From contig DXBF01000048.1 in assembly GCA_019116705.1 (NCBI GenBank), positions 1 to 42,537 on the forward strand: a DNA stretch of 42,537 bases, given 5' to 3'. Positions 1 to 42,537 of this stretch are shown here, piece by piece. The position numbers and the translations under genes were made by a program. Numbering within the stretch: the first letter of the stretch is position 1; every line of letters begins with the position of its first letter. The notes beneath the pieces are model-generated. The model saw only the letters and a program-made list of their open reading frames with translations, was not told where the DNA came from and made no database searches. The stretch comes from Candidatus Gemmiger avistercoris. GTDB taxonomy: Bacteria; Bacillota; Clostridia; Oscillospirales; Ruminococcaceae.

Positions 1-866
1 AACTGATTGCATTAGGGGATAACGTAATAGACTATTACCACAATACACAGGAGTGCTTCCCCGGCGGCAATGCGGTAAACGTTGCAGTTCATGCTGCGCG
101 GCTGGGGGCACAGGCCGAGTATCTCGGCTCCCTCGGCGATGACAAGATGGCACATATTGTGGAGAAAGCACTCCGGGAAAATGGCGTGGACATCAGCCAT
201 TGCCCCGTTTTGCAAGGGCGTACCACCAAGGTGTGCAGCTATGATGTGGTCAACGGGGAGCGCAGCTTTATCGAGGTCATCACCGGGGAAAGCTGGACCG
301 GCCCGCTGCAAATCGGTGCGCAGGAGCTGGACGAGCTGAAAACCGCCGATCTGATCGTCAGCAGCTGCAACGCCAAAATGCCCGAACAGATGGCGGCTGT
401 GCAGGCGCTGCCCGCTGTGTTTGCCTATGACTTCGGCGAAAAGGAAAAGTACCGCACCGATGCCTACTATGACGAGGTTTGCCACGGCATAGATCTGGCG
501 ATGCTTTCCTGCAAGCCGATGGACAGGGCTGCTTTTGCGGAATTGTGTGCGCCGCTGCATCGTCGCGGCGTGGTGCATGTGCTGGCTACAATGGGCGCAG
601 CCGGGCAAATGTTGTCCGTACAAGGGAAAATCGTGGAAAAGACTACCCAAATGGTAGAGGCAAGTGATACAATGGGGGCAGGAGATTCTTTCCTCGCTGC
701 CTTCCTCTGCTCGCTGTATACTGCGGGGTGGCAAAAAGCAAAGCCAATGCCGGAGCAGGCGCTTCTGGCAGCACTGGCTGCCGGGCAGCAGGTCTCGGCA
801 CGCAACTGTATGGCACAGGGCGGCTTTGGCTGTAAAGCGGAAATCTCCCAAGACGGCACCGAATAA
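1..866 (+). CDS. frlD: Fructoselysine 6-kinase-like PfkB sugar kinase (5' end outside window)
   Basis: The reading frame is open from base 3 and has no start codon in the window, so the first few residues are missing. The visible N-terminus reads LIALGDNVIDYY, followed by the substrate-binding FPGGNAVNVAVHAARLGA block. The C-terminal PfkB signature DTMGAGDSFLAAF carries the catalytic Asp and the anion hole. This N-terminal pattern is typical of FrlD, which phosphorylates fructoselysine or related Amadori products before a deglycase splits them. The next genes are a GntR/UTRA regulator and a mannose-family PTS EIIA, which fits an Amadori-sugar locus. The deglycase and the rest of the PTS would lie to the left. 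The exact substrate (fructoselysine, glucoselysine or another glycated amine) cannot be told from sequence alone. Confidence 0.82.
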   Translation, partial: LIALGDNVIDYYHNTQECFPGGNAVNVAVHAARLGAQAEYLGSLGDDKMAHIVEKALRENGVDISHCPVLQGRTTKVCSYDVVNGERSFIEVITGESWTGPLQIGAQELDELKTADLIVSSCNAKMPEQMAAVQALPAVFAYDFGEKEKYRTDAYYDEVCHGIDLAMLSCKPMDRAAFAELCAPLHRRGVVHVLATMGAAGQMLSVQGKIVEKTTQMVEASDTMGAGDSFLAAFLCSLYTAGWQKAKPMPEQALLAALAAGQQVSARNCMAQGGFGCKAEISQDGTE

Positions 867-886
867 CAAGAAGGAGATTCCTTATC

Positions 887-1639
887 ATGATCGAACTGAA
901 CGGAATACAGCTTGACAAAACCAGCTCAGTTCCTCTGTACGAGCAGCTGCGTAAGGCATTGCTGGAGGCTATCACCAGCGGAAAACTGTCGGCAGGGACA
1001 AAATTGCCGACAGAGGAGGAGCTGTGCGCCCAGTTCGGCATTTCACGCCCCGTTGCGCGGCAGGCTTACAATATGCTGATCGAAGAAGGCTTTGTGGAAC
1101 GCATGCGGGGCCGCGGCACTTTTGTGCGCAGCCCCGATACCCGTGGCCGCTTCCTGAACAAGCAGCTGAGCTTTGCCGCCGAGATGGGGATTTTGAACCT
1201 GGAACACCGTACCGAGGTGCTGCGTGCAGAGTGGGTAAGCTATACCCCGGAACTGTTTGCACGGCTCAAGCAGGAACGCTGGGACCGCTGCTATCATCTT
1301 GTGCGTATGCGCTATGTCAGCGGAAAGCCCTTTGTTCTCGTGGAAAACTATGTGCCGGAATCTGTGTTTCCCGGTATTGATGCCTACGACTTTGCCCGGC
1401 GCTCGCTGTACGATGTCTTTGAAACCGTCTACCACGAGAGGATCATCAAATCGCGCCGTGTGCTGATGGCGCAGACCGCCAACGCCGAGTTTGCCAACCT
1501 GTTCGGCGTACACCGCGGTTCCCCCGTGCTGTATGTCGAAAACACGGTCATGGATCAAAACGACCGCCCGATCGACCTCAGTAAAGAGTATCTGGACGGT
1601 GTTACCCAGAAATTTGAATTTGAAGTTGTCAACCAATAA
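887..1639 (+). CDS. GntR-family regulator with UTRA sensor domain (FrlR-like)
   Basis: 250 residues. The N-terminal winged helix-turn-helix (about residues 10-80) contains VPLYEQLRKALLEAI, KLPTEEELCAQFGISRPVARQAY and the wing RGRGTFV, all hallmarks of the HutC/FrlR branch of GntR. The rest (about 95-245) fits a UTRA ligand-binding domain, with RMRYVSGKPFVLVENYVP and a C-terminal strand ending in KFEFEVVNQ. An AAGGAG motif lies about 10 bases before the ATG, and the gene starts 20 bases after the kinase stop, so they are probably cotranscribed. By analogy with FrlR it would sense a phosphorylated sugar-amine and control the local operon. The ligand is inferred. Confidence 0.85.
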   Translation: MIELNGIQLDKTSSVPLYEQLRKALLEAITSGKLSAGTKLPTEEELCAQFGISRPVARQAYNMLIEEGFVERMRGRGTFVRSPDTRGRFLNKQLSFAAEMGILNLEHRTEVLRAEWVSYTPELFARLKQERWDRCYHLVRMRYVSGKPFVLVENYVPESVFPGIDAYDFARRSLYDVFETVYHERIIKSRRVLMAQTANAEFANLFGVHRGSPVLYVENTVMDQNDRPIDLSKEYLDGVTQKFEFEVVNQ

Positions 1640-1683
1640 GCCGGGTCTGTGCGCCCGGTCTTGCTAAAGGAGTATAGTTTGCT

Positions 1684-2124
1684 ATGGTAGGTGTAGTTGT
1701 GACCGGGCATGGCGGCTTTGCCGCCGGTATGACTGCCAATGTAAAAATGCTGGCAGGCAGTGATGCGGAAGTAAAGGCCGTGGATTTTGCCGACGGCATG
1801 GATGTGGAAGTGTTTGAAAAGCAGCTGGCAGAGGCAATCGACAGCTATGCAGACTGCGAGGCTGTTCTGGTGCTGGCAGACATTGCCGGCGGTACGCCGT
1901 ACAACCGCGCAGCGGGGCTTTCGATGACCCGCCCCAAGGTGCGTGTGATCTCCGGGCTGAACAGCAGTATGCTGATGGACCTGTGTATGCGCAACATCAC
2001 CGGTGACGAATGTCCCGATGTGGATGCACTGGCTGCCGACATTATGCAGACCGGGCACGAAAACATCGGCAAGTTTGTGCTGGAGGTTCCCGCCCAGCCG
2101 CAGGAGGACGAGGACGGTATCTGA
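1684..2124 (+). CDS. PTS mannose/fructose-family EIIA component
   Basis: 146 residues, the usual size of a stand-alone EIIA of the mannose-sorbose family. The phospho-accepting His lies in VTGHGGFAAGM near the N-terminus, and the DIAGGTPYNRAA turn is characteristic of the fold. The acidic tail is unremarkable. The start is set by AAAGGAG upstream of the ATG. A mannose-family PTS is the known uptake route for glucoselysine/fructoselysine in Salmonella (gfr system), so a lone EIIA beside frlD and a GntR regulator suggests phosphorylating import of an Amadori compound. The EIIB, EIIC and EIID partners are not in the window and presumably lie upstream. Confidence 0.88.
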   Translation: MVGVVVTGHGGFAAGMTANVKMLAGSDAEVKAVDFADGMDVEVFEKQLAEAIDSYADCEAVLVLADIAGGTPYNRAAGLSMTRPKVRVISGLNSSMLMDLCMRNITGDECPDVDALAADIMQTGHENIGKFVLEVPAQPQEDEDGI

Positions 2125-2137
2125 AGGGAGAAACGCC

Positions 2138-3571
2138 ATGAAGCCGATCAAGGCAGTCATCTTTGATATGGACGGCGTGCTGATCGACAGTGAACCGGTC
2201 TACCTGCACCATCAGTATACGCACCTGAAACCGTCCTACCCGTGGATCTCCCTGGAAAGCATGTACCCGTTGGTGGGCATTTCCGGGCAGGAATATATGC
2301 CCTTTATGGCAAAACTTTGTCGTCGCACCGACGATGCCGCGTTCCGGCAGGAAATGGACGCCATGAACGCCGGCTGCCGGGTGTATTACCCGGACATTCT
2401 GCGCAAGGAGGTTCGCCCGCTGCTGCATGAATTAAAGCAGATGGGGCTTCAGGTAGCCCTTGCAAGCAGCAGCAGCCGGGAATGCATTGAGCAGGTCCTG
2501 ACACAATGCGAGATTCGGGAACTGTTTGACTGCATCGTCAGCGGGCGCGAATTTACCCGCAGCAAGCCGGACCCGGAAATTTACCGTTTCACCATGGACA
2601 GGCTGGGGCGCAAGCCGGAGGAATGCCTGATCGTGGAGGACTCCACCTACGGTGTGCAGGCAGGTACGGCGGCGGGCGGCGTTGTGGCTGCCCTGCGGGA
2701 CGAAAGATTCCCGTTTGACCAGCGGGCGGCGCAGCTGCATATCGACAGCCTTGCCGAGCTGCCTGCGCTGGCGGCGTGCGGCGGAAAAAGGATACGCGCA
2801 GCCTTCTTTGATGTGGACGGCACCCTGATTACCGTGGGCGGGCATCGGATGCCGCCCAGTGTAGCCCCTGCGTTGCAGGCTTTACAGCGCAGCGGTGTGC
2901 AGGTGTTTCTGTGTACCGGCCGCCATGCGCTGGAAATCGAGGAAGAAAATATGCTGCCCGGAATCGCGGTTGACGGTGCTGTTTATATGAACGGTCAGCT
3001 CTGCGAGCTGCAGGGGCAGATCGTGCGGGAAACGCCCATTCCTGCCGGGGACCTGTCGGCATTGAAGCGGTTTTTACAAAAAAAGAACTGCAGCTGCATT
3101 TTTCTTGAAAAAGACAGGATGTACGCCAACTGCGTGAACTCCCGCATGGAGGTCGAGCAGGCAAAAATCGGCACCGCCGTACCGGCTGTGCGTGACATCT
3201 CCGATTTGGAAAACCGCCGCATATATCAGGTCATCCCCTTCGTGAACGAGGAGGAGGAAGAAGAACTGCTGCGGCAGATGCCCCATTGCCGGACAAAGCG
3301 CTGGGGAGATGCCGTGGTGGATCTGATGAGCCGATCCGGCGGCAAGGAAAACGGTATCCGTGCCCTGTGTGCCGCAATCGGTATCACCACGGAGGAAACC
3401 ATTGCCTTTGGAGATGCCGACAACGATTTGGAAATGCTGCAGCTGGCCGGTATCGGTGTGGCTATGGGCAATGCTCTGCCGCAGGTGCGCGCCTGTGCCG
3501 ATATGGTCACAGACGCCGTGGAAAATGATGGCATCGCCCATGCACTTCAAAAATTAAAACTGATTGAGTAA
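2138..3571 (+). CDS. Two-domain HAD phosphatase: beta-PGM-like domain fused to Cof-type domain
   Basis: 477 residues, about twice a normal HAD protein. Domain 1 (about 1-215) is a class IA, beta-phosphoglucomutase-like HAD: motif I DMDGVLIDSEP from Asp10, motif II LASSSS, motif III Lys in SKPDPEIY and motif IV VEDSTYGVQAG. Domain 2 (about 220-475) is a complete class IIB, Cof-type HAD: motif I DVDGTLI from Asp225, motif II CTGR and motif IV GDADND at about 426. All catalytic motifs are intact in both halves. The ATG at 2138 follows GGGAG and lies 13 bases after the EIIA stop, so it is translated with the PTS gene. It probably dephosphorylates or isomerises sugar phosphates from the same pathway. 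The substrates are unknown. Confidence 0.85.
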   Translation: MKPIKAVIFDMDGVLIDSEPVYLHHQYTHLKPSYPWISLESMYPLVGISGQEYMPFMAKLCRRTDDAAFRQEMDAMNAGCRVYYPDILRKEVRPLLHELKQMGLQVALASSSSRECIEQVLTQCEIRELFDCIVSGREFTRSKPDPEIYRFTMDRLGRKPEECLIVEDSTYGVQAGTAAGGVVAALRDERFPFDQRAAQLHIDSLAELPALAACGGKRIRAAFFDVDGTLITVGGHRMPPSVAPALQALQRSGVQVFLCTGRHALEIEEENMLPGIAVDGAVYMNGQLCELQGQIVRETPIPAGDLSALKRFLQKKNCSCIFLEKDRMYANCVNSRMEVEQAKIGTAVPAVRDISDLENRRIYQVIPFVNEEEEEELLRQMPHCRTKRWGDAVVDLMSRSGGKENGIRALCAAIGITTEETIAFGDADNDLEMLQLAGIGVAMGNALPQVRACADMVTDAVENDGIAHALQKLKLIE

Positions 3572-3578
3572 CCACACA

Positions 3579-3613
3579 ACGAGGAGCATTTTCCCACAAG
3601 GGAGGCTCCTCGT
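3579..3613 (+). other. Intercistronic hairpin between HAD fusion and YitT genes
   Basis: A 9-base inverted repeat (ACGAGGAGC at 3579-3587, GCTCCTCGT at 3605-3613) encloses a smaller TTCCC/GGGA stem. No U-run follows, so it is not a convincing terminator. It may stabilise or process the operon mRNA, or weakly attenuate the downstream gene. Confidence 0.45.
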
Positions 3614-3635
3614 GTTCCAAAAGGGGCAGTGTTCT

Positions 3636-4511
3636 ATGATGAAAGAAAAAACGCAGACCCTGGTAACGGATCAGCTGTATAACTTGGTTGCAGGGTTTCT
3701 GTACGCCCTGAGCATCTGTTATTTTGCCAAGGGCGCGGACTTTGCACCCGGCGGGCTGTCGGGTCTTGCCTTGCTGGGCAACTATCTGTGGGGGTTCCCC
3801 ATCGGCATCACAACGCTGGTGCTGAATGTGCCCCTGGTTCTGCTTGGCTTCCGCTTTGTGGGACGCGCCTTTCTGGGGAAAACCGTCATCAGTATGCTGT
3901 GGTGTACCTTTTTTCAGGATGTTGTCTTTGCAGACCAGCCCGGTTACGGCGGCGATCCGTTGCTGGCGGCCCTGTTTGCGGGTATCACATGGGGCGGCGC
4001 GTTGGCGCTTTTGTATATGCGGGGATCGTCCAGCGGCGGCACCGATTTCTTGACGATGTCGATCAAAGTGCTGCGCCCGCATCTGTCGGTCGGTGTTGTG
4101 ACCGGTGCGATAGACCTTGTGGTCATCCTGTTAGGTTGGCCTGTGTTTGGCTCTGTCGATGCCGTTTTGTACGGTCTTGTCACAACGGCGGTTACCTCGC
4201 TGGTTATCGACAAAATTATGTACGGCAGCAATGCCGGCAAAATGCTGACGATCATCACTACCAAGGGGCAGGAAATTGCGGACGAAATTTCCCGCCAATG
4301 TGAGCGCGGCTCAACGATGGTCAAAGCGGTGGGCACATACACCGGTACGGAACGGCAGATGCTGCTCTGCGTCTGTGCCAGACCGCAGGTGTACCGCATC
4401 CGGATGGCGGCTTACCGCATTGACCCCGGCTGTATGGTCATGGTGACAGAAACCGGCGAGGTTTACGGCGAGGGCTTCGTTGACCCCGGTAAAACAGCAT
4501 CGTTTTTGTAA
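3636..4511 (+). CDS. YitT-family membrane protein (DUF161/DUF2179)
   Basis: 291 residues from the ATG at 3636, chosen because AAGGGGCAG lies 8 bases upstream. The first about 200 residues hold five to six hydrophobic spans with the family's GGLSGLALL and GSSSGGTDFLTM motifs. The C-terminal about 80 residues are the soluble DUF2179 domain (MLTIITTKGQEIADEI through a final EVYGEGF). YitT proteins are widespread in Firmicutes and their function is poorly known. The gene is 64 bases after the HAD fusion, in the same direction, and may be part of the operon. Nothing ties it directly to sugar use. Confidence 0.85.
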   Translation: MMKEKTQTLVTDQLYNLVAGFLYALSICYFAKGADFAPGGLSGLALLGNYLWGFPIGITTLVLNVPLVLLGFRFVGRAFLGKTVISMLWCTFFQDVVFADQPGYGGDPLLAALFAGITWGGALALLYMRGSSSGGTDFLTMSIKVLRPHLSVGVVTGAIDLVVILLGWPVFGSVDAVLYGLVTTAVTSLVIDKIMYGSNAGKMLTIITTKGQEIADEISRQCERGSTMVKAVGTYTGTERQMLLCVCARPQVYRIRMAAYRIDPGCMVMVTETGEVYGEGFVDPGKTASFL

Positions 4512-4550
4512 AGGCTGCTGCCGCACACGAAAAGAAAGGAAGGCTTTGTT

Positions 4551-5231
4551 ATGAATCCTATTACGCCTGCCGAATTGGCAGCTTATTTTGACCATACCCA
4601 GCTGCGCGCCTATGCGCAGCGCGGGGATTTTGAAAAGCTCTGTGCAGAGGCTCGCGAGTACGGCTTCGCCATGGTGGCGATCAATCCGGCTCCCGTTTCC
4701 CTGTGCAAGGATCTGTTGGCGGGAACATCGGTCCATGTGGGCGCGGCGGTTGGTTTCCCCCTGGGGCAGAGTACGCCCCAGGTCAAGAAATACGAAACCG
4801 TAGATGCGATCGCCAATGGCGCGGATGAGATCGATTATGTTATCAATATTACGCAGCTGAAAGAGAAAAACTACGATTTCATTGAGCATGAGATGGCCGG
4901 CATTGTAGAAGAATGTCGCGGTGCAGGGGTGATTTCGAAGGTGATTTTTGAGAACTGCTACCTGACCGAGGAGGAAAAGCGCGCACTGTGTTCCATCGCG
5001 CGGGAGGTCCGCCCGGATTTCATAAAGACGTCCACGGGCTTTGGCACCGGCGGCGCAACCTTTGAGGATGTGGCACTGATGAAAAAATGCGTCGGCGACG
5101 AGGTAAAGATCAAGGCGGCCGGCGGCATCCGCACTTTGGATACCGCTTTGCGCATGATCGAGCTGGGGGTATCCCGCATCGGCTCCACAGCCAGCGTAAG
5201 CATTGTAGAAGAACTGAAACACAGGCTATAA
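4551..5231 (+). CDS. deoC: Deoxyribose-phosphate aldolase
   Basis: 226 residues, normal for DeoC, the class I aldolase that splits 2-deoxyribose-5-phosphate into acetaldehyde and glyceraldehyde-3-phosphate. Seen in the sequence: FDHTQL near the N-terminus, the Asp region GADEIDYVINI, FENCYLT, the Schiff-base Lys159 in DFIKTSTGF, and the second conserved Lys in VKIKAAGGIRT. AAAGGAAGG precedes the ATG. It is the last gene of the plus-strand run and is followed by a strong hairpin terminator. In this setting it might act on a deoxy-sugar phosphate of the local pathway rather than in nucleoside salvage, because no deo genes are adjacent; that is inference. Confidence 0.93.
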   Translation: MNPITPAELAAYFDHTQLRAYAQRGDFEKLCAEAREYGFAMVAINPAPVSLCKDLLAGTSVHVGAAVGFPLGQSTPQVKKYETVDAIANGADEIDYVINITQLKEKNYDFIEHEMAGIVEECRGAGVISKVIFENCYLTEEEKRALCSIAREVRPDFIKTSTGFGTGGATFEDVALMKKCVGDEVKIKAAGGIRTLDTALRMIELGVSRIGSTASVSIVEELKHRL

Positions 5232-5276
5232 AAAGCGCCGAGGATGCCCGGAACGGTCTGAACTGCAGAAAGCAAA

Positions 5277-5317
5277 TAAGCACCACTAAGTTTAACTTGG
5301 TGGTGCTTATTGTTTTA
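5277..5317. terminator. Bidirectional terminator between deoC and the XRE repressor gene
   Basis: A 14-base-pair stem with one G-U pair (5277-5290 with 5296-5309) and a 5-base loop lies between the converging deoC and XRE genes. TTGTTTT follows on the plus strand. It separates the catabolic run from the integration module. Confidence 0.85.
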
Positions 5318-6070
5318 TTGACTTTCTTTTTTGGCTTTATAACATTCTGTAATATAATCCAGCAGCGCCATATTTTTCAGGCGATAGGTGGCTTCCTCTA
5401 TAGAGCCTGCAGTATCTTCCAGATACAACCAGCTTTCACCTTCAGGTATAGAACTTTCGTCCATACGTCCGTCCAAAATTTCTTTCCATAGCTCACGTTT
5501 TTCTTTAATTTCTGCGCCCATTTCTCTAGGAACCGCATAACGGCTGCATAGAAAGCGTTCTGCTGTCAAATTAACACCATCATCCCAAGTGATTTTGTCC
5601 AGCAGTTGCTTAACTGTATGGAGCGTATCTGTTGCGGTTTTCGAAAATTCATTTTTGGGGAATTTCAAGCTGACGCTTCCGTCAACCTCGACGATTTCCA
5701 TACTGCCAAATTGCAGCTGCATATTCAGCAGCAACGTGGCAATTCCCTCTGGGGTGCAGGTGTCGATAGGAAACAACATTTGCATCGGAACATCTAACGT
5801 TTGTGCGATTTTTTTCAAATTCTCCTGCCGGGGCATTTTCAGACCATATTCATAATGCCGCCACAGGGTCGCATTGATTCCTGTTTTTTCTGCGGCTTCC
5901 TCCTGCGTCATTTCTCGGTAAAGGCGCAACCGTTTGATACGGTTGCCCAAAATCTTCTTCTGTTCTTGAAAACGGATCGGTGTCTTATCTGCAGAGTGAG
6001 AGTAGTTTCCGAATTCATCACGCATCAACGTAAAATCTCTATCACTCACAGTTGTCCAACGCATTGACAT
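5315..6070 (-). CDS. XRE-family repressor of the integration module
   Basis: 251 residues. A helix-turn-helix of the Cro/C1 type lies at about residues 38-95 (ILGNRIKRLRLYREMTQEEA, GINATLWRHYEYGLKMP, LKKIAQTLDVPM). The remaining about 150 residues match no domain I recognise. The ATG at 6070 follows GGAGGG by 7 bases. The gene diverges from the excisionase/integrase pair, and its promoter region holds the same operator motif found twice upstream of the excisionase gene. That is the layout of a repressor controlling both itself and the recombination genes. Its base composition is clearly more AT-rich than the genes to the right. Confidence 0.85.
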   Translation of the reverse strand: MSMRWTTVSDRDFTLMRDEFGNYSHSADKTPIRFQEQKKILGNRIKRLRLYREMTQEEAAEKTGINATLWRHYEYGLKMPRQENLKKIAQTLDVPMQMLFPIDTCTPEGIATLLLNMQLQFGSMEIVEVDGSVSLKFPKNEFSKTATDTLHTVKQLLDKITWDDGVNLTAERFLCSRYAVPREMGAEIKEKRELWKEILDGRMDESSIPEGESWLYLEDTAGSIEEATYRLKNMALLDYITECYKAKKESQ

Positions 6071-6094
6071 ACCTTTACCCTCCGCCTCGGTTCT

Positions 6095-6144
6095 GTACTT
6101 TTAAGGAACAACCTCATTATAACAAACTTTTGCTATCTATACAA
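6095..6144 (-). promoter_or_regulatory. Promoter and operator of the XRE repressor gene
   Basis: On the minus strand, TTGTAT (6139-6144) is followed after 17 bases by TATAAT (6116-6121). Just downstream lies CCTTAAAAGTAC (6095-6106), which shares CTTAAAAGTAC with the two sites upstream of the excisionase gene. A repressor bound here would block its own transcription start. Confidence 0.75.
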
Positions 6145-6192
6145 GAGCGAGAATTTTCTTGTGTTTTCCTTAAAATATTTTTGTAAAAACGA

Positions 6193-6251
6193 TTGACAGT
6201 AACTTAAAAGTACTATATAATTCAGATGTAGCATATGTAACTTAAAAGTAC
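6193..6251 (+). promoter_or_regulatory. Consensus promoter with two operators ahead of excisionase/integrase genes
   Basis: TTGACA (6193-6198), exactly 17 bases, then TATAAT (6216-6221): a perfect sigma-A promoter. The motif GTAACTTAAAAGTAC fills the spacer (6199-6213) and occurs again, identical, at 6237-6251, 38 bases further on. A perfect promoter covered by operators fits tight repression that is relieved on induction of the element. Confidence 0.85.
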
Positions 6252-6336
6252 ATTTGCATAGCGTCTTGATAATCCAATATGCCAAAACTTCCGAAACAGC
6301 TTTCGCATCTGTAAAACGCGAGAAAGGACCTCTTTT

Positions 6337-6552
6337 ATGAACCGTATCCGTACCATTCAAGGCGCAGCCGATGAACTGCGCAAACGTGATCCCGGCTGTG
6401 CCATCAGCGCACACAACATCCGTCAGCTGGTGCTGCACAAGGAAATCCCCAGCCGTAAAGCCGGGTCAAAGTATCTGGTGGCGTTGGACGATGTAGAACG
6501 CTATTTCGGACTTACCATCGACGAAAACAAACCGAACCATGGCATCGGTTGA
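6337..6552 (+). CDS. Excisionase-like small DNA-binding protein
   Basis: 71 residues beginning MNRIRTIQGAADELRKRDPG, followed by ISAHNIRQLVLHKEIPSRKAG and VALDDVERYFG. This is the winged-helix layout of helix-turn-helix 17/excisionase-type proteins, which bend DNA at attachment sites and steer integrase towards excision. GAAAGGA lies upstream of the ATG. The gene overlaps the integrase start by 14 bases, so the two are translationally coupled. A role as excisionase follows from the neighbour and size; a role as a regulator cannot be excluded. Confidence 0.75.
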   Translation: MNRIRTIQGAADELRKRDPGCAISAHNIRQLVLHKEIPSRKAGSKYLVALDDVERYFGLTIDENKPNHGIG

Positions 6553-7780
6553 GAAACGCTACAATAAGGCTGGAACCCTTATTTCTTTTCGTATCCACGT
6601 TTTTCACGGGAGGGATGAATTCGGCAAGCAACTCCCGCCTTTTATCAAAACGGTCCGTGTTCCGCCCGAATTGAACGCGCGGCAGATCGAAACGCTGATC
6701 CAGCGCGAAACCGTCCATTTTGAGGAAGAGTGCGAGCTTATCACAGCCCGTGAAAAAGAAGAAGCGGCAAAAGCCGCCGAACCGAAATGCATCTCGTTCG
6801 AGGATTTTGCCGTTAAGGTTATGGAAATTAAGGAACGCACCGGCAAGGAGAAAAGCACCCTCGCACGATATCAGGATATGCTGGATTCCCGCATCAATCC
6901 GTACTTAGGCAAGACGCCCGTGGACGAAATCACCGGCGATATGCTGGACGATTTCTACACCATGCTGCTCAAGCCGGGGCAGAACAAGAAAACCGGCGGC
7001 GGACTTTCCCGCAAAACAGTGTTGGAACATCACCATGTTATCTCCACCATTATGGAACACGCCATCCGCAAGCATCTGATTGCGTTCAACCCCTGCCGTG
7101 ATGCCACGCCGCCTGTGGCAGACCCGCCGATGCCGAACTACTACCAGCCCGCCGACTTGGCGCTGATCCGTCAGGCGCTGGAGAACGAGAGCGTCAAGTG
7201 GTACACGTTGATCCACGTGCTGATGCTCTACGGCATCCGGCGCGGGGAGTGCGCCGGCATTAAGCTAAGTGCCGTAGACCTGAGGGGCAAGACCATCACC
7301 ATCTGTTCCTGCGTCATGTACGACCCCAAGAACGGTGTGTACGAGAAGCCTTACCCCAAAAAGCGCAAGCCGCGCCAGCTGCCGATTACCCCGCAGATGG
7401 ACGAAATCCTGCGCCGCTACCTAAAATGGCGCGGCGAACAGCCGGAATGGTACGGGGATCTCTGGCAGGAAAGCGGCTACTTGTTTACCAATGAGTACGG
7501 GGGACCTATGAATCCGGACAACATTACACAGTATCTGAACCGTATGGGGGACAGGCTGCAAAAGGAAAACCCGAATTTTCCCCACCTGAACCCCCACGCC
7601 TTCCGCCATGCGGTGGCATCCATCCTTGTGGCGAACGGTACTGACATTGTGACGACAGCTGCCTTTATCGGTGACAAACCCGCCACCGTTTCCGAGCGCT
7701 ATGCCCACATCATCGACTCCGCCAAAATCAGGGCGGGGGACACCCTGAGCAGCGTGATTTTCGGAGATGGTAACAAATGA
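6539..7780 (+). CDS. int: Tyrosine recombinase/integrase of an integrative element
   Basis: 413 residues. The N-terminal part (about 1-65) resembles an arm-binding domain, and about 80-190 is the SAM-like core-binding domain (ISFEDFAVKVMEIK to TIMEHAIRKHL). The catalytic domain follows. Visible active-site residues are Arg234 in YGIRRGE, His353 and Arg356 in HAFRH, and the nucleophile Tyr388 in SERYAHI. The usual LGH box is IGDK here, so the second His is not conserved. The gene is transcribed with the excisionase and ends 85 bases from the 3' end of a tRNA gene, the standard position for an element that integrates into a tRNA. Confidence 0.93.
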   Translation: MASVEKRYNKAGTLISFRIHVFHGRDEFGKQLPPFIKTVRVPPELNARQIETLIQRETVHFEEECELITAREKEEAAKAAEPKCISFEDFAVKVMEIKERTGKEKSTLARYQDMLDSRINPYLGKTPVDEITGDMLDDFYTMLLKPGQNKKTGGGLSRKTVLEHHHVISTIMEHAIRKHLIAFNPCRDATPPVADPPMPNYYQPADLALIRQALENESVKWYTLIHVLMLYGIRRGECAGIKLSAVDLRGKTITICSCVMYDPKNGVYEKPYPKKRKPRQLPITPQMDEILRRYLKWRGEQPEWYGDLWQESGYLFTNEYGGPMNPDNITQYLNRMGDRLQKENPNFPHLNPHAFRHAVASILVANGTDIVTTAAFIGDKPATVSERYAHIIDSAKIRAGDTLSSVIFGDGNK

Positions 7781-7802
7781 GTTACCACTTTGTTACCACT
7801 TT
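7769..7802 (+). repeat. Tandem 11-base repeats just after the integrase stop (candidate arm sites)
   Basis: GTTACCACTTT occurs twice head to tail (7781-7791, 7792-7802). GGTAAC at 7769-7774, within the last codons of int, is the reverse complement of GTTACC. Short direct repeats next to an attachment site are typical binding sites for the integrase N-terminal domain. That role is inferred from position. Confidence 0.5.
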
Positions 7803-7827
7803 TCTTTTTTTGCGGCCTGCAAAAGAA

Positions 7828-7862
7828 AAAGAACGGTAAAACTTGACGTCTTACCGTTCTTT
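7828..7862. terminator. Hairpin terminator between int and tRNA-fMet
   Basis: A perfect 12-base-pair stem (7828-7839 with 7851-7862) with an 11-base loop. Read on the minus strand it follows the tRNA 3' end and is trailed by TTTTTCTTTT, so it should end the tRNA transcript. On the plus strand it may also stop int transcription. Confidence 0.8.
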
Positions 7863-7864
7863 GT

Positions 7865-7940
<76 letters not shown>

Positions 7941-8043
7941 ATATATTGGCGCCCGCTTTCGGGTGCCAATATATAATACCACAATGCAGGGCGCTTGTCA
8001 AGCAGTTTTGCGAAAAAAACCGGGTGCGGGCGGGGCTGCCCGC

Positions 8044-9906
8044 TCAGGAAAGCTCGAACATGCCGTTGTACAGCTGGTAATACTCGCCCTTTTGGGCCAG
8101 CAGTTCCTCGTGGGTGCCGCGTTCCACGATGTGCCCGTGTTCCAGCACGATGATGGCGTCGGCGTTGCGCACGGTGGACAGCCGGTGGGCGATGACGAAC
8201 ACCGTGCGGCCTTCCATCAGGCGGTCCATGCCCTTCTCGATCAGGGCCTCGGTGCGGGTGTCGATGCTGGACGTGGCTTCGTCCAGGATCAGCACCGGCG
8301 GGTCGGCCACGGCGGCCCGGGCGATGGCCAGCAGCTGGCGCTGGCCCTGGCTCAGGTTGGCGCCGTCGGCGGTGACCATCGTTTCGTACCCCTGGGGCAG
8401 ACGGCGGATGAAGGAGTCGGCGTTGGCGATGCGGGCCGCGCGCTCGATCTCCTCCCGGGTGGCGTCCAGCTTGCCGAAGCGGATGTTGTCCGCCACGGTC
8501 CCGGTGAAGAGGTGGGTGTCCTGCAGCACCACGCCCAGGCTGCGGCGCAGCGCGTCCTTGCGGATGAGCCGCACGTCGATGCCGTCGTAGGTGATGGAAC
8601 CCGCCGTCACATCATAGAAGCGGTTGATAAGGTTGGTGATGGTGGTCTTGCCCGCGCCGGTGGAGCCCACGAAGGCGATCTTCTGCCCCGGCTTGGCGTA
8701 CAGCGAAAGCCCCTGCAGGATCAGGTGGTCCCGCACGTAGCCGAAGTCCACGTTATGGAAGCGCACGTCGCCGCGCAGCGGCACGGCGGGCACCTCGGGG
8801 CGGCTGCGGTCGCACCAGGCCCAGCGGCCGGCGGGCTCCTCCCCGGGGGCCTTTTCCAGCCGGCCCGCCGGCACATCCTGCACGGCGACCAGGTCCACGG
8901 TGCCCTCGTCCACTTCGGCATCCTCGTCCATGGCGGCGAAGATGCGCTCGGCACCCGCCAGTGCCGCCAGCAGGAAGTTGCCCTGCTGGGTGAACTGGTT
9001 GATGGGCATGGTGGTCTGGCGCACGAACACCAGGTAACTGGCCAGGCTGCCCAGGTCGGTCCAGCCCTTCATGACCATCAGGCCGCCGAGCACCGCGATG
9101 ACCGCATAGTTCAGGTAGCCGATGCTGACCACCGCCGGGATCATGGTGGCGGCGTAACTCTGGGCGCCGGTACCGGCCCGGCGCAGTTTTTCGTTGCGGA
9201 GCGCAAAGCCCTGCAGGTCGGCCTGCTGGTGGTTGAACACCTTGACGACTTTCTGCCCGGCGATCATCTCCTCGATGTAGGCGTCCAGTTCGCCCAGGCA
9301 GCCCTGCTGGCGCGCATAGTAGACACGGCTGCGCCGGGTGCTGAAATCAATATACCAGAACATGGCCGCGTAGCCCACCAGCACCACCAGCGAGAGCCGC
9401 CAGTTGAGGATGAACAGCACGATCAGCGTGCCCGCCACCTGGATGAAGGTCTGGATGACCAGCGCGAAGCTGTTGTTCAGCGCGTCGGAGACGGTGTCCA
9501 CATCGTTGGTGAACAGGCTCATCAGGTCGCCCTTGCGGTTGGTGTCGAAGAACTGCAGCGGCAGCGTCTGGAGGCGGGCGAAAAGGTCGCCGCGGATCTC
9601 CCGCAGGATCTTCTGCGCCGCGCGCACCATGATCTGGCTGTACCCCAGCGTACAGAGGGCCCCCACCAGGTAGACGGCCGCCGTGACGCCCACGCCCCGG
9701 GCCAGGTTGGCGAGGGTACCGTCCTCCAGCAAGCCGTTGACCACCGGGCGGATCATATAGGTCCCCAGCAGGGAGGCCAGGGCGCTGGCCGAGGCCAGCA
9801 CGGCCACCAGCCCCAGCAGCAGGCGGTGGCGGCCCAGGTAGCGGCCCAGGCAGTGCAGGGTATACCGCAGGTTCTGCGGGCGGCGCCCGCCGGTGATCCG
9901 CATCAT
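8044..9906 (-). CDS. ABC exporter subunit with canonical ATP-site motifs (second of heterodimer)
   Basis: 620 residues: six transmembrane helices (about 20-340), then a nucleotide-binding domain (about 375-610). Motifs are Walker A GSTGAGKTT, Q-loop LQDT, signature LSQGQRQ, Walker B VLILDEATSSID with its catalytic Glu, and the switch His in IAHRLS. Its ATG overlaps the stop of the upstream ABC gene (ATGA at 9903-9906), so the two are coupled. Paired half-transporters like this form heterodimeric exporters of the LmrCD/BmrCD/TM287-288 kind, often for drugs, lipids or peptides. An insert rich in Pro and Gly before the nucleotide-binding domain is slightly longer than usual. Confidence 0.92.
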   Translation of the reverse strand: MMRITGGRRPQNLRYTLHCLGRYLGRHRLLLGLVAVLASASALASLLGTYMIRPVVNGLLEDGTLANLARGVGVTAAVYLVGALCTLGYSQIMVRAAQKILREIRGDLFARLQTLPLQFFDTNRKGDLMSLFTNDVDTVSDALNNSFALVIQTFIQVAGTLIVLFILNWRLSLVVLVGYAAMFWYIDFSTRRSRVYYARQQGCLGELDAYIEEMIAGQKVVKVFNHQQADLQGFALRNEKLRRAGTGAQSYAATMIPAVVSIGYLNYAVIAVLGGLMVMKGWTDLGSLASYLVFVRQTTMPINQFTQQGNFLLAALAGAERIFAAMDEDAEVDEGTVDLVAVQDVPAGRLEKAPGEEPAGRWAWCDRSRPEVPAVPLRGDVRFHNVDFGYVRDHLILQGLSLYAKPGQKIAFVGSTGAGKTTITNLINRFYDVTAGSITYDGIDVRLIRKDALRRSLGVVLQDTHLFTGTVADNIRFGKLDATREEIERAARIANADSFIRRLPQGYETMVTADGANLSQGQRQLLAIARAAVADPPVLILDEATSSIDTRTEALIEKGMDRLMEGRTVFVIAHRLSTVRNADAIIVLEHGHIVERGTHEELLAQKGEYYQLYNGMFELS

Positions 9907-11636
9907 GACACGCCGCCCCCTTTCATCTGGGAATAGTAGATCTCCTGATAGATGCTGTCGCGGGCCAGCAGTTCGTCGTGGGTGCCCACGGCGTGCAGGC
10001 GGCCGTCGTCCAGAATGACGATCATATCGGCGCTCTGCACCGAACTGATGCGCTGGGCAATGATGATCTTGGTCACGCCGTCAAGTTCCGCCAGGGCGCG
10101 GCGGATGCCGGATTCGGTAGCGGTATCCACCGCGCTGGTGGAATCGTCGAAGATCAGCACCTTGGGCTGTTTGAGCAGCGTGCGGGCGATGCACAGCCGC
10201 TGTTTCTGCCCGCCGGAAACGTTGACGCCGCCCTGGCCGAGATCCGTGTCCAGCCCGTCGGGCATGCGGCGCAGGAATTCATCGGCGTGGGCCGCGCGGC
10301 AGGCCGCCCACAGTTCCCCGTCGGTGGCGTCGGGCTTGCCCCACTTGAGGTTGTCCCGGATGGTGCCCGAGAACAGCAGGTTTTTCTGCAGCACGATGCC
10401 CACGGCGTCCCGCAGGGCTGCCAGGTCGTAGTCCCGCACGTCCCGGCCGCCCACCCGGACGGTGCCCTCGGTGGCGTCGTAGAGGCGGGGGATCAGCTGC
10501 ACCAGGGTGGTCTTGGCGGAGCCGGTGCCGCCGATGACGCCCACGGTGGCCCCCGCCGGGATGTGCAGCGTGATGCCGGACAGGGCGTTCTTCTGCGCCT
10601 GCCGGTTGTACTTGAAGCTGACGTTCTCGAAGTCGATGGCGCCGCCGGGGACTTCGGCCACGGGGTGGGCCGCGTCGGCCAGGTCGGGCTGTTCGGTGAG
10701 CACTTCCCGGATGCGGCGGGCGCTGGCCAGGGAGCGGGTCATCTGCAGGAACACGCCGGAGAACATCATCACCGAGTTGAGCACCTGCAGCACATAGCTG
10801 AGGAAGCCCGTCAGCTGGCCCACCTGCATGGAACCGTCCAGGATGAAGGTGCCCCCGAACCACATGATGCAGAGGATCACCGTGTACATGACCGCCTGAA
10901 AGACCGGGGTGTTGAGCACCGCATGGCGGAAGGTCTCGGTGCTGGCGTCGCAGAGTTCGCCGTTGACGGCGTCGAACTGTTCATTCTCCCATTCGCCGCG
11001 CACGAAGGCCTTGATGGCGCGGATGCCGGTGAGGGATTCCTGAATGCGGCCGTTCAGGCGGTCCACCGCCCGCTGCTGGCGGCCGTAGAGGGGGGCCACC
11101 CGGCTGACGATCCACCCCAGCATTAGGCCCAGCACCGGCGCGGCCACCAGGAAGATCACGGTGAGGCGCGGGCTGAGCAGGAACGCCATGCACAGGCCCA
11201 TGCAGAGCATGACCGGGCTGCGCACCAGCGGCCGCAGGCCGGTGTTGACGGCGTTGAGCAGCACGGTGGCGTCGGTGGTCATGCGGGTGACCAGCGACGC
11301 GCCGGAGAAGTGGTCCAGGTTGGCGAAATCGAATTTTTCCACCGCCGCATACTCAGCCTTGCGCAGTTCCGCCGCGAAGCCGTTGGCGTAGCGGGCGGCA
11401 AAACGGGCGTACAGCAGGCCGGTGACCAGCGCCAGCACGGCGCAGAGCGCCATCAGGCCGCCTTGCCGCAGGATGACGGCCAGATCCTGCGCGGGCACGC
11501 CCTCGTCGATCAGGGTGGCCATCAGCGTCGGGATGACCATTTCAAACCCGCACTCCACCACGATCAGGGCCACCGCCGCGATCAGATCCCGGTGATACGG
11601 CCTGCCGTAGCGGAAGATCAGCCGCAGGTCCTGCAT
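9903..11636 (-). CDS. ABC exporter subunit with degenerate ATP site (first of heterodimer)
   Basis: 577 residues with six transmembrane helices (about 15-310) and a C-terminal nucleotide-binding domain. Walker A is GGTGSAKTT, the signature is VSGGQKQR and the Q-loop is LQKN. Walker B is VLIFDDSTSAVD, with Asp where the catalytic Glu should be, and the switch His is Gln (IIIAQRIS). This combination marks the subunit that contributes the non-hydrolysing site in heterodimeric exporters; its partner is the next gene. GGAGGAGGG lies ahead of the ATG at 11636. A composite repeat with a terminator hairpin lies directly upstream, so transcription of the pair probably starts after it. Confidence 0.92.
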   Translation of the reverse strand: MQDLRLIFRYGRPYHRDLIAAVALIVVECGFEMVIPTLMATLIDEGVPAQDLAVILRQGGLMALCAVLALVTGLLYARFAARYANGFAAELRKAEYAAVEKFDFANLDHFSGASLVTRMTTDATVLLNAVNTGLRPLVRSPVMLCMGLCMAFLLSPRLTVIFLVAAPVLGLMLGWIVSRVAPLYGRQQRAVDRLNGRIQESLTGIRAIKAFVRGEWENEQFDAVNGELCDASTETFRHAVLNTPVFQAVMYTVILCIMWFGGTFILDGSMQVGQLTGFLSYVLQVLNSVMMFSGVFLQMTRSLASARRIREVLTEQPDLADAAHPVAEVPGGAIDFENVSFKYNRQAQKNALSGITLHIPAGATVGVIGGTGSAKTTLVQLIPRLYDATEGTVRVGGRDVRDYDLAALRDAVGIVLQKNLLFSGTIRDNLKWGKPDATDGELWAACRAAHADEFLRRMPDGLDTDLGQGGVNVSGGQKQRLCIARTLLKQPKVLIFDDSTSAVDTATESGIRRALAELDGVTKIIIAQRISSVQSADMIVILDDGRLHAVGTHDELLARDSIYQEIYYSQMKGGGVS

Positions 11637-11652
11637 CTCTATCCCTCCTCCT

Positions 11653-11754
11653 GTACTTTCTTGGAAGAAAGTACCAAAGAACTTTTAACCAAAATCGCAC
11701 ATACGTGCGATTTTTATTAGAGTTTCTTTGGTTCTTTCTTTGCAAAGAAAGAAC
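11653..11754. repeat. Composite three-hairpin repeat, copy A
   Basis: Three consecutive inverted repeats: GTACTTTCTT/AAGAAAGTAC (11653-11674); a terminator-like stem AAAATCGCAC/GTGCGATTTT (11691-11714); and a perfect 24-base palindrome with arm GTTCTTTCTTTG (11731-11754). Short CAAAGAA-type linkers join them. It sits between the eamA stop and the ABC operon start, and the middle stem can act as a terminator on either strand. Confidence 0.85.
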
Positions 11755-11755
11755 C

Positions 11756-12664
11756 TCAATGTTTCCTGTCCGGCAACTGGCTGGCCACGATGGCCGCAAA
11801 CATCAGCGCGCAGCCCGCCAGTTCGGGGGGCGTCAGCGTCTGGCCCAGGATCAGCCAGCCCGCCAGCGCGCTGAACACGCTTTCCAGGCACATGGCCAGG
11901 CTGGCGATGGTGGGGTCCAGTTCCTTCTGGCCCACGATCTGCAGCGTATAGGCCACGCCGCTGGACATGACGCCGCAGTACAGCACCGACACCGCCGCCC
12001 CCTGGAACTGGGCCAGGGTGGGCTGCTCAAAGAGGAACATGCAGACGGTGGACAGCACCGACACCACCAGGAACTGTACGAAACTGAGCTGGATGCCGTC
12101 CAGCCGGGGGCTGAAACGGTTCACCAGCAGGATCTGCAGCGTAAAGAGGAACGCACAGACCAGCAGCTGCCATTCGCCGCCGGTCAGGCTCAGGGTATCC
12201 CGCCCGGCCAGGCAGAGCAGGTACAGCCCCGCCACGCTGGCCGCCACGCAGCACCACAGCTTGACGCCGGGCCGCCGCCCCAGAAAAACGCCGCACACCG
12301 GCACCAGCACCACATACAGGGCCGTCATGAACCCCGCCTTGGCGGTGCTGGTGGTGCCGATGCCCATTTGCTGGGCGGCCGAAGCCGCAAAAAGCGCCGC
12401 GCCGCACAGGGCCCCGCCCACCGCCAGCGTTTTGCCGTGGAGCCAGAACGGCAGGCGCTGGCCGCGGCGCTGCTGGCCGCGGCGGCGCACGGCCAGCAGC
12501 CCCAGCAGAAACACGCAGGCCAGCCAGCTGCGGCTGGCCAGGAAGGTATACGGCCCCATGTAGCCGCTGCCCACGCTCTGGGCCACAAAGGCGGTGCCCC
12601 AGATCAGCGCGCAGCCCACCAGCATCAGGGTGTTGCGCAGTTGTTTTTGGTTGGTCTTTTCCAT
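11756..12664 (-). CDS. EamA/DMT-family transporter
   Basis: 302 residues with ten predicted transmembrane helices in two EamA repeats. The first begins LMLVGCALIWGTAFVAQSVG, which has the family's WG motif. The second carries SGVAYTLQIVGQK and the closing PTIASLAMCLESVFSALAGWLILGQ, the conserved pair of helices in this superfamily. I place the start at the ATG at 12664 because GGGGAGGA lies just upstream; an in-frame start seven codons earlier has no such site. The family exports or imports small metabolites; the substrate here cannot be deduced. The stop abuts repeat copy A, which probably terminates it. Confidence 0.9.
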   Translation of the reverse strand: MEKTNQKQLRNTLMLVGCALIWGTAFVAQSVGSGYMGPYTFLASRSWLACVFLLGLLAVRRRGQQRRGQRLPFWLHGKTLAVGGALCGAALFAASAAQQMGIGTTSTAKAGFMTALYVVLVPVCGVFLGRRPGVKLWCCVAASVAGLYLLCLAGRDTLSLTGGEWQLLVCAFLFTLQILLVNRFSPRLDGIQLSFVQFLVVSVLSTVCMFLFEQPTLAQFQGAAVSVLYCGVMSSGVAYTLQIVGQKELDPTIASLAMCLESVFSALAGWLILGQTLTPPELAGCALMFAAIVASQLPDRKH

Positions 12665-12687
12665 ACTTCCTCCCCTTGGCGGCAAAA

Positions 12688-12721
12688 CTGCCCGCGCCGC
12701 CGCAGGGGGCAGCGCGGGCAG
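12688..12721 (-). terminator. Terminator downstream of the small lipoprotein gene
   Basis: A 14-base-pair GC-rich stem (12688-12701 with 12708-12721, one G-U pair) with a 6-base loop, followed on the minus strand by a short TTTT. Confidence 0.65.
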
Positions 12722-12737
12722 CGTCGTGGACGCCGGT

Positions 12738-13349
12738 TTATTCCTCTTCGATGGCAGTCAGTTCCTCGCTGCCCAGGCCCTGCACTTTGAGCCCGCCGGT
12801 GACATAGAAACTGCTGGAATCGTAGCTGATGTTGACCTTGTACTGTTTGCCGGGGGTCAGGCCGGTGATGGTGTAGCTGTAGTTGGTGCCGTCGGTGGGG
12901 TAGTAGATGGTGGACCCGGTCACATAGCTGGTGGTGGTGGAATCATCGGAAAGCTGCCACAGCGCCACCTTGAACGTCTGGTAATTTTCGTTGGTGGATT
13001 CGGTGGTCGCATAGCCGGTGACGGTGATGCTGTCCGACGCCGCCACGAAATAGTCGGTGTTGCGGTTCTGGATGCCGTTGAAGGCCACATACATCGTGTC
13101 CCCTTCCACCTGGGTGACCAGCTTGCCCTCGCTGGTGTCCATGCTTTCGGGGAAGGTCACGTCGCCGCCGGCCTGGGCCATCGTTTCGTTGGCTTCCTCC
13201 TCCTGCGACGCTTCGCCGTCGATGAAGCCCAGCGCCGTGCAGGCGCTGACGATGACGTTTTTCAGCGTCTCTTTGGGCGAACAGGCGGACAGGGTCAGCG
13301 CCAGACACAGGGCCAGCGCCCCCATGCTCAGAATGCGGGTACGTCTCAT
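12738..13349 (-). CDS. Small secreted lipoprotein of unknown function
   Basis: 203 residues. The start at 13349 is fixed by GGAGG 8 bases upstream and by the signal peptide MRRTRILSMGALALCLALTL with lipobox LSAC (Cys23). After a Glu-rich linker the mature part looks beta-rich. About residues 80-190 read like a single fibronectin type III-like fold (YTITGLTPGKQYKVNISYD). I do not recognise a named family. It would be anchored on the outer face of the membrane. It is a single-gene unit with its own promoter and terminator. Confidence 0.8.
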   Translation of the reverse strand: MRRTRILSMGALALCLALTLSACSPKETLKNVIVSACTALGFIDGEASQEEEANETMAQAGGDVTFPESMDTSEGKLVTQVEGDTMYVAFNGIQNRNTDYFVAASDSITVTGYATTESTNENYQTFKVALWQLSDDSTTTSYVTGSTIYYPTDGTNYSYTITGLTPGKQYKVNISYDSSSFYVTGGLKVQGLGSEELTAIEEE

Positions 13350-13392
13350 AAAATAAACCTCCGTGAAGGTGATCGTTGTGACATATACGGGT

Positions 13393-13421
13393 ATTATACC
13401 GCATTTGACGCACCGGCACAA
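13393..13421 (-). promoter_or_regulatory. Promoter of the small lipoprotein gene
   Basis: On the minus strand TTGTGC (13416-13421), 17 bases, TATAAT (13393-13398), about 45 bases ahead of the start codon. Confidence 0.75.
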
Positions 13422-13463
13422 GGTTTTTGCGAAAAATCCACAAAGGGCGGGCCGTCAAAAAAA

Positions 13464-13506
13464 GGTCCTCGCCGCCGGCCATAGCCGGCGGCGGGGACCT
13501 GTACCG
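13464..13506 (-). terminator. Strong terminator after the KdgK-like kinase gene
   Basis: A 16-base-pair stem with one G-U pair (13464-13479 with 13484-13499) and a CATA loop. On the minus strand it is followed by a run of seven T, complementary to the As at 13457-13463. Confidence 0.9.
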
Positions 13507-13557
13507 GGAGATCGGCCCCTGACCGTATGCGGGCCGCAGGGCGTTTTCCCGACAGGC

Positions 13558-14646
13558 TCACCGTTTGATGTCGTAGTTCATGTTCATCAGGTTGCGGATG
13601 CTCTGCACATCGTCGGTGATGTTGGCGTCGCCGTGGATGGTGTGCTTGATGACGCTGGACGCCACCGCAAAGTTGATCATATCCATGGGGCGGTAGTGGT
13701 GCATCATGGCGTAGATCAGGCCGCTGGCGAAGGCGTCGCCGCCGCCCACCCGGTCCAGCACGTTGAAGGTGTAGAGGCGGCTTTCAAAGGTATGGCCCTC
13801 GTACCACATGAAGGCTTTGAGGCTGTTCTCGCTGCCGGAGTGGACGTAGCGCACATGGCGGCCGATGCACTTGATGTTGGGGTAGCGCTCGATAAAGCGG
13901 TGGAAGATCTCGTCCTGCTCCTCATAGCTGGGCTGCAGGGGCACGCCGTCCTTCCAGTCGCCCTTGCTGTGGTCGCTTTCGTCTTTCCACAGGTGGTAAG
14001 GCTCGATGCCGAACAGCACGTCCACGTAGGGCAGGCAGAGGGTGCAGTAATCGCGGGCGGCCTCCCAGCTCCAGAGCTGGCTGCGGAAGTTGCCGTCGAA
14101 GCTGACGGTCAGGCCCTTCTCCTTGGCGGTGCGCAGGCAGCGCAGGATGAAATCGGCGCAGTTCTGGTTCAGCGCCGGGGTGATGCCGGACAGGTGCAGC
14201 CAGTCAAAGCCGTCGAACAGCGCGTCCAGGTCCACGGTGGAGAGGTCGAACTCGGTCAGGGCGCTGTGCTTGCGGTCGTAGATGACCTTGCTGGGGCGGA
14301 TGCCGTAGCCGGTCTCCAGATAATAGGTGCCCAGGCGGTGGGTGGGGGTCTGCTCTTTGCTGGAAAGGATCATCGGCGTGCAATGCACGTCGTTGGAGCG
14401 CAGCCAGCGGACGGCGCTTTTGCCCAGGGAGTTGTTGGGCACCACGCTGAAGAAGGTGGAGTCCACCCCCAGGTTGGCCAGCGCCAGGGCAATGTTGGCC
14501 TCGCTGCCGCCGTAGCAGGCTTCAAAGCTGGAGGCCATGCGGATCTTCTCGTAATTGGGCGGGGTCAGGCGCAGCATGACTTCGCCGATGGTGATGAATT
14601 TCTGCGGGCTCTGCTGGCCCTGCAGGATCGGATTGAAATGTTCCAT
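13558..14646 (-). CDS. PfkB-family sugar kinase, 2-keto-3-deoxygluconate kinase-like
   Basis: 362 residues. Near the N-terminus FITIGEVMLRLTPPNYEKI and CYGGSEANIALALANLG form the sugar-binding region; the C-terminal signature DRVGGGDAFASGL includes the catalytic Asp304. The MLRLTPP opening and overall length match bacterial KdgK, which phosphorylates 2-keto-3-deoxygluconate in uronate breakdown. Clostridial versions with an extended middle (here about 215-260) are common. GGAGG precedes the ATG. No aldolase or uronate genes are adjacent, so the substrate remains an inference. The gene is monocistronic, with a clear promoter and terminator. Confidence 0.82.
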   Translation of the reverse strand: MEHFNPILQGQQSPQKFITIGEVMLRLTPPNYEKIRMASSFEACYGGSEANIALALANLGVDSTFFSVVPNNSLGKSAVRWLRSNDVHCTPMILSSKEQTPTHRLGTYYLETGYGIRPSKVIYDRKHSALTEFDLSTVDLDALFDGFDWLHLSGITPALNQNCADFILRCLRTAKEKGLTVSFDGNFRSQLWSWEAARDYCTLCLPYVDVLFGIEPYHLWKDESDHSKGDWKDGVPLQPSYEEQDEIFHRFIERYPNIKCIGRHVRYVHSGSENSLKAFMWYEGHTFESRLYTFNVLDRVGGGDAFASGLIYAMMHHYRPMDMINFAVASSVIKHTIHGDANITDDVQSIRNLMNMNYDIKR

Positions 14647-14702
14647 AAACGGGGCACCTCCTGTTTTTTGGGGACGCTGGGGGTCGCGTATCTGTTGCTT
14701 CT

Positions 14703-14731
14703 ATTGTACGGCATTCCCGCCGGGATTGCAA
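14703..14731 (-). promoter_or_regulatory. Promoter of the KdgK-like kinase gene
   Basis: On the minus strand TTGCAA (14726-14731), 17 bases, TACAAT (14703-14708), about 55 bases ahead of the ATG at 14646. Confidence 0.75.
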
Positions 14732-14757
14732 GGTGATTCTTGCGCCGCAGCGGGCAC

Positions 14758-14793
14758 AAAAACGGCGGCCGTGCACCTGACGGCCGCCGTTTT
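14758..14793 (-). terminator. Terminator after ktrA
   Basis: A perfect 14-base-pair stem, AAAACGGCGGCCGT at 14759-14772 with its complement at 14780-14793, giving a T-run on the minus strand. It lies 48 bases after the ktrA stop. Confidence 0.88.
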
Positions 14794-14840
14794 GTCAAAT
14801 GTCTGCCCGCGCGGGGGAAAGCGCGCCCCCGGCCGCGCCC

Positions 14841-15515
14841 TTACTCTTCCAGATCCTGCTCGAAGCGGTCGATCTTGTCCACGTTGCCGATGACGGTGAT
14901 GGTATCGCCCTCGGCAAAGGTATAATCGGCGTTGAACTCCACATTGGTGTGGCCGTTGCGCTCCACCGCGATGATGTTGATGCCGTAGACCCGGCGCACA
15001 TCCACCTGCTGGATGGTGCGGCCCAGCACCCGGCCGCCCGCCGTGATGCGGCGCACCTCCACCCCGTCTGCCAGGGCGACGTAGTCCAGCAGGTTGCCGA
15101 AGATCAGGCGGCGGCCGATGCGCACGGCCATGTCGGCTTCGGGGAAAACGACGGTGGCGCCCATGCGCTTGAGCACCTCGCCGTGGACCTCGCTGGTCGC
15201 CTTGGAGATGACGTTGGGCACACCCAGCTTGATGACCAGCATGGTGGTCAGGATGCTCATGTCCACCTGCTCACCGATGCAGACGGTGACGGTGTCGCAG
15301 TTCTGGATGCCCGTTTCTTTGAGGGCGGCCTCGCTGAGGTTGTCCACCGTAAAGGCGTAGTCGGTATCGCCGCGCACCTCGCGGACTTTTTCCTCACACT
15401 TGTCGATGGCGATGACTTCTTTGCCCGCACCCGCCAGGGTCTTGACCAGCGCGGTGCCGAACCGGCCCAGGCCGATGACGCCGTAAAGCGCGGAGGATTC
15501 GTTCTTCTTCTTCAT
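14841..15515 (-). CDS. ktrA: KtrA/TrkA-type potassium uptake regulatory subunit
   Basis: 224 residues from the ATG at 15515, placed 8 bases after GGAAAGG; a GTG three codons earlier overlaps that site and is less likely. The N-terminal RCK domain is a Rossmann fold with YGVIGLGRFGTALV, an acidic residue ending the second strand (VIAIDK) and the conserved ISKATSEVHGEVLKRMGA stretch. The C-terminal about 80 residues form an RCK_C (TrkA-C) domain. KtrA forms a nucleotide-binding ring on the cytosolic side that gates KtrB, and its C-domain binds cyclic di-AMP in relatives. It lies 30 bases after ktrB in the same operon. Confidence 0.93.
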   Translation of the reverse strand: MKKKNESSALYGVIGLGRFGTALVKTLAGAGKEVIAIDKCEEKVREVRGDTDYAFTVDNLSEAALKETGIQNCDTVTVCIGEQVDMSILTTMLVIKLGVPNVISKATSEVHGEVLKRMGATVVFPEADMAVRIGRRLIFGNLLDYVALADGVEVRRITAGGRVLGRTIQQVDVRRVYGINIIAVERNGHTNVEFNADYTFAEGDTITVIGNVDKIDRFEQDLEE

Positions 15516-15545
15516 ACGTTGCACCTTTCCTGAATAATGGGGCGA

Positions 15546-16853
15546 TCAGCCGATGGTGATGGCTTCTTCGGTGTAGTGGGCGGCAGGCTCCGGCCGTTCC
15601 ACCCAGATGGACAGCAGCGTGAAGGCGCCGACGCGCCCGGTGTACATGGTCAGGATCAGCACGATCTTGCTGGGATCGCGCAGCGCGGAGGTGATGCCGG
15701 TGGACAGGCCGACGGTGCCGAAGGCCGAGACATCCTCAAACAGCAGCTGGATAAAGCTGTTCTGGGGTTCCAGCACGCAGAGCAGGAACGTGCCGGTGCA
15801 GACCACGATGAGGCCCAGCAGCGCCACGGTGGCGGCCTTGGCCAGCGACCCGCGGGGCAGGCGGCGGTGGAAGGCGCCGGGCTCCTTTTTGACGAAGATG
15901 CACCAGACCTCCTGCATGAGCACAAAGAAGGTCGTCGTCTTGATACCGCCGCCGGTAGATCCGGGCGAGGCGCCGATGAACATGAGGATGATGAGCACGA
16001 ACAGGCCCGCGTTGGTCAGTTCGCCCAGCGGCACGGTGGAGAAGCCCGCGGTACGCGCCGATACGCTGTGGAAGAAGGAGGCCAGCCACCCCAGGCGGTC
16101 GGTCCATTCCAGCAGCACGGTGCCGGAGACCAGCAGCACCAGCGTGGTGGTCAGCACCACCTTGGTGTGCAGGGTGAACTTGCGGAAGCGGAAGCGGCAT
16201 TTGGTCACGTCCAGGATGACCAGGAAGCCGATGCCGCCGAAGATGATGAGCGCGCAGGTGACCAGGTTCAGCCAGACATTGTCATGGTAAGGGATCAGGT
16301 TGCGCAGCCCGCCCAGGATATCGAACCCGGAGTTGTTGAACGCCGCTATGGAGTGGAACACGCTGATCCACAGCGCGTGCAGGGGCGGGAAATCCTGAAT
16401 AAAGACCGGGAAGCTGCAGATCACGCCGCCCAGCTCAAAGCAGAGGGTGACGAAAAGCACGCCCCGCACCAGGCGGACCATGCCTTCCAGGCTGTCCACG
16501 TTGAGGGCTTCCCGCACCAGGGTGCGGCTCTTGAAACCGATGCGCCGCCCGGCGGCCAGGGCCAGCCCCAGGCCGATGGAGGTGACGCCCAGGCCGCCCA
16601 CCTGGATGAGAGCCGCTACCACGGCCTGCCCGAAGGGGGTGAAGGTATCGGCGGTGTCCACGGCGATCAGGCCGGTGACGCAGACCGCGCTGGTCGAAGT
16701 GAACAGGGCGTCCACCCAGCTGACCGTGACCCCCGGCCGGGCGGCGACAGGCAGCAGCAGCAGCCCGGCCCCCAGCAGGATGACGAGGGCAAACCCCAGC
16801 GCGATCAGACGCGCCGGAGGCTGCCGCTTGAAAAAACGCAAAATTGATTTCAT
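15546..16853 (-). CDS. ktrB: KtrB/TrkH-type potassium transporter membrane subunit
   Basis: 435 residues, normal for KtrB, with about ten hydrophobic spans forming four M1-P-M2 repeats. The pore-loop filters are visible: TSTSAVCVTGL, FHSIAAFNNSGFD, SVSARTAGFSTV and DVSAFGTVGLSTG. The gating loop after the third pore is GASPGSTGGGIKTTT. The third filter is TAGF, as is common in this family. It takes up K+, usually with Na+ coupling in the Ktr type. AGAGG precedes the ATG. The gene leads the ktrB-ktrA operon and has a structured leader with an intrinsic terminator upstream, suggesting control by premature termination. Confidence 0.94.
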   Translation of the reverse strand: MKSILRFFKRQPPARLIALGFALVILLGAGLLLLPVAARPGVTVSWVDALFTSTSAVCVTGLIAVDTADTFTPFGQAVVAALIQVGGLGVTSIGLGLALAAGRRIGFKSRTLVREALNVDSLEGMVRLVRGVLFVTLCFELGGVICSFPVFIQDFPPLHALWISVFHSIAAFNNSGFDILGGLRNLIPYHDNVWLNLVTCALIIFGGIGFLVILDVTKCRFRFRKFTLHTKVVLTTTLVLLVSGTVLLEWTDRLGWLASFFHSVSARTAGFSTVPLGELTNAGLFVLIILMFIGASPGSTGGGIKTTTFFVLMQEVWCIFVKKEPGAFHRRLPRGSLAKAATVALLGLIVVCTGTFLLCVLEPQNSFIQLLFEDVSAFGTVGLSTGITSALRDPSKIVLILTMYTGRVGAFTLLSIWVERPEPAAHYTEEAITIG

Positions 16854-16876
16854 ACAGATCCCTCTGCGGCGTACAG

Positions 16877-16915
16877 AAAAAGCGGGGCTTCCTCACTGCA
16901 GGGGAAGTGTCCCGC
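16877..16915 (-). terminator. Intrinsic terminator inside the ktrB leader (possible attenuator)
   Basis: On the minus strand an imperfect stem (GCGGG and CTTCC pairing with GGAAG and CCCGC, 16882-16915) is followed directly by TTTTT (complement of As at 16877-16881). It ends only about 23 bases before the ktrB ATG and lies after the promoter, so read-through must be regulated or leaky. Confidence 0.7.
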
Positions 16916-16918
16916 CGC

Positions 16919-16994
16919 GCCGGGGACGCCGCTGGCCCCGGCCGCCCGGATAAATAGGGCAACATGGCCCTATGACAGACTCCACCACTTATCC
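16919..16994 (-). promoter_or_regulatory. Structured 5' leader of ktrBA, unclassified
   Basis: Two further hairpins lie between the promoter and the terminator. One is a GGATAA/TTATCC pairing (16948-16953 with 16989-16994) that encloses the perfect ATAGGGC/GCCCTAT hairpin (16954-16973). The other is GCCGGGG/CCCCGGC (16919-16925 with 16936-16942). The order promoter, folded domain, terminator, start codon is that of a riboswitch or attenuator. Potassium transporter genes of Firmicutes are often under cyclic di-AMP (ydaO) riboswitches, but I could not match that consensus. Confidence 0.5.
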
Positions 16995-17012
16995 CGGTCG
17001 TACAACGCCTCT

Positions 17013-17041
17013 ACCATAGCACGAAACCTCCGTTGCGTCAA
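17013..17041 (-). promoter_or_regulatory. Promoter of ktrBA
   Basis: On the minus strand TTGACG (17036-17041), 17 bases, TATGGT (17013-17018). Transcription would start about 150 bases before the ktrB ATG. Confidence 0.7.
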
Positions 17042-17122
17042 GAGGGAATGTACAAAAAACGGCGAAAGCCGGGAAAACCGCGCCGGAAAAGGATTTTTCC
17101 CGCCGCAGGCCCTCCCCGCCGC

Positions 17123-17151
17123 TTGCGCCCGCGCGGTAAATCATGTATAAT
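17123..17151 (+). promoter_or_regulatory. Promoter of the surface-polysaccharide cluster
   Basis: TTGCGC (17123-17128), 17 bases, TATAAT (17146-17151), about 100 bases ahead of the first gene. It diverges from the ktrBA promoter. Confidence 0.65.
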
Positions 17152-17251
17152 AAATTGTTACGTGAACGGAAGTTCCCGTCTTTTCCGCCGTTTCCCGGCG
17201 GAAAGCGCGGGGGGCTTCCCCCTCGAACGGTTTTGCATCGGAGGTGCGGCC

Positions 17252-18739
17252 TTGAGTCTGCAAAGTTTCGGCTTCTTCGGGTTTTTGCTGGTGGTGGCCG
17301 CCGTCTACCTGCATCTGCCCCGGCGCGCCCAGAGCCCCTTCCTGCTGGCGGCCAGCTGGCTGTTCTACTGGCTGGCGATGCCTTCCATGCTGCCGGTGAC
17401 CATCGCCATCGCGGCGCTGACTTACCTGTGCGGCCGCGCGCTGGAAGGCCCCCGCAAGACCGCCGCCCTGCGCGCGGGCGTCGCGGGGCTGCTGGCCGTG
17501 CTGGCCTTCTTCAAATACAACGGCGCCTTTGCGGGGCTGGCGGGCTGGCAGGCCGTGGCCATGCCGCTGGGCATCAGTTTTTACAGCTTCGCGGCCATCG
17601 CCTACCTGATCGACGCGGCACGCGGCGACTGTGAGGTGGAGAAAGACCCCGTCCACTGCGCGCTGTTTTTGAACTTTTTCGCCACCGTCACCCAGGGGCC
17701 CATCTGCCGGGCCGGGGCGCTGCTGCCCCAGTTCCGGCAGGAACACCGCTTCGACGCCGGGCGCACCGTGCGCGGCCTGCGGCTGATGGCGCTGGGCCTG
17801 TTCAAGCTGGTGGCCGTCAGCGACGTGCTGGGCGTGCTGGTGGACCAGGTGTTCCCCCATTACCGGGACTACGGCGGCCCCCTGCTGATCCTGGCGGCGG
17901 TGGCCTACACGCTGCAGCTTTACTTCAATTTCTCGGGGTATTCGGAAGTGGCCCGCGCCGTGGGCCTGTTCCTGGGCCTGGACCTGCCGGAAAACTTCAG
18001 GACCCCCTTCTTCGCCACCAACTTTTCGGGGTTCTGGAGCCGGTGGCACATCAGCTTTTCCTCCTGGCTGCAGGATTACCTCTTCCTGCCGCTGGCCTGG
18101 GCCGACCTGAGCGGCCCCACCCGGGGGCGGCTGGCCCGCCTGCCCGCCGAAGCCTGCGTGTTCACGGTGTTCTTCCTTTCGGGGTTCTGGCACGGCAACA
18201 CGCTGCCCTTTGTGATCTGGGGGCTTTTGCAGGCCTGCTACCGCCTGGGCGAAGAACTGCTGCACCGCCGTCTGGGCAAACCCAAAAAGAAAGCCCCCGC
18301 CCGGGTGCTGTGGGCCAAACGGGCCGTGGTGTTCGCCCTGTGGTGCGTGAGCATGGTGTTCTTCCGGGTGGGTTCGGCCCCCGCCGCCGAAGCCCTGACC
18401 ACGGCCGACGCCTTCGGCTACCTGGCCGGGTGGTGCCGCGGCTGGAGCCCCGCCCGCTTTGCCGGGGAACTGTACAGCGCCGTCTACACCGGGTTCTATG
18501 CCAACGCCATCATGGTGGCGGGCTACTACGCCTTCCTGCTGGCCGCGCTGGCCCTGGCCCTGCGGCTGGACGCCCGCCGGGCCTTCCGCTATAAAAACAA
18601 GCCGTCGGAGGTGGCGCTGGCGGGCGAAAAACACCGCTGGGCGCTGTATTACCTGCTGGTGATCTTCCTGCTGGCGGGCTACATCCTGCAAAGCGGCGGC
18701 TTCGGCAACGCCGGGTTCGGGATGTACGCGGGGTTCTAA
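17252..18739 (+). CDS. MBOAT-family membrane O-acyltransferase (AlgI/DltB-like)
   Basis: 495 residues from a TTG start at 17252, chosen because GGAGG lies 7 bases before it and the protein then opens SLQSFGFFGFLLVV, directly at the first membrane helix. Eleven or so hydrophobic spans follow. Family marks include FFKYNGAF, PLGISFYSFAAIAYLID, the SGYSEVARAVGLFLGL helix, FWSRWHISFSSWLQDYLF and the catalytic His314 in SGFWHGNTLPFVIWG. MBOAT proteins of this class move acetyl or D-alanyl groups across the membrane onto polysaccharides. Together with the next gene, an SGNH protein, it resembles the AlgI plus AlgJ/AlgX pairing for O-acetylation of an exported glycan. Confidence 0.9.
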   Translation: MSLQSFGFFGFLLVVAAVYLHLPRRAQSPFLLAASWLFYWLAMPSMLPVTIAIAALTYLCGRALEGPRKTAALRAGVAGLLAVLAFFKYNGAFAGLAGWQAVAMPLGISFYSFAAIAYLIDAARGDCEVEKDPVHCALFLNFFATVTQGPICRAGALLPQFRQEHRFDAGRTVRGLRLMALGLFKLVAVSDVLGVLVDQVFPHYRDYGGPLLILAAVAYTLQLYFNFSGYSEVARAVGLFLGLDLPENFRTPFFATNFSGFWSRWHISFSSWLQDYLFLPLAWADLSGPTRGRLARLPAEACVFTVFFLSGFWHGNTLPFVIWGLLQACYRLGEELLHRRLGKPKKKAPARVLWAKRAVVFALWCVSMVFFRVGSAPAAEALTTADAFGYLAGWCRGWSPARFAGELYSAVYTGFYANAIMVAGYYAFLLAALALALRLDARRAFRYKNKPSEVALAGEKHRWALYYLLVIFLLAGYILQSGGFGNAGFGMYAGF

Positions 18740-18745
18740 CAACGC

Positions 18746-19190
18746 AGCTTCGCTGCTTCAAAAGGGGCAACACTCGCGCACGGCGGGGTACGCCCCCGCC
18801 CTACAAATAAAGGAAACGCGGGTGCTGCACCGGGTACCCACAGCAAGGCAAGATCGCACGGGCGGCGTGCACGCCGCCCCTACGGCCTGACGAAAATTTG
18901 CAATTTATAATTTTTGTTCGGGACCGCCGGAAGGCCGTAGGGCGGGGTCTTGACCCCGCCGCAGCGCGCGGCGGCAGGCGCGGTTTTGGTATTTGCCGCC
19001 CAAGGCCCCCTTGCGTGTAGGGGCGGCGTGTACGCCGCCCGGAAGCGTTGCGGCGGGCGGGAACACGGCGGGCAAGGCAAAATCCCACGGCGGGGTCAAG
19101 ACCCCGCCCTACAAATAAAGGAAACGCGGATGCGGCGCCGGGCGCTCGCGGCAGGGCAAAACTGCACGGGCGGCGTATATCCCGCACCAC
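18746..19190. repeat. Cluster of GC-rich palindromic repeats between MBOAT and SGNH genes
   Basis: This about 480-base gap has no convincing gene. It holds perfect 9-2-9 palindromes of two kinds: GGCGGGGTC-NN-GACCCCGCC at 18941-18960 and 19089-19108, and GGGCGGCGT-NN-ACGCCGCCC at 18860-18879 and 19021-19040. A truncated copy of the second kind begins near 19168. A degenerate copy of the first kind lies at 18782-18800. The degenerate copy and the one at 19089 are each followed by the same 21 bases (18801-18821 and 19109-19129), beginning CTACAAATAAAGG. A small GCAGC/GCTGC hairpin opens the region. Confidence 0.85.
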
Positions 19191-19221
19191 CCCGCACCAT
19201 TTGGAAAGGAGGGAACGGCCT

Positions 19222-20169
19222 GTGAAAAACATCCTGAAAAAGCTGGCGCTGCTGGCCATTCCCGTGGCGGCGTGGCTGGCGGTCTTTATCGCCTTTGAGC
19301 CCAACAACTACTTCGGCCTGAAGGATTCCGCCGGGTCCAGCCAGCCGGTGGCCCGGGTGCGGGCCTACCAGCAGGACCCCGGCCGCAGCCTGATCCTGGG
19401 CGACAGCCGCCTGGCCCACTTCGACATGGAACTGGTGGCGGAAGCCAGCGGCATGGAATGGCAGAACCTCTCCTTCGGCGGGGCGTCCTTAAAAGAAACG
19501 CTGGACCTGGCCGGCTATGTGCTGGACAGCGGCCACCCGGTGGACACGCTGCTGGTGGAGGTGTCCTTCTACACCCTCAACGAGCACTACAACACCGACC
19601 GTTTCTCCCAGCTGGAGGAAACGCTGGAAAACCCGCTGGCCTACTGCCTGAACCTGGAATACAACGTCAACGCCCTCACCGTGCTGATGGACACCATCCG
19701 CGGCACGCCGGACACCATCGAATCCGGCGACTGGGCGGCGAGCGACTACCTGGCCGACGACGGCACCGTGCTGCCGCTGCACCGCAAGCTGTACGACTAC
19801 CCGGCCACCATCACCCCCCGCTGCGAAAACTGGACGCTGAACGGGGAGCAGTTCGCCCGGCTGCGCACGCTGGCCGCCGCCTGCAAGGCGCGCGGCGTGC
19901 GGCTGGCCGTGGTGCTGCCGCCCATGGCGCAGAACGTGCGCACCGAGGTCTGCGACGTGTTCGGCATCACCGGGGCCATGGAGAATGAGGTGCTGCCCGC
20001 CCTGCGCGCCTGGAGCGCCGAGGACGGCTTCACGCTGCTGGACTACGAGTGGGGCGGCAGCTGCATCACCGACGACGACACCCAGTTCTTCGACGGGTTC
20101 CACCTGGACGAGCGCTACGGCCTGCCGGACTGGACCGTGCAGCTGTTCTCCGACCTCTCTGCAAACTGA
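19222..20169 (+). CDS. SGNH hydrolase-like exported protein, likely partner of the MBOAT acyltransferase
   Basis: 315 residues from a GTG at 19222, set by AAGGAGGG 8 bases upstream. An N-terminal signal anchor (about 5-25, LKKLALLAIPVAAWLAVFIA) places the rest outside the cell. SGNH features visible are GDSRLAHF with Ser62 and the C-terminal Asp291-x-x-His294 in DGFHLDE. The NLSFGGASL stretch may supply the block II Gly. This fold serves AlgJ/AlgX/DltD-type proteins that receive acyl groups delivered by an MBOAT partner and place them on a glycan. The MBOAT gene is immediately upstream, separated only by repeats. Confidence 0.8.
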   Translation: MKNILKKLALLAIPVAAWLAVFIAFEPNNYFGLKDSAGSSQPVARVRAYQQDPGRSLILGDSRLAHFDMELVAEASGMEWQNLSFGGASLKETLDLAGYVLDSGHPVDTLLVEVSFYTLNEHYNTDRFSQLEETLENPLAYCLNLEYNVNALTVLMDTIRGTPDTIESGDWAASDYLADDGTVLPLHRKLYDYPATITPRCENWTLNGEQFARLRTLAAACKARGVRLAVVLPPMAQNVRTEVCDVFGITGAMENEVLPALRAWSAEDGFTLLDYEWGGSCITDDDTQFFDGFHLDERYGLPDWTVQLFSDLSAN

Positions 20170-20254
20170 AAGGCAAGGCGGGCGGCCAGGGCCGCCCCTG
20201 CGCGCTTCCCGTGCGGGGCCGTCCGCCTGCCGCCATGATAAAAGGAGCAAGCCT

Positions 20255-21601
20255 GTGGCATTGGATTTTCTGATCTTGTACGAGCACACCGTGCGCGAAT
20301 ATGAAAGCGACCTGCTGCTCAAGCTGGAACTGGAACGCCGCGGCTATTCCGCCGAGATCCGCCAGCTGCTGGACCCCAAACACCTGCGGCTGTTCCGCCG
20401 GGACAAGCCGGAGGTGCTGGTGGCCAGCTGCATGTACGACAACGAAGCCATCAACAGCCATGTGTACAACAACATCGGCCGCTGCAACAAGATCGTCAAC
20501 CTGCACTGGGAGCAGATGCTCTCGGACACGCAGGAGAAGGGCGACTGGTTCAACATGAACGGCAACGCCAAGCGCTGCATCCAGACCTGCTGGGGCGAGC
20601 GCACCGCCAGGCGGCTGCAGGCCCACGGCATGGACGCCAAAAACACCCCGGTCACCGGCGCGGTGATGATGGACTTCCTGCGGCCGGAGTTCAAGGGCTA
20701 TTTTCTCGGCAAGCAGGCCCTGTGCGAAAAATTCGGCCTGGACCCGGCCAAGCACCTGCACCTGTATATCTCCAGCTTCGGCTACGCCAGCATGAACGAC
20801 GACGAGGTGGCCGAACTTTCCAAAATGGCGGGCACCGATTTCACCGGCTTTGCCCGCACCAACCGCGTCTCGATGACCGAGACGCTCCGCTGGTTCGACC
20901 GTTACCTGGCCGGCCACCCGGAGGTGGAACTGGTCTACCGCCGCCACCCCAGCGAGTGGAACAGCCCCGCGCTGGAAGAACTGGCGAAAAAGCGGCCCAA
21001 TTTCCACGTGATCTTTGCGGACTCCGTCAAACAGTGGATCGTGGCGGCGGATTCCATCTCCATCTGGATGAGCACCGCCATCGCCGAGGTGTACATGGCG
21101 GGCAAAAGCTGCCACATCCTGCGTCCGGCGCCCATCGAGCATGAGTACGACCCCGTCATCTACAAGGACGCGCAGTATGTGACCAGCTATGAGGAATTTG
21201 CCGCCGCCATGGCGGACCCGCAGCCGCCCTTCCCCATCGCGCGGGAAGTCATCGAGGGGTACTTCGACCCCGGCGCGCGCCCGGCCTATCTGCGGATGGC
21301 CGACCTGCTGGAAGATGTGTACAAAAACCCGCCCCGGGACCACCCCATGGGCGAGGGGTTCACGCCCCATTTCAACCTGCTCAAGTTCGTGGCGCTGGCG
21401 GGGGTGCATTTCCTCTACCGGCACGGATGGGAACCGCGCCGCGTCTTTGCCTTCTGCCCGCCGCTGGCCAATTTTGCCCAGCGCATCTACGGCTATGTGG
21501 ACAAGGCCCACGTGACGCCGGAGGAAGCCGAGCGCATGGCCGCGCGCATACGGCCCTACTTGCAGTCAAAAGGGGAAACAGTCGCGCACGGCGGTGCCTA
21601 A
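20255..21601 (+). CDS. Surface-carbohydrate biosynthesis protein, glycosyltransferase-type
   Basis: 448 residues from a GTG at 20255, with AAAGGAGC 7 bases upstream. The opening ALDFLILYEHTVREYESDLL and LKLELERRGYSAEIRQL recalls the family annotated as surface carbohydrate biosynthesis proteins. The two-lobed layout, VYRRHPSEWNSP and an ISIWMSTAIAEVYMAGK block fit a GT-B or CDP-glycerol-transferase-like fold. It is soluble with no clear signal. It lies between the SGNH and flippase genes, so it probably builds the exported glycan. The last about 12 codons and the stop lie within a repeat related to the one at 18758, so the C-terminus may have been reshaped by repeat insertion. The function is inferred from context. 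Confidence 0.65.
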   Translation: MALDFLILYEHTVREYESDLLLKLELERRGYSAEIRQLLDPKHLRLFRRDKPEVLVASCMYDNEAINSHVYNNIGRCNKIVNLHWEQMLSDTQEKGDWFNMNGNAKRCIQTCWGERTARRLQAHGMDAKNTPVTGAVMMDFLRPEFKGYFLGKQALCEKFGLDPAKHLHLYISSFGYASMNDDEVAELSKMAGTDFTGFARTNRVSMTETLRWFDRYLAGHPEVELVYRRHPSEWNSPALEELAKKRPNFHVIFADSVKQWIVAADSISIWMSTAIAEVYMAGKSCHILRPAPIEHEYDPVIYKDAQYVTSYEEFAAAMADPQPPFPIAREVIEGYFDPGARPAYLRMADLLEDVYKNPPRDHPMGEGFTPHFNLLKFVALAGVHFLYRHGWEPRRVFAFCPPLANFAQRIYGYVDKAHVTPEEAERMAARIRPYLQSKGETVAHGGA

Positions 21602-21617
21602 CGCTCCTGTTTCCCCT
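21571..21617 (+). terminator. Hairpin spanning the stop codon of the glycosyltransferase-type gene
   Basis: An 11-base inverted repeat, AGGGGAAACAG (21571-21581) with CTGTTTCCCCT (21607-21617), flanks the TAA at 21599-21601 and is followed by CTTT. The U-run is weak, so it may only attenuate transcription or protect mRNA. Confidence 0.4.
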
Positions 21618-21637
21618 CTTTGGAATCCCCTTCGACA

Positions 21638-21699
21638 AAATCCAGCGCAAAATCGCGCACTCGTCGCAGACTCCTCGCACACAATTTTGTGCTGGATTT
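21638..21699. repeat. Inverted repeat with 16-base arms and 30-base loop
   Basis: AAATCCAGCGCAAAAT (21638-21653) pairs with ATTTTGTGCTGGATTT (21684-21699), with one G-U pair. There is no U-run, so it is not a standard terminator. It lies about 100 bases ahead of the flippase start. Confidence 0.75.
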
Positions 21700-21797
21700 C
21701 CCTGTATGTGTCCACGCCGTCGGCGCATGTCCGCCGGCGCGGACGGATTGGAAATACTCCCCTTTTCATCTGCACCCTGTGAAAGGAAGGTGGCCCC

Positions 21798-23288
21798 ATG
21801 GCCGACACGCCGCAGCAAAAGCCCGCCAAACCGGAGAGTTTCGTGGGCAACGTGATGAAATATTCCGTCGCCACCTACCTGGGGTTCCTCATCAGCGGCG
21901 CGGCGCTCATCATCAAGGGCATCCTGCCCGCAGACGCCTACGCCGTACCCGCCACCTTTATGGCCTACACCATGTCGCTGATGAACTTAGGCATGCTGGG
22001 TCTGGACCAGGCGCTGCTGCGCTTTTACCGGGAACCGCCCCGGGGCGCCACCGGCCGGGGCATGTTCCTGGCCTGCGTGCGGCTTTCGCTGCTGGTCATG
22101 CTGGTGGTGGGGGCCGCGGCCAGCCTGTTTTTCGCGCCTACGCTGGCGGTGGCTTTCGGTCTGGGGCAGGGCGGCGCGGCGCTGGTGCCGTTTTTGTTCC
22201 TGAACGCCGCGCTCTATATGCTGGTGCGCTACGTCAACGTGCTGCTGCGGCTGGAAAACGACGTGCGCGCCTACACCGTGCAGACGCTGTGGATGAACGC
22301 CTGCCTGAACCTGATCTATCTGCTGCCGGGCTTTTTCACCTCCAACGTGTGGGCGTTCATCGCGGCGGCGCTGGCGGGCTTCGGCGGGGTGGCCGTCGCC
22401 TTCTGGTTCCGCGCGCTGGGCGCCTCCCGGGACGAAGTTTCCGCCACGCCCCGGGGGCTGCGGGCCCTCAAAGCGGACCGGGGCGTCTACCGCCTGATGC
22501 TGCCCTACGGCCTGCTGCTGGCCCCGGCGGCGATTTTGACGCCGCTGTACCGCTCGGTCTGCCTGTCTTTCCTGGCGGCGGGGCCAGGGGCCACCTCCCA
22601 GGGATTGTTTGAGTTCGCCTACACGCTGGCCCAGCTGGTGACGACGGTGCAGGCGGGGTTTTCCACCTACTGGGGGCCGTATGTCTACGCCCATTACCGC
22701 ACCGAGCAGGAGCGCATCGGCCGCATCCATGACGTGCTGAATTTCCTGGTGTTCGGGTTCTTCTGCGTGCTCATCATGTTCGAGGACGTGATCTTCCTGA
22801 TCTTCCCGGACAAAGCCGCCTGCATGCGGTTTTTCCCGGTGATGATGCTGTCCGCGGTGTTCGCCATCCTCATCGAAGGCACGGTCTACGGCAACGCCAT
22901 CGCCCGCCGCCCCCACCACGACACCATCGGCGTGGCGCTGGGCGTGGCGGTCAACGTGGCCCTGTGCGCCTGGCTGGTGCCGCTGTACAGCGTGACCGGC
23001 GCGGCGGCGGCGGTGGCGGCCTCCAACGCGGCGATGTTTTTGTACCGTACTGTCACCGGGCAGTATTATTACCGCACCATCCCCAACTACGGGCGCACCA
23101 TCTCCGGGTTTCTGCTGGCGCTGGCGGCCACCTGCGTGGGCGTGGTGTTCTACCAGCATTTTGTGGTCAAATTCGTGCTGGTGGGGGCGATCGTGTTCGT
23201 CTACTGCACGCTCTACCGCCCCCAGCTGCAAAAACTCTGGCAGATGGCGCTGGCGCTGCTGCGGCGGTTCCTTGCGGCACGGCGCTGA
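21798..23288 (+). CDS. Polysaccharide flippase (MATE/Wzx-like)
   Basis: 496 residues, almost entirely hydrophobic helices (12-14 spans), with no signal other than the first helix. The opening VGNVMKYSVATYLGFLISG and the later TYWGPYVYAHYR region are typical of polysaccharide transporters in the MOP superfamily, which flip lipid-linked glycan units to the outer face. AAAGGAAGG precedes the ATG. It lies directly after a glycan-building gene and before a GNAT acetyltransferase, so it is the export step of this cluster. I see neither ligase nor polymerase in the window. Confidence 0.88.
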   Translation: MADTPQQKPAKPESFVGNVMKYSVATYLGFLISGAALIIKGILPADAYAVPATFMAYTMSLMNLGMLGLDQALLRFYREPPRGATGRGMFLACVRLSLLVMLVVGAAASLFFAPTLAVAFGLGQGGAALVPFLFLNAALYMLVRYVNVLLRLENDVRAYTVQTLWMNACLNLIYLLPGFFTSNVWAFIAAALAGFGGVAVAFWFRALGASRDEVSATPRGLRALKADRGVYRLMLPYGLLLAPAAILTPLYRSVCLSFLAAGPGATSQGLFEFAYTLAQLVTTVQAGFSTYWGPYVYAHYRTEQERIGRIHDVLNFLVFGFFCVLIMFEDVIFLIFPDKAACMRFFPVMMLSAVFAILIEGTVYGNAIARRPHHDTIGVALGVAVNVALCAWLVPLYSVTGAAAAVAASNAAMFLYRTVTGQYYYRTIPNYGRTISGFLLALAATCVGVVFYQHFVVKFVLVGAIVFVYCTLYRPQLQKLWQMALALLRRFLAARR

Positions 23289-23323
23289 CCCGGCGCTTTG
23301 AAGCAAAAAGAAGGAGGCTTACC

Positions 23324-23896
23324 ATGAAACATTGCGGCACCCAAACGCTGGAGACCGGCCGCCTGCTGCTGCGGCGGCTGACGGTGGACGACTGCGAGAT
23401 GATGTACAACAACTGGGCCAGCGACCCGGAGGTAGCCCGTTTTGTGCGCTGGAACGCCCACCGCAGCTGGAGCGAGACCGCCGAACTGCTGAACGAGTGG
23501 GAAAAGCACTACCCTGACCCGGCCTATTACCAGTGGGGCATTACCGACAAGCGCAGCACCGTGCTGTTCGGGTCCATCAGCATTTTCCCGGCGACCGAGA
23601 TGACGGCCGGGTGGCACCTGAACACCGAGCGCCTGGGCGCCCAATGGGACGTGGGCTACGCGCTGGGCCGCAAATGGTGGGACCACGGCTATGCCACCGA
23701 GGCGCTGTGCGCCGTGCGGGACTACTGGTTCGGCACGGTGGGCGGGCAGTGGCTGGCCGCCTGCCACGCCAACGAAAACGTGGCCAGCGGCGCGGTGCTG
23801 CAAAAGGCAGGGTTCGTCTACGACCACGACGTGACCGACCACAAATTTGACGGCACGCCGGTGCCCTGCCGGGCGTACCGCTGCGTCAAAGAGTGA
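23324..23896 (+). CDS. GNAT-family N-acetyltransferase (RimJ/RimL-like)
   Basis: 190 residues. It has the RimJ-type opening LETGRLLLRRLTVDDCEMMY, a central strand DVGYALGRKWWDHGYATEALCA holding the acetyl-CoA-binding loop, and ACHANENVASGAVLQKAGFVY, the conserved Asn-containing helix. AAGGAGG lies 6 bases ahead of the ATG at 23324. It follows the flippase by 35 bases and may be cotranscribed, though such enzymes act on many amines and proteins. A role in sugar acetylation is only suggested by position. Confidence 0.88.
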   Translation: MKHCGTQTLETGRLLLRRLTVDDCEMMYNNWASDPEVARFVRWNAHRSWSETAELLNEWEKHYPDPAYYQWGITDKRSTVLFGSISIFPATEMTAGWHLNTERLGAQWDVGYALGRKWWDHGYATEALCAVRDYWFGTVGGQWLAACHANENVASGAVLQKAGFVYDHDVTDHKFDGTPVPCRAYRCVKE

Positions 23897-23902
23897 GCAG
23901 TC

Positions 23903-24083
23903 GTTCTTTCTTTACAAAGAAAGAACCAAAGAAATTCCAATAAAAATCGCACGCATGTGCGATTTTGGGTAAAAGTTCTTTGCTTACTTTCTTCCAAGAA
24001 AGTAAGCGGCTGCTTTCCGGCCATGACCCACTGACGGGATGAACGACGAAAAGTTCTTTGCTTACTTTCTCCAGGAAAGTAAG
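23903..24083. repeat. Composite three-hairpin repeat, copy B, plus an extra outer-hairpin unit
   Basis: The order is inverted relative to copy A: palindrome with arm GTTCTTTCTTT (23903-23926); terminator stem AAAATCGCAC/GTGCGATTTT (23943-23966), the same as in copy A; then CTTACTTTCTT/AAGAAAGTAAG (23983-24006). After a gap, a second AAAAGTTCTTTG plus hairpin unit follows at 24049-24083. Its right arm runs directly into GGAGG, the ribosome binding site of hflX. Confidence 0.87.
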
Positions 24084-24091
24084 GAGGTAGT

Positions 24092-25378
24092 ATGAGCGAT
24101 ACGATCGAACTGGATTTTGGCGCTACGGCGCAGAAGCGCACCGAAGGCGGCGCCCTGCCGGTGGTGCTGCTGGCGCTGGACCAGGGCCGGTATGATATGG
24201 ACCGCAGCCTGGACGAACTGCGGGCGCTGGCCGAGGCCAACGGCATGGACGCCGTGGCCGAAGTGGTGCAGAAACGCAGCGCGCCCGAAGCCGCCACGCT
24301 GCTGGGCGCCGGCAAAGTGGAGGAAGCCCGGCTGGTCTGCCAGAACGTGCAGGCGGCCGCCGCCATCTTTGACGGCGAACTGACCGGCAGCCAGATCCGC
24401 AACCTTTCGGCGGCGCTGCAGGTGGAAGTGCTGGACCGCACGCTGCTGATTCTGGAGATTTTCCGCGCCCGGGCCACCACCAACGAGGGCAAGCTGCAGA
24501 CCGAGCTGGCCCTGCTGCGCTACCAGCTGCCGCGGCTGCAGGGCCTGGGCGAAAGCCTGAGCCGTCAGGGCGGCGGCGGGGCCGGGGGCGGCGGCGCGCG
24601 CCGCGGCGCGGGCGAGACCAAGCTGGAACTGGACCGCCGCCACCTGCACCACCGCATCGAACACCTGGAACAGCGGCTGTCGGAACTGGAAAAGCGCCGG
24701 GGCGAGACCCGCCGCGCCCGCCGCAAAAACAACGTGCCGGTGATCGCCCTGGTGGGCTACACCAACGTGGGCAAATCCAGCCTGCTGAACGCCCTGTGCG
24801 GGGAACAAATTTTTGAGGCCGACATGCTCTTCGCCACGCTGGACCCCACCGCCCGCAAACTGACGCTGCCCAGCGGCCTGCAGACGGTCCTGGTGGATAC
24901 CGTCGGTTTCGTCAGCCGCCTGCCCCATCACCTGGTGGAAGCGTTCAAGAGCACGCTGGAGGAAGCCGCCTACGCCGATGTGATCGTGAAGGTGGCCGAC
25001 GCCTCCGACCCGCAGGCCCCCGAACAGCTGGCCGTTACCGACGAGGTGCTGGCCACGCTGGACTGCGGCGGCATCCCCCAGCTGGTGGTCTACAACAAAT
25101 GCGACGCCGCCAACCTGATCCCGCTGGACCCCGGCCTGCTGCTGACCAGCGCCAGGACCGGCCGCGGCCTGCCGGAACTGCTGGCCCGCCTGGACGAAGT
25201 GCTGGCCCACCGGGTGCGCGGCATCGAGGTGCTGCTGCCCTACGACAAACTGGCCCTGGCCGACGTGCTGCGCAGCCGCGGCAGCGTGGCCGCCGAGGAA
25301 TACCGCGAGACCGGCGTGTACTACCGCGCCACCGTCAAGATCGACGACCTGCACCGGTTCGAGCCGTACCTGGTCTGA
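24092..25378 (+). CDS. hflX: Ribosome-associated GTPase HflX
   Basis: 428 residues, the usual length. The N-terminal HflX domain (about 1-175) includes EVVQKRSAPEAATLLGAGK. A Gly/Arg-rich linker (GGGGAGGGGARRGAGETKLE) follows, then a coiled stretch with LDRRHLHHRIEHLE. The GTPase domain has G1 GYTNVGKSSLL from about residue 222, G3 DTVGF and G4 NKCD. HflX splits stalled 70S ribosomes under stress and recycles subunits. The ATG is preceded at 4 bases by GGAGG contributed by the adjoining repeat. It is not obviously part of an operon with its neighbours. Confidence 0.96.
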   Translation: MSDTIELDFGATAQKRTEGGALPVVLLALDQGRYDMDRSLDELRALAEANGMDAVAEVVQKRSAPEAATLLGAGKVEEARLVCQNVQAAAAIFDGELTGSQIRNLSAALQVEVLDRTLLILEIFRARATTNEGKLQTELALLRYQLPRLQGLGESLSRQGGGGAGGGGARRGAGETKLELDRRHLHHRIEHLEQRLSELEKRRGETRRARRKNNVPVIALVGYTNVGKSSLLNALCGEQIFEADMLFATLDPTARKLTLPSGLQTVLVDTVGFVSRLPHHLVEAFKSTLEEAAYADVIVKVADASDPQAPEQLAVTDEVLATLDCGGIPQLVVYNKCDAANLIPLDPGLLLTSARTGRGLPELLARLDEVLAHRVRGIEVLLPYDKLALADVLRSRGSVAAEEYRETGVYYRATVKIDDLHRFEPYLV

Positions 25379-25379
25379 G

Positions 25380-25408
25380 TTGACAGCGCCCGCCGGGACC
25401 GCTATACT
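25380..25408 (+). promoter_or_regulatory. Promoter of gltX
   Basis: TTGACA (25380-25385), 17 bases, TATACT (25403-25408), starting 2 bases after the hflX stop and about 45 bases ahead of the gltX ATG. Confidence 0.8.
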
Positions 25409-25451
25409 TTCGATAGAACGACACCGTACAAACGATAAAGGGGTTACGATT

Positions 25452-26897
25452 ATGGCATCCAACGTCCGCACCCGGTTTGCGCCGTCGCCCACCGGCTACA
25501 TGCACGTGGGCAATCTGCGCACCGCATTGTACACCTATCTGCAGGCCCGCCACAACGGCGGCGCCTTCATCCTGCGCATCGAGGACACCGACCAGGGCCG
25601 CTATGTGGAGGGCGCCACCGACATCATCTACGATACGCTGCGCGCCACCGGCCTGACCTGGGACGAAGGTCCCGACGTAGGCGGCCCCGTCGGCCCCTAT
25701 GTGCAGAGCCAGCGCATGGGCATGTTCAAGCAGTATGCCGAGCAGCTCGTCAAGGCGGGCAAGGCCTACTACTGCTTCTGCACCGAGGAACGCCTCAACG
25801 AACTCCACGAAGCCCAGCGCGCCGCAGGCGAAATGACCCACTACGACGGCCACTGCCGCGACCTGAGCGCGGAGGAAGTGGCCGCCAAGCTGGCCGCCGG
25901 GGAACCCTACGTCATCCGGCAGAAGATCCCCGAAAGCGGCGTGGCCGCCTTCGACGACGTGGTCTACGGCCACATCGAGGTGAACGTCAGCGAACTGGAC
26001 GACCAGATCCTCATCAAGACCGACGGCATGCCCACCTACAACTTCGCCAACGTGGTGGACGACCACCTGATGGGCATCACCCACGTGATCCGCGGCAGCG
26101 AGTACCTGTCCAGCACGCCCAAGTACAATCTGCTGTACGACGCCTTCGGGTGGGAGAAGCCGGTCTACATCCACTGCCCGCCGGTGATGAAGGACGCGCA
26201 GAACAAGCTGTCCAAGCGCAACGGCGACGCCAGCTACCAGGATCTGGTGGCCAAGGGCTACCTGCCCGCGGCGGTGCTGAACTATCTGCTGCTGCTGGGC
26301 TGGGCCCCCGAGGGCGAGCAGGAGATCTTCAGCCTCGACGAGATGGTGAAGATCTGGGACCCGGCGCGGATCTCGAAGTCCCCGGCCATCTTCGACCCGC
26401 TGAAGCTGCGAGCCATCAACGCGGCCTACATCCGCGCCCTGCCCCCCGAGGAGTTCCGCCGTCTGGCTGACCCCTTCATCAACAGTGCCGTGCACCGTGA
26501 CATTGACCGGGACCTGCTCTGCGCCAACCTGCAGCCCCGCTGCGAAGTGCTGGAGGACATTCCGCCGCAGCTGGACTTCTTCGACGCGGCGCTGCCCTAC
26601 GACGCGGAACTGTACCGCAACAAGAAGCAGAAAACCACGCCGGAAAGCGCCAAAGAAGCCCTGGCCGCCCTGCTGCCGGTATTGGAGGGCGTGACGGACT
26701 GGACCCGCGACGCCATCTTCGACGCCTGCAAGGCCCAGGCCGAAGCGATGGAAAAGAAAAACGGCTGGCTGCTGTACCCGCTGGGCATCGCCCTTTCGGG
26801 CAAGGCCCGCACGCCGGGCGGCGGCACCGACCTGGCCGCCATGCTGGGCCGGGAGGAAACGCTGGCCCGCGTCCGCGCCGCGCTGGCGGCGCTGTAA
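25452..26897 (+). CDS. gltX: Glutamyl-tRNA synthetase
   Basis: 481 residues from the ATG at 25452, preceded by AAAGGGG. The class I HIGH motif is HVGN (residues 18-21, after RFAPSPTGYM) and the KMSKS loop is KLSKR (252-256, before NGDASYQD). The catalytic Rossmann core is followed by an all-helical anticodon-binding half. The enzyme charges tRNA-Glu, and often tRNA-Gln in organisms that use transamidation. It stands alone under its own consensus promoter, with composite repeat C, which contains a strong terminator, immediately after. Confidence 0.96.
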   Translation: MASNVRTRFAPSPTGYMHVGNLRTALYTYLQARHNGGAFILRIEDTDQGRYVEGATDIIYDTLRATGLTWDEGPDVGGPVGPYVQSQRMGMFKQYAEQLVKAGKAYYCFCTEERLNELHEAQRAAGEMTHYDGHCRDLSAEEVAAKLAAGEPYVIRQKIPESGVAAFDDVVYGHIEVNVSELDDQILIKTDGMPTYNFANVVDDHLMGITHVIRGSEYLSSTPKYNLLYDAFGWEKPVYIHCPPVMKDAQNKLSKRNGDASYQDLVAKGYLPAAVLNYLLLLGWAPEGEQEIFSLDEMVKIWDPARISKSPAIFDPLKLRAINAAYIRALPPEEFRRLADPFINSAVHRDIDRDLLCANLQPRCEVLEDIPPQLDFFDAALPYDAELYRNKKQKTTPESAKEALAALLPVLEGVTDWTRDAIFDACKAQAEAMEKKNGWLLYPLGIALSGKARTPGGGTDLAAMLGREETLARVRAALAAL

Positions 26898-26903
26898 GCA
26901 TCC

Positions 26904-27020
26904 GTCCTTTCTTTGCAAAGGCGGACCAGAGAAACTCCAAACAAAAAACGGATAGAGGGCGCGCCCTCTATCCGTTTTTTATGGAAAGTTCTTTTCGCCC
27001 TTTTCTTTCAAGAAAAGGGC
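26904..27020. repeat. Composite three-hairpin repeat, copy C
   Basis: Outer hairpin with GTCC/GGAC ends around TTTGCAAA (26904-26926); a central perfect palindrome of 38 bases, A6-CGGATAGAGGG and its complement (26943-26980), a strong bidirectional terminator; then GCCCTTTTCTT/AAGAAAAGGGC (26997-27020). It lies between the converging gltX and the membrane XRE gene. The central stem has a different sequence from all other copies. Confidence 0.88.
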
Positions 27021-27024
27021 AAGA

Positions 27025-28068
27025 TCAGCCATAGGTCTGCCAGAGTTCTTGCAGATCCGTGTCCCATTGCGCCTGTGTCTGTTGGCTATCCGGCAGCGCG
27101 GTCAGGTCGATCTGCTGTTCCGGCGAACCCGTCACCGTCACCTCGATGTTGAAATCCCGGTCGCCGCTGCACTGGACCAGATAATACTGCATCTCGTCCG
27201 GGGCACCGGGCTGCCAGGTCAGCCGGATGCGGAAGTCCCGCGTCCGAATGTGGGTCGCCGGTTCGCCGGTCACCCCCCGCGCTACTACCAGATACCGCTT
27301 TGTGATGCGCTCCCCCGGTACAGGCCCGCCGATGCACAGCGCACAGGGCGTTTCCTGCATCAGGGCGCTGTCGTCTATCCGTTGTACCAGCGCCGGATAT
27401 TGCCGCACCGCCGTCTCGGTCAGCGGCACCAGCGCGTCCACGCGGTACCCGGCCCCGGCCAGCCAGAAGAAGTAGGCGAACACCGCCGCCACGGCCAGCG
27501 CCGCCAGCTGCACGCCGACGGCTTTCAGCCCGCCCCACAGCGCCGGGGCGGCAGAATGGCCGCGCACCTTGCACACCACGGCCCAGGCGGCCACCGCCGC
27601 CACCGTGACCAGCAGCAAGTACGCCCCCGCCACCGCCGTGAACACGTAGGTCACCAGCGAGAGCAGGCAAAAGACCACGCACAGCACCGCCAGCGCCACC
27701 AGCCACGGGCGGCTTTTTCTCCCTTTGCCCGTGCTATCCGGGGCAGCCGGTTTTTCCGGCACAGGCGGTTCCGCCGCCTTCCCCGTTTCCTCTGCGCCCG
27801 CCGGGTCCGGCGGAACATCCGCTGCCTGCGGCGTTTCCTCCGGCGTGTTTTGCACCGCGCCCTCCGCAGGTTCAGGCGGTTCGGGCAGGGCGTCGCCGAG
27901 GCATTGGCGCAGGGCCAGCAGGTTGCCGGGGCCGGGCAGGGCCGCGCCCCGTTCCCATTTGGCGACGGCCTGCCGCGATACGCCCACCCGTTCGGCCAGG
28001 GATTCCTGGGTCCAGCCCCGGGCGCGCCGGGCGGCGGCCAGCTGCCTGCCCCATTCTGCTGCCGTCAT
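27025..28068 (-). CDS. Membrane-anchored XRE-family regulator with extracytoplasmic domain
   Basis: 347 residues from the ATG at 28068 (AGG upstream); an in-frame start 18 codons earlier lies on top of the promoter's downstream region and is less likely. Residues 1-55 are a clear Cro/C1 helix-turn-helix (RRARGWTQESLAERVGVSRQAVAKWERG). A Pro/Glu-rich linker (about 60-115) leads to three predicted membrane helices (about 119-225). The last about 120 residues would then be outside the cell. The layout suggests a one-component sensor that binds DNA at the membrane. I do not recognise the outer domain. Confidence 0.82.
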   Translation of the reverse strand: MTAAEWGRQLAAARRARGWTQESLAERVGVSRQAVAKWERGAALPGPGNLLALRQCLGDALPEPPEPAEGAVQNTPEETPQAADVPPDPAGAEETGKAAEPPVPEKPAAPDSTGKGRKSRPWLVALAVLCVVFCLLSLVTYVFTAVAGAYLLLVTVAAVAAWAVVCKVRGHSAAPALWGGLKAVGVQLAALAVAAVFAYFFWLAGAGYRVDALVPLTETAVRQYPALVQRIDDSALMQETPCALCIGGPVPGERITKRYLVVARGVTGEPATHIRTRDFRIRLTWQPGAPDEMQYYLVQCSGDRDFNIEVTVTGSPEQQIDLTALPDSQQTQAQWDTDLQELWQTYG

Positions 28069-28112
28069 GCTGTACACCTGCCTTTCCGTTTGGTTTCCCT
28101 TTGTCTGACTCC

Positions 28113-28141
28113 ATCGTAGCATATCCGGCCCCGGTATACAA
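28113..28141 (-). promoter_or_regulatory. Promoter of the membrane XRE gene
   Basis: On the minus strand TTGTAT (28136-28141), 17 bases, TACGAT (28113-28118), about 45 bases ahead of the ATG. Confidence 0.65.
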
Positions 28142-28194
28142 GCAACCCCGCGCTACTTTCCGCTACCGCGCGCCCCGGACCGGGGGATCGCCTT

Positions 28195-28313
28195 GTTCTT
28201 TCTTTGCAAAGGCGAACCAAAGAAACTCTCAACAAAAACCGGGGGTATGGCGTATGCCATACCCCCGGTTTTTCATCGAAAGTTCGCTCGTCCTTTTCTT
28301 ACAAGAAAAGGAC
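28195..28313. repeat. Composite three-hairpin repeat, copy D
   Basis: Outer hairpin with GTTC/GAAC ends around TTTGCAAA (28195-28217); central 18-base-pair terminator stem containing CCGGGGGTATGGC (28234-28273, loop GTAT); then GTCCTTTTCTT/AAGAAAAGGAC (28290-28313). Its left flank (from about 28173, CCCCGGACCGGGGGATCGCC) recurs near copy E. It fills most of the 28069-28382 gap; the rest holds the XRE promoter and nothing else I can identify. Confidence 0.88.
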
Positions 28314-28382
28314 CAGAACAGGCGTCCTTCCGGACGATCGCACAGGCTGCTTTTGCCATACAGGTTGCCCCTGTGGTTTCCC

Positions 28383-28748
28383 TCAGGATCCCTGCGGCGC
28401 TTTTTGAGAATCGCCTTTCCGCTTTTTTCGGGGCCCTGCCTGGAAGGCGGCCTTCGCTTTTTGGTAAAACCGGCGCAGCACCGCAAGGGTCTTTTGATCG
28501 TTGGGGAACAGCAGCTTCAAAAGCCCCAAAGCGATCGCAAACGTCGCTATTTTTTCCGGCGACAGGGGCAGCCAGAGAAATGCGATGTACGCCCCGGAAA
28601 CAGCGGTCATCCAGGGGATCTTTTCGGCGGTGCCGATGGCGAACAGAATGTACGACCAGCCGTTTGTGATCAACCATGCCAGCGCAATACAGAAAAGCAG
28701 GCGGGGATTGGTGATGAAGCGAAGGATCTTTTTGATTTTTTCTTTCAT
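28383..28748 (-). CDS. Small conserved-looking membrane protein
   Basis: 121 residues with two or three hydrophobic segments (LLFCIALAWLITNGWSYILF, MTAVSGAYIAFLWLPL, IATFAIALGLLKLLF) and a basic C-terminal tail (PRKKRKGDSQK). Similar small proteins with an ITNGW motif occur in clostridia, but I know of no function. Its ATG overlaps the TGA of the upstream gene (28745-28748), so translation is coupled. Base composition is less GC-rich than the flanking chromosome, like the rest of this cassette. Confidence 0.75.
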   Translation of the reverse strand: MKEKIKKILRFITNPRLLFCIALAWLITNGWSYILFAIGTAEKIPWMTAVSGAYIAFLWLPLSPEKIATFAIALGLLKLLFPNDQKTLAVLRRFYQKAKAAFQAGPRKKRKGDSQKAPQGS

Positions 28749-29077
28749 TTGTTATTTTTTTCGGCGCCTGTGTTCTGCACGGCGTAGCCCTGTGTGGCGG
28801 GGGCGGATGTACCGGCGTTTGCCATGGAGGCTTCCGCCGGTTCCGGGCGAAGAGGGCCGCCGGACCGGGCGGCTCTTTGCTTTTGGATCTGCGCCCTTCG
28901 GCGGGCAATGTACGCACGGGCAGCGGACGAAGAAGCCCCCGGGGCGGGTGTGCTTGCCGCCCGGTCATCGCACGTTATGCGGGTGGGCTTTGCGGTGTCC
29001 CGCGTCAACACATACAGCAGAAATCCCCCCACGACCGAACCGGCGCCGAGTAAAAAATACTTCCATTTTTCTTTCAT
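28745..29077 (-). CDS. Small single-pass membrane protein of unknown function
   Basis: 110 residues from the ATG at 29077 (AAAGGG upstream). One hydrophobic helix at the N-terminus (KYFLLGAGSVVGGFLLYVL) is followed by a hydrophilic tail rich in Ala, Arg and Gln, with YIARRRAQIQKQRAARSG. An in-frame ATG at 29161 has a better site (GGAGG, 8 bases away) and would add 28 residues that look like untranslated sequence; which start is used is open. It overlaps the next gene by 4 bases. No family recognised. Confidence 0.62.
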   Translation of the reverse strand: MKEKWKYFLLGAGSVVGGFLLYVLTRDTAKPTRITCDDRAASTPAPGASSSAARAYIARRRAQIQKQRAARSGGPLRPEPAEASMANAGTSAPATQGYAVQNTGAEKNNK

Positions 29078-29183
29078 GATATGCCCTTTCTGTAAAGTGT
29101 TCGGTATACGCTCCCGCAGGGGTCGGACGCCCCGCGGCAATGGCCCACATACCGGCTGCATGGGTCTCACCTCCTGTGGTCCT

Positions 29184-29297
29184 TCAGCAATTGCAAATTT
29201 CGTATCGCATACAAAGGGACAGGATATTGGGCAGGGTCAGGAACCGATCCTCTTTCTTTTTATCGAGATATTTGTTGGTGGTTTTGCGTCTTTTCAT
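29184..29297 (-). CDS. 37-residue micro-ORF, possible remnant of a CDP-alcohol phosphatidyltransferase
   Basis: An ATG at 29297 with GGGAGG upstream opens a 37-codon frame, MKRRKTTNKYLDKKKEDRF, continuing LTLPNILSL and ending EICNC. The LPNILSL string resembles the conserved start of CDP-alcohol phosphatidyltransferases (PgsA/cardiolipin-synthase type), but the reading frame stops at once and no catalytic motif follows. It may be the stub of a deleted gene or a genuine small protein. It sits between the marR gene and the small membrane genes on the same strand. Confidence 0.4.
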   Translation of the reverse strand: MKRRKTTNKYLDKKKEDRFLTLPNILSLCMRYEICNC

Positions 29298-29372
29298 AAA
29301 CCCGCCCCTCCCTGTGACGGACTGCGGCGCCGATCGGCCCGCCCTTGACGGCGTATCGATCGGCCGCCCCTG

Positions 29373-29825
29373 TTACAGTTCCGCTTTTCCTGTGATCTCT
29401 TTTCTGAATTTGAGGATAAATTTGTCCAGCATGGAGAGACAGGCCTGCAGTTCCTGCAGATCCGCATCCTCCATCGCCCGCTGCTCGGCCGCAAAAATCC
29501 ACATCACGTGTTCCAGGCCAAAAGCCGATCCGGCGTCCGTCAGGCGCACCACTTTGCGGTTCCGGCTGCCCGGGCAGTGTTCCAGCACAACAAAACCTTT
29601 GCGGACCAGTTTGGAAATGATCGTGTTTACGGTCTGCTTGGAAAGGAACAGCAGTTCCGACAAATCTTGCTGTGAATACTCCCGCTCCGAACCAAGCAGC
29701 AGGGACCAGATGGCGACCTCGCCGTCTGGAATGCCGGATTTGGCAGCCGCTGTATGATACAGCGAATTGATCTCCTTGGTCCTTTGGGTGATCGCGTCGA
29801 TCCCGCGCTGTGTGTTCCGATCCAT
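29373..29825 (-). CDS. MarR-family transcriptional regulator
   Basis: 150 residues, normal for MarR. The winged helix is clear: YSQQDLSELLFLSKQTVNTIISKLVRKGFV, followed by the wing RNRKVVRLTDAG, with flanking dimerisation helices at both ends. AGGAGG lies ahead of the ATG at 29825. The promoter contains two palindromic sites made of the same half-site, so it almost certainly represses itself and whatever follows (the micro-ORF and two small membrane proteins). The inducing ligand is unknown. Confidence 0.9.
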   Translation of the reverse strand: MDRNTQRGIDAITQRTKEINSLYHTAAAKSGIPDGEVAIWSLLLGSEREYSQQDLSELLFLSKQTVNTIISKLVRKGFVVLEHCPGSRNRKVVRLTDAGSAFGLEHVMWIFAAEQRAMEDADLQELQACLSMLDKFILKFRKEITGKAEL

Positions 29826-29842
29826 ACTCTGCCCCTCCTGTT

Positions 29843-29894
29843 AACATCCGACATCGGATGTTACTATTATAGTCCGAACTCGGATGTTTGTCAA
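29843..29894 (-). promoter_or_regulatory. Consensus promoter with two MarR operators
   Basis: On the minus strand TTGACA (29889-29894), 17 bases, TATAAT (29866-29871). A perfect palindrome AACATCCGA-CA-TCGGATGTT occupies 29843-29862, just after the -10. A second, partly degenerate site (TCCGA-AC-TCGGATGTT, 29873-29889) fills the spacer. A dimer at either site would block RNA polymerase. Confidence 0.88.
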
Positions 29895-29976
29895 GAAGCC
29901 TTTTGCCTGCCTTTCCCGTTTCTTCCTCCCCCATGGCGGCAGCAAAGAGCCCCGGACCGGGGGATCGCCTGTTCTC

Positions 29977-30095
29977 GTCCTTTTCTTGTAAGAAAGGGAC
30001 CAGCGAACTTCCCATAAAAAACCGGGGGTATGGCATACGCCATACCCCCGGTTTTTGTTGGGAGTTTCTTTGGTTCGCCTTTGCAAAGAAAGAAC
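29977..30095. repeat. Composite three-hairpin repeat, copy E (inverted relative to copy D)
   Basis: GTCCTTTTCTT-type hairpin with slight mismatch (29977-30000); the same CCGGGGGTATGGC terminator stem as copy D with loop ATAC, the complement of D's GTAT (30017-30056); then the GTTC/GAAC hairpin around TTTGCAAA (30073-30095). CCCCGGACCGGGGGATCGCC lies on its left flank and a related sequence on its right. It lies between marR and the EF-G-like gene. Confidence 0.88.
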
Positions 30096-30119
30096 AAGGC
30101 CGGTCCCCTGTGCCGGGGC

Positions 30120-32195
30120 TCACTCGTCGTCGGAGAGGTTGCCCAGGGCTTTCGCCTGTTCGATGACCTTGCCTTCCAGGTTGGAGGGCAGGGTCTCGTA
30201 GCGGACGAAATCAAACGTATACCAGCCGCGGCCCTGGGTGAGCTGCCGCAGGAAGGTGGTGAAATCCTGCATTTCCGCCATGGGCACTTCCGCTTCCACG
30301 CTCTGCAGGCCGTCCTCGTCGGGGCTCATGCCCAGCACGCGGCCGCGCCGCTTGGTGACCTCGCCCATGATGTCGCCGGTATTGTCCGCCGGGACATGCG
30401 CTTTCAGCGCGCCGATGGGTTCCAGCAGCACGGGGCCCGCCTCGGGAACAGCCGCCTTATAGGCCAGCTTGGCCGCCATGATGAACGCCATTTCGCTGGA
30501 GTCCACGGGATGGTAGCTGCCGTCCAGCAGGGTGGCTTTCATGCCCACCATCGGGTACCCCGCCAGCACGCCGTGCTCGGCGGCCTGCCGCACGCCCTTT
30601 TCGACCGCCGGGAAGAAGTTCTTCGGCACGCTGCCGCCGAACACGTTCTCGGCAAATTCCACGCCCTCGCCCTCGATGGGCTCGAACTGGATCCACACGT
30701 CGCCGAACTGGCCGTGGCCGCCGGTCTGCTTCTTGTGGCGGCCCTGGGCCTTGCAGCTCTTGCGGATGGATTCACGGTACGGCACGCGCGGGGCTTCCAG
30801 CGTGATCTCCACGCCGAACTTGTTCTTCAGCTTGGCCACCGCCACTTCCAGGTGCTGGGTGCCCAGGCCGCCGATGATCTGCTGTTTGGTCTCGGGGTCG
30901 GTGTGGAAGGTGATGGCCGGGTCCTCCTCGATCAAACGGGCCAGCGCGCCGGAGACCTTGCCCTCGTCGCCCTTCTTGGCCACCTTGACCGCCATGCGGT
31001 AGTTGGCGATGGGGTAGACGGGCGCGGGCAGGGCCGCCACGCGGGCCGGGTCGCAGAGGGTGTCGCCGGTTTTGGCGGCGGGCAGCTTGGCTACCGCGCC
31101 GATATCGCCGGTGGTGATGGCCGGGGTATCGGTCTGCTTCTTGCCGCAGACCGTCAGCGTCTTGCCCAGGCGTTCCGGCTGGCCGGTGCGGGCGTTGACG
31201 ACGTTGCTGGCGGCGGTCAGTTTGCCCGCCAGCACCTTGATAAAGCTCAGCTTGCCCACAAAGGGGTCCGCCACGGTCTTGAACACGTAGGCGCAGACCG
31301 GGGCGTCGGGGTCGGCGGTGATCTCCACGGGGTCGCCGTCCTTGGTCTCGCCCACGGCGGCGGCGGTGTCGGCGCCGGGCAGCAGCACGTTCATGTTGTA
31401 CAGCAGCATATCCAGCGCCTGGTTGTTGACGGCGCTGCCGCAGAACACCGGCGTGATCTGGCCGCCGCGCACGCCCGTGGCCATGCCCTGGACGATTTCC
31501 TCGGTGGTGAAGGGTTCGCCGGAGAAGAACTTCTCCATCAGCGCTTCGTCGGTCTCGGCGATGGCCTCGCTCATGGCCTGGATCAGACCCTCGAAGCGGT
31601 GGCCGATGTCGGGCAGGTCGATCTGGATCTGCTTGCCGCCCTCATACTTGAACGCCTTCTGGCTGAACAGGTTGATGTACGCCACGGTGCCGTCGTCCAG
31701 GCGCACCGGCACCACGCAGGGGCACACGCTGGGCCCGAACTGGATCTTCATCTGTTCCAGGACCTTGAAATAGTCGGCGTTCTCCAGGTCGGTCTTGGTC
31801 ACAAAGATCATCCGCGCCTTGTTGTTCTTGCAGGCCAGCCGGTAGGCTTTCTCGGCGCCCACGCTGACGCCCGAACGGGCCGACACGCAGATCAGCACGC
31901 TCTCGGCCGCCATGACGCCCTCGGCTTCGCCGGTCTCAAAGTCAAACAGGCCCGGGGTGTCGATCAGGTTGTATTTGATGCCCTGGTACTCCACCGGGAT
32001 CACGCTGGAATTCAGCGACGCTTTGCGGCGAATTTCCTCGGGGTCAAAGTCACTGGCGGCGGTGCCGTCCTCCACACGGCCCATGCGCTCGGTCGCGCCG
32101 CTCAGATACAGCAGCGCCTCGGTCAGCGTCGTCTTGCCGCATCCGGCATGACCGGCCACCAGGATGTTGCGGATGTCTTTGCTTGCATAGTCCAT
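30120..32195 (-). CDS. Elongation factor G-like GTPase (EF-G paralogue)
   Basis: 691 residues with the full five-domain EF-G layout. G1 is GHAGCGKTT (near residue 15) and G3 is DTPG. G4 is TKTD rather than NKxD. The switch I region, RRKASLNSSVIPVEY, lacks the RGITI motif of the housekeeping factor. Domain IV (QTGGHGQFGDVWIQFEP) and domain V (MGEVTKRRGRVLGMSPDEDG) are present. Such divergent EF-G homologues are common in Firmicutes and Actinobacteria; their role in translation, tetracycline-type protection or otherwise is unsettled. AGAGG precedes the ATG at a longish 11 bases. It is probably not the main fusA, which normally lies in the str operon. Confidence 0.87.
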   Translation of the reverse strand: MDYASKDIRNILVAGHAGCGKTTLTEALLYLSGATERMGRVEDGTAASDFDPEEIRRKASLNSSVIPVEYQGIKYNLIDTPGLFDFETGEAEGVMAAESVLICVSARSGVSVGAEKAYRLACKNNKARMIFVTKTDLENADYFKVLEQMKIQFGPSVCPCVVPVRLDDGTVAYINLFSQKAFKYEGGKQIQIDLPDIGHRFEGLIQAMSEAIAETDEALMEKFFSGEPFTTEEIVQGMATGVRGGQITPVFCGSAVNNQALDMLLYNMNVLLPGADTAAAVGETKDGDPVEITADPDAPVCAYVFKTVADPFVGKLSFIKVLAGKLTAASNVVNARTGQPERLGKTLTVCGKKQTDTPAITTGDIGAVAKLPAAKTGDTLCDPARVAALPAPVYPIANYRMAVKVAKKGDEGKVSGALARLIEEDPAITFHTDPETKQQIIGGLGTQHLEVAVAKLKNKFGVEITLEAPRVPYRESIRKSCKAQGRHKKQTGGHGQFGDVWIQFEPIEGEGVEFAENVFGGSVPKNFFPAVEKGVRQAAEHGVLAGYPMVGMKATLLDGSYHPVDSSEMAFIMAAKLAYKAAVPEAGPVLLEPIGALKAHVPADNTGDIMGEVTKRRGRVLGMSPDEDGLQSVEAEVPMAEMQDFTTFLRQLTQGRGWYTFDFVRYETLPSNLEGKVIEQAKALGNLSDDE

Positions 32196-32392
32196 GAATC
32201 GTCAAACCTCTTTTCGCGCCGGGGCTTTGTGTCCCGCCCTGCGGCGTAGATTACTGGTGAATTTGAACATTTCTCACCGATTGATTCTACTTTACCACAT
32301 CTTTGTGGAATTTTAAACAGTTTTTTCGGATTTTCAGGAAATATTTTTGCGCAACTGGCGAATACTGCGGCCCGGCGGCCGTTTTGCCGCCG

Positions 32393-34693
32393 TCACGCGG
32401 CGCCCACCCCCTTTGACGCGGCCAGCCTGAGCACCGCCACCGTGATGTCGTCCTGCTTCTCCCCGGCGCGGCGCACGGCGGCGTCGGCGATGGCCCGGGC
32501 GGCCTGTTCCGGCGTGTGGTCCAGTTTGGCGCAGAGCTGCAGCTGCTGCAGCAGCCATTCGCTGCCGTCGGCCAGCACGCCGTCGCTCACCAGCACCACC
32601 CAGTCCCCGGCGTCCAGGCCGAAGGTGGTGGAACGGCCCACGACGGTGTCCAGCACGCCCATGGGCAGGCTGGCGCCCTCCAGCGGATGGGGCACGCCGC
32701 CCCGCACCAGAAAGCTGGGGGCCGCCCCCGCCTTGAACAGCCCTGCGCGGCCGGTGTACAGGTCCACCGTCAGCAGGTCCAGCGTGGCGCCGGATTCCTG
32801 CTCGGCGTTTTTCAGGCCCAGGGCCACGTTCACCAGGCGGGCCGCGCTCTCGGCGGCAAAGCCCGCCCGCAGCAGCTGGCTGGTCAGGCGTGCGGCCATC
32901 TGGCCGTCCACGGCGGCGGCGCGGCCGGTGCCCATGCCGTCGCACAGCAGCATCTGGGCCCGGCCCGAAGCGTCGCAGAACTGCTCCAGCGCGTCCCCGC
33001 TGACCGCCTGCCCCCTGGCCGCATGGGCCGCCGCGCCGAACTGCGCCCGGAACAGCGGTTTTTCGCTGAACGTCAGCATGGTCACGGTGCGGCAGTGGGT
33101 GATCTCGGGTTCTTCCAGGTCCCGGCGGCACAGGCGGCCGACCTCCGCCCCCAGGGCCGCGGCCTCCTCCGCCGTAAAGCGGGTGCGGGCGATGGTCACC
33201 GACACCGTCAGGCGGCCCGCGAGGTCGGCGGTGACGCTGCACTCCAGCGCCTCCAGCCCCAGCCCCGCGAAAAGCTGGGCCACCTTGGCCTCCCGCCGGG
33301 GGTCCGGCAGGCCCGCCTGGCCCAGCTTGCCCGCCAGCTGGGCCAGCGCCGAAGCCAGGGCGCTGTACTGCTCGGTAAGGGCCGCGCGCAGGGTGGCGGC
33401 CCGGGCGCGGGTCTGGCGGCGGCTGCGCCACAGCCGGTAGCCGTGGTTGGCCGCCATGCACAGGTCCCCCGGATGGATGCAGACCGACAGCTGCCCCGGC
33501 AGGTCCTCCACCTCCACCCGGCCCCGGCTTTCGAGGGCGGGTTTGAGCTGGTAGAGCCCGTCCATGGCCGTGGCGTAGCCCCGCACCCAGCAGCGGCTGC
33601 GGCGGGTGCAGGTCTTGCAGGTGGTGCGGGCCACGTGCTCCACCACAAAGTCGAAATTCTCGCCCCGGGGCGGCATCTGGCGGGCGCAGACGGCGTTGAC
33701 GGTCTCGGCGATGTCGCTGAGGGTATCGGCCACGCCGGAAAGCCGCCGCGCGGCCCCGCCGAGGCCCTGGGCCGGGGCCGGGGGTGCCGGCGCCGGGAAC
33801 ACCGCCCGCAGCCATTCCCCCGGCAGGGCCAGCGCCACGCAGGCCCCCAGCCCCGCGCCCGCCGCCAGGGGCAGCACCCCCGCCGCGTCGGGGGCGGCCA
33901 GCGCGCCCAGCGTGCAGCCCGCCGTGAACACCCCCGCGCAGCGCCAGCGCTCGCCGGGGTACAGGCAGGAGGCCGCCAGGCTGCCCAGGGCCACGGCCAG
34001 CGCCGCATAGCACAGCCCGGGGCTGGCCGCCGTCAGGGCCGCCGCAAAGGCGATGCTGAGCACCGCCGTCTGCTCCAATGTACCCGCTATGGCCGCGCAC
34101 AGCCCCGCCGCCGCGGCCAGCGCCAGGCCCGGAGCCCAGGGCCCGGCGGCAAAGCGCTGCAGGCAGGCCACCCCCACGGCCAGCAGCAGGCAGGCCCCCC
34201 GCGCCTGCTGCGGCGGGAACTGTACGAACGCCCAGCCGAACCCCGCCGCCAGCAGGGCGGTACACCCCGTGGCGGCCAGCCCTGCCGGGTCCGGGACGCC
34301 CCCGGCGAAAAAAAGTTCCAGCGCCTGCACAGCCAGCAGCGTCAGGCAGCCGGCCAGCGCCCCCGTGCGGGGCCTGCCGCCGCCCAGCCACCGCCCCGCC
34401 ACAGCGGCTGCCAGCGCCCCCGCCAGCCGGAGGCCCATCGCCAGCGGCTGAAAGACCAGGCCGGCCGCCAGCGCGCCCGCGCCCGCCGCGAACAGATACC
34501 CCGGCGGGCAGCCGATGACCAGCGCCAGCCCGAAAGGCGCGGCCCCGCCGTAGACCTGCCCGGCCCCCAGCACCAGCCCCGCGCCCGCCGCGGCCCCCTG
34601 CCACAGCAGCGCCGAGGCCCGCGCCCCCGCGGGCAGCAGCGGCCCGGCGTCCGCCGCCGGAAGATGCAGATTTTCCCTTGTAAACACAGCCAC
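32393..34693 (-). CDS. spoIIE: Stage II sporulation protein E, PP2C-type serine phosphatase
   Basis: 766 residues from a GTG at 34693 preceded by GGGGG. The first about 300 residues are Ala/Leu/Gly-rich membrane helices, about ten spans, as in SpoIIE. A central region with a Cys cluster (CKTCTRRSRCWV) follows. The C-terminal about 210 residues are a PP2C phosphatase with LLCDGMGTGRAAAVDG, VLVSDGVL and QDDITVAVLRL, the metal-binding Asp motifs. SpoIIE dephosphorylates SpoIIAA to free sigma-F in the forespore and helps asymmetric division. Its presence suggests the host, or its recent ancestor, can make spores. Confidence 0.92.
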   Translation of the reverse strand: MAVFTRENLHLPAADAGPLLPAGARASALLWQGAAAGAGLVLGAGQVYGGAAPFGLALVIGCPPGYLFAAGAGALAAGLVFQPLAMGLRLAGALAAAVAGRWLGGGRPRTGALAGCLTLLAVQALELFFAGGVPDPAGLAATGCTALLAAGFGWAFVQFPPQQARGACLLLAVGVACLQRFAAGPWAPGLALAAAAGLCAAIAGTLEQTAVLSIAFAAALTAASPGLCYAALAVALGSLAASCLYPGERWRCAGVFTAGCTLGALAAPDAAGVLPLAAGAGLGACVALALPGEWLRAVFPAPAPPAPAQGLGGAARRLSGVADTLSDIAETVNAVCARQMPPRGENFDFVVEHVARTTCKTCTRRSRCWVRGYATAMDGLYQLKPALESRGRVEVEDLPGQLSVCIHPGDLCMAANHGYRLWRSRRQTRARAATLRAALTEQYSALASALAQLAGKLGQAGLPDPRREAKVAQLFAGLGLEALECSVTADLAGRLTVSVTIARTRFTAEEAAALGAEVGRLCRRDLEEPEITHCRTVTMLTFSEKPLFRAQFGAAAHAARGQAVSGDALEQFCDASGRAQMLLCDGMGTGRAAAVDGQMAARLTSQLLRAGFAAESAARLVNVALGLKNAEQESGATLDLLTVDLYTGRAGLFKAGAAPSFLVRGGVPHPLEGASLPMGVLDTVVGRSTTFGLDAGDWVVLVSDGVLADGSEWLLQQLQLCAKLDHTPEQAARAIADAAVRRAGEKQDDITVAVLRLAASKGVGAA

Positions 34694-34916
34694 GTGAGTT
34701 TCCCCCTTTATGTTGTATGCCGTACGGTGCCTGCACTATACCACGGGGCGGACGGTGGTTTTTGCCGCAGGCCGGGGAAACCCGAAAATCAGTGGGAAAG
34801 CCTGCAAATGCCCGCCGCGCGGACACCCTGCGCCGAAAAGGCCGCAAAAAAACTTCCTTCTTTGCCGGGAAGGAAGCGAAGGGATCCCAAACGGGCCGAA
34901 CCGCCGCTCCGCCCGC

Positions 34917-34950
34917 AAAAAAACGCCCCCGGCAGCCTGTGCCGCCGGGG
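34917..34950 (-). terminator. Terminator after the amidase gene
   Basis: On the minus strand a stem CCCCGGC/GCCGGGG (34944-34950 with 34927-34933) is followed by GCG and seven T (complement of As at 34917-34923). The rest of the 314-base gap to spoIIE holds nothing I can identify apart from the spoIIE ribosome binding site. Confidence 0.8.
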
Positions 34951-35007
34951 TTTGGTGGTTTTGCGCGGGCAGGCAGTGCGCGGCCCGCCCGCGTATCGGT
35001 TGTCTTT

Positions 35008-35931
35008 TTACGGTTCCTCCAGCCCGAAATATTCGCACAGGCATTGGTAGTAGAGTTCCGCCGCCGTTTGGCAGCCGTCCTCCCCGGCCAGCAGGGCCAT
35101 GTCGCCGGAACTGCTGATGAACCCCTCCTCACAGAGCACCGCCGGGCAGCCGCAGGCTTCCAGCACCGTAAAGGTGGGTTCGCTGCGGGGGGTGGCGTCG
35201 GTGGATTCATAGATCAGCTTCTCATCGTTCCAGCCGTAGTATAAGTAGCGCACGCCGGTGGTCCCGCGCAGCCGCAGCCCCAGGCCGCTGAACGCCCGGG
35301 CCGCCAGCAGCCCGAAACGCACGCTGTCGGCGTTGGTGGCAAGGCGCGGCGGCGCGGCGTAACATTCAAAGCCGGAGGAATCGCTGCTGCCGTCGTAGTT
35401 CAGGTGGATCGAAAGCAGGAATTCCGCCCCCGCGGCCTGGGCCGCCGCGCCCCGCTCGCTGGGTTTGAGGTAGGCCGTGCCGTCGGCGGTGAGCAGCGGC
35501 GCAAAACGGCCGTCGGCTTCCAGCAGGCTGTACAGCGCCCGGGCCGTGGCCAGGGTGATCTCGCTCTCCCGCAGGCCGCCCGACTCGCTGCCGTAGTCCT
35601 CCGCCCCGATGGACGGGTTCACCCCGCCGTGCCCCGGGTCGATGGCCACCACGATGCGGCCGTCCGCCGGGGCGGCCAGCCCGGCAGCCGCGCTGCCGCT
35701 TTCCTGCTGCGCGGCTTCGTCCCCTTCGGTCTGCGCGCGCCCCGCGCCGGGGCCTGCGCAGGCGTGCCACACCACAAAGGCCGCCGCCGAGGCCAGCACC
35801 AGCGCCGCCAGCGCGAACAGCAGCCCCCGGCCCCGGCGGCGCCGCCTGCGGCGGGCCCGGCCGGTATAGACGGAACGTTCCGGCGCGCGGCGCGCCGGCT
35901 CCTCATAGCGCACGATCCGACCTTTGGCCAT
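35008..35931 (-). CDS. N-acetylmuramoyl-L-alanine amidase (Amidase_3), membrane-anchored
   Basis: 307 residues from the ATG at 35931 with AAAGGAG 6 bases upstream. A very basic cytosolic N-terminus (RARRRRRRRGRG) precedes one membrane helix (about 36-56) and a low-complexity linker. The Amidase_3 domain (about 92-300) shows DPGHGG with zinc ligand His101, a Glu in SESGGLRESEITLA, the second His in SIHLNYD, and the catalytic Glu in LCEEGFISS. It cuts the bond between MurNAc and the stem peptide of peptidoglycan. In spore formers such enzymes work in cell separation or cortex handling; SpoIIE next door is suggestive only. Confidence 0.9.
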   Translation of the reverse strand: MAKGRIVRYEEPARRAPERSVYTGRARRRRRRRGRGLLFALAALVLASAAAFVVWHACAGPGAGRAQTEGDEAAQQESGSAAAGLAAPADGRIVVAIDPGHGGVNPSIGAEDYGSESGGLRESEITLATARALYSLLEADGRFAPLLTADGTAYLKPSERGAAAQAAGAEFLLSIHLNYDGSSDSSGFECYAAPPRLATNADSVRFGLLAARAFSGLGLRLRGTTGVRYLYYGWNDEKLIYESTDATPRSEPTFTVLEACGCPAVLCEEGFISSSGDMALLAGEDGCQTAAELYYQCLCEYFGLEEP

Positions 35932-36177
35932 GGCGGGCTCCTTTCTTTGCACGTCCTGCGGTTTCCCTTGCCGGAGGGGTCCGGCCCCCCTTTTATATAA
36001 CATCGTAGCACGCGGTTGTGTCCAAGTTGTGTCGGAGTTGTAACGCCCCGCGGAATTTGTCGAAAACTGGAAGCCCTTTTCTGCCACACCCGGCGGGCTT
36101 CTGTACAAATTTTTTCAAAATTACGCGCCGCAGCGCCATCCGTCGGATTTTGTCGAACGGTTCCCGGCTGCCAAATA

Positions 36178-36206
36178 TTGACAATATTACCAAGCTCTCG
36201 TATAAT
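36178..36206 (+). promoter_or_regulatory. Perfect consensus promoter of the AbrB-type regulator
   Basis: TTGACA (36178-36183), exactly 17 bases, TATAAT (36201-36206), about 90 bases ahead of the ATG. The gap from 35932 to 36295 otherwise holds the amidase gene's upstream region. A possible minus-strand promoter there, TTGGAC-17-TGTTAT, is too weak to list. Confidence 0.88.
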
Positions 36207-36295
36207 TGCTACAAGAAGTTGCGCAAGGGGACAAAAACCCCCACCACATTTTGCAGGCGCTGCCCGCAGCGCCGTTTTCCACAGGAGGTTGCTCT

Positions 36296-36547
36296 ATGAT
36301 TTCTACCGGGATCGTCCGTCATATGGATTCGCTGGGCCGCGTGGTGCTGCCCAAGGAACTGCGCCGCACCTTCGGCATCACCGCCGACACACCGCTGGAG
36401 ATCCTGACCGAAGGCGACGCCATCCTGCTGCGCAAGTACCGCCCGGCGGACGCCTGCGCGCTGTGCGGCGAGGTCTCGCCCGATTCGGTGGAACTGCACG
36501 GCAAGTTCGTCTGCCCGCGCTGCCGCGCGGCGCTGGCCGGGAAGTAA
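36296..36547 (+). CDS. AbrB/SpoVT-type transition-state regulator with CxxC pair
   Basis: 83 residues from the ATG at 36296 (AGGAGG 8 bases upstream). Residues 1-50 are a SpoVT/AbrB swapped-hairpin DNA-binding domain: ISTGIVRHMDSLGRVVLPKELR and EILTEGDAILLRKY. The C-terminal part has Cys54-x-x-Cys57 and Cys73-x-x-Cys76, a likely zinc-binding knuckle seen in clostridial AbrB proteins. It is a likely global regulator of the shift from growth to stationary phase or sporulation. It is a single gene with a perfect promoter and its own terminator. Confidence 0.9.
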   Translation: MISTGIVRHMDSLGRVVLPKELRRTFGITADTPLEILTEGDAILLRKYRPADACALCGEVSPDSVELHGKFVCPRCRAALAGK

Positions 36548-36562
36548 TACGCCGCCCAACAC

Positions 36563-36595
36563 AAAACCGCTGCCCATGCCGCAGGCAGCGGTTTT
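36563..36595. terminator. Bidirectional terminator between the AbrB and XRE genes
   Basis: A perfect 12-base-pair stem AAAACCGCTGCC (36563-36574) with its complement (36584-36595). T-rich tails follow on both strands between two converging genes. Confidence 0.9.
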
Positions 36596-36614
36596 CTCTG
36601 TTTTTTCCGGCGCG

Positions 36615-37310
36615 TCAGGGCCGCGTCGTTTCCTGCATGGTCTCCTCGGCGTTTTTGATAAGGTTCAGCAGGCTGGTGGCGTGGCGGGGGTAGTCGTGGG
36701 TCAGCCGTTCGGTGGTCAGCGCCCGGGTGGCCGGGTCCTCGCTGGCGTGCACGCCGTCCTCCCCCCGCAGCACGGCGGCCAGGTCGGCTTCGGTCAGGTG
36801 CATGGCGGCCTCGGCGCTGGCCTGCCAGCGCGCCCCCCGCACCCGGAACATGCCCGCCACGTTGCGGGGCGAAGCGTCATGCAGCTGCCGGAACACCTTG
36901 TACACCGCCAGCATCAGGTAGCGGCTGACGGCCGTGACCAGCTGCTTGTCCCCGCTTTCCTGCAATTTATCATAGAGGATCTCCAGCGAGTTCTCGATCA
37001 GCTTTTTGTACATCGTCGGCAGCACGCTGCCCCGGTAGACGCTGCCGCTGGAACTGCCGCCCGCGCCGGGCAGGTCCTCCACGCGGATGGTCTGGCCGCT
37101 GCGCTCGGCGCTGCGGCCCAGCAGGTAGTCGCAGCTGACGCCGTAATAATCCGCCACCTGGACCACAAAGGCCAGGCTGCACTCCCGGATGCCTTTTTCG
37201 TAATGGGAAAGCTGCGCCTGGCTGATGCCCAGCTCCTGCGCGGCCTGTTTCTGCGTGATGCCCCGTTCTTTACGCAGCAGCGTAAGAATGCGGCTGAACT
37301 CGTTGGCCAT
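36615..37310 (-). CDS. XRE-family transcriptional regulator
   Basis: 231 residues from the ATG at 37310 (GAGG 6 bases upstream; another ATG lies two codons earlier). A typical Cro/C1 domain spans about residues 4-62: FSRILTLLRKERGITQKQAA, ELGISQAQLSHYEKGIRE, VQVADYYGVSCDYLLG. The remaining about 165 residues are mostly helical with no recognised domain; the LLG end of the HTH plus a long helical tail is frequent in clostridial regulators. It faces the AbrB gene across a shared terminator and has its own promoter. Target genes are unknown. Confidence 0.88.
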   Translation of the reverse strand: MANEFSRILTLLRKERGITQKQAAQELGISQAQLSHYEKGIRECSLAFVVQVADYYGVSCDYLLGRSAERSGQTIRVEDLPGAGGSSSGSVYRGSVLPTMYKKLIENSLEILYDKLQESGDKQLVTAVSRYLMLAVYKVFRQLHDASPRNVAGMFRVRGARWQASAEAAMHLTEADLAAVLRGEDGVHASEDPATRALTTERLTHDYPRHATSLLNLIKNAEETMQETTRP

Positions 37311-37395
37311 ATCCATCCTCTTCCGCGGCGGGTCCCACCGGCGCGCCGCGCCGGGCCGCCGGGACCGGCCAGCCTGTTGTTTCTACGTGTTGTAT

Positions 37396-37424
37396 ATTAT
37401 ATTCGTCAAAAAACGCTTTGTAAA
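37396..37424 (-). promoter_or_regulatory. Promoter of the XRE regulator
   Basis: On the minus strand TTTACA (37419-37424), 17 bases, TATAAT (37396-37401). The 37311-37649 gap holds this promoter, the opposing one at 37585 and otherwise GC-rich sequence without recognisable features. Confidence 0.78.
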
Positions 37425-37584
37425 CCCGGCTTTCGACTGCGTTTTGCCCCGCGTTTTGCCCACGGCGCACGCCCCGCCCATATCTTGGGGCGCGCGCCGC
37501 AAAACGGGCTATAAATATTGTGGGCGGCGGGGCGCAGGGCGCGGCCGCGCCGGGATTCTGTAATCAAATTGTAACATTTTTCCA

Positions 37585-37613
37585 TTGCGGGCGCGCCCGT
37601 TTTGGGGTATGCT
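37585..37613 (+). promoter_or_regulatory. Promoter of the histidine phosphatase gene
   Basis: TTGCGG (37585-37590), 17 bases, TATGCT (37608-37613), about 35 bases ahead of the GTG start. Confidence 0.65.
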
Positions 37614-37649
37614 GGTAGCGTTACCCTAATAAGGAAAGTGAGAAACACC

Positions 37650-38288
37650 GTGAAATATTACAAACTCCATCTGATCCGCCACGGCCTGACCGCCGGGAAC
37701 CTGCAGGGGCTGTACATAGGCAGCGGCACCGACCTGCCCCTGTGCGCCGAGGGCCGCGCCCAGCTGCAGGAGCTGAAAGCGCAGTTCCGCTACCCGGAGG
37801 TATCGCTGGTGTTCACCAGCCCCCTGCTGCGGGCCACCCAGACGGCGGACGTGCTGTTCCCCGGCGTGCGCCAGATCGAACTGCAGGACCTGCGGGAGAT
37901 GGCGTTCGGCAAGTTTGAAGGCCGGCCGCTGCAGCAGCTGGTGAAAGACCCCGAGTTCGCCCGGTGGATGGACCCCACCAGCCGTGCGGTACCCGCGGGG
38001 GCCGAGGACCGGCAGGCGTTTTTTGAGCGCACTTCGGGCATGCTGATGAAAATGTTCGAGTACCTGCTGCGCACCCATACCCAGGAGGCCGCCTGCGTGA
38101 CCCACGGCGGGGTCATCATGAACATGCTGGCCCAGCACGCCCTGCCCTTCCGCAAGCCGGAGGAATGGATGACCGACCCCGGCGCGGGCTACAGCCTGCG
38201 GCTGGACGCCGAGATGTGGATGCGCGACCACCTGGCCGAAGCCTACGACGTGGTGCCGTGCGGCTACCTGGACGGGGCGGAAGAATAA
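37650..38288 (+). CDS. Histidine phosphatase (phosphoglycerate mutase-like)
   Basis: 212 residues from a GTG at 37650, with AAGGAAA upstream. The phospho-accepting His is in LIRHGLTAGNLQG near residue 11, and the second catalytic His is in CVTHGGVIMNML. Conserved Arg residues (SPLLRATQTA) and DLREMAFGKFEGR are characteristic of the branch that includes CobC-like alpha-ribazole phosphatases and broad-specificity phosphatases such as PhoE. It is soluble. No cobalamin genes are near, so I make no specific substrate claim. Confidence 0.88.
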   Translation: MKYYKLHLIRHGLTAGNLQGLYIGSGTDLPLCAEGRAQLQELKAQFRYPEVSLVFTSPLLRATQTADVLFPGVRQIELQDLREMAFGKFEGRPLQQLVKDPEFARWMDPTSRAVPAGAEDRQAFFERTSGMLMKMFEYLLRTHTQEAACVTHGGVIMNMLAQHALPFRKPEEWMTDPGAGYSLRLDAEMWMRDHLAEAYDVVPCGYLDGAEE

Positions 38289-38358
38289 GCGGCGCATGCC
38301 CGGGCGGCAAGACCGCCCGGGCATGTGTGCGCTTTTCGCGCAAAAAAGTGTTCTTTCG

Positions 38359-38387
38359 TTGCTTTTCCCCGCAAAACATGGTATGCT
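38359..38387 (+). promoter_or_regulatory. Promoter of the DUF4352-like lipoprotein
   Basis: TTGCTT (38359-38364), 17 bases, TATGCT (38382-38387), 65 bases ahead of the ATG. The -10 is the same TATGCT as in the previous gene. Confidence 0.65.
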
Positions 38388-38452
38388 GTGGGTATTCTGC
38401 GGGGGCTTCCCTGTTTTTGACCCCCAAACACGACCAAAGGAGGAGTACCCTT

Positions 38453-39139
38453 ATGAAACGCACCCGTACCCTTTGCGCCGCCCTGGCCCTGACCGCCGCG
38501 GCGGCCCTGACCGCGTGCAGCATGCCCGGCGGGTCCGGTTCCACCGCGGAGAGCGGCGCCCCCGACAGCAGCGCCCCTGACAGCAGCGCCCCTGACAGCA
38601 GCACCGCCGAGGCCCCCGCTGAAAGCGACCCCGGCGAGACCATCAGCAGCGAGGACGGCTACGGCGAAGGCCGCCTGGGCGACACCATGCAGACCTACTT
38701 CTTCGACTACACGGTGAACAGCGCCTATACCTGCACCGAGTTCGCCGGGACCACCCCCGCGGAGGGCAGCATGTTCCTGGTGGCCGACGTGACGGTGCGC
38801 AACACCGACAACCGCAGCATCGAGATGTACGACACCGATTTCCAGGCCCAGTGGGGCAGCGATGGCGAGGAAGATTTCCGCGTGCCCATCACCTACGACA
38901 CCGAAAACCAGATGGACCTGCCCACCCTGACCGATGAGCAGCTGCCCTCCACCTACACGCTGGCCGTCGACGAGGAGCGCACCGGCCTGCTGGTGTACGA
39001 AGTGCCCGCCGGGTTCCAGGATTTCTCGATCTCTTACCAGGAGATGTTCAGCGACGATTCCTACGGCGACACCTTCTTCGTCTTTTTCACGGCCGAGCCG
39101 CAGGAGGGCACGGATTCCGGGGCCCCCGCCGCCGTCTGA
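38453..39139 (+). CDS. Secreted lipoprotein with DUF4352-like domain
   Basis: 228 residues from the ATG at 38453, with AAAGGAGGA upstream. The signal peptide MKRTRTLCAALALTAAAALT ends in lipobox LTAC (Cys22). A Ser/Pro/Asp linker contains three tandem APDSS units, encoded by 15-base near-repeats. From about residue 70 the GDTMQTYFFDYTVNSAYTCT start and MFLVADVTVRNTDNRSIEM strand fit the DUF4352 immunoglobulin-like fold. Such proteins are exposed on the membrane's outer face; their function is not established. A terminator follows. Confidence 0.8.
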   Translation: MKRTRTLCAALALTAAAALTACSMPGGSGSTAESGAPDSSAPDSSAPDSSTAEAPAESDPGETISSEDGYGEGRLGDTMQTYFFDYTVNSAYTCTEFAGTTPAEGSMFLVADVTVRNTDNRSIEMYDTDFQAQWGSDGEEDFRVPITYDTENQMDLPTLTDEQLPSTYTLAVDEERTGLLVYEVPAGFQDFSISYQEMFSDDSYGDTFFVFFTAEPQEGTDSGAPAAV

Positions 39140-39161
39140 CGCCGTTCGTTTTACCGCAAGC

Positions 39162-39196
39162 ATCCGGGCATGGCAGCCGCCATGCCCGGATTTTTT
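39162..39196 (+). terminator. Terminator after the DUF4352-like lipoprotein gene
   Basis: A perfect 13-base-pair stem (39162-39174 with 39179-39191), AGCC loop, then a run of six T. Confidence 0.92.
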
Positions 39197-39233
39197 ATCT
39201 GCCGTTTGCCCGCCGCCTGCTTCCGGCAAAGCC

Positions 39234-39265
39234 AGCCCCCCGGCCGCAAGGGCGGCCGGGGGGCT
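39234..39265 (-). terminator. Hairpin after the first DUF3048 lipoprotein gene
   Basis: A perfect 14-base-pair GC-rich stem (39234-39247 with 39252-39265) 35 bases after the stop at 39300. The T-run on the minus strand is poor, so termination may be partial. Confidence 0.6.
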
Positions 39266-39299
39266 TATGTTCTTCTGCTTTTTTCCCAGAGGGCGGGAC

Positions 39300-40709
39300 T
39301 CACCCCGCGGGTGCGGGGGTGGGCGTGGCCGTGACGCCCGCGGCGTCCAGGATGGCCTGGTTGTCGGCGATGGTCTGGTTCAGCGCATCCAGCGCCGCCT
39401 GGGCTTCGTCGCGCTGCGCGATGAGGTCGGCGTTGCCGCTGTCCGCGTCGAGCGCCGCCTGGGCCTCGTCCAGCGCGGCCTGGGCGTCCTCCAGCTGGGC
39501 GGTGGCGTCGGCTACCGCCTGCTGCGCGTCGGTGATCTTCTGCTGCGCCTCGAACTCCGCCTGGGCCGCAGCGGCGGCTTCGTCGCTGATGCCGCTCTCC
39601 AGCAGGGCGGGCTTCTCGGGCAGGGCCTGCTCGGCGCCGTCCGCGCCGGTCAGGCGCAGGGCCTGGCCGTAATAGCCGCCCCACAGCGCGATAAAGCTCT
39701 TGCCCGGGCTGACCACCAGCGGCTGGCCGTCGGCGGCGGTCAGCTGCAGGGGGCCGGTGGCGTCCTCCTTGGCCCAGGTGATGGCCTCCCACGCGCCGCC
39801 GGTCAGGTAAAGCCCCGTGCCGCCGGTCATATCATAGTCGCGGGTGTAGCCGTCGTCCTTGATGCCGCTGGACGCATAGAGCACGAACACGTTGGTGAAG
39901 GCCGCCTGCTGGCCGTTGTCGGCGTCGGTGGCCGGGGAGCCGTCGGCGTTGGTCTTGTAATACAGCCCGCTGGCCGCGTCAAAGTTCAGCTGCTCGCTGT
40001 CGTCGGGGGAGAAGGTCACCGTCAGGCTGGTGGCGTTGCGGGCGTCCCCGGCCACGGGGGCGCGCTCCCCGAACAGGAACAGCGGCGTGTTCTCCCCTTC
40101 CAGCGAGGCGCCGTACTGTTCCAGGCCGGCGCGGATCAGGTCGGCGGTGGTGTACCAGCAGTTTTCCTCGCGGTAGCCCGCGTTCTGGCGGTCCTGGTCA
40201 AAGGCGAAGGCCGCCTTGCCGATGTGGTAGCCGTCCAGGTCCTGGTAGCCCAGCGCGTTGAGCAGGTTGGAGGCGTAGATGTTCTTGTCGATGTGTACGG
40301 GCAGGGCGTTGAGGGGCAGGGCGAACTGCAGCAGCAGGTCGCGCCCCGGCCCCACCGGCCCCGCCTTGCTGATGGCGTCCACGTTGGCGTACAGGGCCAT
40401 CAGGCTGGCGGTGGTGCCCTCGGTCACGCCCTCCACCAGCACGTCGGCGGCGGCGACGCCCCACTGGGGCGCCGCGCCGGACAGGGTGCGCAGCGTCACG
40501 GCCACCGGGCGGCGGCCCGTGTAGTCGGCGTCCGCCAGCCCGGTGAGCGGGTTGGGGACCGGCTCCGCCTGGGGCGTGGGGGTGGGTTCGGCCGTCGCCG
40601 CCGGTCCCGGGGCGGCGGAAGAAGCCCCCTCCCCGCCGGTACAGCCGCCCAGCAGCAGGGCGGCCAGCAGGGCCGCGGTCAGGCCCAGCGCCTGGATGGT
40701 TCGTTTCAT
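39300..40709 (-). CDS. DUF3048 (YerB-type) lipoprotein with C-terminal coiled-coil tail
   Basis: 469 residues from the ATG at 40709, with AAAGGAA upstream. The signal peptide ends in lipobox LGGC (Cys23) and is followed by a Pro/Thr/Glu linker. The DUF3048 N-terminal domain runs from NPLTGLADADYTGRRPVAVTL, with VGPGRDLLLQFALPLNALPVHI. The C-terminal DUF3048 half (VFVLYASSGIKD, WEAITWAKEDATGPLQL, VVSPGKSFIALW) ends near residue 350. Residues about 374-460 form an Ala/Gln/Asp-rich heptad stretch (AQAALDEAQAALD), a likely coiled coil that the neighbouring paralogue lacks. YerB-like proteins are cell-surface lipoproteins of unknown role. It is tandem with its paralogue. Confidence 0.85.
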   Translation of the reverse strand: MKRTIQALGLTAALLAALLLGGCTGGEGASSAAPGPAATAEPTPTPQAEPVPNPLTGLADADYTGRRPVAVTLRTLSGAAPQWGVAAADVLVEGVTEGTTASLMALYANVDAISKAGPVGPGRDLLLQFALPLNALPVHIDKNIYASNLLNALGYQDLDGYHIGKAAFAFDQDRQNAGYREENCWYTTADLIRAGLEQYGASLEGENTPLFLFGERAPVAGDARNATSLTVTFSPDDSEQLNFDAASGLYYKTNADGSPATDADNGQQAAFTNVFVLYASSGIKDDGYTRDYDMTGGTGLYLTGGAWEAITWAKEDATGPLQLTAADGQPLVVSPGKSFIALWGGYYGQALRLTGADGAEQALPEKPALLESGISDEAAAAAQAEFEAQQKITDAQQAVADATAQLEDAQAALDEAQAALDADSGNADLIAQRDEAQAALDALNQTIADNQAILDAAGVTATPTPAPAG

Positions 40710-40787
40710 ACGCAAATGTTCCTTTACTGCAAATCTAAACCTGTCCCCACCGGCGGGCATCCGCCGGCGGCGGCGCGCCAGCGCAAA

Positions 40788-40816
40788 GGCGCAGCCCGCG
40801 TCGGGCGGACTGCGCC
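40788..40816 (-). terminator. Possible terminator between the two DUF3048 genes
   Basis: A 7-base-pair stem GGCGCAG/CTGCGCC (40788-40794 with 40810-40816) with an inner CCCG/CGGG pairing. Only a short TTT follows on the minus strand. Confidence 0.45.
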
Positions 40817-40850
40817 GGGATGTTCAGCAGGAAGGGTCCGTGTGTGCGGG

Positions 40851-42191
40851 TCAGCCCACGGCCTCGGGGTCCTCGGCGGCGTCGCCGGCGCCGGTGGCGT
40901 TGTTGGTCAGGTCGTCGGTGCTCATGCCCAGGGTCTCGCCGGCTTCGGCGTCGTCCTCCACGTAGTCGCTCTCATAGGTCTTGGTGGTGGTGCTCTCCAG
41001 GTCCATGTCGGCCAGGGTGGTGTGGATGAAGTTCTCGGCGTAGTCCACGTCGGTCACGGCCACATAGCTCTTGCCGATGTTGACTTCCAGCGGGGTGTCG
41101 CTGCACTGGCCGTCCTCGGTCAGATAGTACAGGCGCAGGGCCTCCTGCGGGGTGCCCTTCTGCCAGTAGATCTTCTCGCACTTGCCGCCGTAGCAGTAGT
41201 AGCCGATGCCGCCCCAGGCGTACTCGGCATACTGCAGGTCCTTGGCCTCGTGGCCGGGGTAGGTGTGGATGTCGGTATAGAGCACCAGCACGTTGGGGAA
41301 GGCCAGGGTGGTGTCGTTGGCCTCGTCCACAGTGTCGCGCCACTGGCCGTCGCTGTAGTTCTGCTGCATGGTGTAGGTGTTGCTGGCAGCGTCATACAGG
41401 AAGCGGGTCTTGTAGGAGGGGCTGTGCTCGATCTCCACATACTCGCCGTCGCTGACCACAGGGCCGTACTTGTCGCTGTAGGCGCTGTCCAGGCTGGCGG
41501 AGAGGTCGCGGGTCTCGCCGGTGCGGTAGTCCACGAAGTTGAAGAAGGTGGAGTCGGTGGGGCGGTCCATGTCGATGTTATGGTCCTGGATGTACTCCGC
41601 CAGTTCGTCGGAGGTCATGTACAGCGTGTGCTCATAGGCCAGGGTGCCGCTGTTGTAGGACGCGCCGTTCCAGTTGACGCGGCCGGGGTCGCGGTCGCCC
41701 CAGTTGCCCACGTCGTTGATGTTGAGGTTGCCGTAGCTGTAGTCGATGGCATACTGCTGCATGACCACGGACTGACCCTCGTGGACGTAGAGGGCCTGCC
41801 AGGGCAGGATCAGGCGGAAGAACTGGTCGCGGCCGGAGCGCACGGGCCCGATCTCGCCAATATCCTCATAATCGGTATAGAGGGGCATGAAACGGGTGAT
41901 GCCGCCCTCGACCTTGATCTCGAACAGGATGTCGGCTTTGGACAGGCCGCGCTGGGGGCGGGCCGCCACGATGTTGTTGACCATGACCGCGGTGATGCGC
42001 TGGTTCTTGTAGTCGGCGTCCCGGGCTTCGCCGGTCAGGGCGTTGGCCTCATAGGGGGGCAGGGTGGGTTCCGGGGTGGCCGTGGCTTCCGGCGCGGCGG
42101 AGCTGGCCGGGGCGTCCTCGCTCTTTTTGCAGGCGGCCAGCGCCACGCAGAGCGTCAGAATGGCCAGCACGATCAGCAGTTTCCGTTTCAT
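40851..42191 (-). CDS. DUF3048 (YerB-type) lipoprotein
   Basis: 446 residues. The signal peptide MKRKLLIVLAILTLCVALAA has lipobox LAAC (Cys21). A short Ala/Pro/Thr linker leads to the N-terminal DUF3048 domain (NALTGEARDADYKNQRITAV, NNIVAARPQRGLSKADILFE, IGPVRSGRDQFF). The C-terminal domain includes FPNVLVLYTDIHTYPGHEAK, KIYWQKGTPQEALRLYYL and VNIGKSYVAVTD. The acidic C-terminal tail (about 45 residues) has no coiled coil. AGAGGAA precedes the ATG. It resembles Bacillus YerB. Function is unknown; outer-surface location is inferred from the lipobox. It is the upstream member of a tandem pair. Confidence 0.88.
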   Translation of the reverse strand: MKRKLLIVLAILTLCVALAACKKSEDAPASSAAPEATATPEPTLPPYEANALTGEARDADYKNQRITAVMVNNIVAARPQRGLSKADILFEIKVEGGITRFMPLYTDYEDIGEIGPVRSGRDQFFRLILPWQALYVHEGQSVVMQQYAIDYSYGNLNINDVGNWGDRDPGRVNWNGASYNSGTLAYEHTLYMTSDELAEYIQDHNIDMDRPTDSTFFNFVDYRTGETRDLSASLDSAYSDKYGPVVSDGEYVEIEHSPSYKTRFLYDAASNTYTMQQNYSDGQWRDTVDEANDTTLAFPNVLVLYTDIHTYPGHEAKDLQYAEYAWGGIGYYCYGGKCEKIYWQKGTPQEALRLYYLTEDGQCSDTPLEVNIGKSYVAVTDVDYAENFIHTTLADMDLESTTTKTYESDYVEDDAEAGETLGMSTDDLTNNATGAGDAAEDPEAVG

Positions 42192-42254
42192 TCGCAGTTC
42201 CTCTTTTCTTGTTTGTTCCGTCCACAGGGACTTTTGCCGATGTTAATTAGTTCT

Positions 42255-42283
42255 ATTGTAGCCGTTTGCCGCCGGTTTGTAAA
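42255..42283 (-). promoter_or_regulatory. Promoter of the DUF3048 gene pair
   Basis: On the minus strand TTTACA (42278-42283), 17 bases, TACAAT (42255-42260), about 60 bases ahead of the ATG at 42191. Confidence 0.75.
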
Positions 42284-42408
42284 GACTTCTGCCCGCAGGC
42301 GGCAGAATTTTACAATTTTTGTGCAGGGGGCGTTTTTTCCCGGCGGCAGGGACGCAGCGGGGGAAAATCGGGTATGATAGGAGCGATACGAACAAAGGAG
42401 TGGGAGCC

Positions 42409-42537
42409 ATGACACTGAACGCCTACCGCGCCTGGCTGCAGCAGAGGGAACGCAGCGCAGGCACCATCGAAAAATACCTGCGGGACACCGCCCGCTTTTT
42501 CCGGGAGACCGGCGCGCCCGACGCCCCGCCCAAAGAG
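42409..42537 (+). CDS. XerC/XerD-type tyrosine recombinase, N-terminal fragment (runs off window)
   Basis: Forty-three codons are visible from the ATG at 42409, preceded by AAAGGAG at 8 bases and a TATGAT -10-like box at 42373. The peptide MTLNAYRAWLQQRERSAGTI followed by EKYLRDTARFFRE is the SAM-like core-binding start of phage-type integrases and Xer proteins. The catalytic half is outside the window, so it cannot be said whether this is a housekeeping Xer protein or part of a second mobile element. Confidence 0.75.
   Translation, partial: MTLNAYRAWLQQRERSAGTIEKYLRDTARFFRETGAPDAPPKE

What the first reader, a model, noticed from the sequence alone, without database searches (positions are those of the whole stretch)
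11653..30095. Family of dispersed three-hairpin elements with swapped central terminators
Five copies (11653-11754, 23903-24006, 26904-27020, 28195-28313, 29977-30095) share one plan: a hairpin centred on TTTGCAAA, a CAAAGAA-type linker, a strong bidirectional terminator palindrome, an AAAGTTC-type linker, and a hairpin of the form TTTCTT-NN-AAGAAA. The outer hairpins are conserved with paired changes in both arms: GTACTTTCTT/AAGAAAGTAC, GCCCTTTTCTT/AAGAAAAGGGC and GTCCTTTTCTT/AAGAAAAGGAC. The central stem is exchanged between copies: A and B share one, D and E another, C has a third. All lie directly after gene 3' ends and occur in both orientations. This is modular: conserved outer ends around a variable payload, unlike plain terminators or ordinary REP sequences. 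It could be a non-autonomous mobile element that delivers terminators, or a processed RNA.
Basis: seen in the sequence. Interest (0 to 1): 0.78.

Follow-up and report, generated by a model that had tools for sequence, protein, structure and literature searches.

The report
Flipping terminator repeats near replication origin
A gut bacterium carries a few dozen copies of a small DNA element, a two-way stop signal for gene reading held between two hairpins that look built to fold into three-stranded DNA; related species carry the same element, often flipped in place, and mostly near the start point of chromosome copying.

Summary
The five copies are real and belong to a large family: 26 non-overlapping places in the host draft genome and 22 in a closed sister genome. 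Each element is a bidirectional intrinsic terminator between two inverted, unlike hairpin ends. New points: (1) each linker is the mirror image of its own hairpin arm. This holds in four end classes, in a sister family of other sequence (18 of 18 ends of two-ended elements), and in a genome of another family of the order (5 of 5 ends, 0 of 5 as direct repeat). It is the sequence signature of intrastrand (H-DNA-like) triplexes. (2) The two ends differ in 26 of 27 compact elements. (3) All hits in two closed genomes lie within about 0.6 Mb of dnaA. (4) Whole elements are inverted between species in 8 of 9 orthologous gaps. (5) Two gaps lack an intact element in relatives. No Y1/RAYT transposase accompanies them, so mobility is unproven; a companion GTAG-tagged repeat shares the origin zone, so the zone is not specific. 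Best filed as a new variant of REPIN/BIME-like repeats with PIT-like ends. Termination and triplex formation are inferred, not shown.

The parts
11653..11754 (-). copy A, whole element (X2 end, terminator, Y1 end; both linkers mirror their hairpins)
11731..11754 (+). copy A, X hairpin; mirror linker TTTCTTT at 11723-11729
11691..11714 (.). copy A, bidirectional terminator stem
11653..11674 (+). copy A, Y hairpin; linker 11675-11682
23903..24006 (+). copy B, whole element (X2..Y1); the gap has no element in G004 and G165
23943..23966 (.). copy B, bidirectional terminator stem
24049..24083 (+). half copy (Y linker and hairpin only) that runs into the presumed ribosome-binding site of the HflX-like gene
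   Evidence: (E 0.25)
26904..27020 (+). copy C, between convergent gltX and an HTH gene; X end degenerate, Y end mirror intact
28195..28313 (+). copy D, one arm of an inverted duplicate with E; linker of Y end degenerate
29977..30095 (-). copy E, after the 3' end of an EF-G (fusA-like) gene; aligns with the element of the gltX/EF-G gap of G004
27024..29973 (.). stretch between C and E (HTH gene, D, MarR-like ORF) that is absent from the orthologous gap of G004, where one element aligns with both C and E

Best explanation
A family of repeated extragenic elements (this sequence only in one genus clade; the plan also elsewhere), built like REPINs/BIMEs: two unlike hairpin units in inverted orientation around a structured spacer. 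The spacer is a bidirectional Rho-independent terminator, often within tens of bases of stop codons and often between convergent genes; it stops transcription from both sides (inferred from sequence). Each end unit is a hairpin plus a linker that mirrors its own pyrimidine arm, so that on single-stranded DNA the linker can lie in the major groove of its own hairpin (class IV on one strand, class II on the other, in the PIT nomenclature). The rule is shown by comparison; the fold is inferred. Such ends, opened at replication forks, would favour strand switching and copying between elements, which would explain in-place inversion, exchange of central stems and local spread in the origin zone (inferred). 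Unlike ends would keep the element from being a perfect, unstable palindrome (inferred).
For: Family: 26 non-overlapping places at E<=1e-3 (my count). Terminator: A-tract, GC stem, T-tract on both strands; 20 distinct stems in 26 X1-Y2 elements; crude ORF context convergent 23, co-directional 14, divergent 1, unclear 1 of 39. Mirror rule: 95 of 139 inner modules 7/7 and 28 6/7; in the 131 with the two main cores mean 6.52/7 against 5.88 for permuted linkers, 0 of 2000 as high; own hairpin 6.23/7, other end's hairpin 4.54/7 in 49 elements. Sister T-family: 9 of 9 two-ended elements have unequal T-runs; linker equals own hairpin in 18 of 18 ends, the other in 0. Another family, G029: linker run lengths equal the purine strand in mirror order in 5 of 5 ends, in direct order in 0 of 5. 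Inversion. Gaps without an intact element. Origin zone.
Against: In the host genus the triads are short (6-7), and PMC4666352 holds that 7-nt motifs probably arise by chance; the spacer includes the basal pairs, so triplex and full hairpin compete. Copies are related and the linkers were chosen for a TTCTT, so the permutation overstates independence. 10 of 84 X ends and 4 of 47 Y ends depart from the rule, and in 23 Y ends the seventh position is C-G with linker G, no canonical triad; 3 of 29 T-family ends have unequal runs; 3 of 50 in the stretch scan. D and E are degenerate. MFE folds pair the two linkers with each other. No termination or structure data. Synteny breaks are not enriched at elements (2 of 8, 1 of 5, 2 of 6; chance 2.0, 1.0, 1.5). 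A GTAG-tagged repeat shares the zone.
Confidence: 0.61

Rival explanations
1. No triplex: the linkers are constrained because they pair with each other, so the element is one large cruciform or three-way junction around a terminator, in RNA or DNA.
For: MFE folds of A and B pair CAAAGAA with TTCTTTG.
Against: Linker-linker duplex energy is no better than with permuted partners (-5.84 against -5.80; 106 of 300 as good). In 9 unequal T-family elements linkers follow their own hairpin, not the opposite end. The single ends of G029 follow it too.
Confidence: 0.12
2. A non-autonomous mobile element (REPIN/MITE-like) moved by a transposase and carrying terminators as cargo.
For: Dispersed copies; gaps A (G004) and B (G004, G165) without an intact element; half-hairpin remnants outside several ends; two inverted palindromic ends.
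Against: Y1 transposase (PF01797, E<=1e-5) not found in 7 of 13 carriers, among them G001 and G161 (99% complete); none of 21 PF01797 loci holds an end module. Many sites are orthologous. Gap A of G004 holds a CAAAGAAA stretch that could be a remnant, so loss is possible. Other transposase families were not searched.
Confidence: 0.3
3. An origin-domain element that organises or protects the origin part of the chromosome (working like origin-proximal binding sites).
For: All 23 pattern matches in G004 lie -269 to +349 kb from dnaA; all 22 places in G165 lie -271 to +621 kb (Rayleigh p about 4e-10 and 6e-9; matches are partly two ends of one element). Other palindromes are not enriched there.
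Against: A GTAG-tagged repeat is confined to the same zone (16 of 17 cores in G004, 28 of 28 in G165; only 60 kb of G165 outside the zone was looked at). The two closed genomes share ancestry and positions. In G000 C59, with two weak hits, maps to 2.08 Mb of G004, and C38, C41, C16 and C52 could not be placed.
Confidence: 0.12
4. A processed small RNA or sponge family.
For: Stable RNA folds.
Against: Symmetry, free inversion, stop-codon proximity, swapped centres; no Rfam match at gathering threshold apart from a tRNA. Purine-motif triplex cannot form in RNA (PMC4666352, passage), and transcripts that stop at the centre hold only that strand.
Confidence: 0.04

Closest known systems
REPINs / BIMEs (inverted REP doublets; PMC3116915 and PMC3733652, passages seen)
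   Same: Two inverted palindromic units, variable structured spacer with compensatory changes, extragenic, many copies, singlets as remnants; two unit types in one element (BIME Y/Z types recalled).
   Different: No GTAG/CGTC foot, no RAYT found, spacer is a bidirectional terminator, ends carry a mirror linker, origin zone, flips in place.
PIT / BoxC / TM_ECO intrastrand triplex motifs (PMC4666352; abstract, sections 16 and 18 and passages seen)
   Same: Intergenic repeated single-strand triplex motif; in five cases in E. coli K-12 paired in inverted configuration, always type A with type B; apparent bias to the origin halves of the replichores in K-12 only.
   Different: Those are G/C-rich with 9-nt stems and no terminator activity; here T.A.T-rich, 6-7 triads in the genus (9-10 in G029), around a terminator.
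Bidirectional Rho-independent terminators
   Same: Central stem with A and T tracts, convergent gene ends.
   Different: Ordinary terminators lack conserved flanking hairpin/linker units and are not a repeat family.
Small inversions at hairpins in chloroplast DNA (recalled; listing only)
   Same: Flip-flop of a segment between short inverted repeats near gene ends.
   Different: There the loop flips; here a whole 100-nt element with unlike ends, and separately the central loop.

Membership tests
REP (GTAG/CGTC superfamilies) | unpaired GTAG or CGTC at the foot of the palindrome | tested here: not met
   feet are mirror linkers such as TTTCTTTG, TTCTTTTG
REPIN | two inverted palindromic units with a structured spacer | tested here: met
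   39 two-ended elements; spacer stems vary with pairing kept
REPIN / REP | associated RAYT (Y1 transposase, PF01797) | tested here: not met
   not found in 7 of 13 carriers; no end module at 21 PF01797 loci, about 1.5 kb per side
PIT / TM_ECO | G/C-rich 9-nt stems of the published pattern | tested here: not met
   T/A-rich cores; judged on listed sequences, no pattern scan
intrastrand triplex motif (class II/IV) | third segment in mirror register with the hairpin arm | tested here: met
intrastrand triplex motif (class II/IV) | forms a triplex in solution | not testable with these tools
   needs CD, NMR or footprinting
intrinsic terminator | GC-rich stem followed by T-tract | tested here: met
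   all five copies, both strands, by sequence; folds of eight strands
intrinsic terminator | transcripts end there | not testable with these tools
   no RNA-seq available
IS200/IS605-derived MITE | transposase in the genome and ends matching its own | tested here: inconclusive
   6 of 13 carriers have PF01797 matches (G165 seven), but no end module lies in the loci held; ends of those insertion sequences were not compared
Rfam families | match at gathering score | tested here: not met
   only one tRNA in the window

The most novel reading that the evidence does not exclude
A natural kind of DNA element, in at least two bacterial families, in which three strands covary (T.A:T to C.G:C, and run lengths), so that three-stranded DNA hairpins themselves are under selection. 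Two unlike triplex ends would define a small invertible unit that is copied and flipped at replication forks near the origin, carrying interchangeable terminators.
Probability: 0.36. Interest if true: 0.88.

Novelty: new variant of a known kind. Interest (0 to 1): 0.73.

Why it matters
Whether intrastrand triplexes matter in living bacteria has stayed open; the best studied motif (TM_ECO) is highly uniform in sequence. Here the putative third strand varies together with its own hairpin in several classes, in a sister family and in another bacterial family, which makes a selection test possible. The elements also invert in place between close species at mapped gaps, which gives a natural assay for hairpin-driven inversion, and they show how terminators can be exchanged as modules.

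Tried and rejected
Terminus clustering: my first guess from the G004 positions was wrong; dnaA lies inside the cluster. Direct-repeat linkers: 7/7 in 50 of 139, 47 of them the self-mirror core, against 95 of 139 for mirror; 0 of 5 in G029. Linker-linker pairing: not better than permuted partners. RAYT/IS200 partner: not supported. Elements as rearrangement hotspots: not supported, although one junction in G000 (C39 about 33.2 kb) falls exactly in an element; the first script missed it because of its overlap rule, so I re-ran it. Presence in viruses: one exact 32-base pattern, 0 matches in viral contigs; a diverged copy would be missed. Wider spread: R1 hits in 2 of 119 family genomes, the own genome and G056 at E 1.7e-4, whose two hairpins follow the rule poorly (at most 6 of 8); of 41 relatives 11 had hits, one of them outside the genus, G029, followed up; 43 of 80 fetched dnaA loci gave 9 rows, best E 0.003, of unlike sequence. 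The dnaA scan of named genomes returned no genus member, so no species name was obtained. Literature: searches listed no paper that I recognised as describing this element; the library is partial. Odds were raised slightly (best explanation 0.58 to 0.61, novel case 0.30 to 0.36, interest 0.70 to 0.73).
Full report
WHAT IS THERE. The five copies lie at the stated places. Aligned in one orientation they share hairpin, linker, terminator stem, linker, hairpin. D and E, with flanks, are a 161-nt inverted duplicate. A half copy follows B at 24049-24083. The only Rfam match in the window at gathering threshold is a tRNA. RNA folds of eight strands are 7 to 10 standard deviations below shuffles.

FAMILY SIZE. 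A covariance model of the five copies gives 69 rows at E<=1 in the host draft genome, both strands counted. By my count of that table, 26 non-overlapping places reach E<=1e-3, on 10 of 69 contigs. Of 41 genomes (the own one and 40 relatives) 11 have a hit at E<=0.01: ten of the 25 genus genomes in that set, and G029 of another family with one weak hit. Two more genus genomes, G164 and G165, have 39 and 38 rows; the G165 rows are 22 distinct places. G161, not searched with the model, has an element after dnaA. Of 119 genomes drawn from the family only the own genome and G056 (E 1.7e-4) have hits, with stricter filters. Carriers have a GltX at least 91% identical to the host's; the other genus genomes in that table have 89% or less; no GltX was found in the carrier G019 (presence).

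TERMINATORS AT GENE ENDS. The centre is an A-tract, a GC-rich stem and a T-tract, readable from both sides. In 26 compact X1-Y2 elements there are 20 distinct centres. Orthologous gaps carry different centres while one centre recurs at two loci of a genome, so centres are exchanged or rewritten. With crude ORF calls, 23 of 39 two-ended elements lie between convergent ends, 14 are co-directional, 1 divergent, 1 unclear; many begin 0-30 nt from a stop codon. At least two of these ORF calls are wrong (the HflX side of copy B and the gltX side in G165), so the numbers are rough.

THE MIRROR RULE. In the orientation where the linker is pyrimidine-rich and 5' of the hairpin, the linker reads as the reverse (not the complement) of the apical part of the 5' arm: arm TTTCTTT with linker TTTCTTT, CTTCTTT with TTTCTTC, TTTTCTT with TTCTTTT, and (C)TTTCTT with TTCTTT(G). 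Of 139 distinct modules, chosen by a hairpin and a TTCTT in the linker region, 95 match 7/7, 28 match 6/7 and 16 less. The TTCTT requirement favours some match, so the test is the pairing of linker with arm: in the 131 modules with the two main cores the mean is 6.52 of 7, and 0 of 2000 permutations of linkers reached it (mean 5.88, largest 6.07). In 84 X ends arm base, partner and linker base are T-A-T in 46, C-G-C in 28 and otherwise in 10. In 47 Y ends 20 are T-A-T, 23 are C-G with linker G (the mirror ends there, after 6), and 4 depart. Copies are related, so this control is not a full test.

A SECOND FAMILY AS A TEST. Near dnaA of sister species of the same genus an element of other sequence has the same plan. 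A pattern for it gives 122 matches in 16 of 35 genus genomes; the tool's reversed-pattern control gives 35 in 6 of them, which a nearly mirror-symmetric motif makes hard to read as background. Over the loci in hand, hairpin and linker T-run lengths agree in 26 of 29 ends with a recognisable linker: 4/4 six, 5/5 eighteen, 6/6 two; 4/5 two (the two strands of one hairpin) and 5/6 one. The loci were picked with a 5/5 pattern, but the 4/4 and 6/6 ends were not. Nine two-ended elements from six genomes all have unlike ends (4 and 5, or 5 and 6), and in 18 of 18 ends the linker follows its own hairpin and never the other. So the linker is tied to its own hairpin and not, as the MFE folds suggest, to the opposite linker. 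In the first family the linker-linker duplex is no better than with permuted partners.

A THIRD CASE IN ANOTHER FAMILY. The weak hit in G029 (same order, another family) led to 366 kb of that draft. It holds five hairpins of the form T-run, C, T-run with a four-pair base. All five have a linker of two T-runs around a C, and its run lengths equal those of the purine strand in mirror order in 5 of 5 (6,3; 3,6; 5,4; 5,3; 5,4) and in direct order in 0 of 5. One pair forms a two-ended element with unlike ends (contig C103); I saw no strong terminator stem in its centre. These ends offer 9 to 10 triads. The same scan over the G000, G004 and G165 stretches gives equality in 47 of 50 linkers, of which 34 are symmetric and so uninformative.

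WHAT THE RULE MEANS. Mirror symmetry of a polypurine-polypyrimidine tract is the condition for H-DNA and intrastrand triplexes (PMC4666352, passages). I infer triplex capacity. With 6-7 triads in the genus and a spacer that holds the basal pairs, stability is uncertain.

UNLIKE ENDS. Of 27 compact elements (at most 120 nt between centres) 26 join one X with one Y end and one has a mutated Y-like end; X-X combinations appear only above 200 nt. The T family shows the same rule in 9 of 9. PMC4666352 reports the same for inverted PIT pairs, always type A with type B (section 18).

PLACE IN THE CHROMOSOME. In closed genome G004 all 23 matches of an end pattern lie -269 to +349 kb from dnaA. In closed genome G165 all 22 places lie -271 to +621 kb. 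Sampled GC skew suggests a terminus of G004 near 3.1-3.2 Mb, opposite dnaA. End modules: 44 in 440 kb of origin zone and 0 in 360 kb elsewhere in G004; 46 in 340 kb and 0 in 60 kb in G165. Other long palindromes are about equally dense in both (0.95 and 0.78 per 10 kb in G004, 1.03 and 1.50 in G165). In 13 draft genomes 25 of 114 T-family matches sit on the dnaA contig, 1.12 expected (typed in; 8 matches of G004, G163 and G011 left out; matches are not independent of each other). Against a specific role: a GTAG-tagged palindrome is confined to the same zone and often lies within 400 nt of an end module (14 of 18 in G165, 6 of 12 in G004). In the host, contigs C13, C39, C8, C23 and C19 map to the zone, C59 maps to 2.08 Mb of G004, and C38, C41, C16 and C52 could not be placed with the stretches fetched.

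INVERSION AND PRESENCE/ABSENCE. G004 and G165 share nine gaps with X/Y elements: five are inverted relative to the flanks, four are not (one of the four was matched one way only); a tenth gap with an X2..X1 element is not inverted. Over eleven genomes, 8 of 9 gaps with compact X/Y elements show both orientations (54 elements, 49 after duplicates; other end combinations dropped). In the gap behind dnaA the asymmetric interior is, by eye, inverted too, so this is a flip rather than a replacement. G165 and G018 share that allele although they are not sisters in the dnaA+gltX tree, so it may be one event plus transfer. In one gap only the central loop is inverted. Gap A has no intact element in G004, though a CAAAGAAA stretch there could be a remnant; gap B has none in G004 and G165. 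Between gltX and the EF-G gene G004 has one element that aligns with both C and E, while the host has 2.9 kb more, with D inside.

MECHANISM. Shown: the family, its plan, the mirror rule, unlike ends, inversion, presence/absence, origin zone in two related closed genomes. Inferred: termination, triplex or hairpin structures on single strands at forks, strand switching as the cause of inversion and centre exchange, local spread. Not shown: an enzyme that moves it. PF01797 is not found in 7 of 13 carriers and no end module lies at any of 21 PF01797 loci; other transposases were not searched. Rearrangement junctions are not enriched at elements.

WHAT IT IS CALLED. It works like a REPIN or BIME whose spacer is a terminator and whose units are PIT-like. 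It is not a member of the GTAG/CGTC REP families or of TM_ECO, since defining features tested here are not met. I call it a new variant of a known kind. The species name is unknown: no genus member was returned from the named collection, where the closest DnaA by identity is from Faecalibacterium prausnitzii (70%).

Noticed in passing
window 18937-18960 (+) and 19089-19112 (-): A GTAG-tagged palindrome (GTAGGGCGGGGTCTTGACCCCGCC), like the GTAG superfamily of REPs, in a Clostridia genus: 74 matches in the host genome at up to 2 mismatches (some are the two strands of one palindrome), 16 in G004, 23 in G165, mostly in the origin zone and often about 100 nt from a mirror-linker end.
   Followed up: partly
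window 27024-29973: An insert between copies C and E relative to G004: an HTH gene, copy D and a MarR-like ORF (29373-29825 -). G013 also has about 1.1 kb between two elements in this gap (L025, L035).
   Followed up: partly
L334 226-344, L344 about 16700, L350 about 13172, L351 about 12219 (genome G029): Mirror-linker hairpins of another sequence in another family of the order, with 9-10 base mirror runs; their spread and position relative to dnaA were not studied.
   Followed up: partly
G165 and G018, gap behind dnaA (L192, L189): The inverted element keeps a half-hairpin remnant outside its intact end; tandem half-hairpins (e.g. TGCAAAGAAAGTAGG) follow several CCTAC-type ends. Origin of these remnants is unexplained.
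   Followed up: no
L116 15313-19881 and L158 16491-16635: Other Oscillospirales MAGs carry unlike A/T-rich palindromes (GAAACTTTTT-type) repeated near dnaA; whether they obey a linker rule was not tested.
   Followed up: no
G000:C39 about 33232-33356: A rearrangement junction relative to G004 and G165 falls exactly in an element, as if two element copies had recombined; a single case.
   Followed up: partly
window 29894-29866 (-): A perfect TTGACA-17-TATAAT promoter-like site upstream of the MarR-like ORF beside copy E.
   Followed up: no
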